DNA of 64,000 bases from Gammaproteobacteria bacterium (GTDB lineage: Bacteria > Pseudomonadota > Gammaproteobacteria > Natronospirales > REEB76), in NCBI GenBank assembly GCA_035279405.1, contig DATEHU010000026.1, positions 512,147-576,146 on the forward strand, in the 5' to 3' direction. Below are positions 1 through 64,000 of this stretch, in pieces. The notes below the pieces were generated by a model. It was not told the DNA's origin, made no database searches, and saw only the letters and a list, made by a program, of their open reading frames with translations. Each line of letters begins with the position of its first letter. Position 1 is the first letter of the stretch. Made by a program: the position numbers and the translations under genes.

Positions 1-336
1 CGCGCCGCCACTGGCGATTTATTGCGCAACCGCATCAAGATCCGTTCCATGAACTTTATGCGCGGGCGTACTTTCCTGAACCGCTACATCATCGTGGACG
101 AGGCCCAAAATCTCACCCCCAAGCAGTTGAAAGCCCTGGTGACGCGTGCCGGCCCGGGCACCAAGATGATATGCATTGGCAATATTTCCCAGATTGACAC
201 GCCGTATCTCACCGAAACCACGTCCGGCCTGACCTTCGTGGTGGACCGCTTCAAGGACTGGCCGCATTCGGGTCACATCACGCTGTTGCGGGGCGAACGC
301 TCGCGGCTGGCGGACTACGCTTCCGAGATTCTGTAA
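1..336 (+). CDS. PhoH-family ATPase, C-terminal part (5' end outside window)
   Basis: The reading frame is open from base 1, so the start lies upstream. The visible 111 residues are the end of a PhoH-type P-loop NTPase: IIVDEAQN is the Walker B region, followed by a TRAGPGTK stretch and GNISQIDTPYL, which are typical of the longer PIN-PhoH (YlaK-like) branch rather than the short PhoH next to ybeY. The tail WPHSGHITL...GERSRLADYAS is also typical of that branch. These proteins are thought to be RNA-directed ATPases or helicase-nucleases. The Walker A motif and any PIN domain would be upstream of the window. Family is clear; the exact branch is inference. Confidence 0.85.
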   Translation, partial: RAATGDLLRNRIKIRSMNFMRGRTFLNRYIIVDEAQNLTPKQLKALVTRAGPGTKMICIGNISQIDTPYLTETTSGLTFVVDRFKDWPHSGHITLLRGERSRLADYASEIL

Positions 337-426
337 GCCGCACCTCAGGCTGCGGGTACTGACAAGCCCGCGGGCTTGTGCTTAAATCTTGCGATACGAA
401 CTGCGTTACCCCACGAGGAGCCGCCG

Positions 427-1830
427 ATGAAAAGCCAGCCGGTTTGCAAATGGACCTTGACTGCATGCGCCATCACCATCGCGGTCGCCCTGCCGGGTCT
501 GGCCCGGGCTTCCAACTTTCAGTTGACCGAACAAAGCGTCACCAGCCTGGGCAGCGCGCATGCCGCCGGTGCCGCCTACGCCAGTGATGCCTCCACCATC
601 TGGTACAACCCCGCGGGCCTGACGCGCCTGAATACTCCCGAATTGGACGCCGGCCTGAGCCTGATCCGCGTGGGCTTCAACTTCACGCCCACCACGGCCG
701 TGGACGCTGCCGGCCGGCCGCTCACTGGCAACGACGGCGGCAATCCCGGCAAGCTTGGAGGCGTGCCGTTCATCTATTACTCAACGCCGATCAACGACAA
801 GCTCTCGTTCGGCATCGGCTTTGGTGTGCCATTCGGCCTGGCGACCAGCTACCAGGCCAATTCGATTTTCCGCTATCAGGCAATCTACACCTCGGTCATG
901 GTGTTCAACCTGAATCCCACGCTGGCGTATAAGTTCAACGACAACTGGTCGGCGGGCTTCGGCGTGGATGTCCAGAAAATGGACGTGAAACTCACCAACG
1001 ACGTAGACTTCGGTGCCGTGTGCTTCGCCCAGGTCAACCCGGTGAACTGCACTGCGATGGGTCTGGTGCCGCAGGGGCATGACGGGTTCTTCCAGGGCAC
1101 TGCGAGCAATACACACGTGGGCTTCAATTTCGGCGTGTTGTGGCAGGATGACACCACGCGCGTGGGCTTTGCCTACCGCTCGCGCGTCAAGCACAACCTC
1201 ACGGGCAGCGCCAGTTTCACCAACGTGCCGGCGTTGTTTTCCAGCCAAGGACTGTTCCAGAACCAGGGAATCAGCGCCCAGTTCACCACGCCACAAATCG
1301 TATCCTTGAGCCTCTACCAGCAGCTTGATGCCAAGTGGTCGTTGATGGCCGACTGGAGTTATACCGGCTGGAGCAGCTTCCAGAATCTGACCATCAACTT
1401 CTCCGATCCCGGTATGCCCGCGACCACCGTCCAGGAAGGGCTCAGCAACAGCAACCGCTTCGCCGTGGGCGCCAACTATCAGTTCAGCGATCAGTGGACC
1501 TTCCGCGGTGGCGTGGCCCTGGACAAATCACCGGTACCCAACCCGAGTGCGCCATGCAATACCGTCGCTCCGCCGGCATTCGCCACCTGCAACAATTCTG
1601 TCTATGCCAGCCGCACCGCGCGTCTGCCCGACACCGATCGCAAATGGGTAGCCGTCGGCGCCAGCTGGAAAGTCTCGGATCATAGCCAGTGGGATATCGG
1701 CTACGCGCACTTGTTCATCAGCAGCCACATCCCCTTCAGCCAGCTGAACGGCAGCAGCGGTGATTACATCAACGGCCAGTTCAAGGGCGACGCCGACATC
1801 CTCGGCGTTCAGTACATTTACAGGTTCTGA
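427..1830 (+). CDS. OmpP1/FadL-family outer-membrane transport protein
   Basis: A 467-residue outer-membrane beta-barrel of the FadL family, which passes long-chain fatty acids or other hydrophobic compounds across the outer membrane. A signal peptide ends near ARA-SNFQ (about residue 30). The mature N-terminus (SNFQLTEQS...) and the IWYNPAGLTRL segment carry the family's NPA motif, and the chain ends in aromatic YIYRF, as expected for BAM-inserted barrels. The ATG at 427 is chosen over an upstream start at 376 because GAGGAG lies at 415-420 with good spacing and the signal peptide begins directly at MKSQ. The gene stands alone between a PhoH gene and an M48 protease. Substrate cannot be told from sequence. 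Confidence 0.9.
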   Translation: MKSQPVCKWTLTACAITIAVALPGLARASNFQLTEQSVTSLGSAHAAGAAYASDASTIWYNPAGLTRLNTPELDAGLSLIRVGFNFTPTTAVDAAGRPLTGNDGGNPGKLGGVPFIYYSTPINDKLSFGIGFGVPFGLATSYQANSIFRYQAIYTSVMVFNLNPTLAYKFNDNWSAGFGVDVQKMDVKLTNDVDFGAVCFAQVNPVNCTAMGLVPQGHDGFFQGTASNTHVGFNFGVLWQDDTTRVGFAYRSRVKHNLTGSASFTNVPALFSSQGLFQNQGISAQFTTPQIVSLSLYQQLDAKWSLMADWSYTGWSSFQNLTINFSDPGMPATTVQEGLSNSNRFAVGANYQFSDQWTFRGGVALDKSPVPNPSAPCNTVAPPAFATCNNSVYASRTARLPDTDRKWVAVGASWKVSDHSQWDIGYAHLFISSHIPFSQLNGSSGDYINGQFKGDADILGVQYIYRF

Positions 1831-2013
1831 CACCCGCCGGCCCGGGACCTGGCTCCCGTTTGCGGGGGCCGGGCCCGTCCTGTTGGCACGTTTCCTGTCC
1901 TGCACAGTCGAACTCCTGGTGCAACCAGAAACGGCGGCTCGCCGTCAGTCGCCGTGCCATAATGGAGTCGACTGAATCAGGCCCGCCGGCGGCGGGCAGC
2001 TTGCCGTCATCGC

Positions 2014-3627
2014 ATGCGTAAATCTTTCACTGTGGCATTCCTGGCGACCGTCATCGTCGCAGTCCCGGTTGTTGTCATCAGTGGTCCTGGCTACGCGGCA
2101 CCCGGCCCGCGTGCGTTACCCAGCCCGCAACCGCCCATACCTTCCACTCCGCCGCCCGGCAGCGCGAGCTCCAGCGCAGCATCCTGGGCCAGCAATGCAT
2201 CGCGCAGTGATTTCAACCTCCCCCAGATTGGGATGGCCGGCGCCAACGTGCTGTCGCCGCAGCAGGAATACCAGATTGGTGTGGAGATCATGAACCAGGC
2301 GCGCGGTGAAGGCGCGATTCTGGACGATCCGCTGGTGCACGAATACATCGACAACTTGGGACATGACCTATCGTCACACAGCGATGATCCGACCCTGCAC
2401 TTCGAATACTTCGTGCTCAATGACCCGGAGATCAACGCTGTAACCCTGCCCGGCGGGTTCATCGGCGTGAACAGCGGATTGATCCTGGCCACTGACAATG
2501 AAGATGAGCTGGCGGGCGTCATGGCCCATGAAACCAGCCACGTGACCCAGCGGCACATCGCGCGTACTGTGGAGGACCAAAGCAACCGCAGCCTGCTCAA
2601 CATCGCCACCCTGCTGGGCGCGATTCTCGTGGCCGCCAGTTCCGGCGACCCGGATGTCGCCTACGGAGCGATGGCAACCGCCCAAGGCGCGATTATCCAG
2701 CACCAGATCACCTTCACGCGCGCGCAGGAAGAAGAGGCGGATCGCGTGGGCATTCAGACGCTGGCACGCGCCGGGTTTCCGCCCCAGGGAATGATCGAGT
2801 TTTTCCAGAAGATGATGCAAAGCTCGGCGCTCAACGGCTACGACTACATTCCGGAATTTCTGCTCGATCACCCCCAGGACTCGACCCGCATGGCGTATCT
2901 GATGGAGCGTGCCGATGACCTGCACGTGCCGCCGCGCCCCAACACCCGCAGCTACGCCATCATGAAAGCGCGCGTGCGGGTGCTGGAAAGCAATGATCCG
3001 GAAAATCTGGTGGCCTTTTTCAACGGCGCCATCAACAGCCGGCACGGATGGGATCTGGACGCAGCGCGTTATGGTTTGGCGCTCACCTATTCCCGCGTCA
3101 ATCGCGGTGCCGATGCGATCAAACTGATGCAGCAGCTGTGTGACAAATACGACGACGTTGTGGCTTTCCGCATCGGCCTGGCGGACGCGCAAATGGCGGC
3201 GAGCGACATGTCCGCGGCCAAAGCCACTTACCAGCGGGCCATGCAGCTGTTTCCTGACAGCCTGCCGCTGACGCTCAGCTATGCGCGCGACCTTATCGAA
3301 GCCAATCAACCGCGCAACGCCATCAATCTGCTGATTTCGCTTTCGGTACAGACCAACAACAAGCCCGCGGTGTTGCGCATGCTCGCCAAGGCTTACGAAC
3401 ATGCCGGCAACAGCGCCGAATCGCACTACTACATGTCCGAGTACTATTACACCACCGGCCTGCCCGCGGCCGCCGCCGACCAATTGCACATCGCATTGGC
3501 CACGCCCGGAATCGACGGCATGCAGCGTCAACGCTATCAGGCGAGATTGGAACGGCTGCAGGCGTGGGCCAAGGCAAACCGGCAGTCGCTCAAACCCGCA
3601 AACAACCCCAACTCACCGGGCTCGTGA
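2014..3627 (+). CDS. M48-family metalloprotease with TPR tail (BepA-like)
   Basis: 537 residues. An N-terminal hydrophobic signal (residues about 5-28, ending GYAAPG) is followed by a proline/serine-rich linker, then an M48 peptidase domain with the zinc motif HETSH (H172, E173, H176) and a third ligand in EEEADRVG (about residue 240). The C-terminal half consists of TPR-like helical repeats. This is the architecture of BepA/YfgC, a periplasmic protease and chaperone that assists LptD assembly and degrades stalled outer-membrane proteins. Starting ATG 2014 gives a clean signal peptide. It lies upstream of mlaA, so the neighbourhood is about outer-membrane upkeep. BepA orthology rather than a sister M48 protein is likely but unproven. 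Confidence 0.88.
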   Translation: MRKSFTVAFLATVIVAVPVVVISGPGYAAPGPRALPSPQPPIPSTPPPGSASSSAASWASNASRSDFNLPQIGMAGANVLSPQQEYQIGVEIMNQARGEGAILDDPLVHEYIDNLGHDLSSHSDDPTLHFEYFVLNDPEINAVTLPGGFIGVNSGLILATDNEDELAGVMAHETSHVTQRHIARTVEDQSNRSLLNIATLLGAILVAASSGDPDVAYGAMATAQGAIIQHQITFTRAQEEEADRVGIQTLARAGFPPQGMIEFFQKMMQSSALNGYDYIPEFLLDHPQDSTRMAYLMERADDLHVPPRPNTRSYAIMKARVRVLESNDPENLVAFFNGAINSRHGWDLDAARYGLALTYSRVNRGADAIKLMQQLCDKYDDVVAFRIGLADAQMAASDMSAAKATYQRAMQLFPDSLPLTLSYARDLIEANQPRNAINLLISLSVQTNNKPAVLRMLAKAYEHAGNSAESHYYMSEYYYTTGLPAAAADQLHIALATPGIDGMQRQRYQARLERLQAWAKANRQSLKPANNPNSPGS

Positions 3628-3689
3628 GCACTGGCCCGGACGTGCCGAGCTGTTAGGATAGGCGCCGGCACCGTTTGGCCGGAGTACCC

Positions 3690-4571
3690 ATGCGCCAGAG
3701 CTGTTACCGCCACAGGCGGCTGGGTCCACGGCTGTGTCTCGCCGCGACGCTGGCGCTGCTCGCGGCCTGCGCCTCGGCGCCCCCGGACTACACCACGCAG
3801 GTCAAGGATCCCTGGGAGAAGCTCAACCGCGTCACCTATGCGTTCAATGACACGCTCGACAAGGCCGTGGCCCGGCCGGTCGCCAGGCAATACGTGCGCG
3901 CGGTACCGCTGCCGACGCGCAACGGCATCCACAATTTCCTGAGCAACCTGGGTGAACCCGTCACCATCCTGAATGACCTGCTGCAGGGCCGCATCGGACA
4001 GACCTTCAAGGACAGCGCGCGCTTCGTGGTGAACTCCACCGTGGGCGTGGCGGGGTGGTTCGACGTCGCCAAACACCTGGATCTATCGCAACACGACGCG
4101 GACTTGGGCGAAACCCTGGCACATTGGGGCGTGCCGGCAGGACCGTACGTGGTGATCCCGTTTCTCGGGCCGAGCGACTTACGCGACGGTCTGAGCCTGT
4201 ATCCGAATTACCACGCCAACCCCCTCACCAACAACATGCAGGCGCGTTATCGCAATGCCGGCACACTCAGCAACGCCATCGACACGCGTGCCGGGCTGCT
4301 GGATCTCGACAGCACGCTCGACAGCGCCTTTGACCCCTACACCTTCGTGCGCGATGCCTGGATACAGCACCGGCGCTTCCAGCTGTATAACGGCAATCCG
4401 CCCGCCCAGTTTCCCGATTATCCCGATCTGCCGCCGGACGACTCCGATCAAGGCGCCGCACCCGCCGCCGGCACCTTGACCGCACCGCCTGCGGCTAGCA
4501 CCCACGAGCCGGCAGCCAAGCCGTCGGCCTCGTCCGCACCGTCCAATGCGCCAAACAAAAATGGCGGGTGA
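3690..4571 (+). CDS. mlaA: MlaA (VacJ) outer-membrane lipoprotein
   Basis: 293 residues. A lipoprotein signal with lipobox LLAACAS precedes the VacJ/MlaA domain (DPWEKLNRVTYAFND...; NFLSNLGEPVTILNDLLQG; RFVVNSTVGVAG; LGPSDLRDG). MlaA removes mislocalised phospholipid from the outer leaflet of the outer membrane and hands it to MlaC. The ATG at 3690 is preferred to the TTG at 3675 because CCGGAG precedes it and it leaves a standard signal peptide. The last 60 residues are a low-complexity Pro/Ala/Ser tail of unknown use. It converges on mlaFEDCB, 38 bp away, so the complete Mla pathway sits here, with mlaA on the opposite strand. Confidence 0.95.
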   Translation: MRQSCYRHRRLGPRLCLAATLALLAACASAPPDYTTQVKDPWEKLNRVTYAFNDTLDKAVARPVARQYVRAVPLPTRNGIHNFLSNLGEPVTILNDLLQGRIGQTFKDSARFVVNSTVGVAGWFDVAKHLDLSQHDADLGETLAHWGVPAGPYVVIPFLGPSDLRDGLSLYPNYHANPLTNNMQARYRNAGTLSNAIDTRAGLLDLDSTLDSAFDPYTFVRDAWIQHRRFQLYNGNPPAQFPDYPDLPPDDSDQGAAPAAGTLTAPPAASTHEPAAKPSASSAPSNAPNKNGG

Positions 4572-4581
4572 ATCCCGCCAT
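4557..4581 (-). terminator. Hairpin terminator between mlaA and mlaB
   Basis: ATGGCGGG (4561-4568), a 5-base loop and CCCGCCAT (4574-4581) form a perfect 8-bp stem. On the minus strand it is followed by a T run (complement of A4557-4561), as in an intrinsic terminator for the mlaFEDCB operon about 30 bp past mlaB. On the plus strand the same stem contains the last codons of mlaA, whose TGA (4569-4571) lies in the loop. Confidence 0.75.
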
Positions 4582-4609
4582 GTGTTGCACCCGTGGGTTG
4601 TGCGCGGTC

Positions 4610-4915
4610 TCAGACGACCACGGGCAGCATGCTTTCCACGTCGCTGATACGCGCAATCGCCATGACCTGTTCGGGCACCTGCAGAAAGTTCAGCACGCAC
4701 TTGCTGCGGCGTGCGCGGCTCACCCATTCAATCAGCAGCGCCACCCCGGCGCTGTCGGCGCCGGTCACGCCCGACAGGTCCAGCTTCAGCGCATGATAGT
4801 CGCTGAACAATTTCTGGCTGGCGTCCAGCGCCGCCACCACCGTATCGAAGCCGAGCCGGCCCTCCACACGAAACCGGCCGCCGCCCAGGTCTTCAAATTT
4901 CACCGCTGCAGCCAT
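4610..4915 (-). CDS. mlaB: MlaB, STAS-domain subunit of the Mla ABC transporter
   Basis: 101 residues, a single STAS domain (DLSGVTGADSAGVALLIEW is the characteristic loop and helix). MlaB binds the cytoplasmic ATPase MlaF and is needed for assembly and activity of the MlaFEDB complex. Its ATG overlaps the mlaC stop by one base (TGATG), so the two are translationally coupled. It is the last gene of mlaFEDCB, followed by a hairpin terminator. Length and position match the family. Confidence 0.88.
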   Translation of the reverse strand: MAAAVKFEDLGGGRFRVEGRLGFDTVVAALDASQKLFSDYHALKLDLSGVTGADSAGVALLIEWVSRARRSKCVLNFLQVPEQVMAIARISDVESMLPVVV

Positions 4916-5568
4916 CAGGAGCCGCTTGCCTTGGCAGGTGGTTTTGCGGCGTCGGCCTTCAGGCGTGCAATCAGGGCATCCAGGCCTTTTTGATCGATCT
5001 CGGGGCCAAACTGATTGCGGTAATTGAGCACATAGGACACGCCCTCGATGCTCACGTCAAATGCTTTCCAGCCCTGCGGGGTACGCACCATGGCGTAATC
5101 CACCTGCAACGGTGGGGCATTCGGACGCAACACCTGAGTGCGCACCATGGCACGGGTATCCCTGGCACTGCCGCGCCACGGGTCCACTTTGAGATTGCGC
5201 GTCGAGTAATTGCCATGTAGCAAACCGTTCGCGTAGCTGTTTATCAAGAAGCGGTAAAAGGCATCCTCAAATGCCTTGCGTTGCGCCGGCGTGGCGGTGC
5301 GCCAATGCAGTGCCAGTACCAGTCGCGATGCGTAATCAAAGTCGAAATGTGGCAACAACACCTTACCAACCATGGCATAGAGTTTTTCGGGATCCCGGGT
5401 ATATTCAGCCCGGTTGCTATCGACTTGCGTGAGAATGTCCTGGGCAGTTTGCTGGATGACCTGATCGGGCGGCAGCGCGGGCGCACTGGAATTCGCCGCC
5501 TGCGACATGGCCGCCAGGCATAGGGTCATGGCCAGAACGCTTGCACCGAAACGAGCTATACGCATCAT
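4915..5568 (-). CDS. mlaC: MlaC, periplasmic phospholipid-binding shuttle
   Basis: 217 residues with a signal peptide (cleavage near SQA-ANS, about residue 24) and the MlaC/Ttg2D domain: an early segment on DPEKLYAMVGKVLLPHFDF, then LINSYANGLLHG and WKAFDVSIEGVSYVLNYRNQF. MlaC carries phospholipid between MlaA in the outer membrane and MlaFEDB in the inner membrane. The start overlaps the mlaD stop by four bases (ATGA). The C-terminal tail is Lys/Ala/Pro-rich. Length is close to E. coli MlaC (211 residues). Confidence 0.94.
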   Translation of the reverse strand: MMRIARFGASVLAMTLCLAAMSQAANSSAPALPPDQVIQQTAQDILTQVDSNRAEYTRDPEKLYAMVGKVLLPHFDFDYASRLVLALHWRTATPAQRKAFEDAFYRFLINSYANGLLHGNYSTRNLKVDPWRGSARDTRAMVRTQVLRPNAPPLQVDYAMVRTPQGWKAFDVSIEGVSYVLNYRNQFGPEIDQKGLDALIARLKADAAKPPAKASGS

Positions 5569-6038
5569 GGCTTGCCTCCTGACGCCGCCTTGTTGAACAG
5601 GAACTGACCAATCAGGCTTTCCAGAATAATGGCCGGCTGTGTGAACTGGATTTTACTGCCGTTCTTGAGAAAGGTCTCCGCGCCGCCGGGGCTCAGGCCC
5701 ACGTACTGCTCGCCCAGCAGACCGGAGGTGAGAATGGCGGCCGTGGAATCGTCGGGAATCTCATTGAAATTGCTACCGATGCGCATGGTGACCAACGCGT
5801 TGAAAGTCCGCGGATCCAGGCGGATCGCAGTCACCCTGCCCACATCGACACCTGCCATGGTCACCGGCGCGCGTACCTTGAGTCCGCCGACATTCGTGAA
5901 CGTTGCGGTCACCTCATAGCCGCCGGTGTCGCCATAGGCCTTGATGTTGGTGGTCTGGGTGGCAAGGAAAAACAAGGCACAGAAGCCCAGAATGATGAAC
6001 AGGCCCGTGCTGATCTCGATACTGCGCGTTTGCCGCAT
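5565..6038 (-). CDS. mlaD: MlaD, MCE-domain membrane protein
   Basis: 157 residues: one N-terminal transmembrane helix (GLFIILGFCALFFLATQ), then an MCE domain (VTATFTNVGGLKVRAPVTMAG...GRV). MlaD forms the hexameric periplasmic ring that channels lipid between MlaC and MlaE. The stretch GLLGEQYVGLSPGG is typical of the family. It begins two bases after mlaE ends and overlaps mlaC by four bases. Slightly shorter than E. coli MlaD (183 residues), with no domain missing. Confidence 0.95.
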   Translation of the reverse strand: MRQTRSIEISTGLFIILGFCALFFLATQTTNIKAYGDTGGYEVTATFTNVGGLKVRAPVTMAGVDVGRVTAIRLDPRTFNALVTMRIGSNFNEIPDDSTAAILTSGLLGEQYVGLSPGGAETFLKNGSKIQFTQPAIILESLIGQFLFNKAASGGKP

Positions 6039-6040
6039 GG

Positions 6041-6820
6041 TTAAACTCCGTGAATCATGAATGCCGTGAGCAGATAATCCAGGACCAGCACCGCCAGCGC
6101 GCTGTTGACCACGGTGCGCGTGGTCGCGCGGCTCACGCCCTCGGCGGTAGGATGCGAATAATAGCCTTCATATACGGCCAGCAGACTGCACGCGCCGCCG
6201 AACACGATGCTCTTGATGAAACCGCCGACCACGTCGTCCCACACGTCCACGTTGACGCGCATCTGCGACCAGAATGCGCCCGAGTCCACGCCCATGAAGG
6301 ACACGCCGATAACGAAGCCGCCGAGGATACCCACGGCGCTGAAGATCATGGTGAGCAAGGGTACCGACACGGCGCCGGCCAGGAAGCGCGGCACGACCAC
6401 ACGCCGCACCGGATCAACCGCCATCATTTCCATGCCAGCGATCTGTTCGGTGGCACGCATCAACCCGATTTCGGAGGTGAGCGCGGTACCGGCGCGTCCT
6501 GCGAACAGCAGCGCGGTCACCACCGGCGCCAACTCACGCAGCAGCGACAGCGCCACCAGCGTACCGAGTGCCGAGGTTGCGGCGAATTTCGACAAGGTGT
6601 TGTAACCCTGCAGTCCCATCACCATGCCGACGAAAAATCCGGATACCATGATGAGCACCAGTGACATGGCACCCACGGAATAGATCTGCTGCCAGATGAT
6701 GCGCCAGCGCAGTAACGCGCTCGGCACGTAGCGCAGAATGCGAAACAGGAACAACCAGCACGCGCCCAGTCCCTGCAGGAAGCCCAGCAGGATGTAATAC
6801 AACTCACGGAGCAGACGCAT
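6041..6820 (-). CDS. mlaE: MlaE, permease of the phospholipid ABC transporter
   Basis: 259 residues, hydrophobic with about five or six membrane spans. It shows the MlaE/YrbE permease signature FAGRAGTALTSEIGLMRATEQIAGMEMMAVDPVRRVVVPRFLAG (read in overlapping parts) around the coupling helix. MlaE is the inner-membrane dimer of MlaFEDB. Its ATG overlaps the mlaF stop by one base (TGATG). Length equals E. coli MlaE to within a residue or two. Confidence 0.95.
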   Translation of the reverse strand: MRLLRELYYILLGFLQGLGACWLFLFRILRYVPSALLRWRIIWQQIYSVGAMSLVLIMVSGFFVGMVMGLQGYNTLSKFAATSALGTLVALSLLRELAPVVTALLFAGRAGTALTSEIGLMRATEQIAGMEMMAVDPVRRVVVPRFLAGAVSVPLLTMIFSAVGILGGFVIGVSFMGVDSGAFWSQMRVNVDVWDDVVGGFIKSIVFGGACSLLAVYEGYYSHPTAEGVSRATTRTVVNSALAVLVLDYLLTAFMIHGV

Positions 6821-7644
6821 CAGGCGCGCTCCTCGCCGAGCAGTTGCGCGGCATAGTCCGGCGCCGGGTAGTGAAACGGCACCGGTCCATCCGCCAGGCC
6901 CTTCATGAACTGCCGCACCCAGGCGGATTTGTTCTGCTCCAGCTCCCGCGGCGTGCCATAGGCAACCACCTTGCCGTTGGAAATCAGGTAACTCTGGTCG
7001 GACACTGCGCTCACCTCGTCCACATCGTGCGACACGATGATGCTGGTGAGTCCCAGACTGTCATTCAGGCGCCGGATCAGGCGCACAATCACGCCCATGG
7101 AAATGGGATCGAGCCCCGCAAACGGCTCATCGTAAAAAATGATTTTGGGATCCATGGCGATAGCACGCGCCAAGGCCACACGCCGCGCCATCCCGCCGGA
7201 AAGTTCCACCGGCATCAGTTGCGCTGCACCCCGCAGACCCACCGCCTGCAATTTCATCAGCACGATGTGGCGGATCAGGCTTTCCGGCAGGCGCGTATGC
7301 TCGCGCAGCGGAAACGCCACGTTCTCGTACACCGTGTTGTCGGTAAACAGCGCGCCGTTCTGGAACAGGAAACCCATCTGCTTGCGCAACTCATAAAGCT
7401 CATTTGCGGTAAGGCGTGCCATGTTCTTGCCTTCCACCAGCACCCGACCACGATCCGCCAGCACCTGCCCGGTCATGATGCGCAGCAGCGTGGTTTTACC
7501 GGTACCGGACGGTCCCATGATGGCGGTGACCTTGCCGCGCTGGATGCTGATGTTCAGCCGGTCAAAAATGACTTTTTCACCGACCCGATAGCGCAGGCCG
7601 GTGATATCCACCACATTGTTGTCGTCGCGTTCGGCGTTCGCCAT
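6820..7644 (-). CDS. mlaF: MlaF, ATPase of the phospholipid ABC transporter
   Basis: 274 residues from the ATG at 7644. ABC ATPase motifs: Walker A GPSGTGKTTLL, signature LSGGMARRVALARA, Walker B IIFYDEPFAGLDP, H-loop IIVSHDVDE. LSGGMARR is characteristic of the Mla/Ttg2A branch. The start at 7644 is preferred to the in-frame ATG at 7677 because GGGAAGGGA lies just upstream of it. First gene of mlaFEDCB, with the 17-bp palindrome at 7689-7705 in its upstream region. Confidence 0.95.
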   Translation of the reverse strand: MANAERDDNNVVDITGLRYRVGEKVIFDRLNISIQRGKVTAIMGPSGTGKTTLLRIMTGQVLADRGRVLVEGKNMARLTANELYELRKQMGFLFQNGALFTDNTVYENVAFPLREHTRLPESLIRHIVLMKLQAVGLRGAAQLMPVELSGGMARRVALARAIAMDPKIIFYDEPFAGLDPISMGVIVRLIRRLNDSLGLTSIIVSHDVDEVSAVSDQSYLISNGKVVAYGTPRELEQNKSAWVRQFMKGLADGPVPFHYPAPDYAAQLLGEERA

Positions 7645-7688
7645 GAGCGGTCCCTTCCCGTCTGGGTATCCCAACATTTTCGGTATTG

Positions 7689-7705
7689 GACTGGACAGTC
7701 CAGTC
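7689..7705. promoter_or_regulatory. Perfect 17-bp dyad upstream of mlaF (candidate operator)
   Basis: GACTGGAC-A-GTCCAGTC is an exact inverted repeat with a single central base, 45 bp upstream of the preferred mlaF start and inside the only non-coding gap that can hold the mla operon promoter. Size and symmetry resemble a binding site for a dimeric repressor (TetR-like sites are often of this form). The regulator is not identifiable here; no regulator gene is adjacent. Confidence 0.5.
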
Positions 7706-7826
7706 TAAATCTCCTACGGGACTCGAATCAAATGTCCAGCATCGTTGCCTTGCGACGGGGCGGCCATAAATCGCAAGGCGGCTGAAAAGTCACATGTTCG
7801 ACACCGTGCCAGCCCACCATCGGCCT

Positions 7827-8846
7827 TCAGGCGGCTTTTTCCATGTGAGGTGTGTAGGCGCCCGCGCAAGCCGCGCTGTTCAGCTGGGCGCGGCGGATAA
7901 AGGCTTTCTGGCTTGCGGCCACGTTGGCGGCCTGCCCCTTCCAAGCCTCCAGTGCCGGGGTTTGCAGCGCCCGCGCGTACGAAAAGCTCAATTTCCACGG
8001 GGCCGGCCCGAGCGCATTCATGGCACTCAGATGCGCGGTGGCAAGCTCCGCACTCTGCCCGCCGGACAGGAACATGATTCCGGGCACCGCCGCCGGTACC
8101 CTCTGTTTGAGTACACGCAGCGTTTCGGCTGCAACCTTTCCGACCGCGGCCTGCTGCGCGCATTGCATGCCGCTGACGATCATGTTCGGTTTCAGGATCA
8201 TGCCCTCGAGAGCAATGCGGTGTATGTCGAGTTCATCAAACACCGCCTTGAGCGCCGTCAGCGACACCTCGGCGCAGCTCTCGATGGTGTGCTCGCCGTC
8301 CATCAGCACTTCCGGTTCCACAACGGGCACCAAACCGGCTTCCTGACAGAGCGCCGCATACCGCGCCAGTGCCTGGGCATTGGCGCGCAGGCAATATTCA
8401 GAGGGGGTACCCGCACCAATCTCAATGACGGCACGCCATTTTGCGAAGCGAGCCCCCAAAGCGTGATACTCCTGGAGCCGCTCGCGCAGGCCATCCAACC
8501 CCTCCGTGACCTTCTCTTCCGGGCTACCGGCCAGCGGCTTCGCGCCCTTGTCCACCTTGATCCCCGGCACGATCCCGAGCTTCGCCAGATACTCGGCAAA
8601 CGGTACGCCCGCACTGGTCTTCTGGCGGATGGTCTCGTCATACATAATCACGCCACTGATGAATTTCTCCACACCCGGGGCGGTAAACAACATTTCCCGA
8701 TACGCCCTCCGGGTGTCCTCAGTGGATACCACGCCCACAGATTTGAAGCGCTTTTCGATGGTTCCCGCACTCTCGTCGGCCGCGAGCAGGCCGCGATGGT
8801 TAGCGATCATCTGCCCCGCCGTCTTTGTCAATTCCTTCAAATTCAT
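7827..8846 (-). CDS. Class I fructose-bisphosphate aldolase
   Basis: 339 residues, the metal-independent Schiff-base aldolase that splits fructose 1,6-bisphosphate into dihydroxyacetone phosphate and glyceraldehyde 3-phosphate. Family segments: GLLAADESAGTIEKRF near the N-terminus, VPGIKVDKGAKPL, ARFAKWRAVIEIG and EGMILKPNMIVSG, whose Lys is the expected Schiff-base residue. The ATG at 8846 is preceded by GAGGTGA with good spacing. The gene stands alone, transcribed toward mlaF. It is the animal/plant-like class I type, known in several Xanthomonadales. Confidence 0.95.
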   Translation of the reverse strand: MNLKELTKTAGQMIANHRGLLAADESAGTIEKRFKSVGVVSTEDTRRAYREMLFTAPGVEKFISGVIMYDETIRQKTSAGVPFAEYLAKLGIVPGIKVDKGAKPLAGSPEEKVTEGLDGLRERLQEYHALGARFAKWRAVIEIGAGTPSEYCLRANAQALARYAALCQEAGLVPVVEPEVLMDGEHTIESCAEVSLTALKAVFDELDIHRIALEGMILKPNMIVSGMQCAQQAAVGKVAAETLRVLKQRVPAAVPGIMFLSGGQSAELATAHLSAMNALGPAPWKLSFSYARALQTPALEAWKGQAANVAASQKAFIRRAQLNSAACAGAYTPHMEKAA

Positions 8847-9062
8847 GGGACTGTCACCTCTATCGCATAACTCACATTAACCATGGCTTCGATACCGCGG
8901 CAGCTCTGGTCAGACGCGAGAAGCGCGGGCAATTTTATCAGACAGCGGAGTGGCACACAGCTCGAATGCGGCGGGTGCTGGATCCGCGCGGCGCTTGCCG
9001 GAGCTCGGCGGACTTGATAGGAGCGCTGATCCATCCGGAATAATTCACGGTATCAGAGAATT

Positions 9063-9138
9063 TGGTGGGCCGTGGGCGGTTCGAACGCCCGACCAACTGG
9101 TTAAAAGCCAGCTGCTCTACCGGCTGAGCTAACGGCCC
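9063..9138 (-). tRNA. tRNA-Lys (anticodon UUU)
   Basis: A full cloverleaf can be folded: acceptor GGGCCGT pairs with ACGGCCC, D-arm GCTC...GAGC, anticodon stem CTGGC/ACCAG-type pairing around a CTTTTAA loop with anticodon TTT, and T-arm CGGGCGTTCGAACCGCCC. The discriminator is A (complement of 9066) and CCA is encoded (9063-9065). Two repeats derived from its 5' end lie upstream (9212-9272 and 9391-9451). Confidence 0.97.
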
Positions 9139-9211
9139 AAATTCAACTAGCACTCACTGCGCCCTCCCTGGCGGGCCCCCGGCTCGGCATCGTGCCTCGC
9201 GCTCGGCCGGA

Positions 9212-9272
9212 TCGAAATGCCACTGGCATTTCGATTAACCTCACCGGCCTCACCCGGCTGAGCTAACGGCCC
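9212..9272 (-). repeat. tRNA-Lys-derived repeat, copy A
   Basis: Read on the minus strand, this 61-bp element starts with the first 19 bases of the neighbouring tRNA-Lys (acceptor 5' strand and D-arm, GGGCCGTTAGCTCAGCCGG), then diverges and ends in a perfect 9-bp hairpin, CGAAATGCC-AGT-GGCATTTCG. It matches copy B at 60 of 61 positions. No anticodon arm or T-arm follows, so it is not a functional tRNA. Confidence 0.85.
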
Positions 9273-9390
9273 ATACTTCGACTGAATCCAGACTACCATC
9301 CTTGGTGCGTTGCCCAGTCCCGACATCCCTGTCGAGCCGTTTGGCGGGCGCGAAGCTGTGCTTCGCGGGAATCCCCCGCCTCACCCCGGC

Positions 9391-9451
9391 TCGAAATGCC
9401 ACTGGCATTTCGATTAACCTCACCGGCTTCACCCGGCTGAGCTAACGGCCC
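9391..9451 (-). repeat. tRNA-Lys-derived repeat, copy B
   Basis: Second copy of the 61-bp element, differing from copy A at one base (C/T in the GGCC/GGCT stretch). The sequence around it holds further inverted repeats, for example GCGAAGC...GCTTCGC near 9350-9366. The two copies and the intact tRNA lie in the same orientation, about 130-180 bp apart. The rest of the 376-bp gap between tRNA-Lys and queC shows no coding signal. Confidence 0.85.
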
Positions 9452-9514
9452 GGAAACAGCACAGGATGCATTGCTCGGCGCGCATGATAACGGACGCTGT
9501 AACCTCGGCCAAGC

Positions 9515-10195
9515 TCAACGGTATCGGGTCGGATCCGGAATACCGGCATCGCGAAAGCCGGCGAGCCTCAAGCGACAACTGTCACAGCGGCCGCAGGCGC
9601 GACCCGACTCGTCGGCCTGATAACAGGAAATCGTAAGCGTGTAATCCACACCCAGCAAAGTACCACGACGAATGATATCTGCCTTGGAGAGCTGCATGAG
9701 CGGCGCATGGATGCTGAATGCCCGGCCTTCCACTCCCGCGCGCGTGGCCAGGTTCGCCAAGCGTTCAAATTCGGCGACAAACTCGGGACGGCAATCGGGG
9801 TAGCCGGAATAATCCACGGCATTGACGCCGATGAAAATGTGTTGCGCGCCGAGCACCTCCGCCCAGCCGAGTGCCACCGCGAGAAATACCGTGTTGCGCG
9901 CCGGTACGTAAGTTGCGGGAATGCCCGAGCTTGGGTGCTCGGGCACATCAATGCGCGGATCAGTCAGTGCCGACCCACCGATGGCGGACAGATCCAGAGC
10001 CAGTGTCTTGTGCGTGACTGCGCCCAGCGCGCGGGCCACCTGTCCGGCCGCCTTGAGCTCAATACGGTGCCTTTGGCCATACGCAAAGCTGAGTGCATGA
10101 CAGTCAAAGCCCTCGCCGCGCGCAATGGCCAGAACCGTGGCGGAATCCAGTCCGCCGGACAGCAGCACCACGGCAGACTTTCGCGCCTGTGCCAT
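9515..10195 (-). CDS. queC: 7-cyano-7-deazaguanine synthase QueC
   Basis: 226 residues from the ATG at 10195. QueC converts 7-carboxy-7-deazaguanine to preQ0 with ATP and ammonia in queuosine synthesis. The PP-loop [11 protein letters not shown] is near the N-terminus, and the zinc-binding cysteines are in [17 protein letters not shown] at the C-terminus. Upstream in-frame sequence lies inside queE; this ATG overlaps the queE stop by one base (TGATG), so the pair is coupled. Confidence 0.96.
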
Positions 10196-10860
10196 CAATG
10201 TCCGGGCACGTCGCCCCAGATGTATTTGTGCAGTTGCACTTGCAGCCGTACCTGCAGCCGGTCGGCAAGGATCCAATCGGCCAGGGCGTGCACTTCAAGC
10301 TGGGTGTAACTCGGCGAGAACAGCACCTGACAGCGCCCGCTCAAACGATGTTCCTCGAGAGTTCGCTTTGACCACTCGTAATCGGCGCGGTCGCAGATCA
10401 CGAATTTCACCTGATCCTGCGGGCGCAGCAGCGCCAGGTTGGCGTAAAGATTGCGCGCGCATTCTCCCGAACCGGGCGTTTTCAGGTCCAGGACGCGTAT
10501 TACGCGCGCATCAATATCCGCAATCGGCAAGGCGCCGCTGGTTTCGATTGATACCCTGTAGCCCGCATCGCAAAGCCGCGCGAGCAACGCCAGGCAGTTC
10601 GGCTGGGCCAGCGGTTCTCCGCCGGTGACTGTCACGTAGGCCGGCCGGTATCGGCCCACCTCTTTCAGGATCGCATCCAAGCTGCGCCACTCACCGCCCT
10701 GAAAGGCATAGGCGGTATCACAGTACTGACAACGCAGCGGGCAGCCAGTAAGCCTGACGAATACCGTCGGCCAGCCGACGCTGTCGGCTTCGCCCTGGAT
10801 GGAATAGAAAATCTCGGTGATGCGCAGACGTTCGGCCGCCGGCAGATCGTCGCGGCGCAC
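10195..10860 (-). CDS. queE: 7-carboxy-7-deazaguanine synthase QueE
   Basis: 221 residues. A radical-SAM enzyme that makes 7-carboxy-7-deazaguanine from 6-carboxytetrahydropterin, the step before QueC. The [4Fe-4S] motif is CPLRCQYC (CxxxCxxC), preceded by IFYSIQGE, the usual N-terminal substrate loop, and followed by VTVTGGEPL. It follows cpoB by 32 bp, as in many gammaproteobacteria where queE/queC trail tol-pal. Confidence 0.95.
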
Positions 10861-10892
10861 ACTTGGCGGCCTTATGGGAACGGAACTCAGCG

Positions 10893-11693
10893 TCAGTGAC
10901 CCTCTTTGCGCATGCGATCCAGGCGCTGGCGCGCAAGTTTCGCCACGTTGGTCTTGGGGTACTGCTGCAGGACGTTTTCCAGGGTCTGGCGCGCGGCGCT
11001 GTACTTGCCCAGTGCATATTGCGCATAGCCCAGCTTGAGCAGCGCATCCGGCGCCTTGTTCGAATCCGGATAACCCTGCACCACGGCCTGATAGTTCACC
11101 AGTGCACCCTGGAAGTCGCTCATCTGGTAATGCGCTTCACCCATCCAGAACTCGGCATTCGGTACCAGCGGGCTCTGTGGATACTGTTGGATGAAGTTGG
11201 TGAACCCATTGATGGCATCCTGATAGCGGCCCTGCTTCAACAAGTTGAAATTCTGCTGGTAAGCGGCCTGATCTCCGCCGGCCACCACGGCTGCGGAGGC
11301 CGTACCGGCCGCCGGCGCTGTACTGGCGCCGTTCGCGGATGCGGTGCCGGAACCCACGTTCAGTTCGAGCTTCTGCAGGCGCTTGTCCAGATCCGAATAC
11401 AGGTCCCGCTGCTGCTTGATGCTGAGTTGCTCGTCGTGTTGCAGTACCTGGATGTCGCCGCGCAGTTCATTGACCTGCTGCTGAACACTTTCCTGATTCT
11501 GCGACAGATTCACCAGACTCTGATTGTTGAAGATCTGATCGAGCCGGCCAACGCGCGTCTCCAGCTGTTTCTGCTGCGCCAGCAATTGCTGCTGCTGAAT
11601 GTACACTGGATCGTCCGGTCGCACCGTCATGCAGCCGGCCACCAATACGGTCAGCCCCGCGAGCAGACATCCGCGAATGCCATGCGCTCTCAT
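10893..11693 (-). CDS. cpoB: CpoB (YbgF), Tol-Pal-associated periplasmic coordinator
   Basis: 266 residues: an N-terminal secretion signal, a Gln-rich coiled coil (about residues 35-100), an Ala-rich linker, then three TPR-like repeats (YQQNFNLLKQGRYQDAI...; YQMSDFQGALVNYQ; LGYAQYALGKYSAARQTL). CpoB couples outer-membrane constriction by Tol-Pal with PBP1B during division. Unusually, the signal ends in a lipobox-like VLVAGC, suggesting a lipoprotein, whereas E. coli CpoB is soluble. The start overlaps the pal stop by four bases. Confidence 0.9.
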   Translation of the reverse strand: MRAHGIRGCLLAGLTVLVAGCMTVRPDDPVYIQQQQLLAQQKQLETRVGRLDQIFNNQSLVNLSQNQESVQQQVNELRGDIQVLQHDEQLSIKQQRDLYSDLDKRLQKLELNVGSGTASANGASTAPAAGTASAAVVAGGDQAAYQQNFNLLKQGRYQDAINGFTNFIQQYPQSPLVPNAEFWMGEAHYQMSDFQGALVNYQAVVQGYPDSNKAPDALLKLGYAQYALGKYSAARQTLENVLQQYPKTNVAKLARQRLDRMRKEGH

Positions 11694-12217
11694 TGCGTCA
11701 GGTATACCAGCACCGCCCTGCGGTTCAGGTGCCAGCAGGCTTCGTCGTGCTCATGGCACACGGCATGCGCTTCCCCGTAACTCACAGTGCTCAACTGATT
11801 GGGATTGACGCCCTGAAACAACAGGAAGCGGCGCACCGATTGTGCGCGCCGGTCGCCCAGGGCAATGTTGTATTCCCAGGTGCCGCGCTCGTCAGTATAG
11901 CCCTCGATCCGGATCCTGGCTTCCGGGTGTGCCATCAGGTATTTGGCATGCGCGGTCAGCAGGTCCAGAAACTCGGGTTTGATGTTGCTCTTGTCAAAAT
12001 CGAAATACACGGTTTTCTGATAGAGGATGTTATTCGGGTCATCCAGTGGGCTGAGCGCGGTTTGTGGCGGAGCCGCGGCCGTCGTCGTGGTGGGCGCAGT
12101 GGTGGCAGGCGGCGTCGTGACGGCAGCCGGCGCCGGCACGGGTTTCACAGTCTTGGCACAACCGGCAATCAACAACGCCAGTGCCAGCATCACGGAACCG
12201 TAACGTAAATTCTTCAT
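11690..12217 (-). CDS. pal: Pal, peptidoglycan-associated lipoprotein
   Basis: 175 residues. Lipobox LLIAGCAK, then a Pro/Thr/Ala linker (about residues 25-55), then an OmpA-like peptidoglycan-binding domain (VYFDFDKSNIKPEF...; IEGYTDERGTWEYN; LGDRRAQSVRRFL). It anchors the outer membrane to the cell wall and binds TolB. An SD-like GAGGAG lies ahead of the ATG. A 56-bp gap separates it from tolB, the largest inside the tol operon; I see no convincing internal promoter. Confidence 0.97.
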   Translation of the reverse strand: MKNLRYGSVMLALALLIAGCAKTVKPVPAPAAVTTPPATTAPTTTTAAAPPQTALSPLDDPNNILYQKTVYFDFDKSNIKPEFLDLLTAHAKYLMAHPEARIRIEGYTDERGTWEYNIALGDRRAQSVRRFLLFQGVNPNQLSTVSYGEAHAVCHEHDEACWHLNRRAVLVYLTQ

Positions 12218-12273
12218 GACTCGCTCCTCTTGACAATCAGGTCAATAAATACTGAAGCAGGCATCGCGCCCCG

Positions 12274-13584
12274 CTATTGTGACAGGAATGGTCCCCAAAC
12301 GGGAGCGTGCACGCTTACCCCGGATTTGGATTCGGACAGGCGCTCGCGCACTTGGCCGTCGACGGATACTTCGGCAAGCACCCCGCGGCCAGCATAGCTG
12401 GCCTCATAAATAATCATGCTGCCGTTGGGCGCAAAACTTGGCGACTTGTCCAAGTCGCCGTCCGTGAGCGTCAGCAGCGCGCCGCTGTTGAGATTCATGA
12501 CCGCAATGTGTAACCGGCCGTTCTCGCGGTGCACCATGACGAGCGTCTGGCCGTCAGGCGAAACGCTCGCGCGCGCGTTGTAGCTGCCGTCGAACGTGAT
12601 GCGCTGCGGCGTGCCGCCGCTCAAGCTCACCTTGTAGATCTGCGGACTGCCGCCGCGGTCGGATGTGAAGTACAGGCTCTGGCCGCCCGGCGACCACGCC
12701 GGTTCGGTGTCAATGGCCGCGGAAGTGGTGATGCGACGCAGCGTGCGGCTCGCGAGGTCCATGACGTAGATATCGGGGTTGCCGGGTGTGGAGGACAGCA
12801 CCAGCGCCAGCCGCCGGCCGTCGGGCGAAAATGCCGGCGCGCTGTTCAGCCCCGGCCGGTCGGAGAGCCGCTCACGCTTGCCGGTATATATGTTCTGCAT
12901 GTAAATGGCCGGCAGACTGCTCTCGAACGACACATACGCCAGATCTTTCCCGTCCGGCGACCAGGCCGGCGACATGATCGGCTCATTGGAGCTGAATACC
13001 GTCTGCGGGTTGTAGCCGTCGGAATCCGCCACTACCAGATCATAATGATGATCCAGCCCGCCCTTGCCGGAAACTTCCACATACGCGATGCGCGTGGCGA
13101 ACGCGCCGCGCTGGCCGGTGAGTTTCTGGTAAATCAGGTCGCTGATCTTGTGCGCGGTCCAGCGCAATGCGCCGGGAGTGGTAAGCACCGCAAGCCCCAG
13201 CAACTGCTGGCCGGTATACACATTGAACAGCTGGAACTCCACTTGATAGTTGCCCGCGCCCGCGGGTTTGATGCGGCCGATCACCACATCGTTGATGCCG
13301 AGAATGCGCCAGTTGGTGAAATGGATGTCCGCCGCGAGCGTGGGTTTCTCCAGCATGGAGCTGTCCGGGATTGCCTTGAACCGGCCGCTGCGAGTGAGAT
13401 CGGCACCGATGACCGCTGCCACATCAGTGGCCGGCGGCGGTCCCGGCACCTCCCAGGCAAACGGCACCACGGCTACCGGCACCGCAGTGCTTATGCCCTG
13501 GGTAATCTGGATTTCGAGCACGGCGTGCGCCACACCCAATGGCAGCATGGCGAGGATCAAAACCAGAAGCAGTCTGCGCCGCAC
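12274..13584 (-). CDS. tolB: TolB, periplasmic beta-propeller of Tol-Pal
   Basis: 436 residues with a signal peptide (about 1-21), an N-terminal alpha/beta domain (ITQGISTAVPVAVVPF) and a six-bladed propeller with repeated PAWSPDGK/PAFSPDGRRLAL-type blades. TolB bridges TolA and Pal in the periplasm. It starts one base after tolA ends. Length matches E. coli TolB (430 residues). Confidence 0.97.
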   Translation of the reverse strand: MRRRLLLVLILAMLPLGVAHAVLEIQITQGISTAVPVAVVPFAWEVPGPPPATDVAAVIGADLTRSGRFKAIPDSSMLEKPTLAADIHFTNWRILGINDVVIGRIKPAGAGNYQVEFQLFNVYTGQQLLGLAVLTTPGALRWTAHKISDLIYQKLTGQRGAFATRIAYVEVSGKGGLDHHYDLVVADSDGYNPQTVFSSNEPIMSPAWSPDGKDLAYVSFESSLPAIYMQNIYTGKRERLSDRPGLNSAPAFSPDGRRLALVLSSTPGNPDIYVMDLASRTLRRITTSAAIDTEPAWSPGGQSLYFTSDRGGSPQIYKVSLSGGTPQRITFDGSYNARASVSPDGQTLVMVHRENGRLHIAVMNLNSGALLTLTDGDLDKSPSFAPNGSMIIYEASYAGRGVLAEVSVDGQVRERLSESKSGVSVHAPVWGPFLSQ

Positions 13585-13585
13585 G

Positions 13586-14404
13586 TCAATTCCCCGGAAT
13601 GTTTTGCGGTGTGAAGTTTAATACAAACACGCGCTGGAACAACGACGGCTCGGGTGGCGGCGGCAACGGTGAGGAACGCAGCACCGCGGTAATCACGGAC
13701 TGCTGTATTGCCTCGTTGCCGTTGCAGGAAACAATCTGCGCATTCGCCACGGTGCCGCCTGGCACCTGCTCGACCTGCACCTTGCAGCTCAAATTGGCCG
13801 GTGCATTGGCCGGTTGATTCCAGTTGCTCTCCACCTTCTGCCTGACCAGTGCCGTCCATTGTTGCAACAGGGACGCACGTCGAGCATTGAGCGCACCCTG
13901 CTCGACTGCGATCTCGCGCTGCAATTCGGCCTGACGCTGGGTGTTTTGCCGTTTCTTGGCTGCCGTGGCGGCCTGGGCCTTGAGTTTGGCGATTTTGTCC
14001 TGCTGCGCTTTCTCCGCCTGCGCCTGTTGTTGCAACTCGGCGAGCTTGGCGTTCAGCGCCTGTTGCGCGGCTGCCTGTTGCTGTTGCAACTGGGCAAGTT
14101 TCTGCTGCTCCTGTTCGCGTTCGGTCTTGGCGGCCTGCGCCTGCTGTTCCAGTTTCTGTCGAGCCTCCTGCTTTTGTTTCTCCTGCGCCTGCAGCAAGGC
14201 CATCTGCTGACTGATCAGTTTCTGGTCCACCACCGTGGCCTGCACCGGCTGCGCAACCTGCGACGAACCGCCCAACGAGGGCAACGTGGAGTTGGTCCAG
14301 TGAAAACTCAGGACCATCAGCGCCAGAAACGCGGCGTGCAGCAGCACCGAATAAACCCAGGGCAGCAGGCGTTGTGAGCGGGCTTGCATCACGGCGGCCG
14401 TCAT
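13586..14404 (-). CDS. tolA: TolA, inner-membrane spanning protein of Tol-Pal
   Basis: 272 residues. One N-terminal transmembrane helix (SVLLHAAFLALMVLSF), a long Gln/Ala/Lys coiled coil (about residues 65-180) and a C-terminal domain with CKVQVEQVPGGTVANAQIVSCNGN, typical of TolA-III. The start overlaps the tolR stop by four bases. The coil is shorter than in E. coli TolA (421 residues), as is common in the family. Confidence 0.93.
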   Translation of the reverse strand: MTAAVMQARSQRLLPWVYSVLLHAAFLALMVLSFHWTNSTLPSLGGSSQVAQPVQATVVDQKLISQQMALLQAQEKQKQEARQKLEQQAQAAKTEREQEQQKLAQLQQQQAAAQQALNAKLAELQQQAQAEKAQQDKIAKLKAQAATAAKKRQNTQRQAELQREIAVEQGALNARRASLLQQWTALVRQKVESNWNQPANAPANLSCKVQVEQVPGGTVANAQIVSCNGNEAIQQSVITAVLRSSPLPPPPEPSLFQRVFVLNFTPQNIPGN

Positions 14405-14856
14405 GACTTGCCGGTGATTTCCACGCGCGGCGGATTGTTGGGATTGGTTTCCAGGCCCACACTCGGAGCGCCTGCTGCCTGCAGCAGGACCATGCCACGC
14501 AGTACCGAATCGTAGCGGGCGTCGCGATCGCCGCGCACCACCACGTGTGTGCCGGGCCTGAGTTTGAGCACCGCCGCTACCGTAGCCACCACCAGACGTG
14601 CGTCTATTGGCTCATCCGGGTGTGCGCCGATATTGAGGTAATACCTGCCATCAGCCGTGACCGTAAGCACTACCGGAGTCTCGTCGGGTTTGAGATCCAG
14701 CGGCTTGGCGCTGGCCCTGGGCAGATTCACCTTCACGCCCTGACTGAGCAAGGGCGCAGTGATCATGAAGATGATCAGCAACACCAGCATCACGTCAATG
14801 TAGGGCACGACGTTGATCTCGCTTATCACCCGCTGCTTGCCGCGCCGTCCGGCCAT
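14401..14856 (-). CDS. tolR: TolR, proton-channel subunit of Tol-Pal
   Basis: 151 residues, ExbD/TolR family. A single N-terminal membrane span, VVPYIDVMLVLLIIFMITAP, carries the Asp needed for proton-motive-force use. A periplasmic domain follows. With TolQ it energises TolA. It begins seven bases after tolQ. Confidence 0.95.
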   Translation of the reverse strand: MAGRRGKQRVISEINVVPYIDVMLVLLIIFMITAPLLSQGVKVNLPRASAKPLDLKPDETPVVLTVTADGRYYLNIGAHPDEPIDARLVVATVAAVLKLRPGTHVVVRGDRDARYDSVLRGMVLLQAAGAPSVGLETNPNNPPRVEITGKS

Positions 14857-14863
14857 GCGATTG

Positions 14864-15553
14864 TTACCCCTGCGCCGGCACGGCGCGTGTGCCTACGTGG
14901 CGCTGCAGGATGGTGGAAAATTCGTCGAGAAAACCGTCAAAGCGCGTTTCCAGGCGCTCCACATGGTTGGCGAAGCGATTGTAGGCAATGACCGCGGGAA
15001 TCGCCGCGATCAGGCCCATGGCGGTGGCAATCAGCGCTTCGGAAATGCCCGGCGCCACCATGGCAATAGTGGCCTGCTGCACGTTGCCGAGGCCGTGAAA
15101 CGCATTCATGATGCCCCACACGGTGCCGAACAATCCGACGTACGGACTGGTGGAACCCACCGTGGCCAGAAATGACAGATGCTCCTCCAGCCGATCCACC
15201 TCGCGCAGCTGCGCCACGCGCATGGCGCGGCGCGAACCCTCGATGACCAGACCCTGGGCGTCGCTCTGCTTGCGCAGGCGTGCGAATTCGCCGAAGCCTG
15301 ATTCAAAGATGCTTTCCATGCCGCTCTCCGCGCCTGCGCCGCTGATCTCCTTGTAAAAGTTGGCAATCTCGCCGCCGGACCAGAAGCGCTTCTCGAAGGT
15401 GTCGGCGGCAACCCGCGCCTCTCTGAGCATGCGGTGTTTGCGGAAAATCACCGCCCAGGAGGCCAGCGATGCCGCTACCAGGATGAGCAGCACGATTTTC
15501 ACCACCAGGCTCGCGTGCAGGGCAATTTCCAGAAACGATTCCTGACCATTCAT
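14864..15553 (-). CDS. tolQ: TolQ, motor subunit of Tol-Pal
   Basis: 229 residues, ExbB/TolQ/MotA family with three membrane spans (about residues 15-35, 135-155 and 170-190). The signature FATVGSTSPYVGLFGTVWGIMNAF spans the loop into TM2 (read in parts), and GISEALIATAMGLIAAIPAV is TM3. It directly follows ybgC with no gap. Confidence 0.96.
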   Translation of the reverse strand: MNGQESFLEIALHASLVVKIVLLILVAASLASWAVIFRKHRMLREARVAADTFEKRFWSGGEIANFYKEISGAGAESGMESIFESGFGEFARLRKQSDAQGLVIEGSRRAMRVAQLREVDRLEEHLSFLATVGSTSPYVGLFGTVWGIMNAFHGLGNVQQATIAMVAPGISEALIATAMGLIAAIPAVIAYNRFANHVERLETRFDGFLDEFSTILQRHVGTRAVPAQG

Positions 15554-16051
15554 TTACTGCAGCTCCACCGCGATTTCCCGCGGCCAGGGTTGGGGTTTGA
15601 AACTTGCGCTGTCCACGCACACTACCGTGACTTCGGCGGAACACAGCCGTGCGTGCTCCGCGTCCAGACGGTGGAGCGCTTGGGCAAACGTCAGGCTGGC
15701 GCGCCGCCGGTGCAGGATTTTGACGCTTACCGCCAGCTCGTCGTTGAAACGCGCGGGCTTATGATAGTCGAGCTTCAGGCCGGTCACCACGAACAATATG
15801 CCCAAACGCCGGCGCAGGTCGTCCTGCTCGAAACCCAGATGACGCAGCCATTCGGTGCGTGCGCGCTCCAGAAACTTCAGATAATTGGCGTGATACACCA
15901 CGCCACCCGCGTCGGTGTCCTCGTAATACACGCGCACCGGCCAGGTGAATACAGCGTATGGGACCAGTGCCGGTTTACCGGTTACGCCGCCGTGACCAAG
16001 CGGCCTGCGTTTGGTTCCGTACGCCACACCTTCAGCCCGGAGCGCCGTCAA
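15554..16051 (-). CDS. ybgC: YbgC, acyl-CoA thioesterase
   Basis: A hot-dog-fold thioesterase that hydrolyses short-chain acyl-CoA (or acyl-ACP) and precedes tol-pal in most gammaproteobacteria. The active-site segment is [16 protein letters not shown]. As drawn it starts at a TTG (16051) overlapping ruvB; a GTG at 16027, just past the ruvB stop, is an alternative. Either leaves an N-terminal extension of about 20-30 residues compared with E. coli YbgC (134 residues). The start is uncertain; the function is not. Confidence 0.9.
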
Positions 16052-17075
16052 ACAGGTCCACGGATGGATCGCGCGCCGGCGGCTTCAGGCCGAAATGCTG
16101 GTACGCGGCCTTGCTGGCCATGCGCCCGCGGGCGGTGCGCATCAAATACCCCTGCTGGATCAGGAACGGCTCGAGCACGTCCTCGATGGTGCCGCGCTCC
16201 TCGCCGATGGCTGCCGCCAGACTGTCCACGCCCACCGGCCCGCCATCGAACTTTTCGATCACGGTCAGCAGCAGGCGGCGATCCAGTTGATCGAAACCGT
16301 GTACATCCACCTCCAGCAGGTCCATGGCTTGGCGCGCCACCGCCGCCGTGATGCGGCCATCGGCCTTCACCTGGGCAAAATCCCGCACCCGGCGCAACAA
16401 CCGGTTTGCGATGCGCGGCGTACCGCGCGCACGCGTGGCGATTTCACGCGTGCCGCCGGCGTCACAAGCCAGGGCCAGAATGTGCGCCGCGCGCGCTACG
16501 ATACGCGCCAGTTCCTCGTGGCTGTAGAACTCCAGACGCTGCACGATACCGAAGCGGTCGCGCAGGGGCGATGTCAGCAGACCCGCGCGTGTGGTGGCGC
16601 CCACGAGCGTGAACGGCGGGACGTCGAGCTTTATGGAACGCGCCGCGGGTCCTTCGCCAATCATGATGTCGAGCTTGTAATCCTCGAGTGCCGGATACAG
16701 CACTTCCTCCACCACCGCGCTCAAGCGATGAATTTCGTCCACAAACAGCACGTCACGCGGTTCGAGATTGGTGAGCAGCGCCGCCAGATCTCCGGGTCGC
16801 TCCAGCACCGGACCCGAAGTCTGGCGCAGATTGACGCCCAGTTCGTGCGCGATGATGTGCGCCAGCGTAGTCTTGCCCAGGCCCGGCGGCCCGAAAATCA
16901 GCACATGATCGAGCGCTTCCTGGCGCTGGCGTGCGGCACCGATGAAGATTTCCATCTGCTCGCGCACCGCCGGCTGGCCGATGTACTCGGCCAGCGTGCG
17001 CGGCCGGATGCTGCGGTCTATGGCCTCGTCCTCGGGCGTGGTCCGGGCCGCTACCAGGCGTTCGTCGGTCATCAC
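16032..17075 (-). CDS. ruvB: RuvB, Holliday-junction branch-migration helicase
   Basis: 347 residues, an AAA+ motor. Walker [12 protein letters not shown], Walker [10 protein letters not shown], sensor region VGATTRAG and a C-terminal winged helix. It works with RuvA to drive branch migration. It begins seven bases after ruvA. Near-identical length to homologues. Confidence 0.98.
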
Positions 17076-17082
17076 TGCGGCA

Positions 17083-17670
17083 TTAACCGGCGCGCGCCGC
17101 GTTCTGCAGCGCGCGGCGGATCAATTCGGCACTGCTGATGCCGGTGTCCTTGATGGCCTGCAACATGCGACCGGCTTCCGGCGGTTTGTAACCCAGGCTT
17201 ACCAGCGCCGACATGGCCTCGTCGCGCGCGGTCATCGGCGCGTTGCGGGTCACGGCGTCGCCGCCGGCATCCTCCAGGCGGTCGCGCATCTCCACCACCA
17301 GGCGTTCCGCGGTTTTCCTGCCGATGCCCGGCAGGCGCGTGAGCGCCGCACTGTCATTGTCACGCACGCAGCGCACGAAATTCTCCACGCTTACTCCCGA
17401 GAGGATGGTGAGCGCCAAGCGCGGCCCCACACCGTTGACGCGTATCAGCGCACGGAACAGGCGCCGCTCGGTTTCTGTGCCGAAGCCGAACAGTACATGC
17501 GCGTCCTCGCGCACTGCGAGATGCGTATACAGCATGACCTCGGCGCCCACCTCGGGCAGACCGTAGAACGTGGACATCGGTGCCTCGACTTCGTAGCCCA
17601 CGCCCTGCACATCCACCAGCAGGTGCGGCGCCTGGCGCTGCAGAATGCGGCCGCGCAGGAATCCGATCAT
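17083..17670 (-). CDS. ruvA: RuvA, Holliday-junction-binding subunit
   Basis: 195 residues from ATG 17670 (MIGFLRG, the canonical N-terminus). OB-fold N-domain, helix-hairpin-helix motifs ([25 protein letters not shown]) and a C-terminal RuvB-contact domain ([12 protein letters not shown]). The ATG overlaps the ruvC stop by four bases (ATGA). Confidence 0.97.
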
Positions 17671-18164
17671 CGTGCCTCCGCCAGCTGCCGGCGCAGCCGG
17701 CGGCTGTGGGCGTGACAGATGGCCACAGCCAGCGCATCGGCGCTGTCGGGCTGCATGCGTCCCTGCAGACCCAGCAGGATTTTGACCATGTGTTGCACCT
17801 GCGGCTTGTCCGCGCCGCCCTTGCCGGTGAGCGCCAGTTTCACCTCTCTCGGGGTATATTCGAACAGCGGCACATCCAGTTCGAGCGTGGCGCAAATGGC
17901 GGCGGCGCGCGCCTGCCCCAGTTTCAGTGCGCTGTCGACATTCTTGTGCACAAAGGCCTTTTCCACCGCCAGTTCCTCGGGCCTGAATTCCGCCAGCACC
18001 GCGCCTACACCCTGGAAAATTCCGCGCAGGCGTGCACTGAAATCGCTGCCGGTCACGCGGATGCAGCCGCTGGCCACGTGCCCCAGATGCTGTCCGTCAT
18101 AATCCACCACGCCGTAACCGGTGAACAGCGAACCGGGGTCAATGCCGAGTATGCGCACCGCCAC
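17667..18164 (-). CDS. ruvC: RuvC, Holliday-junction resolvase
   Basis: 165 residues from GTG 18164 (VAVRILGIDPGS); GTG 18158 is equally possible. The acidic active-site residues are visible: Asp in ILGIDPGS, Glu in LAVEKAFVHKN and the Asp pair in DSADALAVAICH. There is no ATG near the conserved N-terminus; upstream in-frame sequence overlaps yebC and has no protein-like character. It starts four bases after the yebC stop. Confidence 0.96.
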   Translation of the reverse strand: MAVRILGIDPGSLFTGYGVVDYDGQHLGHVASGCIRVTGSDFSARLRGIFQGVGAVLAEFRPEELAVEKAFVHKNVDSALKLGQARAAAICATLELDVPLFEYTPREVKLALTGKGGADKPQVQHMVKILLGLQGRMQPDSADALAVAICHAHSRRLRRQLAEAR

Positions 18165-18168
18165 TGGC

Positions 18169-18912
18169 TCACGAGGCCTTGAGCAGGGCCTCGGGAAACT
18201 CGGCGTTGGAATACACCGCCTGCACGTCATCCAGGTCTTCGAGTGCTTCCAGCAACGCCAGCACCACTGGCGCCTGCTCGACCGAGAGCGGCACCGCGGT
18301 GGACGCACGCAGTGTGACCTCGGCGGATTCCGGCATCAGACCGGCGCTTTCCATGGCTTGCCTGACGTCGTGAAACACGACTGGATCGGTGAGTACCTCG
18401 AAGCTGCCATCTTCGGCCGTCAGGATGTCCTCCGCGCCCGCCGCGAGCGCCGTCTCCATCAATGCCGCTTCGCTGCTTCCAGCTGCAAACCTGAGCACGC
18501 CGCATTTGTTGAACAGATAGCCAACCGAACCGTCCGCACCCATGTTGCCTGCGTGCTTGGTGAACGCGTGCCGCACCTCGCCCACGGTACGCGTACGATT
18601 GTCGGTGAGGCACTCGACGATGATGGCTACGCCGCCCGGTGCATAGCCCTCGTAGCGTGCCTCTTCCAGTGCCGCAGCTCCGGGTTCGCCCGCACCGCGT
18701 TTGATGGCGCGTTCGATGGTGTCCCTGGTCATGTTAGCGCGCAGGGCATTGTCCACCGCGAGGCGCAGGCGTGGATTGTTGCCGGGAGTTGGATCACCGT
18801 GACGTGCGGCGGTGGTGATCTCGCGGATCAGGCGCGTAAACAGCTTGCCGCGCTTGGCGTCCTGGGCAGACTTGCGATGCTGGATGTTGGCCCACTTGCT
18901 GTGACCGGACAT
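18169..18912 (-). CDS. yebC: YebC/PmpR-family protein
   Basis: 247 residues with the canonical N-terminus MSGHSKWANIQHRKSAQDAKRG. The family was long described as transcriptional regulators and is now also linked to translation through polyproline stretches; I cannot tell which applies. It heads the run yebC-ruvC-ruvA-ruvB, the usual gammaproteobacterial order. Confidence 0.96.
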   Translation of the reverse strand: MSGHSKWANIQHRKSAQDAKRGKLFTRLIREITTAARHGDPTPGNNPRLRLAVDNALRANMTRDTIERAIKRGAGEPGAAALEEARYEGYAPGGVAIIVECLTDNRTRTVGEVRHAFTKHAGNMGADGSVGYLFNKCGVLRFAAGSSEAALMETALAAGAEDILTAEDGSFEVLTDPVVFHDVRQAMESAGLMPESAEVTLRASTAVPLSVEQAPVVLALLEALEDLDDVQAVYSNAEFPEALLKAS

Positions 18913-18930
18913 GGTTCACCGTCGCGCAAC

Positions 18931-19503
18931 TCAGAAGCTCAGGTTCAGCCCCACCATGAAGGTGTTGTCCAGGGTTACCGTGCTGGTGCCGGTAAAAGCC
19001 GCGGACACGTGCCGGTAGCCGACGTACAGTTCGGCGTTACGCAGGATTTCATAGCCGGCGGTTACCCCGTACTGCAGGTAGCGATCCGCATTGTTGAAGG
19101 ACACAACCTTGGGTGCCACGTACAGCTCACCACCAATGGTGAAGCGGTTGTAGGTCGGCCAGGTGTAATTGAAATGCCCGCCGAGAGCCAGCACTGTGCC
19201 ATTGCCGTTGTACTGCTTGGGACTGATGAAGAACAGCTTGCCGCCCACGGCAAACACAAACGGCGAGCCCACCGGGTTGGCGTTGCCCACCACGGTCAGG
19301 CCGGCGCTGCCGATGTCCACGTAATCGGTGTGATGCAGGTAACCGACCTCGGCTTGCAGCCCGGTATTGGTGAGACCCGCCGCATAATTTATGGACGCGG
19401 CATTGCTGCCCAGATTTACGTTCAGGTCATTCGCCTGAGCCGCGAACGCGGCACACGCCGCAAGCATGAACACCATCAGCCAGCCCGCGCGGCGCATGAG
19501 CAT
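18931..19503 (-). CDS. Outer-membrane beta-barrel protein, YfaZ-like
   Basis: 190 residues with a signal peptide ending near AQA-NDL (about residue 25). The mature part has alternating hydrophobic/polar strands (LQAEVGYLHHTDYVDIG; LALGGHFNYTW; AELYVGYRHVSAAF) and ends in a terminal Phe, as in small outer-membrane barrels. It resembles the YfaZ family, but I hold that loosely. Eighteen bases upstream of yebC and on the same strand. Function unknown. Confidence 0.7.
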   Translation of the reverse strand: MLMRRAGWLMVFMLAACAAFAAQANDLNVNLGSNAASINYAAGLTNTGLQAEVGYLHHTDYVDIGSAGLTVVGNANPVGSPFVFAVGGKLFFISPKQYNGNGTVLALGGHFNYTWPTYNRFTIGGELYVAPKVVSFNNADRYLQYGVTAGYEILRNAELYVGYRHVSAAFTGTSTVTLDNTFMVGLNLSF

Positions 19504-19972
19504 GTTTAGCCTCCTCCAGAAGTAAATCCAGTACTGGTGCTTATGATAGCGTCAAATCGGTGAATTCTGCAGTCTCAACGCATACGTGCCGGCGTGATTT
19601 GCGCTTCTACGCACTCCAGCAGACACAGCGGCACGCCGCTATCTGGATTCCCGCGTGCGGATTGATCAGCGGCTGCGCCCGCAATTCTGCAGCGTGCATC
19701 GGCTGCCGTTCCGGACCGGGCGGCATTTGCTGCAGCGGCGTCAGGCTTCAAAACCCCACGGCAATCCCGGAATCCTTGCCACACCCGTCCTGGCCGGGAC
19801 CTGATTCTGTGCCGGAACCACGCGGATCGCGGGCTGCATCGGGGGGTTCCCTTCGGCACTTTCATGGACTACATTCCCCCTGTCCCATCACGAGGAACGG
19901 GTCATCCGAGGCCATATCCCCAGGCAACCCAGACCCAATCTCGTCGGCCGTGTCAGCCGCTTCCTCGGCTAC
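19504..19972. other. 469-bp gap between divergent genes
   Basis: Upstream region of both the YfaZ-like gene and the glucosaminidase gene. Several open frames exist but none has family-like sequence or a convincing ribosome site. From about 19883 to 19972 the plus-strand frame that leads into the glucosaminidase reads as plausible protein (for example RQPRPNLVGRVSRFLGY) without an ATG, GTG or TTG. Nothing else recognised. Confidence 0.5.
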
Positions 19973-20854
19973 ATGCTGCTGTCGGCGATCCCCTTCCTGG
20001 CCGCAGGCTTCATTGTCTGGTACCACGGGCAGCGCCCGGCTCCCCCGCCACCGCTGATTGCCCAGGCCAAACTGATTCCCATCAAGCCGCCCTCAGCCAC
20101 GGCGCTCGAGAACATTTTTTCCAGCCAGGACTACTCCTGGCCGCCGCAAGCTGCGGTGCCGCCGTATGCCATCCAGAGCCTGCCCTACGGTTTTAACACC
20201 CTGGACCCGGAAGAGAAGAAGACGGTATTTTTTCGCGCGCTCCTGCCCATGGTGCTGGCGGAAAACCTGCACATCTGGAACCAGCGGGTGTTTCTGCTGC
20301 AGCAGTTTGGGCACGGCAGCATTGATCCGCTGTCAGACGCCGGCCAGGAACTGGCGAGCATAGCCAATCAGTACAAGGTAAGCGGCGACCTGAACGATCC
20401 CAAAGTGCGCGAAACGCTCTTGAGCCGCGTGGACATCATCCCGGTTGCACTGGTGCTCGCGCAGGCGGCGCAGGAAAGCGGCTGGGGAACCTCGCGCTTT
20501 GCGCTTGAGGCCAACAATTTGTTCGGCATCTGGACCTGGGACAGCGAACAGGGCAGCGTGCCGGTCAACCGTCCCGGCGATGCCAGTCACCTGGTGCGCG
20601 TCTACCCTGACCTGCAAAGCTCGGTGCGTGCCTATCTGCACAATATCAACATAGGCTTCGCGTATGTGGACTTCCGCAATATGCGCGCGCACATGCGCGC
20701 CAGTGGTCAAGCGCTGGATGCACTCGAGTTGGCTGGAGCCCTGAATCGCTATTCGATTACCGGCAGCGCGTACATCGACAATATCCGCGCCATGATCCGC
20801 GGCAACGACCTCGGCAAACTTTCCAGCCTCACCTTGGGCAATTCCGGCGGATAA
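19973..20854 (+). CDS. Bax-like glucosaminidase-domain protein
   Basis: 293 residues as drawn. An N-terminal membrane anchor or signal (MLLSAIPFLAAGFIVW), a Pro-rich linker, then a glucosaminidase (lysozyme-like) domain with VLAQAAQESGWGTSRFALEANNLFGIW, where the first Glu is the likely catalytic acid. Such proteins (Bax family) cut N-acetylglucosaminyl bonds in peptidoglycan. The start is doubtful: ATG 19973 has no ribosome-binding site and the same frame continues upstream to 19805 with basic, protein-like sequence. Confidence 0.82.
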   Translation: MLLSAIPFLAAGFIVWYHGQRPAPPPPLIAQAKLIPIKPPSATALENIFSSQDYSWPPQAAVPPYAIQSLPYGFNTLDPEEKKTVFFRALLPMVLAENLHIWNQRVFLLQQFGHGSIDPLSDAGQELASIANQYKVSGDLNDPKVRETLLSRVDIIPVALVLAQAAQESGWGTSRFALEANNLFGIWTWDSEQGSVPVNRPGDASHLVRVYPDLQSSVRAYLHNINIGFAYVDFRNMRAHMRASGQALDALELAGALNRYSITGSAYIDNIRAMIRGNDLGKLSSLTLGNSGG

Positions 20855-20975
20855 GCCCGAGGCTGGCTTGTGCCCCACACCGCGCAAGGCTCAACCCCCG
20901 GAAACGCCGGACCCGATGTTGGCGCTCACGCCGTCCAGGACCCCGCGGTCGGGACGTTCGCGTTACACTCGGCAC

Positions 20976-21695
20976 ATGTTCCGGCGCACGGTGCTGAGTT
21001 TCTTGCTGCCCGCAGCGGCCATCGCGCTCTGCGCCGCCGCAGTCCTGCCGGTTGCCGGATGCTCGCGTAAAGACGCGATGTCATCGGCGACGCCAGCGTC
21101 GGGCCAGGTCGCCGCCAACAAGGATCTGACGCAATATCAGCGCCTGCTGGCCATGTCCGATGCGGTGCAGGCCGCGCAGCTGGGCGAGCAGATTGTCCTA
21201 AAATATCCCGGCACCCCGGCTGCGGCGGAAGTGCAGAAATCATTGCCTGAAATAAAAGCCCGCGCCGCGGCCCAAACCAAACGGCGACTTGCAAACCTGT
21301 GGGTTTACTCGGCCACGGACGCGGGCGGCCTTCAGTACACCGCCAGCATCTACACCAGCGAGCCGGCCGGCGCCGACGTGCAACTGATCCTGCGCCGCCA
21401 CGAAAACTGGGGCCAGAGCGTGTACCTGTTCGGCAGCGGCAACGGTTTCGTCTGCCGGAAACTCTGTGACGTGGCGATGTCCTTCGATGGCAAGCACGAA
21501 GTCTGGAAGGCGTTTCCGCCCACCACCGGAGAGCCCGCCATCTTCATCAAGGACGACCAGACATTCATCGTGGCCCTGGAAAAAGCCAAGGTCATCACCA
21601 TGGATGTGGTAACGAAGAGCCATGGCAAGGAAACCCTGGAATTCGAGGTCGGCGGCTTCGATCCCGCGAAATTCCCGCCGTTGCCCAAGCAATAG
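20976..21695 (+). CDS. Putative lipoprotein of unknown function
   Basis: 239 residues from ATG 20976. A signal peptide with lipobox LPVAGCSR (Cys near residue 29) predicts lipid attachment. A helical part follows (LAMSDAVQAAQLGEQIVLKYPGTPAAAEVQKSL read in parts, TPR-like), then a beta-rich half with Cys residues in FVCRKLCDVAMSF that could form a disulfide. I do not recognise the family. It follows the glucosaminidase gene by 121 bp on the same strand. Confidence 0.75.
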   Translation: MFRRTVLSFLLPAAAIALCAAAVLPVAGCSRKDAMSSATPASGQVAANKDLTQYQRLLAMSDAVQAAQLGEQIVLKYPGTPAAAEVQKSLPEIKARAAAQTKRRLANLWVYSATDAGGLQYTASIYTSEPAGADVQLILRRHENWGQSVYLFGSGNGFVCRKLCDVAMSFDGKHEVWKAFPPTTGEPAIFIKDDQTFIVALEKAKVITMDVVTKSHGKETLEFEVGGFDPAKFPPLPKQ

Positions 21696-21757
21696 CGGTC
21701 GGTAGTACACTCGCGCTTGCTTTTTTCCTCCGGGATCCTGCGCGGATTCAGTGCCAA

Positions 21758-22831
21758 TCAGGGCGGTGGCGGCAACAGCCACATCTTGCTGTACCAGTAA
21801 TAGCGCCCGTTGACCAGCGCGGTGCAGTTGTAACGCGTACGCCCGACACCTACGGCTGCCGGCGCCTGGACGGCGAACCGGGTGCGCTCCGCATTCAGCC
21901 AGGTGACCGGCATGGGCGGCCCGTTCAGGTAGCAATGCAGCTCCGCGGGCGGTACCCGCCCCAGCACCAGGCTCACCTCCAGCCGTGGCGGATTGTTGGC
22001 GGAAGTCACCAGTGGATTCCACGGCAGCACTGATGCGATCGGCATGGGCAAGCTGGTCGCATCCAAGACAAACTGCAAAATCGCGCTGTAACCCTCCTCA
22101 ATGGGGAAACGCGGCAGGGCGCGTGTATCCAATGGCTCGCCGATAGCGCCGGCCTGCTGCCCGAAGGCGACATAGCCCAGCCCGGTGACCAGCTCCGCCA
22201 GGTCCTGATCGTATTCCCCGTAAGGATACGCGAAGAGTTTGGGATCGGAATTGGTCTGTGGCCCGAGTTCGGCCTGCAAGCGCGCCTGGGCACCCAGAAT
22301 ATCCTTGCGCATGCGGTCAGCCCAGGCGAGATCCGTCTCGCCCTTGTTGCGAAACGCCAGGTGTGCATGATCCATGGTGTGATTGCCGAAATTTGCGCCA
22401 TGCTGCTGCATTTCGCGCAGCTCGTCCCAAGTCATGAAGTCCGGCAGGTGCTGGTCCACGGCATCGGTTGAGACAAACACGGTGAACGGCCAGCCGCGCG
22501 CCTTGAGCCGCGGGTAGGCATACTCGTACACCGTTTGATAGGCGTCATCTATGCTGATGGCCACCACATGATCGGGAATCGGGCGACGCGCCCTGAGATA
22601 GTCCACGACCTTCGCCAGTGGCCACACCTGATAGTGGCGCTGCGCAAGCCAGTTCAATTGGGCGTCGAAATCCGCAAGCGTAACGTTGGTGGACGGATGG
22701 CGCGCATCTCCAAAGCGGTGATACATGAATACCACCGCATGCGAGGGGACTGCAGCGGGCGGCGATGGTGTTTGCGCCGCGGCCGCGAACGGCAGCAGGC
22801 CCAGAACTATTGCACAAAGCATCTGGCGCAT
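21758..22831 (-). CDS. Polysaccharide deacetylase (NodB domain), secreted
   Basis: 357 residues from ATG 22831, chosen because it starts a normal signal peptide (MRQMLCAIVLGLL, cleavage near AAA-QTP); ATG 22879 adds 16 unlikely residues. The NodB/CE4 domain shows VVFMYHRF, the metal and catalytic Asp pair in SIDDAY and the metal His residues in NHTMDHAH. Such enzymes remove acetyl (or formyl) groups from polysaccharide or peptidoglycan sugars. The last 100 residues form a separate beta-rich domain. The substrate is not evident. Confidence 0.88.
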   Translation of the reverse strand: MRQMLCAIVLGLLPFAAAAQTPSPPAAVPSHAVVFMYHRFGDARHPSTNVTLADFDAQLNWLAQRHYQVWPLAKVVDYLRARRPIPDHVVAISIDDAYQTVYEYAYPRLKARGWPFTVFVSTDAVDQHLPDFMTWDELREMQQHGANFGNHTMDHAHLAFRNKGETDLAWADRMRKDILGAQARLQAELGPQTNSDPKLFAYPYGEYDQDLAELVTGLGYVAFGQQAGAIGEPLDTRALPRFPIEEGYSAILQFVLDATSLPMPIASVLPWNPLVTSANNPPRLEVSLVLGRVPPAELHCYLNGPPMPVTWLNAERTRFAVQAPAAVGVGRTRYNCTALVNGRYYWYSKMWLLPPPP

Positions 22832-22918
22832 GGATGCAAACCTTAATCGCTGCGTCACAGATACGCAATGCAAAGGCAAATGGCCGTCAGCGTCCTGGCC
22901 GGTGCGGGAACACCGGCG

Positions 22919-24352
22919 TCAGCGGTTGAGCACGTGAATGGCGCGCTTGTCCACCGCCAGCGCGGCTTCGTGCATGGCTTCCGCCAGCGTGGGATGCGCG
23001 TGAATGGTGCGCTGCAGGTCTTCGGCGCTGGCGCGGAATTCCATGGCGGTGGCGGCTTCCGCAATCATCTCGGAAGCCATGGGACCGAAAATGTGCACAC
23101 CCAGTATCTCGTCGCTATCGGCCTGCGCCAGCATCTTTACCCGGCCGGTGCCCGCTTCCATGGCGTTGGCGCGGCCGTTGGCGGCGAAGGGAAACGTGCC
23201 GGCCTTGTATTTCACACCCTGCTTCTTCAGTTCCTCCTCGGTCTTGCCTACCCAGGCGATTTCCGGCCAGGTGTAGATCACCGAGGGAATCACCTCGTAA
23301 TTCATTTCCGCGACTTTGCCGGCGATCAGGTCCGCGACCATGATGCCTTCTTCCGAACCCTTGTGCGCCAGCATCGGACCGCGCACGCAGTCGCCGATGG
23401 CCCAGATGTTTTTCACGCCGGTGCGGCATTCCTCGTCCACCTGGATGAAGCCGCGCGCGTCGCACTTCACGGCGCTGCCGTCCTCGATCAGATTCCGGGT
23501 CGCGGGCCGCCGCCCCACCGCCACAATCAGCTTGTCCACCTCGAGGGTGTGCTTGCCGTCCTTGTCCTCGTAGTTCACCGTGATGCTGGCCTTGCCCTGG
23601 CTCGCGCCGGTGACTTTCGCGCCCAGGCGGATGTCGAGGCCCAGTTTGCGGAACTGGCGCTCCGCGTCCCGGGCAATCTGCTGGTCGGCCATGAACAGGA
23701 ACTGCTCCATGGCTTCGAGCAGGGTGACCTGCGCGCCGAGCCGGTGCCAGACACTGCCGAGCTCCAGGCCGATGACGCCGGCGCCGATCACGCCCAGGCG
23801 TTTCGGCACCGTGGAAAATTCCAGTGCGCCCCAGGAATCCACGACGCTCTTGCCGTCGAAGGGGGCGACCTTGAGCTCCACCGGCTCCGCGCCCGCGGCC
23901 AGCACGATGTGCCTGGCTTCGAGGATGTCCTTCTTTTTTGGATCGCCGAAGTCCGTGACTTCCACCGTGCCGTTCGCCAGCAGGCGTGCGCGCCCCGGGA
24001 TGCCGGTGACATTGTTGCCCTTGAACAGCAGTGCGATGCCGCCGGTATGGGTTTGCACGATTTTCGCTTTGCGCGCCTGCATCGCGGCCACGTCCATCTT
24101 CACGTTGCCGACCTGGATGCCATGCGCGGCAAACTCGTGCTGTGTTTTATGGAGCATCTCCGAGGATTCCAGCAAGGCCTTCGAGGGGATGCAGCCGGCA
24201 TTCAGGCAGGTACCGCCGAATGCGTGTTTGCCGTCGAGGTTTTTCCAGTCATCCACACACGCGGTTTTCAGACCGTTCTGTGCGGCGCGGATCGCACACA
24301 CGTAGCCGGCCGGACCGGCGCCGATAACAATGACATCAAAAGATTGGTTCAT
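22919..24352 (-). CDS. lpdA: Dihydrolipoyl dehydrogenase (E3)
   Basis: 477 residues. FAD-binding GAGPAGYVCAIRAAQ, redox disulfide GGTCLNAGCIPSKAL, NAD-binding GAGVIGLELGSVW and the catalytic HAHPTLAEAMHEA at the C-terminus. It reoxidises dihydrolipoamide of the 2-oxoglutarate dehydrogenase complex, and possibly of other 2-oxo acid complexes. Third gene after sucA-sucB; the 199-bp gap to sucB contains a palindromic repeat. Confidence 0.97.
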   Translation of the reverse strand: MNQSFDVIVIGAGPAGYVCAIRAAQNGLKTACVDDWKNLDGKHAFGGTCLNAGCIPSKALLESSEMLHKTQHEFAAHGIQVGNVKMDVAAMQARKAKIVQTHTGGIALLFKGNNVTGIPGRARLLANGTVEVTDFGDPKKKDILEARHIVLAAGAEPVELKVAPFDGKSVVDSWGALEFSTVPKRLGVIGAGVIGLELGSVWHRLGAQVTLLEAMEQFLFMADQQIARDAERQFRKLGLDIRLGAKVTGASQGKASITVNYEDKDGKHTLEVDKLIVAVGRRPATRNLIEDGSAVKCDARGFIQVDEECRTGVKNIWAIGDCVRGPMLAHKGSEEGIMVADLIAGKVAEMNYEVIPSVIYTWPEIAWVGKTEEELKKQGVKYKAGTFPFAANGRANAMEAGTGRVKMLAQADSDEILGVHIFGPMASEMIAEAATAMEFRASAEDLQRTIHAHPTLAEAMHEAALAVDKRAIHVLNR

Positions 24353-24394
24353 TCAAATTTCCTTCGCACACCTTGCAAGATGCGCAATTTCCGA

Positions 24395-24451
24395 AAATCC
24401 CCCCGCACGCGATGCGTACCCCCTTTGCAAAAGGGGGGTCAGGGGGGATTT
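24395..24451. repeat. Nested palindromic repeat between sucB and lpdA
   Basis: An inner hairpin, ACCCCCTTT-gcaa-AAGGGGGGT (24418-24439), lies between outer inverted arms AAATCCCCCC (24395-24404) and GGGGGGATTT (24442-24451). Elements of this kind recur in many proteobacterial genomes. It splits the suc operon and could act as an mRNA-stabilising or attenuating structure between sucB and lpdA. Confidence 0.7.
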
Positions 24452-24551
24452 CGAGCGTTTGGTATTCACTGTGGCAGTTCATTAGACGCTCTCATAAGTG
24501 ATCCCTCAACCTGACCATCCCCGCCGGGGAGAGATGGGACAAGCAAGGAAA

Positions 24552-25820
24552 TCAAATTTGCAATAGCAGCCTTGCGGGATCTTCCAGCGAATCCTTGACC
24601 GACACCAGAAACAGCACCGCTTCGCGGCCGTCCACGATGCGATGGTCGTAGGTAATCGCAATGTACATCATGGGGCGCGCCACGATCTGGCCGTTGACCA
24701 CCACCGGCCGTTCCTTGATGGTGTGCATGCCGAGGATGGCGCTCTGCGGCGGATTGATGATGGGCGTGGAGAACAGCGAACCGAACACCCCGCCGTTGGT
24801 GATGGTGAAGGTGCCGCCGGTGAGTTCCTCTATGCTGATCTTGCCGTCACGCGCGCGCAGCGCGAGGTCCGCGAGCGTTTTCTCGATCTCGGCGAAGCTC
24901 ATCTGGTCGGCGTCGCGCAGCACCGGCGTCATCAGGCCGCGCGGCGTGGATACCGCCACGCTGATATCCCAGTAATCGTGATAAATGATGTCATTGCCTT
25001 CGGTGGAGGCGTTCGCCACCGGGTATTTTTTCAGCGCCTCGATCACCGCCTTGACGAAGAACGACATGAAGCCGAGCTTCACGCCCTGCTCTTTCTCGAA
25101 CTTCTCCTTGTAGCGCTGACGCAAGGCCATGACCTCGGAGAGATCCACTTCGTTGAACGAAGTCAGCATCACGGTGCTCGCCTGAGACTGGGCCAGGCGC
25201 TCGGCAATCCGCGCGCGCATGCGCGTCATCGGCACGCGCCGGTCCTGACGTGTGCCGGACGGCGCGTGCGCCGCGGCACCGGCCATCGCCGGCGCTTCGG
25301 CACTCGCGGGCCCCGGAGTACCGCCACGATTGATGAAGTCGAGTACGTCGCCCTTGGTGAGTCGTCCATCGAGACCCGTGCCCTGAATCGCGGCGGGATT
25401 CAGTTGATGTTCCTCGACCAGCCGCCGCACCGACGGACTGAGGGGCAAATCACGCCCCGCCGCCGGCGCCGGTGACGCCTGCGCCGGGGCAACAGGTGCC
25501 GGCTTGGGAGCCGGAGTCGCCGCCGGGGGTGTAGCGGGCTTGGCGGGCGGTGCGGGTGCCGCAGCAGTTTTGGCCGCCACCGCGCCGGGTTCGAGGATGC
25601 CGATCACCTGATCGGCCGTCACCGTCGCGCCGTTCGGCTGCCGGATTTCCTTGAGCACGCCGTCCGCGGGCGCCGGGCACTCGAGCACGACCTTGTCGGT
25701 TTCGATGTCCACCAGATTTTCGTCGCGTTTGACCGCGTCACCCGGCTGCTTGTGCCAGCTTACGAGCGTGGCGTCCTGAATGGACTCCGGCAGTGCCGGA
25801 ACCTTGATTTCGATGCTCAT
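24552..25820 (-). CDS. sucB: Dihydrolipoamide succinyltransferase (E2 of 2-oxoglutarate dehydrogenase)
   Basis: 422 residues: N-terminal lipoyl domain (Lys in [10 protein letters not shown]), an Ala/Pro linker, the peripheral-subunit-binding domain ([18 protein letters not shown]) and the C-terminal catalytic domain with [10 protein letters not shown], carrying the active-site His. It transfers the succinyl group to CoA. Its ATG overlaps the sucA stop by four bases. Confidence 0.97.
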
Positions 25821-28696
25821 GCCTTCTCCGATACGGCCCGGGTCTTGGTGTTGTCACGGCTGCCGATTTGCACCGGTGCCGGCTTGTCGCTCAGCGCTTC
25901 CTGAATCAGCGCATTTTGCTGTTCTTTATGCAGTTGTGCATAGCCGGCCGCCGGCGAGGCCGAGGCCGCGCGCCCTACATAACGCAACACGTGCCTGGCG
26001 GTGAGCGGCTCCTGCAGGCGATGGCGGATTTCATACCATGCGCCCTGATTCTGCGGTTCTTCCTGGCACCACACGATATCGCGGGCATTGGCGTAGAACT
26101 TGATGACCTCGGCATACTCATCGTGCGGGAATGGATACAACTGCTCCAGGCGCGCAATCGCAATATCGTCAATCTTGGCTTTGCGCCGTGCCTGCAACAG
26201 GTCGTAATACACCTTGCCGGAGCAGAACACCACGCGCCGCACATTGGCCGCCTTGAGCGCGTCAATCTCCGGAATCACCACGTGGAAGCGCCCGTGGGTC
26301 AGATCCGCCAGCGAGGACACCGAGAGCTTGTGCCGCAGCAGGCTCTTGGGCGTCATGACGATCAGCGGTTTGCGATATGGGCGCAGCATCTGACGGCGCA
26401 GCATGTGGAACATCTGCGCGGGCGTGGAGGGCACGCACACCTGCATGTTGTGCTCGGCGCAGAGTTGCAGGTAGCGCTCAAGCCGTGCCGAGGAATGTTC
26501 GGGGCCTTGGCCTTCATAGCCGTGCGGCAGGAACAGCATCAAGCCGCAGAGCCGCCCCCACTTGGCCTCGCCGGCGGAAATGAACTGGTCAATCACCACT
26601 TGCGCGCCGTTGGCGAAGTCGCCGAATTGCGCTTCCCAGATCACCAGCGTATCCGGTTCGGCCGTGCTGTAGCCGTATTCGAACGCCATCACGCCCGCTT
26701 CCGAGAGCAGCGAATCCACCACCGTGAAGTGTTTCTGGTCCGGCGCCAGGTGTTCGAGCGGTGTCCAGGTGCTCCCGTCTCTCTGGTTGTGCAACACCGC
26801 ATGACGGTGGAAGAACGTGCCGCGTGCGGTGTCCTGGCCGGTGAGCCGTACGGGATAGCCTTCGGTCACCAGGCTCGCGTAAGCCAGCGTCTCCGCAAAT
26901 CCCCAATCCATGGCTTGCGCGCCCTGCGCCATCTTGCGGCGCGCATCGTAGATGCGCGCCACCGTAGGATGCAGCTCGACTTGCGCAGGCACGCGGTTCA
27001 TGGCGTCCATGAGGAATTTGAGCCGGTCGGCGCGCAGCCGCGTATCCACGTCCTCGTGCCAGTGATGTTGCTGGTAGCGGCTCCAATCCACGGTGTACTG
27101 GTTTGCTACCGGCGGGCCGACACCCGGTGCCACCGGTTGTCCGGCATCCAGCCGCTTGCGATAAACGTCCACGGCCTTGTCCAGAGCACCCTCGTCCACC
27201 AGTCCCGCCTGCTGCAGCTTTTCGCCGTACAGCGCCGGTGTGGTGCTGCGTGCGCGTATATCCCGGTACATGACCGGCTGCGTGGCGGCCGGCTCGTCGG
27301 CCTCGTTGTGTCCGTGCCGGCGGTAGCACACCAGATCAATGAACACGTCCTTGTGGAACTTCTGCCGGTATTCCAACGCCAGGCGCGTGGCGAATACCGC
27401 GGCTTCCGGATCGTCACCGTTGACGTGGAACACCGGAGCTTCCAGCATCTTGGCGATATCGGTGCAATAGGCCGTGGAACGCGCGTCCTGCGGGTTGCTG
27501 ATGGTGAAGCCGATCTGGTTGTTAAGCACGATGTGCAGCGTGCCGCCCACGTGGAAACCGCGTGCCTGGGAAAGCTGCATCACTTCCATGCAGATGCCCT
27601 GGCCGCTCAGCGACGCGTCACCGTGAATCATCACCGGCAGCACGGTCACGCCTTGCACATCACCACGCCGCTCCTGGCGCGCGCGCACCGAACCGGCCAC
27701 CACCGGGTCCACGATCTCGAGGTGCGAGGGATTGAACGCCAGGGCCACGTGCATCATGCCGCCCGCAGCCCGCAGGTCGGAGGAAAAACCCAGGTGATAC
27801 TTCACGTCGCCCGAACCCAGGTCCACCTTCGGATCGTAGGTGCCGGCAAATTCCTCAAACAGCTCCTGCGGCGACTTGCCGAGCACGTTGATCTGCACAT
27901 TCAGCCGGCCACGGTGCGCCATGCCGATCACGGTCTCGTGCACGCCCTGGCGGCTCGCCTGATTCACCAGGTCATGCAGCATTGCAATCAGTGACTCACC
28001 GCCTTCAATGGAGAAACGCTTTTGCCCGACATAACGGGTGTGCAGGTATTTCTCCAGGCCTTCGGCGGACACCAGCGAGTTGAAGATGGTCAGTCGCTCG
28101 TCGCGCGTGAGCTGGGCCTTGGCGCGCGCGGCTTCGACGCGTTGGCGCAACCACACGCGTTCTTCGCCTCTGGTCATGTGCATGAACTCGAAACCGATCG
28201 TGCCCAGATAGGTTGCGCGCAGCATGCTCCAGATATCCGCAAGCGGCATGCGATCGGGCCCGGTGAGCGACACGCTGCTGAACACCGTGGGCATGTCGGC
28301 CTCGCTCAGCCCGTGATACGCGAGTTCCAGGTCCGGGACCGCCGGCACCGGCTTCAGCCCCAAGGGGTCGAGCTTGGCGCGCAGGTGGCCGCGCCCCCGG
28401 TAAGCTTCGATTAGGCGAATGACGGCTGCCTGTTTCTCCGCGGCTTCGGGATGCAAGCCGCCGTTCCCCGGTCCCGAAGCCAGTCGGTGCGCATGGGCGC
28501 TCGCGGCCAGCTGCCGTTCGATGGGCAAGCGCGGCGTGTCCGTGGCTCCCGCCGCCAGCGCGCGGAAATATCCTGCCCACTCGGCAGACACTGCGGAGGG
28601 ATTGGCGAGGTACTGCTCGTAAAGAGCTTCGACATAGTCGGCGTTACCGCCCGACAGGGGGGTGCTCTGGTAACGTTGTTGGTAGGATGCGCTCAT
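25817..28696 (-). CDS. sucA: 2-oxoglutarate dehydrogenase E1 component
   Basis: 959 residues from ATG 28696 ([10 protein letters not shown]); an upstream in-frame start at 28747 would add 17 unlikely residues. Thiamine-diphosphate enzyme: [23 protein letters not shown] and [11 protein letters not shown] are hallmark segments. It decarboxylates 2-oxoglutarate in the TCA cycle. First gene of sucA-sucB-lpdA. Confidence 0.97.
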
Positions 28697-28870
28697 TTTC
28701 ACCGGCAATGCACCCGCAGGTCCTGCCCCGGTTCGGCATAGACACATGCGGAAAATGCCAACAATTTCAAGCAGGCTGCGGAATATTGTTCAGGCGGCAC
28801 GCAAGCCGCTCGCTAACATATATAGTGTAACGGAACGGCGCTCGCGAGAAAACGTCGCTTACGCGCCCGA

Positions 28871-30217
28871 CTAGGCCTGCAATTCACCCCACACGAACGG
28901 CCGCTGCCGGAACCACACGGTCAACAGCCATTTTTCCCCACGAATCACCGGTTTGCCTGCGTGCAGCGTGCGGGTGTCGGGTTCACCGTGCGCATCGAGA
29001 TTCACGAATTTCACCGCCTTGCCCTGTGCCGGCAGCACGCAGGCATGCAGCAGCGGGAAATCGGTCTCGCCACCGGCTTCCACATCATTCAAATATACAA
29101 ACAGCGTGGTCTGTCGCTGGCCACCGCGCCCGTCCACCAACTCCTCGCGGTTGCCACGGCTCACGAAGTAATCGAAGTGTGGTTTGTATTGCTGACCCGG
29201 CAGATAGCGCAATACCGCCAGCGGTTCTGCCTGAGCGATGTCGTGACCGGCGAGGTGCGCGATCTGTCGCAACGCCAGGCCGGCGATGAAATCGTACAGG
29301 CTCAGCTGGAAAAACATCGAGCTGCTCGTGCGCACGTCGTTGGTAAGCAGTTTGCCACTATCCGGATCCGCGACGTAGGAAGGCGTGAGCGCCGGCCTGG
29401 CCAGGTTCATGAAATGCTCGCACATGAGCGGCGCCAGCACTTGGGTGATCTGCCAAACGGTACCAGGTACCATGGTGTCCACGACTGCGGCATCGGTGTG
29501 CGCGAGTTTCTCCAGATTCGGAACCGTCAAGGCGGGCGGGCGTTCTGGCGCCGCCCCCGGACGGTACGTCTGGGCGATTGATTGCCAGCGCTCCCGGTCC
29601 GCTCCGGATGCCAAGCGCTCAAGGCGCGCCACGGCACAATAAACCTGACGACCCGCGGCCCGCTCCAGCCAGTGCAGGCCTTCAGCCTGCTGTGCTGCGG
29701 CGGACTGCTGCAGCAACTGCGTAGCCAGCAGATATTGGGAGAGCGCGTCGCCGCCTTGTGCCGCAAGTCGCAGGCAGTAAAGCGCGACGGCATTTTGCGT
29801 GGACCCATGCTCGGCGAGGCAGTGCAACAGGCCGAGCGTGCGCAAGGCCGGCAGGTGATTCAATTCAGCAGCTTGCAACAGCAAGTCACTGGCGCGTGCT
29901 GCGTCCACCGGCACACCGATGCCGTTGAACATCAGATTCCCCAGCGTGTAACAGGCCTCTTTCAGTCCGCACGCAGCGGCCCGTTGCAGGAAACCGGCCG
30001 CCAGCGCCGGCCGCTGGGGAACTCCGATGCCGTTGAGATGCATCAAACCCAGCAAATTGCAGGCTTCGGGGACATCATGGCGCGCGGCACGCTCGAGCCA
30101 CGTGCGCGCCTGCGCATGCTCACCGCGCGAGAACAATCCGATGCCCACGCGCGTCTGGGCCTGGGGATTGCCGGCTTGCGCGCTCTGCAGCAATGCGGAA
30201 TCAGGCGTGGCGTTCAC
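28871..30217 (-). CDS. Sel1-repeat / prolyl 4-hydroxylase-type 2OG-Fe(II) oxygenase
   Basis: 448 residues, GTG start at 30217. The N-terminal half is Sel1-like (short TPR) repeats: LLGLMHLNGIGVPQ, TLGNLMFNGIGVP. The C-terminal 110 residues are a prolyl-4-hydroxylase-like double-stranded beta-helix with iron ligands HFD (about residue 349) and a distal His in TLHAGKPV, then Lys/Trp in GEKWLLTVWF for 2-oxoglutarate. A repeat domain on a hydroxylase suggests a protein substrate. It lies divergently from a TPR-aspartyl hydroxylase gene at the edge of the sulfotransferase/oxygenase island. The substrate is unknown. Confidence 0.87.
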   Translation of the reverse strand: MNATPDSALLQSAQAGNPQAQTRVGIGLFSRGEHAQARTWLERAARHDVPEACNLLGLMHLNGIGVPQRPALAAGFLQRAAACGLKEACYTLGNLMFNGIGVPVDAARASDLLLQAAELNHLPALRTLGLLHCLAEHGSTQNAVALYCLRLAAQGGDALSQYLLATQLLQQSAAAQQAEGLHWLERAAGRQVYCAVARLERLASGADRERWQSIAQTYRPGAAPERPPALTVPNLEKLAHTDAAVVDTMVPGTVWQITQVLAPLMCEHFMNLARPALTPSYVADPDSGKLLTNDVRTSSSMFFQLSLYDFIAGLALRQIAHLAGHDIAQAEPLAVLRYLPGQQYKPHFDYFVSRGNREELVDGRGGQRQTTLFVYLNDVEAGGETDFPLLHACVLPAQGKAVKFVNLDAHGEPDTRTLHAGKPVIRGEKWLLTVWFRQRPFVWGELQA

Positions 30218-30357
30218 GGGAGTACCGGTTTCATGTTCATACTATATACACAGGTGCCGCCGGCGGCATCCCATGCGCACTGCAATGCTGTTGGCCCGTG
30301 ACGCCGGTCGCCCGCCTATGTCACAATCTGCGCCACTCGCGCATTCTTGAAGCCCGT

Positions 30358-31686
30358 ATGCCCCCGGCCCCACCCGATCCAGCCTGGCAGATTTCCACGC
30401 TTGCCGACAGTGCCCGTCGGCTGGCGGAGCGCGGCGAACTCACGGAAGCGGAAAAAATCTACCGTGTCATCCTGGAAACTGCGCCCTATCACGTACGTGC
30501 CCTGCAGTTTCTCGCGGTGCGTGCGTTGGAGCGCGGGCAACTGGATGAAAGCCAGCGCCTCGTCGAGCAGGCACTGCGCGTAGATCCCAAGCGGCCGATC
30601 CTGTATCAGAACCTGGGTCTGGTCCACAATGCAAAAGGCGATTCGGAAATGGCGCTGGCCGCCCTGAATCAGGCGCTGGCGCTGCGCCCGCAGTTTTTCA
30701 CTGCTTTAATGCACAAAGGTGCACTGCTGGAACGCATGGGCCAGGATCAGGAGGCCGTGGTCAGCTACCAACGCGCCTGGAGCTGCCTCCCGCAGCCCCC
30801 CGAAGTCATGGCCAAGGACCCCTCCATTCCCGCCAAGGTGCGCGCGCTTATCGAGCATGCCGCCGAATACCTGCGGGCCCGTCAGGCGTTCGCACTGGCC
30901 GAGCAGTTGCTGCCGTTGCAGGACAAATACGGTGAGGCCGCACTCGCGCGCGTACGCACGGCGGGCGCCATCTTCATGGGCACCGCAGCGGCGGAATACC
31001 GGCACACTTTGCAGCGCCCCGCCTATCTTTACCTCCCGGGCATCGAACCAAAGGCATTTTTTGAACGCGCGGATTTTTCATGGCTCACGACGCTGGAGCA
31101 GGCCAAGTCCGCCATCCGCGCGGAACTCGAAGCCGTCCTGCAGGATCCGCAGGGACTCAAGCCTTACGTACAGATTGACGCCGGACAAGACCCCCGAGAA
31201 TGGAGCGCGCTGAATCAATCGCCGCAATGGAGCGCGTTTCAGCTGCTCAAGGGCGGCAAGCCCGTTGAACCGAATGCCGCGCGCTGCCCGGCTACCCTGC
31301 AGGCGCTTCATGCATTGCCGCTAGCACAGATCCCTGAGCATGCGCCCGAGGCGTTCTTCTCGGTGCTGCGCCCGGGCACGCATATTCCGCCGCATTACGG
31401 CCTCGGCAACTACAAGCTCGCCGTGCACCTGCCGCTGATCGTGCCGCCGGATTGCGCCATCCGCGTCGGCAATGAAACGCGCGGCTGGACCGAGGGCCAG
31501 TGCCTGATCTTTGACGACAGTTTCCAGCACGAGGCCTGGAACAGGAGTGACCGGCTGCGCGCGGTGCTCATCACCGAAATCTGGAATCCGCTGTTGACCG
31601 AGGCCGAACGTGCCGGCGTTACGTCGCTGGTGACGGCGATCAGTGCATTCAAATTGGGCCCCAAGACCGCGCAGGGTGCCGGGTGA
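30358..31686 (+). CDS. TPR-aspartyl/asparaginyl beta-hydroxylase
   Basis: 442 residues from ATG 30358; in-frame sequence upstream does not look like protein. TPR repeats fill about residues 15-150 (LDESQRLVEQALRVDPKRP; EMALAALNQALALRPQF). The C-terminal domain is aspartyl/asparaginyl beta-hydroxylase (PF05118 type): His in THIPPHYGLGNYKLAVHLPL and the second iron His in DDSFQHEAWN. In the family these residues bind Fe(II) and 2-oxoglutarate. The TPRs probably recognise the target protein. The solo sulfotransferase gene follows after 30 bp. Confidence 0.88.
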   Translation: MPPAPPDPAWQISTLADSARRLAERGELTEAEKIYRVILETAPYHVRALQFLAVRALERGQLDESQRLVEQALRVDPKRPILYQNLGLVHNAKGDSEMALAALNQALALRPQFFTALMHKGALLERMGQDQEAVVSYQRAWSCLPQPPEVMAKDPSIPAKVRALIEHAAEYLRARQAFALAEQLLPLQDKYGEAALARVRTAGAIFMGTAAAEYRHTLQRPAYLYLPGIEPKAFFERADFSWLTTLEQAKSAIRAELEAVLQDPQGLKPYVQIDAGQDPREWSALNQSPQWSAFQLLKGGKPVEPNAARCPATLQALHALPLAQIPEHAPEAFFSVLRPGTHIPPHYGLGNYKLAVHLPLIVPPDCAIRVGNETRGWTEGQCLIFDDSFQHEAWNRSDRLRAVLITEIWNPLLTEAERAGVTSLVTAISAFKLGPKTAQGAG

Positions 31687-31716
31687 TTTCCAAGTCCGCG
31701 GCGTGAGCGGCGCAAC

Positions 31717-32421
31717 GTGATTGCCACGCGACGTTTTCTGTTTCTGCATCTGCACAAAACCGGCGGCCAGTTTGTCAACCGTGTGCTGCTGCGCCACCTC
31801 CCGGACGCGCGCGCCATAGGCTATCACCTGCCGCGCAGCGCGGCACCGCTGGAACTGCGTGGCTTACCAGTCATCGGCTTCGTGCGCAATCCCTGGAACT
31901 GGTATGTATCCTGGTACGCGTTCAATCTTGCGCAACCGCAGCGCAACCCGATCTTCCGTGCGGTGTCCGCCGACGGCCGACTGGACTTCAAGCACACGCT
32001 CATCAATATGCTGCATCTCGGCTGCGAGCGCTCGCGCCCAATGCGTACGGCGATCGGCACCGCACTACCCGAGACGCGCGAGGGCAACCTGGGGAGCGGC
32101 ATTACGCGCGCAGACATCCTGGCCTACGAGGATGAAAGCCGCGGCTATTTCACCTGGCTGTGGCGTTACATGTTTTTCCTGGGCACGCGCGCCGACGGCC
32201 TGCATGCCGGCCGCATGGAGTACCTGCGCGCGGATTTGCTCGACGCGCTGCAGGCTGTCGGGCAGCCGGTCACTGCCGAACTGCGGGACGCGATACTCAA
32301 CAATCCACCGGTCAACGCCTCGGCGCGGCGCGATTACCGCGGCTATTACGATGCCGAGCTGCGCGCGCTGGTCGCGGTGCGCGATGCCGAGCTCGTGGAC
32401 ACTTACGCTTACGGCTTCTGA
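31717..32421 (+). CDS. Stand-alone sulfotransferase-like protein
   Basis: 234 residues, GTG start. The N-terminal FLHLHKTGGQFVNR fits the 5'-phosphosulfate loop of PAPS-dependent sulfotransferases of the HKTGGT type, and GFVRNPWNWYVSWYAF fits the 3'-phosphate motif (R...S). No repeat domain. It probably forms an operon with the TPR-hydroxylase upstream. Its 3' end overlaps the convergent gene at 32409 by 13 bp. The acceptor substrate is unknown. Confidence 0.78.
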   Translation: MIATRRFLFLHLHKTGGQFVNRVLLRHLPDARAIGYHLPRSAAPLELRGLPVIGFVRNPWNWYVSWYAFNLAQPQRNPIFRAVSADGRLDFKHTLINMLHLGCERSRPMRTAIGTALPETREGNLGSGITRADILAYEDESRGYFTWLWRYMFFLGTRADGLHAGRMEYLRADLLDALQAVGQPVTAELRDAILNNPPVNASARRDYRGYYDAELRALVAVRDAELVDTYAYGF

Positions 32422-33050
32422 ACGGCGGCCGGCCGCCGGCTCGCCACCTGGCTGAACAGCACTTCGTCTTCCGTCCCGGGCGCTTCCGGCAACCGCGCCA
32501 GCAATTCCACCGAGGACGCGTCCGGAAAGATGTCGAATATCAGATGCACGCGCGGCGCGCGCGGGTGCAGATTGAGCACCGCATGCGGCGCGAGGTTGTT
32601 CACGGACCAGGCCTCGCCCGCCGCCATCTGGAACAGGCGCCGGCCGGAGAAGAAATGCACCTGACTGCTGGTGAACACCGGCACGTGCACCCGAAAGGAG
32701 CCCAGGAAATAGTCATTGGCGGCATCGGTGTGGGGATACACGAGTCCGCCGGCCCGCAACGACGCCAGCAGGCACTTGCCGCAGCGGCCGGGCAGCACCT
32801 CGTGCAGCAACTGCCTTATATAAGGACACTGGCTGAGCAGCGGCTGGTCCACGTCCTCCGCCGCACCCTGCAACGGCGCCTGGCCCCTGAGGAACACCGA
32901 CACGGTTTCCTGATGCACCGGCGCGCGGACATTGCCCCAGACCACGGGCGGCAGCGCCGCTACTTCCGCCTGCAGGCGTGGCGCATCTACCGCATACGGC
33001 AGGCGCTTGCAGCCAGAAATGTACTGGCGCTTGTCCGGCATGCTGTGCAT
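32409..33050 (-). CDS. Aspartyl/asparaginyl beta-hydroxylase-like oxygenase
   Basis: 213 residues. Iron ligands in YPHTDA (H107, D109) and a distal His in NNLAPHAVLN (H156), with an Arg near residue 167 in PRVHLIFDIF for 2-oxoglutarate. It carries the same CPYIRQLL...HTD...H arrangement as the N-terminal domain of the divergent gene at 33151 (CPYLRQVL...HTD...H), so the two are paralogues. There is no repeat domain. The start could be the ATG at 33050 or that at 33041. Confidence 0.82.
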   Translation of the reverse strand: MHSMPDKRQYISGCKRLPYAVDAPRLQAEVAALPPVVWGNVRAPVHQETVSVFLRGQAPLQGAAEDVDQPLLSQCPYIRQLLHEVLPGRCGKCLLASLRAGGLVYPHTDAANDYFLGSFRVHVPVFTSSQVHFFSGRRLFQMAAGEAWSVNNLAPHAVLNLHPRAPRVHLIFDIFPDASSVELLARLPEAPGTEDEVLFSQVASRRPAAVQKP

Positions 33051-33089
33051 GCCATCCAGTGTAACCCGCGTGCCTGGCGGCGTCTTCCC

Positions 33090-33119
33090 TTGAAGGCGGC
33101 AACCGCCATTCGCTATAGT
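33090..33119 (+). promoter_or_regulatory. Candidate sigma-70-type promoter for the fused oxygenase-sulfotransferase gene
   Basis: TTGAAG (33090-33095), 18-bp spacer, TATAGT (33114-33119). This supports the ATG at 33151 as the start rather than the in-frame GTG at 33118, which would lie inside the -10 box. It sits in the 100-bp gap between the two divergent paralogues. Confidence 0.5.
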
Positions 33120-33150
33120 GCCGCACGCTTCGCGCTACCGGCTTTCACGC

Positions 33151-34974
33151 ATGCGGCTGCCCACACCCTTCATCCAGCTTCCGTTGAGTTTCGACGCCGC
33201 GCGTATGCAGGCCGAGATCGGGCAGTTTTCGGAAAGCGACTGGCGCGCCCATCCGCAGGGGTTCGCGGGAAATTCCGCGCTCATTCTGGTATCCCGCGAC
33301 GGCGGCGAAAATGACGACCTCGCCGGCGAAATGCGCACCAGCCCGCGCCTGGAGCGCTGTCCCTATCTGCGCCAGGTGCTGGCGAGTTTCCACACCGTCA
33401 TTGGCCGTTCCCGGCTCATGCGCCTTGCGTCCGGCGCCGAGGTCACCGCCCACACCGACATAGACTACTACTGGCGCGAGCGCATCCGCATCCACGTGCC
33501 CGTGATTACCGATGCGCAGGTGCGGTTTCAGTGCGGCAGCAGCGAGATCCACATGCGCGCCGGCGATGCTTGGATATTCGATAACTGGCGGCCGCACCGC
33601 GTGACCAACCCGAGCGGAATCACGCGCATCCATCTGGTGGTGGATACCGTCGGCAGTGCGGAATTCTGGCGCATGGTGTCGGCCCGACCGGCATCCTCGG
33701 ATCGCGTGGCCGCAACACGCGTCGAATTCCAGCCGCAGCAGCGCGCCGACTTCGCACTCGAACGCTTCAACCGCGAGCCGGTGGCCCACCCCGCGGTGGT
33801 GCGCAACATGACGCAGGAACTCATCGCGGATCTGCGCAGCCAGCCTGCGCGCTCAGCCGGGCAAGCGCAGGTGGAACAGACGCTCATGGATCTCGCCAAT
33901 CAGTGGCAAGCTCTGTGGGCCATATACGGCCCGCATGCGAGCGGGCACGCATCCTTCGCTTTGCTATTGGAACGCAGCCTGAACAGCGTCGCCCCGGCCG
34001 CATCCGACCTGCGCCTGCCGAGCAACGGCGCGCACCTCCCGCTGGTGTTGCAGCGCTTCCTGCCGCCGCTGTTTCCCGGATTCCAGGAATTCCTCGCTAC
34101 TCTCACCCCGCCGCGCTTCGAATGCCCGCTGATAATTCTGGCGGCGCCGCGCAGCGGCAGTACCCTGTTGTTTGAACTGCTGGCCCGGCATCCGGACCTG
34201 TGGACCCTGCCGGATGAAAGCCACGCGCAATTCGAAAACATTCCGGGGCTGGCGCCGCGCGAGCGCGGTTACGACTCCAACCGCCTCGAGGCCGCGGATG
34301 CCATGCCGGACATCACCGCACAATTGCTGCGCAACCTGAGCTGGCAGATCGGCAATGCCCGCGGACAAAACTTCATTGAAATACCCGAGACACAGCGTCC
34401 GGAATCGGTGCGCATCCTGGAAAAGACACCCAAGAATGCACTGCGCGTCGGTTTTCTGCTATCTCTGTTCCCCGATGCGCAATTTTTGTTCCTGCATCGG
34501 GATCCCGCCGCGAGTCTGGGCAGCATGCTGGATGCCTGGCAATCGGGAAAGTTCATCACCTATCCGCAACTGCCGGGTTGGCCCGGCCCACCCTGGTCAT
34601 TGCTGCTCACCCCGGGGTGGCGCGTCCTGGCCGGGCAGCCGCTGGCACAGGTGGTTGCGCAGCAGTGGCGCGCGGCCAACGAAGCCATCCTCGCGGCCCT
34701 CGAGAAGCTGCCGCGTGAACGCTGGCGCACGCTGGATTACGCGGAACTGCTGCGCGATCCGGCGGGCGTGTTTGCACGCGCGAGTGCCTTCATGCAACTT
34801 GCGGTACCGCAGCAACTGCTCCGCAGCCTGCCCGCGCAGTTGCCGTATTCAAGTCACACGCTCACGCCGCCGGCCAAGGACAAATGGCGGCGGCACGCGG
34901 CGGAACTCGAACCGGTGCTGCCCCCGCTCGCCGACATTAACGCGCGTCTGCAGCGACTGGGCAACCGCCTGTGA
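33151..34974 (+). CDS. Fused aspartyl-hydroxylase-like / sulfotransferase protein
   Basis: 607 residues with two catalytic domains. Residues about 1-180 form an aspartyl-hydroxylase-like 2OG-Fe(II) domain with H101 and D103 in AHTDIDYY, H149 in WRPHRV and an Arg near 159. Residues about 320-600 form a PAPS-type sulfotransferase: 5' loop APRSGSTLLFELL (P333-T338), 3' loop LHRDPAASLGSML. Between them is a helical linker of about 140 residues. Hydroxylation and sulfation on one chain suggest that the two reactions act on the same substrate. It overlaps the next TPR-sulfotransferase gene by four bases. Confidence 0.87.
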   Translation: MRLPTPFIQLPLSFDAARMQAEIGQFSESDWRAHPQGFAGNSALILVSRDGGENDDLAGEMRTSPRLERCPYLRQVLASFHTVIGRSRLMRLASGAEVTAHTDIDYYWRERIRIHVPVITDAQVRFQCGSSEIHMRAGDAWIFDNWRPHRVTNPSGITRIHLVVDTVGSAEFWRMVSARPASSDRVAATRVEFQPQQRADFALERFNREPVAHPAVVRNMTQELIADLRSQPARSAGQAQVEQTLMDLANQWQALWAIYGPHASGHASFALLLERSLNSVAPAASDLRLPSNGAHLPLVLQRFLPPLFPGFQEFLATLTPPRFECPLIILAAPRSGSTLLFELLARHPDLWTLPDESHAQFENIPGLAPRERGYDSNRLEAADAMPDITAQLLRNLSWQIGNARGQNFIEIPETQRPESVRILEKTPKNALRVGFLLSLFPDAQFLFLHRDPAASLGSMLDAWQSGKFITYPQLPGWPGPPWSLLLTPGWRVLAGQPLAQVVAQQWRAANEAILAALEKLPRERWRTLDYAELLRDPAGVFARASAFMQLAVPQQLLRSLPAQLPYSSHTLTPPAKDKWRRHAAELEPVLPPLADINARLQRLGNRL

Positions 34975-36695
34975 ACGAGGCCGCGGCCGAGACGCCGTTG
35001 TTTGAACAAGCCTCTCAAGCCTACGAGCAGGGCCGGCGCACGCAGGCCGCACAGCTGGCGCGTCAGCTGTTGCAGCAGTCGCCGCAACACACGGGCGCAT
35101 GGTTCCTGCTCGGCAGCGTGCTGCTGGACGACGGCCGCGCTGAAGAGGCCCTGCCCTGTCTGCAAGCGGCGGCGCGCCTGGCGCCGATGCACGCCGGCAT
35201 TCTGCGTGCGCTCGGTACGGCGCATTTCAACCTCCAGCAGTGGCCCGAAGCTGCGCGGCAGTTCGAGCTGGCCTTGCACCACGGACCGGCCGACGCCGGA
35301 CTGCTTAACAACTTCGGTGTGACGCTCAAGGAACTGGGCGAAAGCGAGGCCGCTATCACGATTTACCGGCAAGCTCTGCAGCTTGAGCCGAATGACGCCC
35401 GCATCCACAACAATCTCGCTCTCGCCCTGAACCGAGAACACGACTACGCGGCAGCCATTGACGCGTACAAGCGCTCCACGCAGCTCGATGCGCGCAATGC
35501 CGCCGTGTGGATCAATCTCGCCACCCTGCTGGAACAGACCAACCGCCTGGACGAAACCGAAGCGGTGCTCGCGCAGGCACTGCAACTCGAGCCGCAGTCC
35601 GCGAGACTCGCTTTGGTGGCTGCCAAATGTCTGCGCAGGCGCGGCCGCACGGAGTCTGCCATTGCCCGCCTCAAGGATGCCCTCAAGCAACCGAGATTGA
35701 ACAAGGAACTGCAGCGCAGCTTGGAATTCGAGCTGGGGCGCAATCATGACCTGCAGGGTGACAGCGACGAGGCTTACCGGCATTTCGAGCTCGGGAACCG
35801 GCTGACGCTGGAAGCCTGGCCGGAACTCGCGGATGGCGCGCGCGCCTATCTCGCAGAGCTCGACATGCTGCTGGATATCTGCACGCCCGCCTGGCTCCGG
35901 GCGCTGCCGCGCACGAAGCCCGCGGATTCGCAATTGCAGACCGCTTTTCTGGTGAGCTTTCCGCGCTCCGGCACGACCCTCATGGACACCTTCCTCGATG
36001 CCCACCCAAAGGTGCGCGTGCTGGAAGAAGAACCGTGCCTGGGACAGGTGCTCGACCGGGTGCGCGCCTTGCCCGGGAGTTACCCGCGCGCCGTCGCCTC
36101 GCTCAGCGCCGAGCAGCTGGCGGAATTGAGCACCGTGTATCTGAACGCCGTCACCAAACTGGCGCGGCCGGAAGCAGGCATGCTGGTGGTGGACAAGAAT
36201 CCGTTCCATTCGACGCATGCCGGCCTCATCCAGCGCCTGTTGCCCGGCACGCGCTTCATCTTCGCACTGCGCCATCCTTGCGACGTGGTGCTGTCCTGCT
36301 TCATGCAGCCTTTCGGCCGCAGTCCGGTACTCGCGAATCTTCTCGATCTCGAAACCAGCGCTGAGGTTTACCGGCGGGTCATGGACCTGTGGCTGCGCTA
36401 CCGTGATGCCTTACCTCTCGAAGTCCATGAATTGCGCTACGAGCAACTGGTGACGGATACGCACTCCAGCCTGCAGGCGCTGCTGGAATTCCTCGGCCTG
36501 GCGTGGTCGGAAGAACTGGCCGATCACACGGCGCACGCGCAGCGACGCGGCCGCATTTATACGCCGAGCTACCACCAGGTCATCCGTCCGGTGTACAGCG
36601 ACGCCGTCAACCGCTGGCAGCGTTATCAGCGCCATTTCGGCGCAGCGCTGGACCTCCTGCGGCCTTATGCGGGGCATTTCGGCTACTCCATATAG
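34971..36695 (+). CDS. TPR-sulfotransferase
   Basis: 574 residues, GTG start overlapping the previous stop (GTGA). TPR repeats cover about residues 5-280 (AWFLLGSVLLDDGRAEEALP; LLNNFGVTLKELGESEAAI; IHNNLALALNREHDYAAAI). The C-terminal PAPS sulfotransferase domain has 5' loop SFPRSGTTLMDTFLDAHP and 3' loop FALRHPCDVVLSCF. Both cofactor motifs are intact. This is the TPR-sulfotransferase family common in proteobacteria, related to tyrosylprotein sulfotransferases; substrate selection by the TPRs is inferred. Confidence 0.9.
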   Translation: MNEAAAETPLFEQASQAYEQGRRTQAAQLARQLLQQSPQHTGAWFLLGSVLLDDGRAEEALPCLQAAARLAPMHAGILRALGTAHFNLQQWPEAARQFELALHHGPADAGLLNNFGVTLKELGESEAAITIYRQALQLEPNDARIHNNLALALNREHDYAAAIDAYKRSTQLDARNAAVWINLATLLEQTNRLDETEAVLAQALQLEPQSARLALVAAKCLRRRGRTESAIARLKDALKQPRLNKELQRSLEFELGRNHDLQGDSDEAYRHFELGNRLTLEAWPELADGARAYLAELDMLLDICTPAWLRALPRTKPADSQLQTAFLVSFPRSGTTLMDTFLDAHPKVRVLEEEPCLGQVLDRVRALPGSYPRAVASLSAEQLAELSTVYLNAVTKLARPEAGMLVVDKNPFHSTHAGLIQRLLPGTRFIFALRHPCDVVLSCFMQPFGRSPVLANLLDLETSAEVYRRVMDLWLRYRDALPLEVHELRYEQLVTDTHSSLQALLEFLGLAWSEELADHTAHAQRRGRIYTPSYHQVIRPVYSDAVNRWQRYQRHFGAALDLLRPYAGHFGYSI

Positions 36696-36792
36696 CGGCC
36701 ATCGGGTCCGCAGCCCGTGGATTGCCTGCGCGCGTGCGCTGCGCTTACCATGAGCGCTCGAAAAACACGCAGCCTATTGCCACGGGTTACGC

Positions 36793-37491
36793 ATGAGCCA
36801 ACCGCCCATTCAGATCAACGCCGCGTTCGCCTCGCCGCTGCTGCGCACGCGGCTGCCGCAGTGCGAAACCCTCAACGCGCGCCTGCGCGAGCTGTTCCTC
36901 GCGTGGGAGTCCGATCCTGCGCGCAAGCGCAGCTCCCTGCCCACCGGGGTCGTCAAGGTGGCGGTGTATGAAAGCGATTTTTCACTGTTCGACAATCCCG
37001 AACCCGAAATCCAGGCGCTCAAGCAGTTCTGCCTGCAGGGCACCGGCTATGCCATCCAGCAGCTGAACGGGTACAGTGCCGAAGAAATGGCGCAATTGCG
37101 CATCTTCCAGCACAGCTGGTATCACCTCACGCGCCACGGCGGTTATACCGCCCAGCACAACCATCCCATGGCCTCGTGGTCAGGCGTGTATTGCGTGGAC
37201 CCGGGGGATCCGGTGCAGGACAAGCCCAACAACGGTGCACTGCGCTTCCTGGAAGCCCGCCAAACCGCGAGCATGTACCTGGACAGTGGCAATGCGCACT
37301 GGAAGGCGCCGTTCGGCTTCGGCGAACAGGCCTTCCAGTTCGAGGCCGGCGAACTGCTGCTGTTTCCCTCGTATCTCGTGCACGAGGTGGCGCCGTATTA
37401 CGGCCAGCGCGAACGCATCACCGTGGCTTTCAATGCATGGGTGCGCGACGCGCAATCTGCGGGCGACGAGCCTTTCATCAGGCCGCGCTAA
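36793..37491 (+). CDS. 2OG-Fe(II) oxygenase, TIGR02466-like
   Basis: 232 residues. The segments HNHPMASWSGVYCV (iron ligands in the HxH/N region), GELLLFPSYLVHEVAPY (distal His) and RITVAFNAWV match the putative 2-oxoglutarate oxygenase family TIGR02466. It follows the TPR-sulfotransferase by 97 bp on the same strand and is the last gene before a repeat-rich gap. The substrate is unknown. Confidence 0.85.
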   Translation: MSQPPIQINAAFASPLLRTRLPQCETLNARLRELFLAWESDPARKRSSLPTGVVKVAVYESDFSLFDNPEPEIQALKQFCLQGTGYAIQQLNGYSAEEMAQLRIFQHSWYHLTRHGGYTAQHNHPMASWSGVYCVDPGDPVQDKPNNGALRFLEARQTASMYLDSGNAHWKAPFGFGEQAFQFEAGELLLFPSYLVHEVAPYYGQRERITVAFNAWVRDAQSAGDEPFIRPR

Positions 37492-37812
37492 GCTGCCGGC
37501 AATCCCGAGCCGGGAATTGATTTATTGATCGCGGCGAATATCGCCGCTCCCACAAACCCGACATCTTTTCCACTGTGGGAGAGATGCGACGGTAGTCCCT
37601 CCACCCCGACAAGTCCTTTCAGGCTCATCGAGGATAAGCATACAAGCGACGGTCTGTGGGAGCGGCCGTCCCGGCCGCGATAATCCTCCCCCACCTGATT
37701 TAATCGCGGCGAATATCGCCGCTCCCACAAACTGCCGGTAATCGGTTGCCGGGGAAATGATTTTCCGATCGCGGTGAAGGCAGATTTTTGCTCCTGCAAA
37801 ATCTGCATTTCC

Positions 37813-37850
37813 GCCTTTCAAGGGGCGCTTCCATACGCCGCTTGAAAGGC
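37813..37850. repeat. Long hairpin GCCTTTCAAG...CTTGAAAGGC
   Basis: A perfect 10-bp stem (37813-37822 with 37841-37850) and an 18-base loop. A second hairpin lies just upstream (GCAGATTTTTG / CAAAATCTGC, about 37780-37806, with one base bulged) and a third follows (GCCCGCT / AGCGGGC, 37871-37896). They sit inside the REP cluster and do not look like a terminator, as no T run follows. Confidence 0.7.
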
Positions 37851-37982
37851 CAGAGCATACATCCCTGTATGCCCGCTCGCTGCTTCCGCAGCGGGCCCAT
37901 GGCGGTCATCGCCGCTCCCACAATCCCAATACCCTCTCCACTGTGGGAGCGACGGTCTCCGTCGCGATGCTCCCGGCCTGAT

Positions 37983-38183
37983 TGGAACCCATCTCAAAAT
38001 ACCGTTCGCCCCCGGATCAAGTCCGGGGCAGGCTCTGCGCGTAGCGCCGCAGGCGCGGAGTCGAAGGGCCTGTCCTGAGCGGAGTCGAAGGGTTGTTACC
38101 CTGATCTTCCGTGTTTCGACTTCGCGGAGCCTAGCTCCGCTACGCTCAACACGAACGGTTCGAAGATTTTGAGATAGGTTCCA
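37983..38183. repeat. 201-bp element with imperfect terminal inverted repeats
   Basis: The left end TGGAACCCATCTCAAAAT (from 37983) followed by ACCGTTCG is mirrored by the right end: CGAACGGTT (38152-38160) and ATTTTGAGATAGGTTCCA (38166-38183). Inside are further direct and inverted motifs (GGAGTCGAAGGG twice; GCGGAGCCTAGCTCCGC). It has the build of a non-coding miniature mobile element or compound repeat. No open frame and no clear target-site duplication were seen. Confidence 0.65.
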
Positions 38184-38231
38184 GCCATCGCGGCGAATAT
38201 CGCCGCTCCCACAAAATATTGGCGCTCGCGC

Positions 38232-38260
38232 AAAAAAAGCGGCCCCGTTTCCGGGGCCGC
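38232..38260 (-). terminator. Intrinsic terminator of the TonB-dependent receptor gene
   Basis: On the minus strand GCGGCCCCG-GAAA-CGGGGCCGC, a 9-bp GC stem with a tetraloop, is followed by seven Ts (complement of A38232-38238), 34 bp past the receptor stop codon. A textbook rho-independent terminator. Confidence 0.92.
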
Positions 38261-38293
38261 GAGTTTGCACAGTATTGTTGTTGTTAATCGGTC

Positions 38294-41200
38294 TCAGAAC
38301 TTCACGGCCACCTGGGCGTAGAAGAACCGGCCCGGGACGCGGTAACCCACCGACGGAATGAAGCTGTTGGCGAACGAGGTGAGCGTCGCTGGCGGCTCCT
38401 TGTCGAACAGGTTGCGGATACCGAAAGTGAAGTCGGTATTGATCGCGTCCACGTGGTAGGTGCCTTCCACATCGTGGTAGATGGTGCGGCCCTGGTGGTT
38501 CATACCCGTGCCTCCGGAGAAGGCGTTGGGGCTCGTCGGGTTGGAGCACTCCTTGGCCGTCTTGGTCTTAGTCGTGCAGGGTTCGAACCAAGACCCGATG
38601 TACTGCATGAACCAACGCGCCGACCAGTCTCCGTAGTTCCAGTCGAGCGAGATGTTGCCCTTCTGGCTGGGGAAGGCGGTGAAGGCGCTGCCGTTGCCGA
38701 CCAGCTCGGTGTTCTTCCAGCCGGTAGGACAGGCACCGGTTGCCGCGACCGGCGTGCAGATCGTTGTAAGCACGAAGGAACGCACGAAGGTCCAGTTCAG
38801 CCCCAGCTTGAAGTCGCCGATGGCGGTGGATGGGAACTTGTAGTGCGTGCTCACGTCTATGCCGCGGGTGTACTCCCCGCCGGTATTGGTGGAGATGGAA
38901 AAGATCTTCGAAATTACCTTGCCCTGGAGATTAATGAGCGCACAATTCGCGGCATTCTGCGCTATGTAGCAGCCATTCAATATCTGCTGCGCATTAATCG
39001 TCCCGACCGCGTGATCCAGCTCGATCTTGTAGAAATCGGCGCTGAAGTCAAAGCCCGGGAACCAGCCGGGGTTATATACAAATCCGACCGACCTGGAGAT
39101 GGCCTTCTCCGGACTCAGGTGCGGGTTACCGCCGCCGATAGTCTGGATCTGTCCGTTCGGCTGCGTGTGCACGACGCCACCGCAGCCCGGGGGCAACGGA
39201 GCCGGAGGCACGTAGTTGCCGTTCGGCGGGCCCGCGCAGGGATCCTGCACACCCGGATAATTCGAGAACTGGCCGGTGTACAGATCCGCCAAACTGGGCG
39301 CGCGGAAGCCCTGCGACCAACTGCCGCGGATCAACAGGTCATCGGTCGGCTGCCACTTCAGAGCCGCACGGCCGGTGGTGGCGCTGGCACGGTTCTCCAC
39401 CCCATAGAACGTGTCGCCCGGTTCGCCGCCCTTCCATTTGATCTGCGTCCAGCGGTTGGCGAGGTCCAGGTTCAGAGAGTGGAACAGCGGCACGTCCGCG
39501 AGCAGCGGAATGTTGAACTCGATGTACTCGGCGGTGCTCCATTCCTTGCCGTCGGTGGGCGTGGATACGTTGCCCGAGGTATTGCCGGTGGCGGTGGTGG
39601 AGTCCGGGTGGTCGAAGCCGTCGTTCTCGAGGTACTCGGCACCGAGCGCCACCCCAAACGGACCGGCCGGCATCTGGAAGAGATCGCCGGTGATGTTCGC
39701 GGTGTAGTCGCGCAGCGTCACGGAGTTCACGTTGTGCTCTTCATACTGGCTGTAGGCCAGCATCTGTGGCGTCAGGCTGCCCTGCCCGGTGGCCAAGTTA
39801 AAACCGCCGAAGGGATTGAATGGCACGCAACCAGCCGTGATGATCGGGTAATACAGGCCGTTGATGAGCACCGACTGGCCTGCGGGCTGGGTTACTTGGC
39901 CGGGGCCGTTACACTGAGCGGCACCGGGGGAATTCAACTGCGTCGCCAAGCGGCTGGTGTTGAACAGGCCTTGGGTGAGGTTCGACTGGTAGGTGTTGCC
40001 GTAGATCGAGCCCACGTCCCAGTCCCACTCGCTGCCCAGCATGTTGAAGAAGCCGTTCAGGCCCATGCGGAAGGTGTAGCTCGCCACGTTCTCGTTGAAG
40101 TTGCGGTTACCGGCTTCCAGCGGCCGCCGGCCCCAGAGAATCAGCAACTCGTTGGAGCAGCCGCTCACGGCTACACTTGTGGCCGCCGCGTTGCCCGGGC
40201 AGTACTGGTTGGCATTACCCACGATGTCCTGGCCGAAGGGGTTGTAAGGGTTGTTCTTGCCGATGCCGATGTAGGAGCCGTTGTTGAGGTAATTACCCAA
40301 GCCCAAGAACAAGGGCGAGGGCGCCAGCGTCTGCTGAGAGGTGCGGTTGCTGTACATGGCCTCCGAAGTGAAGGTCAGGTTGTCCGCGAGGTCGTAGTGG
40401 CCCTGAACATAGATGGATTTGGTCTCCAGCGGCGTCACGAAATAATTTAACGGCGCGTAATTGAATGCGTGCGCTGGCGACCAGTTCGTGAAGTTGCCCA
40501 ACTGCGGGTTGTTGCTCGGCGTGGCGGTCAAGCTCATGTCGCAGGTGCCGTAGGACTTCGCAGCCGGGTTGAACGCCGCACAGGTCCCCGTCCCAAAGGT
40601 CTTGCCGGCAAAACCGGTACCGATAAAGAAAAATCGGCCGTCGGCCGCACCGGAACTGCCCCCGCCCTGCGTCCAGATGGCTTCCCGCGATTGCACGCGG
40701 CTGCCCGCCCAGATGGACTGCTGGTTGGTATAACCGGCATCGAACACCACGCCCGCGCGGTCGCCCTGCGAACCGATGGTGAAGTCGTATTGCTGGATCT
40801 TGCCGTCCCAGTGGTCGAAACCGTTGTTGGGTTTCGAGGTCTTGGCGTTGTAGGTGTTGTGGTAGATGCCCACATAAGCATGCGCTTCGGCGCCGTTGTA
40901 GTTCTTGAGGGTGATGATGTTCACCACGCCCGTGATGGCATCCGAACCGTAAACGGCCGAGGCGCCATCCTGCAGGATTTCCACATGGTCAATCACCGAC
41001 ACCGGTATGGTGTTCAGGTCCACGACGCCGTTGAGTTGCGGGGTCCAGCGCCGGCCGTTCACCAGCACCAGTACCCGGTTGGATCCCAGATACCGCAGGT
41101 CAATGGATGTCGAACCGTTGCCGCCGTTGTTGAACAGCGTGTTGATGGCGGCGCCCGACTGGGTGAGGTTCTGCAGCACATCGCCGATCGTGGTCAGGCC

Positions 41201-41449
41201 GCTCTGCTGAATCTGCTGTGCGGTGATGATGGTCACCGGCTGCGCGGTCTCGACGTCGGTGCGCTTGATGCGCGTGCCCGTGACCTCGATCTTGCCGAGT
41301 TGCGCGGTATTGGCGTTCTGGTTCTGATTCTGGTTATTGGCGGGGGTCTGCTGCGCCGCGCTTTGCGCGAGCACCGCTGGTGCGGCCATGGCCGAGGCGG
41401 CACCCGCCACCAGAGCGTAACGCACGGCTTTGCGAAGGTTGCTGTTCAT
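38294..41449 (-). CDS. TonB-dependent outer-membrane receptor
   Basis: 1051 residues from ATG 41449 (CAGGAG six bases upstream); in-frame sequence further upstream is not protein-like. Signal peptide about 1-29 (ending VLA-QSAAQQ), then an Asn/Gln-rich stretch (ANNQNQNQNANTAQ), then a TonB-box-like GKIEVTGTRIKR, the plug domain (VLVLVNGRRW; ILQDGASAVYGSDAITGVVNI) and a 22-strand-type barrel ending in VAVKF. No STN signalling domain. Substrate unknown. It is flanked on both sides by oxygenase and TPR-sulfotransferase genes. Confidence 0.95.
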   Translation of the reverse strand: MNSNLRKAVRYALVAGAASAMAAPAVLAQSAAQQTPANNQNQNQNANTAQLGKIEVTGTRIKRTDVETAQPVTIITAQQIQQSGLTTIGDVLQNLTQSGAAINTLFNNGGNGSTSIDLRYLGSNRVLVLVNGRRWTPQLNGVVDLNTIPVSVIDHVEILQDGASAVYGSDAITGVVNIITLKNYNGAEAHAYVGIYHNTYNAKTSKPNNGFDHWDGKIQQYDFTIGSQGDRAGVVFDAGYTNQQSIWAGSRVQSREAIWTQGGGSSGAADGRFFFIGTGFAGKTFGTGTCAAFNPAAKSYGTCDMSLTATPSNNPQLGNFTNWSPAHAFNYAPLNYFVTPLETKSIYVQGHYDLADNLTFTSEAMYSNRTSQQTLAPSPLFLGLGNYLNNGSYIGIGKNNPYNPFGQDIVGNANQYCPGNAAATSVAVSGCSNELLILWGRRPLEAGNRNFNENVASYTFRMGLNGFFNMLGSEWDWDVGSIYGNTYQSNLTQGLFNTSRLATQLNSPGAAQCNGPGQVTQPAGQSVLINGLYYPIITAGCVPFNPFGGFNLATGQGSLTPQMLAYSQYEEHNVNSVTLRDYTANITGDLFQMPAGPFGVALGAEYLENDGFDHPDSTTATGNTSGNVSTPTDGKEWSTAEYIEFNIPLLADVPLFHSLNLDLANRWTQIKWKGGEPGDTFYGVENRASATTGRAALKWQPTDDLLIRGSWSQGFRAPSLADLYTGQFSNYPGVQDPCAGPPNGNYVPPAPLPPGCGGVVHTQPNGQIQTIGGGNPHLSPEKAISRSVGFVYNPGWFPGFDFSADFYKIELDHAVGTINAQQILNGCYIAQNAANCALINLQGKVISKIFSISTNTGGEYTRGIDVSTHYKFPSTAIGDFKLGLNWTFVRSFVLTTICTPVAATGACPTGWKNTELVGNGSAFTAFPSQKGNISLDWNYGDWSARWFMQYIGSWFEPCTTKTKTAKECSNPTSPNAFSGGTGMNHQGRTIYHDVEGTYHVDAINTDFTFGIRNLFDKEPPATLTSFANSFIPSVGYRVPGRFFYAQVAVKF

Positions 41450-41822
41450 CCGAAACTCCTGCGTGATTGGAGGGTTGGAAACTGCCGGGCCCTTGGCTGC
41501 GCTGGAGTGCGCAATGCGGACCCATGTAATGGAAATTTTCCCGTTTTCCCCGAGGCCGGAGACATGCTCCGCCTCGCTTAGCTCAGGGGAATATAGCACA
41601 GGGGATGCAAAATGGAAGGGTAATGTTGTAAATCTTTAACAATATTTTCAACGGTAAACATCCCGCAGTGACGGGCTTTAGAGCAAATCTAAGCCCTTGG
41701 ATTTCATTCGTGTTGCTTCGTAACAACATTGGATGCTCTGTGATTTTTGGCAGCATGCGATAGACTTGCCTTTGCCCGCCGCCAGCTCACAAATTGCTTT
41801 ACCCAGTCCGGAATTGACACAG
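41450..41822. other. AT-rich divergent intergenic region
   Basis: Holds the promoters of the receptor (minus) and of the TPR-sulfotransferase-like gene (plus). It is markedly more AT-rich than its surroundings between about 41600 and 41770. A hairpin GGGCTTTAGA-gcaaa-TCTAAGCCC lies at 41673-41696 with one bulged base, and TGTTG...CAACA at about 41710-41728. An in-frame ATG at 41733 could extend the plus-strand gene by 30 residues. No small gene recognised. Confidence 0.55.
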
Positions 41823-43388
41823 ATGCCAGCCGACTTCACAACAGCCGCAGCACCCAGCGCTGAGTCGGCCTGCCAATCCGGCCTGGAATTGCTGAGCCGC
41901 GGCGACTTCGCTGCCGCTGACAGGGAATTCGAAACCGCCATCTCCATGGCTCCGTCCATGGCGCAGGCGCATCTGGGACTGGGCAACAGCCTGCGGCGCC
42001 AGCGCCAATCGCGCAAAGCCGAAACGGCGCTGCGGCGTGCACGCACGCTGGACCCCAATCTGCGTGACGCCACTTACAGTCTTGCCTTTCTGCTGCACGA
42101 CGCGGGCCGGGATATCGAAACGTCCGCGGCCTTGATGGAGCTGGCCGCACGCGAGCCCACGGATCTTACACTGCAAAGGCAGGTGACCGGCCTGCTGATG
42201 GATTTCAACTGCTTCGAGGATGCCGCCCGCCTGGCGAGAAAGATTGCCGAGGTCGCGCCGGCCGCGGGTGCCTGGCAACGCCTCGGCGCATGCCTGCTGC
42301 AGTTGCAGCGCCTGCCGGAAGCCGAAGAGGCGCTCAACGCGGCCGTACGCAGAGACCCGCTGGCCGGATTCGCCTACCTGCTCATGAGCCAGGCCCGCCG
42401 GGCGACGACGGCTGACCGGGCGAGGCTGGATGACCTGCAGGCCATTCTGAACAACAGCAAGATCACCGGCGAAGCGCGCGCCTGCCTGCATTTCGCCATG
42501 GGCAACTGGCTCGAAGATCTGGGTGATTTCAAAGGCGCTTGGCAGCAGTTTTCAGCCGCCAACCGACTGCGCCGCGACGCGCGGCCGTTTGACCGGCTGG
42601 TGTGGGAGGACTACTTCAAGGGCCTGCCGAAAACCGTTGCGCGCGCGGATCGAATCCCAATCTCGGGACCGAATCCCCAACCTCTGTTCCTCATCGGTTT
42701 TCCGGGTGCCAACCCCGAGTCGCTTGCCTCACTGCTCGCAACTCACCCTGCCGTGTCCAGCCTCGGCGTGAGCACCCAGGTGGATGGTGTGGCGCGCGCC
42801 TGTGAGCAACTGGCGGACAAGGCGTACCCCGAATGCCTTGCAGATATTGAAGACGCCCAGCTTGATGGCCTCGAACAGGGCGCGCGTGCCGATTGGCCCG
42901 AAAAGACCAAGGAGGCGCGGTGGGTTCTGGATGAAACTCCTTTGAATTTCCTGCATCTGGCACTGATTCAGCGGGTATTTCCGGATTCACGCATCATTCA
43001 TCAGCACAGGCAGCCCTGGGACGAGTGCCTGTCCGCGTACCTTTGGCCCTTTCCCCATCCGAATCACAGCCATGTGCATGCTCTTCAGGACCTCGCTTAT
43101 TTTTACCGGCAATACTCGGCGTTGATGGATCGGTGGCAGGAAAGCTTGCCGGCCCAAACCCTGTTGAAATTCCCGGCCAATTCCCGAGTGAACATTCCTG
43201 CTACAGAAACTCATGCAGTCTGGAAGTTTCTGGGACTGAACCCGCCGCCGGCCGCAGGCGCTCTACAACCGGCATCCCGGCCGCTGTTGTCGGCCGATCC
43301 GCAGAAACGGGACGTTCCGGGGCGCTGGCGGAACTATCGCGAGTACCTGGCCCCCGTGTTCGAGGCAGCGGGCCTGGAGCCTGACTGA
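41823..43388 (+). CDS. TPR protein with degenerate sulfotransferase domain
   Basis: 521 residues from ATG 41823. TPR repeats (about residues 15-230: AQAHLGLGNSLRRQRQSRKA; WQRLGACLLQLQRLPEAEEAL) precede a domain that aligns by eye with the sulfotransferase domains of its neighbours. The PAPS 5' loop reads GFPGANPESLASLLATHP (P294-S300), where neighbours have PRSGTTL, so the Arg, first Ser and Thr residues are lost. The 3' loop QHRQPWDECLSAYL is partly kept. It is probably catalytically dead and may act as a scaffold. Its stop overlaps the next ATG (TGATG). Confidence 0.82.
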   Translation: MPADFTTAAAPSAESACQSGLELLSRGDFAAADREFETAISMAPSMAQAHLGLGNSLRRQRQSRKAETALRRARTLDPNLRDATYSLAFLLHDAGRDIETSAALMELAAREPTDLTLQRQVTGLLMDFNCFEDAARLARKIAEVAPAAGAWQRLGACLLQLQRLPEAEEALNAAVRRDPLAGFAYLLMSQARRATTADRARLDDLQAILNNSKITGEARACLHFAMGNWLEDLGDFKGAWQQFSAANRLRRDARPFDRLVWEDYFKGLPKTVARADRIPISGPNPQPLFLIGFPGANPESLASLLATHPAVSSLGVSTQVDGVARACEQLADKAYPECLADIEDAQLDGLEQGARADWPEKTKEARWVLDETPLNFLHLALIQRVFPDSRIIHQHRQPWDECLSAYLWPFPHPNHSHVHALQDLAYFYRQYSALMDRWQESLPAQTLLKFPANSRVNIPATETHAVWKFLGLNPPPAAGALQPASRPLLSADPQKRDVPGRWRNYREYLAPVFEAAGLEPD

Positions 43389-45178
43389 TGGCCGCCAACC
43401 CGATGCCGTCCGCCGAAATCCGCGCCCAGATTGCCCAAGCCGTTTTCCACCAGCAGCGGGGGGCGTATGCGGACGCCGAACGCCTGTTGCGCGCGGTCAT
43501 CGCCACCGATCCTCGCCAGCCTGACGCCCTGCATTATCTGGGCCTGCTCGCCTTTCAGACGGGACGACCCGAGCAGGCGGTGGACTTGATGCAGCGATCC
43601 ATTACGGAAGCCCCCGGGAATGCCGCGTTTTATTACAACCTCGCAGGTGTGCTGCAGAAACTCGGCCGTGGCCAGGAGGCCGTGCCCCTCTACCAGCGGT
43701 GTCTGGACCTGCAGCATGGCAATGGCGATGCCTGGCAGGGCCTGGCCCAGACACTGCATGCGCTGGGGCACCCGGAAGACGCGGTGGCGTGCCTGGAACA
43801 CGCTGCCATCTATGCGCCGAATCACAGCGGGTGCTGGTCCGTACTCGGCGAAATTCAGGACGCCCTCGGGATGCTTCCCGAGGCCACGGCCGCTGCCCGC
43901 AGGGCGTCGGAACTGTCACCTGGCAACCCTGAATTGCGCGCGCGTCTGGGAGCGCAACTTATAAAGCAGGCGCACTATGACGAGGCCCACCGGGTCCTGG
44001 ACCAGGCCATCGCATCCGCACCGCGCCTCGCGCAAGCTCATTACGACCGCGCCACATTGGATGCCGTGCTGGGAAACTTTGATGCAGCGCGTGCCGGTTT
44101 TGAAACCGTGCTCGAAATTGATCCGCAGTTCTATTCGGCCTATTTCCATCTGGCCGCGATCCGGAAAATTCCCGCAGGTGATCCCATGATCGGCCGGCTG
44201 GAAGCCGCGGCGGAGCGCAACCAGTGGCGCGAGCCAGCCGAGGCCATCCACGTGCATTTCACTCTGGGACGGATTCTTGAAGGTCAGGGCAAGTATGAGC
44301 AGGCGTTTGCACATTTCAGCGCCGGCAACCAAGTACGTCGCTCCACGCTGCACTACTCCGCGGCCGATCAGCGCGAGGTGATGCATGGGCTGGCGTCGCT
44401 GTTCGACGCGGATTACCTGCGGCGCATGACGGGAGCTGCGCACACCACCCATCTGCCGGTATTCATACTCGGCATGTCGCGCTCCGGAACCACGCTCACC
44501 GAACAAATCCTGGCGCGTCATCCCCAGGTGCGCGGCGGCGGCGAACTCAACTTCCTGCACGCGGCCTTGCGCCGGCGCCTGGGCCGGGATTACCGCCTCG
44601 ATTATCTCGCCGCGCTGCGCAGCCTGAGCGACGCGGATCTGCACGGGATCAGCGCGCAGTGCCTCAATGAAATGCAGGCGCTGGACCCGGCGGCGGCGCG
44701 CATCACCGACAAGATGCCTTCCAATTTCATGGTTCTCGGCCTGCTGCACACGCTCTATCCGCAGGCTCGCATCATCCACTGCCGGCGCGATCCGCTGGAC
44801 AACTGCGTGTCGCTGTACACCACGCTGTTTGAAACCGGCCACGGGTTCAGTTCAGATCTGGCCGAGCTGGGCGGCTACTACCGCATGTACGCCGAGTTGA
44901 TGCAGCACTGGCGTGCAATTCTGCCGCCCGGCGTGATGCTGGAACTGGATTACGAGGCGCTGGTCAGCGATACCGAAAATCAGGCGCGCCGCTTGCTGCA
45001 ACATTGCGGGCTGGAGTGGGATCCCGCGTGCCTGCAAGTCGGCGAGTTGCAGCGCGGCATTCGGACCGCCAGTCTGTTTCAGGCACGCCAGCCCGTGTAC
45101 CGTTCGGCGGTCGGGCGCTGGAAACGCTATGAGCGTTTCCTCGGGCCGCTGAAAACCGCGCTCGGCATCCCAAACTGA
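43388..45178 (+). CDS. TPR-sulfotransferase
   Basis: 596 residues; ATG overlaps the previous stop by one base. TPR repeats cover about residues 10-310 (LHYLGLLAFQTGRPEQAVDL; FYYNLAGVLQKLGRGQEAVP; WSVLGEIQDALGMLPEATAA). The sulfotransferase domain has an intact 5' loop LGMSRSGTTLTEQILARHP and 3' loop CRRDPLDNCVSLYTTLF. It could pair with the degenerate paralogue upstream as an active/inactive couple; that is inference. Confidence 0.92.
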   Translation: MAANPMPSAEIRAQIAQAVFHQQRGAYADAERLLRAVIATDPRQPDALHYLGLLAFQTGRPEQAVDLMQRSITEAPGNAAFYYNLAGVLQKLGRGQEAVPLYQRCLDLQHGNGDAWQGLAQTLHALGHPEDAVACLEHAAIYAPNHSGCWSVLGEIQDALGMLPEATAAARRASELSPGNPELRARLGAQLIKQAHYDEAHRVLDQAIASAPRLAQAHYDRATLDAVLGNFDAARAGFETVLEIDPQFYSAYFHLAAIRKIPAGDPMIGRLEAAAERNQWREPAEAIHVHFTLGRILEGQGKYEQAFAHFSAGNQVRRSTLHYSAADQREVMHGLASLFDADYLRRMTGAAHTTHLPVFILGMSRSGTTLTEQILARHPQVRGGGELNFLHAALRRRLGRDYRLDYLAALRSLSDADLHGISAQCLNEMQALDPAAARITDKMPSNFMVLGLLHTLYPQARIIHCRRDPLDNCVSLYTTLFETGHGFSSDLAELGGYYRMYAELMQHWRAILPPGVMLELDYEALVSDTENQARRLLQHCGLEWDPACLQVGELQRGIRTASLFQARQPVYRSAVGRWKRYERFLGPLKTALGIPN

Positions 45179-45236
45179 CAGACTTCCATTGATATACTTA
45201 CCCGTTCATTTTGCAACCGCGGCTGACGCCTGACAT

Positions 45237-45698
45237 ATGAATGAAGCTGCCACCGCCGAACCCACAGCGCTGGAATCCGCGCTGCTGATTACCGCGGACA
45301 ACCTCGAAGGCCGGCGCAAGATCCTGCAGCTGCTGTTCGATGCGCGCGTGTACGTGGTGCTCGATCAGCCCTGGGACGGCCGCGCGCTGCCGAGCACCGA
45401 CATGCACCTGCTGCTGGTGAGCGACGGCAAGAACAGCCAGCAGGCGATGCTCGCGCTGTTCACCAGCCGCGAAAAATGCACGGCGGTGCCCAAGGGAGAT
45501 TCGCTGTTCGATTATCCGGTCGAAGTGGACGCCAAATGGGCGCTGCTCGGCGTGCCCGAGGGCGCCGGCATTCTCGTCAATCCAAACTCGGCGCCGGCGT
45601 TCCGGGTCACGCCGGAGCTGGCGGCGGAATTAAGGGCGATTGCACAGCGTCACCTGGCGCAGCACCTGCCGGGCAGCGCATCCTCCGCCAAACCATGA
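45237..45698 (+). CDS. SseB-like protein
   Basis: 153 residues. The pattern YVVLDQPWDG, MLALFTSREKC and AGILVNPNSAPAFRVTPE matches the SseB N-terminal domain (PF07179 type). SseB (enhanced serine sensitivity) has no settled biochemical role. It sits between two TPR-sulfotransferase genes, 58 bp after one and overlapping the next by four bases (ATGA), so it is probably co-translated with them. Confidence 0.8.
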   Translation: MNEAATAEPTALESALLITADNLEGRRKILQLLFDARVYVVLDQPWDGRALPSTDMHLLLVSDGKNSQQAMLALFTSREKCTAVPKGDSLFDYPVEVDAKWALLGVPEGAGILVNPNSAPAFRVTPELAAELRAIAQRHLAQHLPGSASSAKP

Positions 45699-47392
45699 GC
45701 CTGCCCGCCGACAAAGCGCTGATTCCCGACGAACTGCAGCAGGCCGCCGAGTGCATGCGCATCGGCCAAGTCAGCGTCGCCGCCAGCCTGCTGGATCCCT
45801 GGCTGCAGAATCATCCGCAGGATTATCACGTGCTGCATCTCGCGGGTACGATTGCCATCGCCGAGGACCGGCATGCGGATGCCGTGGACCTTTTCCGGCG
45901 CGCCATTGCCGTGGCCCCCGACGCCGCAAATCAGGCCATGAGCTGGAATGGCGTTGGGCACGCCATGAGCGGCCTGCATCAACACGCCCAAGCCGAAGAG
46001 GCATACCGGCGCGCGATGCTCGCGGATCCCGCACGCGTGACGCACGCCCTGGATTTCGCCCAGGCATTGTCCGACGGCGGCAAACACCAGTTGGCGATGG
46101 ACGTGTTGCAGACCGCGATCCGGCGGCATCCCAAGGACCCCGCGCCGTGTGCGCGCCTTGGAAGTTTCCTGGTGAAACAAGGCCGGCAGCAGGACGCCCT
46201 GGTGATGTTCGACATGGCCATGCGCTGCGACCCGCTGTACGCGCCCGCGCATTTCAATGCCAGCGTGGCGCTGGTAATGCTCGGCAAGACCGACGAGGCC
46301 TACAAGGCCTGCGACACGGCGCTCAAGCTCGATCCCAACATGGCGGGCTACTACCAGTTGGCGGGACTCGGTGAAGTCAGTGCCGAGCGCCTGGTGCTGC
46401 TCGAATCCCGTGCCGCCGCAGATTCCGGCGCATCGTTTGAGGCACGCATTGACGCGGGCTTTGCACTCGCGTCCGCCTACAATCGCCGCGGCGATCCCGA
46501 GCGCGCGTTCGGTTACCTGGCGGAAGCCAACCGCCTGAAACGCGGCACACTCCAGTTCGACATCGAAATCGAGCGCGACCGCGTGCAGCGCCTCAAGGCA
46601 TTTTTCACACCGGAATTATTCGCGCGTTTTGCCGGCCGCGTACCCTCCACGCTGCAACCCATGTTCATACTCGGCATGCCGCGTTCCGGCTCCACACTCG
46701 TGGAGCAGATGCTGGCCGGACACCCGCAGGTACAGGCCGGCGGAGAAATGCCGCACCTGCCCGTCATATGCCACGCCGTGGGCGACACTTGGGGGGCACG
46801 CGGCGCCGCCTCCCCGGGCAGCGATGAGCAGGTCATCGCCGACCTCACCGACGCCGTGCGTCAATACGCGCAGCTCACCGAACATCTGCGCCGCCGGCAT
46901 CCGCGTTTCACCGACAAGCTGCTGGGCAATTATCTGATGCTGGGCATGATCGAGCTGATGTTTCCCCAGGCCAGCATCATTCATACGCACCGCAATGCTT
47001 TCGATACCTGTCTGAGCTGCTATGAGCGCTTGTTCACCTCGGAGCTGAATTACACCTACGATCTTACGGACCTCGGCCAACAATACCGGCTGTACGAAGA
47101 ACTCATGGCGCACTGGCACGCGGCACTGCCCGCGGGACGGATTCTGGATGTGGAATATGAAGCACTGGTGGCCGAACCGGAAACGGGCCTGCGGCGGATT
47201 CTTGAGCACTGCGGCCTGCCGTTTGATGCCGCCTGCCTCAAGTTTCACGAAGTCAGCCGTCCGGTCACCACGGCAAGTGCCGCTCAGGTGCGCAGACCCA
47301 TATATCAGTCATCCGCCGGGCGCTGGCATCTCTACAAAAACCATCTGCAGCCGCTGGCGGAGGCACTGCAACGGCCGTTGCCGGCCGACTGA
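45695..47392 (+). CDS. TPR-sulfotransferase
   Basis: 565 residues from ATG 45695, overlapping the SseB-like stop (ATGA); in-frame sequence upstream is a shadow of that gene. TPR repeats about residues 10-215 (YHVLHLAGTIAIAEDRHADA; FNASVALVMLGKTDEAYKA). Sulfotransferase domain with 5' loop LGMPRSGSTLVEQMLAGHP and 3' loop THRNAFDTCLSCYERLF, both intact. It is the last gene of a four-gene plus-strand unit 41823-47392, converging on a cupin gene 15 bp away. Confidence 0.92.
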   Translation: MSLPADKALIPDELQQAAECMRIGQVSVAASLLDPWLQNHPQDYHVLHLAGTIAIAEDRHADAVDLFRRAIAVAPDAANQAMSWNGVGHAMSGLHQHAQAEEAYRRAMLADPARVTHALDFAQALSDGGKHQLAMDVLQTAIRRHPKDPAPCARLGSFLVKQGRQQDALVMFDMAMRCDPLYAPAHFNASVALVMLGKTDEAYKACDTALKLDPNMAGYYQLAGLGEVSAERLVLLESRAAADSGASFEARIDAGFALASAYNRRGDPERAFGYLAEANRLKRGTLQFDIEIERDRVQRLKAFFTPELFARFAGRVPSTLQPMFILGMPRSGSTLVEQMLAGHPQVQAGGEMPHLPVICHAVGDTWGARGAASPGSDEQVIADLTDAVRQYAQLTEHLRRRHPRFTDKLLGNYLMLGMIELMFPQASIIHTHRNAFDTCLSCYERLFTSELNYTYDLTDLGQQYRLYEELMAHWHAALPAGRILDVEYEALVAEPETGLRRILEHCGLPFDAACLKFHEVSRPVTTASAAQVRRPIYQSSAGRWHLYKNHLQPLAEALQRPLPAD

Positions 47393-47407
47393 CGCGATCG
47401 GGGATTT

Positions 47408-48262
47408 TCAGACTCCGGCCCGGGCTGCCGCCGGGCGACGCAGCAAATCCTCGCGCATGCGTTCCAGGCCTTCGGGCTGGGGCAGTTCCGCGAAAAAGCT
47501 CACCGCCACATGCCGGCCGCCAGAACTCACCTGATGGAACCAGCCGGCCGGCAGAAACAACATCTCGTTGGTGTTGACGTCGAAATCCATGCGCTGCTTT
47601 TCGGCCTCGGCATAGGCCGGGAAGCGCGCCAGATCGGGGTGATGAATATCCACCTGCGAAAGATGCGGCATGCCTGTGCCGCCTGCGTAGCGGATCAGGC
47701 CGTGCGGCTCGACCGTCAATAACTTACCCCGCGTGTACAGGTTCGGCGCCTGCGACGGCGGAAAAACCGTGAAGCGTTTGCGGCCCTGCACCACCACGTA
47801 CAGGTTGTCGTTGAAGTCATGATGCAGCGGCGTGGTGATATCCGTAGCGCTGTTCCCCATCCATAGATTGATGCTGCGCAACGGCAGGTCCTTGAAATAC
47901 TCCGGGATGTTGAAATCCCCCGCCAGTTGCAGCAACGGCGGCTCCAAAACCTTGTCGGTCTGCAGATTGAGATATAGATCCGGACTGCCGCCCGGCGCGG
48001 CCATGACCTGTTTTACAAAGTCGCGAAAGCGCATCGGCAGGTAGGAGGAACGCTCGGGCGCATAGTCCGGACTGCGGCTGCGCTTGAGCACCAGCACCGT
48101 GTGTGCGCCTGCCTTGTAGTCCAGATAATCGTCATCCCAAAGATGCGTGCGCCAGCCGAGTTGCGCCAGCGATTCGCTGCGCACGATCAACGGCCGGCGC
48201 TCCGCGTAGCGCAGATAAAACTCGGGCAGCGGCAGCGGATGCGTGAAGCGCTCGATGTCCAT
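47408..48262 (-). CDS. JmjC/cupin-8-type Fe(II) oxygenase
   Basis: 284 residues. The core cupin-8/JmjC fold is visible: NLWMGNSATDITTPLHHDFNDNLYVVVQG (read in parts) with iron ligands HxD in LHHDF, FTVFPP, and the distal His in LFLPAGWFHQV. The relatives are protein hydroxylases of the FIH/TYW5/JMJD5 kind, so a protein (or tRNA) target is plausible. It closes the island next to two tRNA genes. Confidence 0.87.
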   Translation of the reverse strand: MDIERFTHPLPLPEFYLRYAERRPLIVRSESLAQLGWRTHLWDDDYLDYKAGAHTVLVLKRSRSPDYAPERSSYLPMRFRDFVKQVMAAPGGSPDLYLNLQTDKVLEPPLLQLAGDFNIPEYFKDLPLRSINLWMGNSATDITTPLHHDFNDNLYVVVQGRKRFTVFPPSQAPNLYTRGKLLTVEPHGLIRYAGGTGMPHLSQVDIHHPDLARFPAYAEAEKQRMDFDVNTNEMLFLPAGWFHQVSSGGRHVAVSFFAELPQPEGLERMREDLLRRPAAARAGV

Positions 48263-48295
48263 GCGAGAATTTACGGCAAACCAGCCAAACCAGGG

Positions 48296-48372
48296 TGGCG
48301 TCCCGGGGCGGAGTTGAACCGCCGACCTTCCCCTTAGGAGGGGGATGCTCTATCCAACTGAGCTACCGGGAC
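48296..48372 (-). tRNA. tRNA-Arg (anticodon CCU)
   Basis: Acceptor GTCCCGG pairs with CCGGGAC; the anticodon stem TCCCC/GGGGA encloses CTCCTAA with anticodon CCT; T-arm GGCGGTTCAACTCCGCC; discriminator G; CCA encoded (48296-48298). Confidence 0.97.
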
Positions 48373-48424
48373 GCAGGCAAAAAAGCCGGGCGAGCCCGGC
48401 TGCATTATGCTGGAAATCAGAAAA

Positions 48425-48500
<76 letters not shown>

Positions 48501-48645
48501 GGCGCGCGCATTCTAGCATCGCGTCCGGACGCGGCCAATTTGCCGACAGAAGGCCATCGGCCGGCATGCGTGACACATTATGCTAGGCTTTTCCTGACAG
48601 CTGCCGTGGAGCATTCCCCCGCGTCACCTCCGGCAGGCAAACACA

Positions 48646-49053
48646 ATGCAGCGGTATTACAAACCCGGATTTGCAGTGCTCGTACTGGCGGCACTCTGGC
48701 TCGCGGCCTGCGGCGCGACGCCTCCGGTGCCGACCGTCCACGACGCCGGCGCCTCCGCCAAAATCTCACCGGTCCTGGTGCGGGCAGCTCAGCAATTGCA
48801 GCGTGGTGACAGCCTGCCCGCGAACGGCCCAGTGCGCAGCGACGCACAGGGGAGGATCCAGGTTTACGTCCATGTCAGCGACACTTCGGCCACAGTGGTA
48901 GCCGCCCTTGCCGGTCACGGCCTGCAGGACACTGTCCTCAGCCCGGAGATGCGCATTATCCAAGGATGGATAACGCCCTCGGATATGATGAGTCTCGCGA
49001 CGTTGCCGTTCGTTACCTATATCTCGCCTCCAACCTATGGCAAGCCACGTTGA
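48646..49053 (+). CDS. Lipoprotein resembling the propeptide of the adjacent protease
   Basis: 135 residues. Signal with lipobox LAACGAT (Cys near residue 22). The mature part (QGRIQVYVHVSDTSATVVAAL; VLSPEMRIIQGWITPSD; LATLPFVTYISPPTY) lines up by eye with residues about 75-145 of the protease encoded 11 bp downstream (AGQVQVYLHSDARG; VTSPELGVVQAWIPADK; AALPGVTRITLPHY). It may be a free-standing, membrane-anchored propeptide homologue that folds or inhibits the protease. The role is inferred. Confidence 0.8.
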   Translation: MQRYYKPGFAVLVLAALWLAACGATPPVPTVHDAGASAKISPVLVRAAQQLQRGDSLPANGPVRSDAQGRIQVYVHVSDTSATVVAALAGHGLQDTVLSPEMRIIQGWITPSDMMSLATLPFVTYISPPTYGKPR

Positions 49054-49064
49054 AGGTATGTTCC

Positions 49065-51356
49065 ATGAATAACAGACATCCCCTGTATTTGATCTTGGCG
49101 GTAGCCACCGTGGTGCCTGTGGCCAGCTGGGCCACCCCATCTGCGGCTGCCCACAAACTTGCCCCGCGGCTCGCCGTCATCGCGTACGCCGCTACCCATC
49201 AGGAAACAGAAGCGCTCATGGCGCCCGCCCTTACCCGCCAACTGTTCCGCAAGAATTCACCGCTGGACGCGCGCTGGAATGCCGCCGGCCAGGTGCAGGT
49301 TTATCTGCATTCCGACGCGCGCGGCACCTCGCCTGGCGCCCAAGAGCTGGCGGCACTCGGCGCGACGGGAGTTGTGACCAGCCCCGAACTCGGCGTGGTG
49401 CAGGCCTGGATACCAGCGGACAAACTGGTGACGGCCGCAGCGCTTCCAGGCGTTACGCGCATTACGCTTCCACATTACGCCGTGGCGAAACGCACCCGGC
49501 CGGGCCATGCATTGCCCCGCACTGGGTCGGTGGACACCCAGGGCGACCAGATTCTGGGTGCTGCCCAGTTCCGGCAGCTCACCGGGTTCAACGGCCAAGG
49601 CATTGCGGTGGGTGTAATCTCGGACGGTGATGACCATATAGCCGCCTCCCAAGGTACTGGCGACCTGCCCGCCACCATCTGGAACGATCCCAACAACGCG
49701 GGCAGCTTCAAGAGTTCCGGCGATGAAGGCACGGCCATGATGGAGATCGTTTACGATCTCGCGCCCGGAGTACAGCTCGGATTTTGCGGCCCGCAAACTA
49801 CCGTGGACTTCGTCACCTGCCTGAATGATTTCGTCGCGCATTTCGGCAACAGCAACCTGGTGATCGCCGATGATCTCGGTTTCCCCGGCGTGGCCATGTT
49901 CACCGACGGCGGCTTTGCCACCGCGGTGAAAAACTTTTCCATTGCCAATCCCGCCGTACGGCTGGTGACCGCCGCCGGCAATGACGCCCAGGGATTCTGG
50001 TCGGGCAACTGGAAACCGCTCGACCTGCCAAATGCCGCCGTCAACAGCGGCAACCCCGTCAAAATCAACGGCATCACCTACAGCCAGATTCAGAATTTCA
50101 GCGTCGGAAGCACACCGACTACGCAATTGAAAATCGGCGTACAGGCCAGCGATACGCTCAGCTGGATGGTCGAATGGGGCGACACCTGGGTGCCGAGCAA
50201 TCAAATTACCGGCACCACGCCGAATGATCCGAACGATTACGATGTTGTGCTGCTGGACGCCAATGGCAACGTGCTGGCCTGCAATATCGGGATCAATTTC
50301 GGCGCCGCAGCTTCGCCGCCCGCGCCCGACAGTTGTCCGTACAGCGGCACGGCCGGGCCGACGAACACCCCGGGACCACAGCCGATTCAGGGCAACACCT
50401 GGACCAATAACACCGGAAACGTGGCGGCCGTGAGCCTCAAGATACTCTATGCTCCCGGAGACGGCACCCCGGACACCCATATCAAGGTGTGGGCCTACAC
50501 CAAGAAATTCCAGATCAACATGCAACCGTCGGTTGCCGCCGGCAGCATCTACGGTCAATCGGCGCTGCCCTATCCCTACGAAGTCACGGCTGGCGCTGTG
50601 GCCGCGCAAAACAATCCCGCACACCAGATCGAACCCTACAGTTCCCAGGGCCCGGTATTTCTCTTTCAGCCGGCCAGCGGTGCCAGCTCGCGCATGAAAC
50701 CGGATTTCGTCGGCGTGGATGGGGTAAGCATCACCGGTGCGGGCGGCTTCTCAAATCCGTTCTACGGCACTTCGGCGGCGGCTCCGCACATCGCCGGATT
50801 GATCGCACTGCTGGAATCGGGATATCCGAGTGCGGACCCATACGTGCTGCTGAAAGCCGGGGCCACGCCACTCGGAAACGGCAATCCCAACGGCGTATAC
50901 GGATATGGCCTGCCGGATGCGGCGCGCTCCGTGGGATCCAATTATCCGGCGCCGCTTGCCAACATTACGGCCCCGTCCGGAAGCAGCACCATCAGCGCTG
51001 GACAGTCGCTGGCGTTCACCGGCACTTGCTCGGCAAACGGTGCACCCGGCAGCGTCACTTACAACTGGAATTTCGGCGCTGCCTCCGGCGTTCCGGATGC
51101 GAGCACGCCCAATCCTACGGCTACGTTCCAGTTTTTCGGCCAGTATACGGTGACGCTGACCTGCACCAACCAGTTCGGAGTCACCAGCACGCCGGCCACG
51201 CTGCAAGTTACCGTCAACGCCGCGCCCCCTGCGCCTGCCCCGGGCGGCAAAAGTGGTGGTGGTGGAGGGATGGACGCCGGGGTTCTGGCAGGCTTGCTGC
51301 TCGCTGTCGGTTTGAGTTTGCGGCGCCGTGCACCCGGCACACTGCACGGACGCTGA
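49065..51356 (+). CDS. S8-like secreted serine protease with PKD domain and C-terminal sorting tail
   Basis: 763 residues from ATG 49065 (GAAGG eight bases upstream). Signal peptide to about ASWA-TPS; propeptide to about residue 150; peptidase domain with VISDGDD (D187), TAAGND (oxyanion Asn, about 306) and GTSAAAPHIAG (S570). Where subtilases have HGT it reads DEGT (E221), followed by MEIVYD (E227, D231), so the usual catalytic His is absent. A PKD-like domain (about 625-710) precedes a Gly-rich GGKSGGGGG, a hydrophobic helix and RRR, a GlyGly-CTERM-like tail. Probably exported protease; specificity unknown. Confidence 0.88.
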   Translation: MNNRHPLYLILAVATVVPVASWATPSAAAHKLAPRLAVIAYAATHQETEALMAPALTRQLFRKNSPLDARWNAAGQVQVYLHSDARGTSPGAQELAALGATGVVTSPELGVVQAWIPADKLVTAAALPGVTRITLPHYAVAKRTRPGHALPRTGSVDTQGDQILGAAQFRQLTGFNGQGIAVGVISDGDDHIAASQGTGDLPATIWNDPNNAGSFKSSGDEGTAMMEIVYDLAPGVQLGFCGPQTTVDFVTCLNDFVAHFGNSNLVIADDLGFPGVAMFTDGGFATAVKNFSIANPAVRLVTAAGNDAQGFWSGNWKPLDLPNAAVNSGNPVKINGITYSQIQNFSVGSTPTTQLKIGVQASDTLSWMVEWGDTWVPSNQITGTTPNDPNDYDVVLLDANGNVLACNIGINFGAAASPPAPDSCPYSGTAGPTNTPGPQPIQGNTWTNNTGNVAAVSLKILYAPGDGTPDTHIKVWAYTKKFQINMQPSVAAGSIYGQSALPYPYEVTAGAVAAQNNPAHQIEPYSSQGPVFLFQPASGASSRMKPDFVGVDGVSITGAGGFSNPFYGTSAAAPHIAGLIALLESGYPSADPYVLLKAGATPLGNGNPNGVYGYGLPDAARSVGSNYPAPLANITAPSGSSTISAGQSLAFTGTCSANGAPGSVTYNWNFGAASGVPDASTPNPTATFQFFGQYTVTLTCTNQFGVTSTPATLQVTVNAAPPAPAPGGKSGGGGGMDAGVLAGLLLAVGLSLRRRAPGTLHGR

Positions 51357-51386
51357 AGATCCGGTTACCGCCGGTCCGGCATTCGA

Positions 51387-52721
51387 TCAAGGGGAAACCG
51401 CGGGACGCCCCACGGAATAGTGGCTGAATCCTGCGGCGCGCAGTTGCTGCGGGCTGTACAGATTGCGGCCATCGAAGATCACCGGATGTTTCAGGCGCCG
51501 CTTGATGTCGTTGAAGTCCGGGCTGCGGAACTGCAACCACTCGGTCATCACCACCAGCGCGTCGGCGCCGTCCAGGCACTCCATCGGCGTGGGGCACAGG
51601 CTGAGCAGCGGCTGATTTCCATACAGGCGCCGTGCTTCCGGCATCGCGGCCGGATCGTAGGCGCGCACCTTAACGCCTTCCTGCCACAGCGCTTCCATGA
51701 GCACGCGGCTCGGTGCCTCGCGCATGTCGTCGGTATTGGGTTTGAACGCCAGCCCCCAGAGCGCCAGCGTGAGGCCGCGCAGCTTGCCGCCAAAGTGCGC
51801 CTGGATCCTGCCGAACAGCAACTGCTTTTGGCGCCGGTTCACCTCTTCCACGGCCTGCAACAGCAGCGGCGCGTGTCCGGCCTTGATGGCGGTACGTGTG
51901 AGCGCCGACACGTCCTTCGGGAAACAGGAGCCGCCATACCCCACGCCCGCATACAGGAACGCGTAACCGATGCGTGCATCCGAGCCGATGCCCTTGCGCA
52001 CCTGTTCGATGTCCACGCCCAGGAGTTCGGCGATGTTGGCGAACTCGTTCATCGTGCTAATGCGCGCCGCCAGCATGGCATTGGCAGCGTACTTGGTGAA
52101 TTCCGCGTCGCGCACCGCCATGAGCATGAGACGCTCGTGATTGCGCGTGAACGGCGCATACACTGCGCGCATCACTTCGATGCTGCGCGCACTGTCCGCC
52201 CCCACCACGATGCGATCCGGATGGTTGAAATCCTCCACCGCGCTGCCTTCCTTGAGGAATTCCGGATTGGAGACCACGTCGAAGGGCAAATCCGTGCCGC
52301 GCTTGCGCAGTTGCGCGGCAATCTCCGCGCGCACCTGATCGGCGGTGCCCACCGGCACGGTGGACTTGTCCACCACGATCTTCTCGCTCTGCATGTGCGC
52401 GCCGACGGTGCGCGCCACTTCCAACACGTGGCGCAGATCGGCCGAGCCATCGTCGTCCGGCGGGGTGCCCACGGCGATGAACTGCAGCAAGCCGAATTGC
52501 ACGCCCTCCACCGGCTGGTCGGTGAATCCCAGCCGCCCGCTTTCCAGGCCCTCCGCGAGCAGGGCTTCCAGCCCCGGCTCGAAGATCGGCACCTCGCCCT
52601 GTTTGAGCCGCGCGACGCGCGCGCGGTCCACGTCCACGCACAGCACCTCATTGCCAATGCTGGCAAAGCAGGCGGCGCTCACCAGACCGACATAGCCGCT
52701 GCCGTGCACCGTGATTTTCAT
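51387..52721 (-). CDS. ugd: UDP-glucose 6-dehydrogenase
   Basis: 444 residues. NAD-binding [14 protein letters not shown] at the N-terminus; catalytic Cys in [21 protein letters not shown] and [16 protein letters not shown] are family hallmarks. It oxidises UDP-glucose to UDP-glucuronate for exopolysaccharide or LPS sugars. No glycosyltransferase genes are nearby, so the downstream use is unknown. Confidence 0.95.
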
Positions 52722-52801
52722 GTTTGTTCCGGTGGTTGTCGTCCGAATTTGCGCGCATTATATCAGCGCATCCCTGCAGACCCGCCGCGTAAAACCTTCA
52801 C

Positions 52802-53251
52802 ATGCTGCACATTGGCGATCCCGCACCCGATTTCGAACTCCCGGACCAGGATGCGAGGCCGGTGCGCCTGTCCCAACGCCTCGCGCAGGGTCCGGTGCTG
52901 CTGTACTTTTATCCCGCGGACTTCACGCCGGTATGCACGCGTGAAGCCTGTGGCTTCCGCGCGCTGCAGCCGCAACTCGAACAACAGGGCGCCGCGGTCA
53001 TCGGCATCAGTCCGCAGGACAGCGCCAGCCATGCACGCTTCCGGCAACGCCACGGACTGGCCTTCACGCTGCTATCCGACCCGGACAAACGCGTAATCCG
53101 TGCTTACGGTTGCGACGGGCCGCTGGGTTTCGGCGTCAGGCGCGTCAGTTACCTCATTGGCGCCGATAGGCGAATCAAGGCCCGCGTGCACGCCGCGTTT
53201 CGGGTCAGCCGCCACCTTGAATTGGCCGGGGATCTGCTTGCAAAGCGCTGA
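52802..53251 (+). CDS. Peroxiredoxin, BCP/PrxQ type
   Basis: 149 residues. Thioredoxin fold with peroxidatic Cys in FTPVCTREACGF; a second Cys five residues later is the PrxQ-type resolving position. GDPAPDFELPDQDA is the usual N-terminus. It reduces hydroperoxides in the cytoplasm with a thioredoxin-like donor. It stands alone, divergent from ugd. Confidence 0.93.
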   Translation: MLHIGDPAPDFELPDQDARPVRLSQRLAQGPVLLYFYPADFTPVCTREACGFRALQPQLEQQGAAVIGISPQDSASHARFRQRHGLAFTLLSDPDKRVIRAYGCDGPLGFGVRRVSYLIGADRRIKARVHAAFRVSRHLELAGDLLAKR

Positions 53252-53797
53252 ATAATTCGCAAGTCCCGCGGCACCAGAATCAGCACGCCGCGATGCGGCT
53301 GCCGCCCGCCGTTTGCGGAAACCGGTACGCGCAGCAACATGACCAATGTCACTTGCGCCGTATAGCGAATCGCTATAGCATCTCCGGCTCTTTTTGGCCC
53401 TGTGCCGGGATGCCCCGCAGTGAACATCATGGACCGGTGTCCGGGCGCAGTTTCCTTCGGCGGCACCCGCGGGCGCGATCTCCAGACGTGCATTGACACC
53501 CTCATCAGCCAGCGGCGCGTGACCGGGCATGACGTGCCCCCTACTACGCGGGATGCAGCAGGCCTGCAGGGCCGCCGGCAGCCCGCGGAGCATGGGGCAG
53601 GTGCGGCAGAATCCCAAGCTCCCGTAATGTGTCAAACCGGCTTGCCATCCGCATGGCCTGTATCACAGGGAATCGGGAACCGCGGGCAGTTCCTCGCGTC
53701 AAAGCCGACTATGGCTCACATTGGGTTGCGCACGTACGTTCATGAACGCGATGCCGGCAGCCCCGACCTTCGACCTATTTGAGACGAGGATAGCTTA
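53252..53797. other. 546-bp non-coding gap before the RND efflux genes
   Basis: No gene recognised; an open frame at 53402-53782 has no family-like content or ribosome site. It contains the exact dyad at 53361-53377 and a 12-bp palindrome CGTTCATGAACG at 53737-53748, about 50 bp before the efflux start. The long leader could carry regulation or a small RNA; neither can be shown from sequence alone. Confidence 0.55.
53361..53377. promoter_or_regulatory. Perfect 17-bp dyad (candidate operator)
   Basis: TATAGCGA-A-TCGCTATA is an exact inverted repeat with a central A. Its right arm could serve as a -10 box (TATAGC, 53374-53379) behind TTGCGC at 53353-53358 with a short 15-bp spacer, so a protein bound here could block a promoter reading toward the efflux operon. 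No regulator gene is adjacent. Confidence 0.45.
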
Positions 53798-54895
53798 ATG
53801 GCCAAGCGCATTATCATCAGCATAGTCATCATGCTCGGCGTCATGATCCTCATCTACGGGGCGTGGGGCGCCAAATTGTATGCGGCCATCCAGGGCTTCA
53901 AGAACATGAAGCAGGAAACGGTGGTATCGGATGCGCCCGCCCAGCAGGAAACCTGGAAGCCCTACTTCACTTCGGTCGGCAATCTCACGCCGGTACAGGG
54001 CGTGGAGGTGAGCAATCAGCTGGCGGGCAACGTGACCGGAATTTATTTCCAGTCCGGCACGCAGGTCAAGAAAGGTCAGCTGCTGGTGCAGTTGGACGAC
54101 AGCAGCCAGCGCGCGCAGCTTGTTGGTTTGCAAGCCCAAGTGCAGCTCGCTCAATTGAATTACGCACGCGCCCAGGAGCTCATCAAACAGCACCTGATCT
54201 CCACATCGGATCTGGACACCGCCGAAAACAACCTCAAACAGGCCCAATCCAATCTGCAAAATGACCTGAGCGCGATCGACAAACTTGCGATGCGTGCGCC
54301 GTTTGCAGGCCAGATCGGCATCCGCAACGTCAACCTCGGCCAGTACCTGCCGGTCGGCACCAGCATTGCCGGTCTGCAGTCGCTGGACAGACTTTACGTG
54401 CAGTTTGGCCTGCCCGAGCAGCAGCTGGCGCCACTCGCCCGAGGCCAGCAAGTGGAAGTCACGGTGGATGCCTATCCCGGCAAGGTGTTCAACGGCGAAC
54501 TCGACGCCATCAATTCCGCCGTGGACCCCAACACCCACAACATCAGCGTGCAGGCCATCATCCACAATGCGGGGCACCTGCTGCGCGCCGGCATGTTCGC
54601 CAATGTGCGCGTATATGCGGGCGCGCCGCAAACCGTGGTCACGGTCCCGACCACCGCCGTGGACTATTCGCTCTACGGTTCTTCGGTATTTCTCGTGAAA
54701 CAGGAGGGCAAGGATACGGACGGCAAACCGGTCCTCAAGGTCACCCAGCAGTTCGTCACTACCGGTCAGGAGCGTGACGGGCGCGTGGCGATCACCAAGG
54801 GCTTGAAGGCCGGCGACGTGATCGTCACCGCCGGCCAGCAGAAACTGCAGAACGGCATGCAGGTGGAAATCAACAACAGCGTGAAGCTGGATTGA
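53798..54895 (+). CDS. RND efflux periplasmic adaptor (membrane fusion protein)
   Basis: 365 residues. One N-terminal membrane anchor (IIISIVIMLGVMILIYGAW), a lipoyl/barrel-sandwich part (VSNQLAGNVTGIYFQSGTQVKKGQ read in parts), an alpha-helical hairpin (about 100-165), then a beta-barrel with FGLPEQQLAPLARGQQVEV. It links the inner-membrane pump to an outer-membrane channel. SD-like GAGGAT lies ahead of the ATG. Closest in style to MexH/MdtA-type adaptors. The pump gene follows after 19 bp. Confidence 0.93.
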   Translation: MAKRIIISIVIMLGVMILIYGAWGAKLYAAIQGFKNMKQETVVSDAPAQQETWKPYFTSVGNLTPVQGVEVSNQLAGNVTGIYFQSGTQVKKGQLLVQLDDSSQRAQLVGLQAQVQLAQLNYARAQELIKQHLISTSDLDTAENNLKQAQSNLQNDLSAIDKLAMRAPFAGQIGIRNVNLGQYLPVGTSIAGLQSLDRLYVQFGLPEQQLAPLARGQQVEVTVDAYPGKVFNGELDAINSAVDPNTHNISVQAIIHNAGHLLRAGMFANVRVYAGAPQTVVTVPTTAVDYSLYGSSVFLVKQEGKDTDGKPVLKVTQQFVTTGQERDGRVAITKGLKAGDVIVTAGQQKLQNGMQVEINNSVKLD

Positions 54896-54914
54896 CCTGC
54901 CGGAGCCGCCGACC

Positions 54915-57900
54915 ATGAAATTTACCGATATCTTCATCCGTCGCCCGGTGATGGCGACGGTCATCAGCCTCGTCATCCTGTTGCTGGGGCTGAATTCCAT
55001 CAACAAGATGGAACTGCGCCAGTACCCGCAGATCGCGACCGGCCAGATCACCATCAGCACCGCCTATCCGGGCGCCAGCGCCGACGTCATTCAGGGTTTC
55101 ATCACCCATCCCATCCAGCAATCGGTGGCCGGTGCCGAGGGCATTGATTACATCACGTCGTCCAGCACCCAGGGCCTGAGCACCATCACGGTGTACCTCA
55201 AGCTCAACTACGACATCCACAAGGCGCTCACCGACATCATGTCCAAGGTGGACGAGGTGAAGAACGTGCTGCCGCCGCAATCCCAGGCGCCCGTGATCCA
55301 GTCCTCGGATGTGCGCAACACCGCCATCATGTTCATCAGTTTCTATTCCGACCAGATGTCGCTGGGGCAGATCACCGACTACGTGACGCGCGTGGTGGTA
55401 CCGAAGGTGCAGACGCTGAACGGCGTCGCGCAGGCGCAGGTGTTCGGTTTCCCGTACGCCATGCGCATCTGGCTGGATCCGAAGAAGATGGCCGCCTACG
55501 GGGTCACTGCGAGCGACGTGGCCAATGCGCTGCTGCAGAACAATTACCTCTCGGCTCCGGGCGCCACCCGCGGCAGCCTGGTGTCCATGAACATCGCCAC
55601 TACCACCGACCTGCAGGATCCGCAGGGCTTCGCTAACATCGTGCTGCGCAGCCAGAACGGCAACCTGGTGCGCATCAAGGACGTGGCGCAGGTGGAACTC
55701 GGCTCGCAGGTACGCGACCTGGCGGTGAATTTCAGCGGCATTCCCTCGGTGTTCATGGCCATCAACCCGACACCCGACGCCAACCCGCTGGGCATCGTGA
55801 AACTGGTACGCCAGCAGATCACCGACATCGAACCCCAACTGCCGCCCTCGATGCACGTGACCGTAGCCTATGACGCCACCAAGTTCATCAGCGCATCCAT
55901 CTCCGAGGTCATCAAGACCATCGTGGAAGCCGCGCTCATCGTCATCGTGGTGATTTTCCTGTTCCTGGGCGCGGTGCGCCCGGTGATCATCCCGGTGATC
56001 ACCATCCCGCTGTCGCTCATCGGCGTGACCTTTTTCATGCTCATCCTGGGCTACTCGCTCAACCTGCTGACGCTGCTGGCCATGGTGCTGGCCATCGGTC
56101 TGGTGGTGGACGATGCCATCGTGGTAGTGGAAAACACCCATCGCCACATCGAAGCCGGCAAGACGCCGTTCCAGGCGGCGCTGCTGGGCGCGCGCGAGAT
56201 CGCCACGCCGGTGATCGCCATGACCATCACGCTGGCCGCGGTATTCACGCCCATCGGTTTCATCGGCGGGCTCACCGGCGCGCTCTTCCAGGAATTCGCC
56301 TTCACGCTGGCGGCCGCGGTGATCCTGTCAGGCATCATCGCGCTCACGTTGTCACCCATGATGTGTTCCAAGTTCCTGGGTACCGCGGAACACGAGACCC
56401 GGCTGGAACACTGGCTGAATGAAAAATTCCACCAGATCAAGACCGGCTATCAGGGCTGGCTGCACAACGCCCTCAATTGGCGGCCGGTCACCGTGGTCAT
56501 CGCGATCATGGTGCTTATCAACGTGGTGGCGTTCTATGTGATGTCGCCCAAGGAACTGGCCCCCACCGAGGACCAGGGATTCGTGTTCGTGCAAACCACC
56601 GGGCCGCTGGATGCCACACACGCCTACATGACGAAATACGGCCAGCAGGTGGAGGATATTTTCAAGGATGTGAAATCCAAAGACGCCTATGCGCTCATCA
56701 ACGGTGGCGGCTTCGGCGGCGGCACCAACAGTCTCATCGCCTTTCTGATCCTTAAACCCTGGAATGAACGTTCGGTCAGCCAGTTCACTGTAGCCAATGA
56801 GATACAGCAGAAACTGAACCAGATCGCGGGCCTGCGTGGATTTGCCTTCAATTTCCCCTCGCTGCCCGGCGCCAGCGGCACGCCGGTGGAGTTCGTGGTG
56901 AGCTCCACCTCATCCTACGCGGATCTCTACGCGGTGCAGGAGAAGCTCATGGACGCCGCGCGCAAGAGCGGCATGTTCTATTACGTGGACAGCGACCTCA
57001 AATTCGACAATCCGCAGCTCAGCATCGACATCGACCGCAACAAGGCCCAGCAACTCGGCATCAACATGCAGGATTTGGGCTCGTCGCTCAGTACCTTCCT
57101 GGGCGGCGGTTACTTGAACTTCTTCAATCTGCAGGGCTACAGCTATCAGGTGATCCCGCAGGTCGCCGACCAGTTCCGGCGCAACGGCGCCGAACTCATG
57201 AACTACTACGTGCGCACCGGCAGCGGCGCCATGATTCCGCTGTCCACGGTGGCACACCTCACGCACAGCGTGCAGCCGGACCAGTTGAATCAGTTCCAGC
57301 AGTTGAACTCGGCTACGATTTCGGCGGTTCCGGGCGTGCCGCTGGGCAAGGCGCTGGATTTTCTCAAGAATGAAGCCAAGCAGATTTTTCCCACCGGCTA
57401 TTTTGTCAACTACGCGGGCGAATCGCGCCAATTCGTGGAATCGGGCAATGCCCTGCTGCTGGCGATTCTTCTCGCTCTCATCGTGATCTTCCTGGTGCTC
57501 GCTGCGCAGTTCGAGAGTTGGCGCGACCCGCTGGTGATCCTGTGCAGCGTGCCGCTGGCCTTCTGCGGCGCACTCATACCGATTTTCCTGGGCGCGGCCA
57601 CGGTCAACATTTACACCCAGGTCGGTCTGCTGACGCTCATCGGCCTGATCACCAAGCACGGCATCCTGATGGTGGATTTCGCGAACAAGTGGCAGCGCGA
57701 AACCGGCTGCGGCAAACGCGAAGCCATCGAGCACGCCGCTGCGGTGCGACTGCGGCCGATCCTCATGACCACCGCGGCCATGGTGCTGGGGGTGGTGCCG
57801 TTGCTCGTGGCTACCGGCGCCGGCGCCGTCAGCCGTTTTGACATCGGCCTGGTAATCGCCTGCGGCATGACGCTCGGCACCTGCTTCACGCTGTTCGTGG

Positions 57901-57962
57901 TGCCCACGATGTACACCTTCTTTGCCCGCGAGCATCACCCGGACGCGGAACACGCTGCTTGA
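54915..57962 (+). CDS. RND efflux transporter, HAE1 type
   Basis: 1015 residues with the two-fold repeated RND layout: TM1, a large periplasmic loop, TM2-6, then the same again. IFIRRPVMATVISLVILLLG is the canonical N-terminus. TM4 carries the proton-relay Asp pair in AIGLVVDDAIVVVEN. Multidrug or metabolite export driven by the proton gradient; similar to MexI/MdtB types. No outer-membrane channel gene is next to it, so it probably shares a TolC/OprM-like protein encoded elsewhere. Confidence 0.95.
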   Translation: MKFTDIFIRRPVMATVISLVILLLGLNSINKMELRQYPQIATGQITISTAYPGASADVIQGFITHPIQQSVAGAEGIDYITSSSTQGLSTITVYLKLNYDIHKALTDIMSKVDEVKNVLPPQSQAPVIQSSDVRNTAIMFISFYSDQMSLGQITDYVTRVVVPKVQTLNGVAQAQVFGFPYAMRIWLDPKKMAAYGVTASDVANALLQNNYLSAPGATRGSLVSMNIATTTDLQDPQGFANIVLRSQNGNLVRIKDVAQVELGSQVRDLAVNFSGIPSVFMAINPTPDANPLGIVKLVRQQITDIEPQLPPSMHVTVAYDATKFISASISEVIKTIVEAALIVIVVIFLFLGAVRPVIIPVITIPLSLIGVTFFMLILGYSLNLLTLLAMVLAIGLVVDDAIVVVENTHRHIEAGKTPFQAALLGAREIATPVIAMTITLAAVFTPIGFIGGLTGALFQEFAFTLAAAVILSGIIALTLSPMMCSKFLGTAEHETRLEHWLNEKFHQIKTGYQGWLHNALNWRPVTVVIAIMVLINVVAFYVMSPKELAPTEDQGFVFVQTTGPLDATHAYMTKYGQQVEDIFKDVKSKDAYALINGGGFGGGTNSLIAFLILKPWNERSVSQFTVANEIQQKLNQIAGLRGFAFNFPSLPGASGTPVEFVVSSTSSYADLYAVQEKLMDAARKSGMFYYVDSDLKFDNPQLSIDIDRNKAQQLGINMQDLGSSLSTFLGGGYLNFFNLQGYSYQVIPQVADQFRRNGAELMNYYVRTGSGAMIPLSTVAHLTHSVQPDQLNQFQQLNSATISAVPGVPLGKALDFLKNEAKQIFPTGYFVNYAGESRQFVESGNALLLAILLALIVIFLVLAAQFESWRDPLVILCSVPLAFCGALIPIFLGAATVNIYTQVGLLTLIGLITKHGILMVDFANKWQRETGCGKREAIEHAAAVRLRPILMTTAAMVLGVVPLLVATGAGAVSRFDIGLVIACGMTLGTCFTLFVVPTMYTFFAREHHPDAEHAA

Positions 57963-58073
57963 GCTGGCGGGCCCGCCCGCGGCGGGGCCGGCCGGCCGCG
58001 GATTTACAAACCCGGGGCACGCGTGTATAAAGCGCGGCCGATATTTAGCCCACCTTGACCGAGAGAACGGAAC

Positions 58074-58286
58074 ATGGTCAAAGCCACTGCCCTTGAAGAC
58101 CTGATCCGCAACAGTGATGACTCAGGTGCGGATACCTACGAGCCGCGCGCCGCCGGCCGCCGACGCGGCGCGGTGGTCAAACTGCCCAAACCGCAACACT
58201 CGTCACAGGCCTGGCGCCGGCTGGAAGACCGGCTCAATGACCGCCGGCTGCGCCACAAGCTCAAGGAAATCTACGAAGACGATTGA
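58074..58286 (+). CDS. Small basic protein, PA3496-like
   Basis: 70 residues, very rich in Arg/Lys and Asp/Glu. The C-terminal WRRLEDRLNDRRLRHKLKEIYEDD (in parts) resembles the PA3496 family, listed as putative envelope-integrity proteins. It starts 111 bp after the RND pump. No signal peptide or membrane span. Function unknown; the family assignment is moderate. Confidence 0.65.
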   Translation: MVKATALEDLIRNSDDSGADTYEPRAAGRRRGAVVKLPKPQHSSQAWRRLEDRLNDRRLRHKLKEIYEDD

Positions 58287-58367
58287 GCGCCATAGAAGCA
58301 GCTTCGGCTGCATTTCTTCATGATCACAGCATGATGCCTGTCGCATTCATGCTTTGCTCCTCACGCC

Positions 58368-60884
58368 TCACTTTCTTTTTACGCGCCGCGTCGGTTCGGC
58401 ATGCAGCGGATCGTCCGGCCACGGGTGCTTCGGGTAGCGTCCCTGCATTTCCTTCTTCACGTCCCGATAACTGGATTTCCAGAATCCCGCCAGATCGCGC
58501 GTGACCTGCATCGGCCGCCCAGCCGGCGACAACAGGTGCAATACGAGCGGCATGCGGCCCCCGGCAATCGCCGGCGTTTGCGCCAGACCGAACAATTCCT
58601 GTACGCGCACCGCCAGTACCGGCGTGTCACCCGAAGTGTAATCCAGCGGCACGCGCCTGCCCGTCGGTACCGTGACCTGCGTCGGCGCCAACTCATCCAG
58701 CGCGCGGCGCTGTGCATAATCCAGTAGCGCTTCAAGCGCCTGCTTGAGCGGCACGCCGGCGAGATGCGCAAGGCGCGTGCATCCGGCCAGGAACGGTGCC
58801 ATCCAGTGCTCCAGCAATCGTAGCAATGCCTCATCCGAAACATCCGGCCAGGAATCACCTTGCACGCGCCGCAACAACAGCACGCGCGCCTGCCAGTTGC
58901 GGAGCGCCGTGGTCCACGGCAGACAATCAAGCCCGTGGCGGCGGATGGCGGCAAGCATCAGCGCCGCGACCCGCTGCGCATCGGGTTCCGCGAGCGGACG
59001 CTGCTCCAGAATGATGGCGCCGAGACACAGTTCACGTACCGCGCGCACGGCACCCTGGTCCTCGTCCCAATCAATGCGGTCGCGGGTTACGATCTGCGGC
59101 GCGAACAATTCGCGCAGTTCACGCTCTTCGATTTGTGCCGCCAGAAAAACCCGCGCCTCGCGCGGATTGCCATCCAGTGCAGCGACCGCCAGCCATTCGG
59201 CGCGGCTCAATGGATCGTCGTCGGAGAGATACGCACCGCGGCCATTGGCGAGCAGATAACGCGGCCGGTTGCCAACGCGCCGCCGGGCGATACGGTCGGG
59301 ATAGGCGAGCGCCAACAGCAACCCCGCGTGGTCCACAGAAATGCGTGGCTGCGGCGCAATCCCCGCCTGACGGGCGATGTCGCGTGCCACGGCCTGCACG
59401 CGTTTCAAGTTTCGCCGATCCACTCCCGCATCCGCCGCGGGCTGTGCTGTCAACATTCGCACACGCTCAGCGATGCCGACATGTCTGGCGCCGCCTGCAA
59501 CAATGTCGCGTTCGCTGAGCACCGCGGCCAGAAGACACGCCAGCCAGGGAAATCCCAGTCGCACACCGCCGATCACCATGTGGGCCAGGCGCGGATGCAG
59601 TGGCAATTCCACAAGACTGCGGCCGTGTGCGGTAATCCGCCCATCCGCATCCAGCGCCTCGAGTTCCCGTAGCAGCTCGCGCGCCTGCGCGAACGCTGCG
59701 GACGGAGGGGGATCAAGCCAGGCAAGTTGGCCTGCGTCCGTTACGCCCCACTGCGCCAACTCCAGTGCCAGCGGCGCCAAGTCCGCCTGCAGAATCTCAG
59801 GTGTGGTCTGTGCTTCCAGCCGCTCGCCCTCGCTCCACAAACGGTAACACACGCCCGGTTCCAGCCGGCCCGCACGTCCCCGCCGCTGATCGGCGGAGGC
59901 GCGCGACACACGCACGGTGGCGAGTCGCGTCAGGCCACTGACTGGATCGAAGCGCGGCACGCGCGCGTATCCCGCGTCCACCACCACGCGCACACCCTCG
60001 ATGGTGAGGCTGGTCTCGGCGATGGAGGTTGCCAGAACTATTTTGCGGCGGCCGGATGCGGCGGGGAGAATCGCGGCGTCCTGTTGCTCTTGCGACAAAT
60101 CGCCGTACAGCGGCACCAGGTCGGTGTCGGGCGGCAGATTTTCCTCCAGTATTCCGGCGACACGGCGGATTTCCCCGCCGCCCGGCAGGAACACCAGCAG
60201 GCTGCCGGTTTCATCCGTCAGCGCACGGCGCACTACATTGGCCACGTGCGCCTCGATGGACGCGCGCGCCGCCAGCGGCCGATAGCGCGTGTCCACCGGA
60301 AAACTCCGGCCTTCCGAAATCAGCCGTGGCGCTCCGCCAAGAAGTTGCGCCACCGGCGCGCCGTCCAGGGTCGCGGACATCGCCACAATCCGCAGGTCCG
60401 CCCGTAGCGCCTGACGCGCTTCCAGGATCAGCGCCAGGGTCAAATCGGCGTGCAGGCTGCGTTCATGGAACTCGTCGAAAATCACCAAGCCGTAATCACC
60501 GAGCGCCGGGTCGGATTGCAGCAGGCGCGTGAGCACCCCTTCCGTGACCACCTCGATGCGCGTACGCGGCCCGACGCGCGTGTCCATGCGTACGCGGTAG
60601 CCGACGGTTTCGCCGACCCGCTCACCGAGTACCGCCGCCATGTACTGTGCGGCGGCGCGCGCCGCCAGCCGCCGTGGCTCGAGCATCACCAGCTTGCGAC
60701 CCTGCAGCCACGCAGCACCCAACAAAGCCGGTGGCACGCGAGTGGTCTTGCCGGCGCCGGGCGACGCCTCGATCACCAGCGATACATGCTCCGCAAGCGT
60801 GGCGCGGATCTCGGAAAGCAGGGAATCGATTGGAAGGGGTACCACCGTCTCATTGTACGGTGACCACAATGACAAACTGTACAT
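58368..60884 (-). CDS. hrpB: ATP-dependent helicase HrpB
   Basis: 838 residues, a DEAH-type helicase. Walker A EASPGAGKTTRVP, Walker B DEFHERSL (the DEFH form typical of HrpB), SAT motif MSATLDG, motif VI QRRGRAGR and the HrpB C-terminal domain (LDYTSGDTPVLAVRVQELFG; RPMQVTRDLAGFWKSSY). Probably an RNA helicase; its physiological role is poorly known. ATG 60884 is taken, but the GTG at 60845 would give a more usual N-terminus. Confidence 0.95.
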   Translation of the reverse strand: MYSLSLWSPYNETVVPLPIDSLLSEIRATLAEHVSLVIEASPGAGKTTRVPPALLGAAWLQGRKLVMLEPRRLAARAAAQYMAAVLGERVGETVGYRVRMDTRVGPRTRIEVVTEGVLTRLLQSDPALGDYGLVIFDEFHERSLHADLTLALILEARQALRADLRIVAMSATLDGAPVAQLLGGAPRLISEGRSFPVDTRYRPLAARASIEAHVANVVRRALTDETGSLLVFLPGGGEIRRVAGILEENLPPDTDLVPLYGDLSQEQQDAAILPAASGRRKIVLATSIAETSLTIEGVRVVVDAGYARVPRFDPVSGLTRLATVRVSRASADQRRGRAGRLEPGVCYRLWSEGERLEAQTTPEILQADLAPLALELAQWGVTDAGQLAWLDPPPSAAFAQARELLRELEALDADGRITAHGRSLVELPLHPRLAHMVIGGVRLGFPWLACLLAAVLSERDIVAGGARHVGIAERVRMLTAQPAADAGVDRRNLKRVQAVARDIARQAGIAPQPRISVDHAGLLLALAYPDRIARRRVGNRPRYLLANGRGAYLSDDDPLSRAEWLAVAALDGNPREARVFLAAQIEERELRELFAPQIVTRDRIDWDEDQGAVRAVRELCLGAIILEQRPLAEPDAQRVAALMLAAIRRHGLDCLPWTTALRNWQARVLLLRRVQGDSWPDVSDEALLRLLEHWMAPFLAGCTRLAHLAGVPLKQALEALLDYAQRRALDELAPTQVTVPTGRRVPLDYTSGDTPVLAVRVQELFGLAQTPAIAGGRMPLVLHLLSPAGRPMQVTRDLAGFWKSSYRDVKKEMQGRYPKHPWPDDPLHAEPTRRVKRK

Positions 60885-60906
60885 CTGCCGCCGTGCACGG
60901 ATTTCC

Positions 60907-60912
60907 TATAAT
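60907..60912 (+). promoter_or_regulatory. -10 box (TATAAT) of the PEBP-family gene
   Basis: A consensus TATAAT 39 bp before the ATG at 60951 and clear of the hrpB start. No good -35 lies at the usual distance (TCTGCC at 17 bp). A strong AGGAGG ribosome site follows at 60937-60942. Confidence 0.5.
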
Positions 60913-60950
60913 GGAGTCTTATAGAATCCGGCTAGAAGGAGGAATGACAC

Positions 60951-61430
60951 ATGGGCTTCGCACCTTCCGATATGCAACTGACCAGTTCCGCGTTTACTCC
61001 GCTCGGCGCCATCCCCAGGAAACACAGCGGCGAAGGCGAGGATGTGTCCCCTACCCTTGCCTGGCGTGGCGTACCCGCCAAGGCGCGCTCCCTGGCGGTG
61101 ATCTGCCACGACCCGGACGCGCCGCTGATTTCCGCGGGCGGCACCTACGGATACGTACATTGGGTGCTGTACAACATTCCCGCATCCGTCACGCATTTGG
61201 CGGAAGCAACGCAGGACCACACAGCCGGAAAGAACGACTCCGGCAAAAGCGGTTACGGCGGCCCAATGCCGCCCAACGGTCACGGGCGGCATCATTACTA
61301 CTTCTGGCTGCTGGCGCTCGACAACGAGCCACACCTGCCCGCCGGGCTGACACTGTGGGAGTTCCTCAAGCGCGTCGAACCGCATGTCATCGGCATGAAC
61401 CGCCTGATCGGCACTTACGAGCGGCACTGA
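60951..61430 (+). CDS. YbhB/YbcL-family (PEBP-like) protein
   Basis: 159 residues of the phosphatidylethanolamine-binding-protein fold. The ligand-site motifs are DPDAP and GYVHWVLYNIP, followed by a GPMPPNGHGRHHYYFWLLALD stretch (in parts). The bacterial members have no settled function. AGGAGG precedes the ATG with good spacing. No signal peptide. Confidence 0.93.
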   Translation: MGFAPSDMQLTSSAFTPLGAIPRKHSGEGEDVSPTLAWRGVPAKARSLAVICHDPDAPLISAGGTYGYVHWVLYNIPASVTHLAEATQDHTAGKNDSGKSGYGGPMPPNGHGRHHYYFWLLALDNEPHLPAGLTLWEFLKRVEPHVIGMNRLIGTYERH

Positions 61431-61512
61431 AGCGTCGCGAACCTGCCGGCGCCGGTCCGCAGTTTGACCGGCCGACGGGCAGTCCGTAAAATTCGCGCTC
61501 CGTTTCCCCGGC

Positions 61513-61587
61513 GGGCGGTTAGCTCAGCGGTAGAGCACTGCTTTCACACGGCAGGGGTCGCAGGTTCAATCCCTGCACCGCCCACCA
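61513..61587 (+). tRNA. tRNA-Val (anticodon CAC)
   Basis: Acceptor GGGCGGT pairs with ACCGCCC; D-arm GCTC...GAGC; anticodon stem CTGCT/GGCAG (one G-U) encloses TTCACAC with anticodon CAC; T-arm GCAGGTTCAATCCCTGC; A73 and encoded CCA (61585-61587). Confidence 0.97.
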
Positions 61588-61659
61588 ACTCCACTTTCAC
61601 CCATCGCCCGCGAGACACGCGCGATTTCCTGGCTGCGCGCGGCGTAAAGCGTAAACGCC

Positions 61660-62298
61660 TCAAAATCGGAAATACAAGCCCACGGCGATCTGCGGATACC
61701 AGGTAAACGAGTTCACGTCGTTCTGAACGGTGGTGCGCTGCTGATTCACGTCATTCGCCAGCTGCGGATTGCTGGCTGCACCGCTCACGTTCAGGTTGAA
61801 CTTCGGCGAGCCCTGGTTCACCACGCCGAGATCAAAGGTCATGCCCCAGGTGTCGTTACCACCCCAGCCGATGCCGAGATAGGTCGCGTTGCTGTCGAAT
61901 CCCATTCCGGCCGAGACCGTACCTACCTGCTGCGCCGAATACGTATTGCCGTTGAAGGTGTAGTTGCCATTCCGGTCAGGCACGCCGGCCATGGACAGCG
62001 AGTTGCCATTGTGCATCCAGCCGCCGGTGAACCGGAAACTGCCGGCGAACGGATAGAGATTCACCAACAAGACTTCGGACGAGAATTTCAGACTGGCGTT
62101 GTAATTGACGCCCTTGTAATCGGAACTTCTGGAGTAGCTGTAGCGATTGAGACCGACACCCAACGATACAAAGTCGTTGAAGCGATAGTTGGCAGATGCA
62201 TTGAAACCCAGCGTACCGACGCCCGCACCCACGCCAATGTCGGCCAACGCCACAGGCGCGGTTAAAGAAAGAGTCAGAAACAACAGCAGCTTTTTCAT
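61660..62298 (-). CDS. Small outer-membrane beta-barrel protein, unassigned
   Basis: 212 residues from ATG 62298 (GGGAG seven bases upstream); an in-frame ATG at 62334 only adds charged residues before the signal. Signal peptide MKKLLLFLTLSL...ALA-DIG. The mature part alternates polar and hydrophobic residues (SLGVGLNRYSYS; LFPFAG-like VNLYPFAGSFRFTGGW) and ends IAVGLYFRF, an outer-membrane barrel signature. I do not recognise the family with certainty. Confidence 0.78.
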   Translation of the reverse strand: MKKLLLFLTLSLTAPVALADIGVGAGVGTLGFNASANYRFNDFVSLGVGLNRYSYSRSSDYKGVNYNASLKFSSEVLLVNLYPFAGSFRFTGGWMHNGNSLSMAGVPDRNGNYTFNGNTYSAQQVGTVSAGMGFDSNATYLGIGWGGNDTWGMTFDLGVVNQGSPKFNLNVSGAASNPQLANDVNQQRTTVQNDVNSFTWYPQIAVGLYFRF

Positions 62299-62514
62299 CT
62301 TGAACTCCCTGATATGGTTTATTTTCTCCCGCAATAATTATGTCATGGAAACATGCAACGGAAATTCGACGTTTACCGGCCGTCGCCAAATCTGAGCCGT
62401 TGATTCTCGGAATTTGCAGTTGCGCTGAATCGGCCGGCAGAAACAAAATAACCTGAGGCTCAATTCAAGTCCCGGCACAGCGTGCACCAAATCTGCATTT
62501 ATACACAGGGAGTA

Positions 62515-62535
62515 CCAGCAAGCATGCCTTGCTGG
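62515..62535. terminator. Hairpin downstream of pstB
   Basis: CCAGCAAG-catgc-CTTGCTGG, a perfect 8-bp stem and 5-base loop, lies 17 bp past the pstB stop. There is no T run on either side, so it could be a weak terminator or an mRNA-protecting stem. Confidence 0.4.
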
Positions 62536-62552
62536 CCAGCGGATCCCTGGCA

Positions 62553-63407
62553 TTAGCCGTAACGGCCGGTGATGTAGTCTTCGGTCTGTTTCTGCGCGGG
62601 ATTGGTGAACAGCGTGCTGGTGTCGGCGTATTCCACCAGGTTGCCGAGGTACATGAACGCGGTGTAGTCGGAGACGCGTGCGGCCTGCTGCATGTTGTGC
62701 GTGACGAGCACGATGGTGTAGTCGCTTTTCAGCTCCGCGATCAGTTCCTCGATCTTCAGGGTGGAGATCGGATCGAGCGCCGAAGCCGGCTCATCCAGCA
62801 GCAGCACTTCGGGTTTCACTGCGATCGCGCGTGCGATGCACAACCGCTGCTGCTGGCCGCCCGAGAGCCGCGTGCCGCCCTGGCGCAACTTGTCCTTGAC
62901 CTCGTCCCAGAGCGCCGCCTTGCGTAACGCCCACTCTATGCGGTCGTCCATCCGCGTACGCGACAGCCGTTCATACAGGCGCACGCCGAACGCGATGTTT
63001 TCATGCACCGACATTGGAAACGGCGTCGGCTTCTGGAACACCATGCCCACCTTGGCACGCAAGGCGTTCAAGTCCTGATCGCGATCAAGGATGTTGTGCC
63101 CATCCAGCAGGATCTCGCCGCTGGCGCGCTGCTCCGGGTACAGGTCATAAATCCGGTTGAGCGTGCGCAGCAGCGTGGACTTGCCGCAACCGGACGGGCC
63201 GATGAACGCCGTCACCTGGCGTTCGGCAATGTCCATGTGGATGCCGCGCAGCGCCTGGAACCCGCCGTAATAGAAATCCAGCCGCCGGATGGCAAGCTTG
63301 GGGTTTTCAATCACGGTCGTGCGGGCGGAATCGCGCCCTTCGCCGGACATCATCTGCGGCGAGATCGCATGTGTGGGAACAGTGTCGTCGCGGTGCATGG
63401 GGCTCAT
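62553..63407 (-). CDS. pstB: Phosphate ABC transporter ATPase PstB
   Basis: 284 residues. Walker [17 protein letters not shown], signature [14 protein letters not shown], Walker [13 protein letters not shown] and H-loop [19 protein letters not shown] and YDLYP are PstB-typical. It powers PstSCAB phosphate import. Its first 35 residues extend beyond E. coli PstB (257 residues); a later start is possible. It overlaps pstA by four bases. Confidence 0.96.
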
Positions 63408-64000
63408 TTTACGAACGAGCGTGAACGGATCACGAGACGCGCGAACAGGCTGAGCGCGAGAATCGCGAGCGTAATCAGCAGCGCCGCGGCCCAGGCCAGA
63501 TGCTGCCAGTTGTCGTAGGGACTCATGGCGAACTGGAAGATCATCACCGGCAGGTTGGCGATCGGCCGGTTCATGTCGGTACTCCAGAACTGGTTGTTGA
63601 GCGCGGTGAACAAGAGCGGCGCGGTCTCACCGCTGATACGCGCCACGCCCAGCAGCACGCCGGTAATGATGCCGCCGAGCGCCGCACGATAGACCACCAT
63701 CACCGTCACTCGCCAGCGCGGCGCACCCAGCGCCGCGGCCGCCTCGCGCATTTGATCCGGCACCAGCTTGAGCATGTCCTCGGTGGTGCGCAGCACCACC
63801 GGCAGCATGATGATCGCGAGTGCCAGACCGCCGGCCCAGCCGGAAAAATGCCCGAAACGCGCCACCACCACACCGTAGATGAATACACCGATGACGATCG
63901 ACGGCGCGCTCAGCAGAATGTCGTTCACGAACCGGATCACCGCCGCCAGGCGCGAGCGCCGGCTGAATTCCGCGAGCCAGGTGGCCGCCAAGATGCCGAT
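63404..64000 (-). CDS. pstA: Phosphate ABC transporter permease PstA, C-terminal part
   Basis: The frame runs off the window end, so the N-terminus is missing; 198 codons are visible. Permease features: [53 protein letters not shown] (EAA loop, in parts) and several membrane spans. It forms the channel of PstSCAB with PstC. The overlapping pstB fixes its identity. Confidence 0.95.

Follow-up and report, generated by a model that had tools for sequence, protein, structure and literature searches.

A recurring cluster of 2-oxoglutarate oxygenases and sulfotransferases around a large TonB-dependent receptor, a candidate protein modification system

We analyzed a gene island within a 64,000-nucleotide stretch of gammaproteobacterial DNA (referred to here as the window; all positions are counted within it) and confirmed its domains by Pfam, alignments, and AlphaFold/Foldseek. 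The island (genes A to M) combines six 2-oxoglutarate (2OG) oxygenase domains and six sulfotransferase domains, one of them degenerate, with a TonB-dependent receptor (TBDR) and an SseB-like protein. The genes of these kinds listed in an earlier note on this DNA were all recovered at about the same positions, and its count of five TPR proteins (B, F, I, J, and L) and one Sel1 protein (A) was borne out. The genes, and two DNA elements upstream of the receptor gene, are as follows.

28871 to 30217, minus strand: A, Sel1-repeat protein with a C-terminal P4H-like 2OG-Fe(II) oxygenase domain (Pfam Sel1, 6e-17; 2OG-FeII_Oxy_3, 6e-13)
30358 to 31686, plus strand: B, TPR plus AspH-type 2OG oxygenase (Pfam Asp_Arg_Hydrox, 1e-46, and TPR)
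31717 to 32421, plus strand: C, short sulfotransferase of 234 aa (motifs and AlphaFold fold; no Pfam match)
32409 to 33050, minus strand: D, short 2OG oxygenase, proline cis-4-hydroxylase-like (Pfam Asp_Arg_Hydrox, 3e-9)
33151 to 34974, plus strand: E, fusion of an N-terminal proline-hydroxylase-like oxygenase (E-N; Pfam, 1e-14) and a C-terminal TPST-like sulfotransferase (E-C; Sulfotransfer_3, 3e-25)
34971 to 36695, plus strand: F, TPR-sulfotransferase with intact P-loop and Glu (Pfam, 1.5e-33; alignment)
36793 to 37491, plus strand: G, 2OG-FeII_Oxy_5/TIGR02466-type oxygenase (Pfam, 9e-19)
38294 to 41449, minus strand: H, large TBDR with signal peptide (Pfam barrel, 1e-29; Plug, 2e-22); the ORF could reach 41599
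41594 to 41634, minus strand: conserved box upstream of H, GATTTACAACA...CTTCCA.TTTG...TGTGCTA, with invariant positions in 7 relatives
41711 to 41728, no strand: 18-bp palindrome TGTTG-N8-CAACA, candidate operator, the sole exact copy in the window
41823 to 43388, plus strand: I, TPR-sulfotransferase pseudoenzyme (Pfam, 2.6e-17; by alignment, this lineage has lost both P-loop and Glu)
43388 to 45178, plus strand: J, TPR-sulfotransferase, intact (Pfam, 1e-47; tyrosylprotein sulfotransferase 8w5z, 9e-9)
45237 to 45698, plus strand: K, SseB N-domain-like protein (Pfam SseB, 1.6e-5)
45695 to 47392, plus strand: L, TPR-sulfotransferase, intact (Pfam, 1e-43; TPST2 3ap1, 1.4e-8; TPST1, 4e-8; catalytic Glu aligned)
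47408 to 48262, minus strand: M, Cupin_8/JmjC-type oxygenase (Pfam Cupin_8, 4e-41)

The pairs E-F, I-J, and K-L overlap, and M adjoins a tRNA-Arg (48296 to 48372). Two further ORFs were discarded, one at 48345 that overlaps tRNA genes and one at 53795 on the minus strand that is antisense to an HlyD-family gene. All the evidence is chromosomal. Neither the enzymes nor K carry signal peptides, while receptor H has one; its start is probably the ATG at 41449, where the N terminus is signal-like, rather than the GTG at 41599. Exact copies of the palindrome number four in the genome, two of them upstream of sulfotransferase-linked receptors. An APS kinase is also present in the genome.

The TPST-type PAPS P-loop, the catalytic Glu, and the Lys were all found in F, J, L, and E-C but not in I. 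In I, both the PRSGTT loop and the catalytic Glu have disappeared, although its ortholog in a relative (G008) retains them; the earlier description of this gene as degenerate was right. The short protein C was assigned to the sulfotransferases on the basis of its conserved LHLHK(T/S)GG loop and RNPW..Y.SWY motif together with the fold of its AlphaFold model (pLDDT 92), whose leading PDB matches were essentially all sulfotransferases (best E value, 2.8e-3; TM, about 0.5). The earlier note described TPR-sulfotransferases as related to tyrosylprotein sulfotransferases, and their matches to TPST1/2, with catalytic Glu and Lys conserved, agree with this; polyketide and other small-molecule sulfotransferases were matched as well.

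Among the oxygenases, B has an intact HxG...HEAWN motif (invariant H346, G348, and H391) and matched human AspH TPR-oxygenase structures at 2.5e-53 in a profile search; its catalytic domain also resembles the OlsC/LpxO lipid hydroxylases. The cis-P4H-type HxD...H triad, the 2OG-binding Arg, and a matching fold are present in both D and E-N. In D, HxD...H...R is intact (invariant H107, D109, H156, and R167), and L-proline cis-4-hydroxylase (4p7w) was matched at 1.8e-12 in a profile search. The AlphaFold model of E (pLDDT 94) matched 4p7w (5.5e-10) and TPST1/2 (ca. 1e-8) in Foldseek, and H101, D103, H149, R159, E356, and K425 are invariant. D and E-N resemble proline cis-4-hydroxylase, and B is AspH-like. 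The suggestion that such oxygenases act on proteins gains weight from B; D and E-N, which are closest to hydroxylases of free proline, are at least as similar to enzymes of that kind as to protein hydroxylases. The fusion is widespread (relatives in 367 stretches in a search of genome contigs) and is a candidate single-protein catalyst that would hydroxylate and then sulfate.

Eight congeners of this Natronospirales-type gammaproteobacterium, together with a single sister genus, kept the order A-B-C-D-E-F-G-H-I-J-K-L wholly or partly, with gene order shared across the genus and family at 40 to 60% identity. G showed 70 to 84% identity among congeners and K showed 40 to 88% in 7 loci, while A had orthologs in four relatives (G004, G005, G008, and G011). 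The only conserved nonenzyme genes were the receptor H and the small SseB-like K. Several relatives carried extra oxygenase or sulfotransferase-like genes missing from the window, and one (G007) had an additional TPR-methyltransferase. The Cupin_8 gene at 47408 (M), previously counted as part of the island, was private to the window and missing from the loci of relatives; it probably lies outside the system.

A related cluster (TBDR, TPR-sulfotransferase, P4H-like oxygenase, TPR-AspH, and oxygenase-sulfotransferase fusion, in most cases also C and D) was found in Steroidobacter-, Solimonas-, Hydrocarboniphaga-, and Chromatiales-type genomes; the cultured Solimonas aquatica and Peristeroidobacter soli have related clusters, and Pseudoxanthomonas has a minimal pair of receptor and fusion. 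This recurrence in distantly related bacteria marks the island as a real gene system. Synteny within the genus and family, recurrence in other orders, and the presence of a TBDR within 5 kb of 21 of the 38 sulfotransferase loci (3.2 expected) all indicate more than chance. The earlier note had named rarity of the combination elsewhere as a refutation; the domains were found together in many genomes of several orders, so that this test did not refute the idea.

Outside the home family, adjacent receptor and enzyme genes lay on the same strand in 15 of 16 pairs, and in a TBDR-rich genome more distant in the phylum (G128), all TPR-sulfotransferases (3/3) were located just downstream of a TBDR, on the same strand. 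The linked receptors all belonged to the large class (ca. 860 to 1,090 aa). On the receptor tree, the linked/unlinked label changed 9 times, against 20.4 when labels were shuffled, and none of 500 shuffles gave so low a count. The set does move with one (large) receptor class, a point that the earlier note had proposed to check. Of 41 loci of E with complete flanks, 21 (about half) had no TBDR inside 10 kb, and TPR-sulfotransferases were also found in genomes that have no TBDR or at most three, indicating that neither the TPR-sulfotransferases nor fusion E is receptor specific as a family. Near-copies of the island receptor without adjoining enzymes were present in two relatives (G001, C29; G008, C15). 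One TPR-sulfotransferase (C59) was rejected as TBDR linked, its neighbor being an RND efflux pump, and extra clusters of neighboring ORFs around E mostly resembled either shadow ORFs, antisense in high-GC DNA, or housekeeping genes such as thiC and pyrophosphatase. Acidic-context Tyr, tried as a sign of sulfation sites, was uninformative, with no enrichment in linked receptors over small unlinked ones (2.66 versus 2.47 per 1,000 aa).

We propose, with a probability of roughly 40%, that the island encodes a conserved modular posttranslational modification system attached to large TBDRs, with the precursor of H as the likeliest substrate, and that cytosolic TPR/Sel1-armed enzymes would hydroxylate and sulfate this precursor before export. 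The TPR or Sel1 arms would grip a polypeptide chain in an unfolded or extended state. B may hydroxylate Asp/Asn, and A, D, G, and E-N may hydroxylate other side chains, most probably Pro in the case of D and E. PAPS-dependent sulfation, of Tyr or of the hydroxyls made by the oxygenases, would fall to C, F, J, L, and E-C, with E performing both reactions in one chain. The H precursor would thus be modified in the cytosol and then exported by Sec, and hydroxyl and sulfate groups on its surface loops could alter ligand binding or phage/colicin recognition. A narrower version, in which a dedicated two-step path from hydroxylation to sulfation, partly in one fused enzyme, acts on large-TBDR precursors so that the receptors are displayed sulfated and hydroxylated, is more doubtful.

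We observed the gene content, the conserved synteny, the link to one receptor class, intact catalytic residues, enzymes free of signal peptides, and an APS kinase; we infer the protein nature of the substrate, its identity with the receptor, the residue specificity, the order of the steps, and the benefit. A protein substrate gains weight from the AspH likeness of B, the TPST relationship, the AAH-sulfotransferase fusion, and the TPR-methyltransferase of G007. The proposal as a whole is further favored by synteny, the codirectional pairs, the 21/38 linkage, the large class, and the G128 arrangement; by the joining of TPR to unrelated catalytic types (sulfotransferase, AspH, and methyltransferase); and by the lack of a conserved precursor peptide in the gaps compared, the signal peptide on the receptor but not on the enzymes, and the APS kinase. 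Against it count the TPR-sulfotransferases of TBDR-poor genomes and the TBDR-less copies of E, which imply other substrates too, as well as the enzyme-free near-copy receptors, the Tyr result, the nearness of D and E-N to free-proline hydroxylases, and the sulfotransferase matches to small-molecule enzymes.

An unlikely alternative is that the enzymes modify some other polypeptide, either one whose gene lies outside the island or a secreted RaxX-like peptide, the receptor being an uptake or sensing partner and not the substrate. The TPR arms and the AspH- and TPST-like domains point to protein substrates, the enzyme families also exist without TBDRs, and in two Dokdonella loci (L087 and L088), a C-D-E unit stands away from any detected TBDR. 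However, no conserved small ORF appeared in the gaps and the H-I intergenic region compared between relatives: conserved ORFs there encoded oxygenases or sulfotransferase-like proteins or lay in alignable noncoding DNA, and the gap from 37491 to 38294 is filled with repeats. Neither a dedicated exporter nor a maturation protease was recognized in the conserved block (Pfam found no RaxA/RaxB-type type I exporter among genes A to M, and an RND/HlyD pair at 53798 to 57962 lies outside it), and K, the sole other conserved nonenzyme, lacks a signal peptide.

Also improbable is stepwise hydroxylation and sulfation of a small molecule, lipid, or glycan imported via the receptor. TBDR operons commonly hold enzymes for the imported ligand, and the kinship of D and E-N with free-amino-acid proline hydroxylases, that of B with OlsC/LpxO, and a sulfotransferase fold that covers olefin-synthase and mycobacterial small-molecule enzymes would all suit such a role. 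Most of the enzymes, however, carry protein-binding repeats, and there are several nonequivalent copies; Pfam revealed no catabolic enzyme (dehydrogenase or hydrolase) or inner membrane transporter beside the receptor in the island, and the use of PAPS and 2OG would be costly for catabolism. It is very unlikely that duplicating TPR-sulfotransferases and oxygenases merely accumulate at a tolerant site: modular gain and loss (G001 without C to F, M private, I decayed, and relatives with other oxygenases) and five Sulfotransfer_3 matches in the island with only four sulfotransferase loci genome-wide would fit, but gene order kept at such divergence and in related form in other orders, the tie to one receptor class, fusion E, and the gene overlaps do not.

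Protein hydroxylation and sulfation are otherwise familiar from eukaryotic secreted proteins. If the receptor is indeed decorated, views of ligand specificity and phage recognition in TBDR-rich bacteria would change, and bacterial AspH- and TPST-like enzymes would gain a testable substrate. Since this conserved set also turns up in cultured genera, ordinary proteomics can answer the substrate question.

No published description of this gene composition was found in the open PMC literature. Human TPST1/2 share with the island enzymes the sulfotransferase fold, P-loop, and catalytic Glu and Lys, although identity is only ca. 20% and the island enzymes add TPR arms or an oxygenase fusion. B has the TPR-then-oxygenase order and active-site pattern of human AspH; AspH is an endoplasmic reticulum membrane enzyme whose substrates are EGF-like domains, whereas B is predicted to be cytosolic and stands among sulfotransferases. 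Rhizobial L-proline cis-4-hydroxylase (4p7w) and Streptomyces proline 3-hydroxylase (1e5r) have the fold and HxD...H...R of D and E-N but use free proline, while D and E-N adjoin or are fused to a sulfotransferase. In a Pontixanthobacter lasso-peptide cluster, AspH-like (AAH-type) and sulfotransferase genes occur together; the gene list for that cluster adds lasso B2, nucleotidyltransferase, PqqD-like, asparagine-synthase, and ABC transporter genes, none of which was recognized in the island (PMC10040529). The Xanthomonas tyrosine sulfation system RaxX-RaxST-RaxAB (PMC4216712, PMC6637879) likewise uses a bacterial PAPS sulfotransferase, on a ribosomal polypeptide, the polypeptide substrate being a prediction here; it differs in its RaxX precursor and RaxA/B exporter, no counterparts of which were found in the island, and the island in turn has several TPR-sulfotransferases, oxygenases, and a link to a TBDR.

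Pfam searches confirmed the gene list that the earlier note had drawn up for the island at 28871-48262, with its six oxygenase-type and six sulfotransferase-type genes. The genome that holds it is a 97.6% complete draft of 2.46 Mb (the island lies on contig C26), whose near relatives are Natronospirales-type gammaproteobacterial MAGs.

Genes of the island, A to M in order (assigned by Pfam except C)
A, at 28871: oxygenase, Sel1 and 2OG_Oxy_3
B: oxygenase, TPR and AspH-like
C: sulfotransferase domain, from conserved motifs and a model; no Pfam match
D: oxygenase domain
E: oxygenase N-domain (E-N), sulfotransferase C-domain
F, I, J, L: sulfotransferase domains
G: oxygenase, 2OG_Oxy_5
H, 38294-41449, minus strand: large TonB-dependent receptor (TBDR)
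K: SseB-like
M, at 47408: oxygenase, Cupin_8

Active sites appear intact in several of these proteins. B matches human AspH (2.5e-53), shares its TPR-oxygenase layout and keeps HxG...HEAWN, while D and E-N both have HxD...H...R and match L-proline cis-4-hydroxylase. When E was modeled with AlphaFold (pLDDT 94, pTM 0.87), the N-domain again matched this hydroxylase (5.5e-10) and the C-domain matched TPST1/2 (about 1e-8). The PRSG(T/S)T loop and the equivalents of the TPST Glu and Lys are retained in F, J, and L. The sulfotransferase motifs are conserved in C, the model of which is confident (pLDDT 92), with sulfotransferases as top PDB fold matches, none with an E value of <0.001. Alignment showed that I has lost the P-loop and catalytic Glu retained in its counterpart in G008, a congener. 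PAPS synthesis is possible, since the genome encodes an APS kinase. No N-terminal signal-like segment was found in A to G or I to M, while H, read from M51, has one; from this distribution, the enzymes are predicted to be cytosolic and H to be exported.

The island is syntenic, wholly or partially, in eight genomes of the genus (G001, G003, G004, G005, G007, G008, G009, and G010) and one of the family (G011), flanked by an OGDH E1 gene on one side and an S8 peptidase/UGDH pair on the other, with protein identities often of 40 to 60%. C to F are missing from the G001 block, M was found in the window alone among the genomes compared, and some blocks have extra genes (HTD-type and PKHD-type oxygenases, a TPR-methyltransferase, and a sulfotransferase-like protein of ~350 aa). 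Inside the G007 island (L029:7355-8620), a TPR protein has a TylF/Methyltransf_24 domain, so that the same TPR arm here carries a third chemistry. A reverse-transcriptase ORF that looks like the group II intron type is inserted between the H and G genes of G001 (L020:13710-15074). The G-H gap of the window (37491-38294) is full of REP-like repeats, short and palindromic, of the GTGGGAGCGGCGATATTCGCCGCGAT type, with six copies of a 29-bp family. At the right edge, tRNA-Arg (CCT) and tRNA-Ala (CGC) genes (48296-48500) adjoin the nonconserved M. The S8 protein encoded at 48966-51356, subtilase-like and carrying a PKD domain, adjoins the island in several congeners and is split in two in some (L027 and L029).

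Searching genome contigs with the fusion E retrieved 367 related stretches, whose sources include Xanthomonadales, Nevskia/Solimonas, Steroidobacteraceae, Caulobacterales, and Burkholderiales. A cluster of related makeup (a TBDR with a TPR-sulfotransferase, a P4H-like oxygenase, B, and E, joined by C and D in most cases) was present at L072, L074 (Solimonas aquatica), L096 (Hydrocarboniphaga), L111, L114 (Peristeroidobacter soli), L115, and L116, and at four Pseudoxanthomonas loci (L059, L068, L077, and L081) E directly follows the receptor. Where receptor and enzyme genes are neighbors outside the home family, they share a strand in 15 of 16 pairs, with gaps mostly short or overlapping.

Of the 38 sulfotransferase loci in nine genomes, 21 lay ≤5 kb from a TBDR (3.2 expected from random placement), although loci of genomes that are related are not independent. 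The gene set travels with one class of receptor: among 60 TBDRs placed on a tree, each of the 30 receptors with a sulfotransferase gene nearby (linked receptors) fell in the large class (859 to 1,093 aa), and the clade of 19 small receptors (619 to 850 aa) had none. The linkage label requires 9 changes on this tree, compared with 20.4 for shuffled labels, and none of the 500 shuffles gave so low a number. In G128, a TBDR-rich genome of the same phylum, all three TPR-sulfotransferases come after a TBDR on the same strand. TPR-sulfotransferases are also present in genomes that encode at most three TBDRs or none at all, and of the 41 E loci with full flanks, 21 have no TBDR within 10 kb; receptor linkage is a recurrent recruitment and not a trait of entire enzyme families. 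On contig C34 of the same genome (L014, 9.7-16.7 kb), a second locus conserved in the genus has a large TBDR between TPR-sulfotransferases, no recognized oxygenases, and an adjoining Xaa-Pro dipeptidase and aldo/keto reductase. On C59 (L016, about 9-15 kb), a TPR-sulfotransferase adjoins an RND pump of the AcrB type, together with its HlyD-family partner, and not a TBDR.

The divergent H-I intergenic region contains an 18-bp palindrome, TGTTG-N8-CAACA, and, near the H start, a conserved box, TTTACAACA...CTTCCA.TTTG...TGTGCTA. Together they form a conserved noncoding block (41594-41728) common to relatives and found also upstream of other large TBDRs. The exact palindrome occurs once in the window and four times in the genome, two of these upstream of sulfotransferase-linked receptors. 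Copies with ≤1 mismatch lay ≤400 bp upstream of 16 of 30 linked versus 2 of 29 unlinked receptors (Fisher test, 1e-4, kinship ignored), the latter two being close kin of linked receptors. Because exact copies in genome G035 are also near apparent TBDR starts that have no sulfotransferase close by, the palindrome looks like a candidate operator of receptors, not of sulfotransferases.

The earlier note had proposed joint protein hydroxylation and sulfation. The most economical reading, to which we give a probability of about 0.4, is that the island enzymes would modify the receptor precursor; we infer substrate, residues, and benefit alike. Pointing to it are the protein-binding repeats on catalytically unrelated enzymes, the AspH- and TPST-like active sites, the hydroxylase-sulfotransferase fusion, the failure to find a precursor gene, and the place of the receptor among only two conserved nonenzyme genes. 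That the substrate is a different protein is rather unlikely, processing of a small molecule is somewhat more doubtful, and genes without a joint function seem improbable. The enzyme families are already known. The gene composition of the island was not found described in the open PMC articles searched, where its receptor-linked arrangement, of putative protein hydroxylation and sulfation, is likewise undescribed. A RaxX-like precursor was sought in the intergenic gaps examined and a RaxX/RaxST-type exporter among the island genes, neither being found. The closest characterized system is RaxX/RaxST, from which the island differs in that RaxX/RaxST has both a precursor and an exporter.
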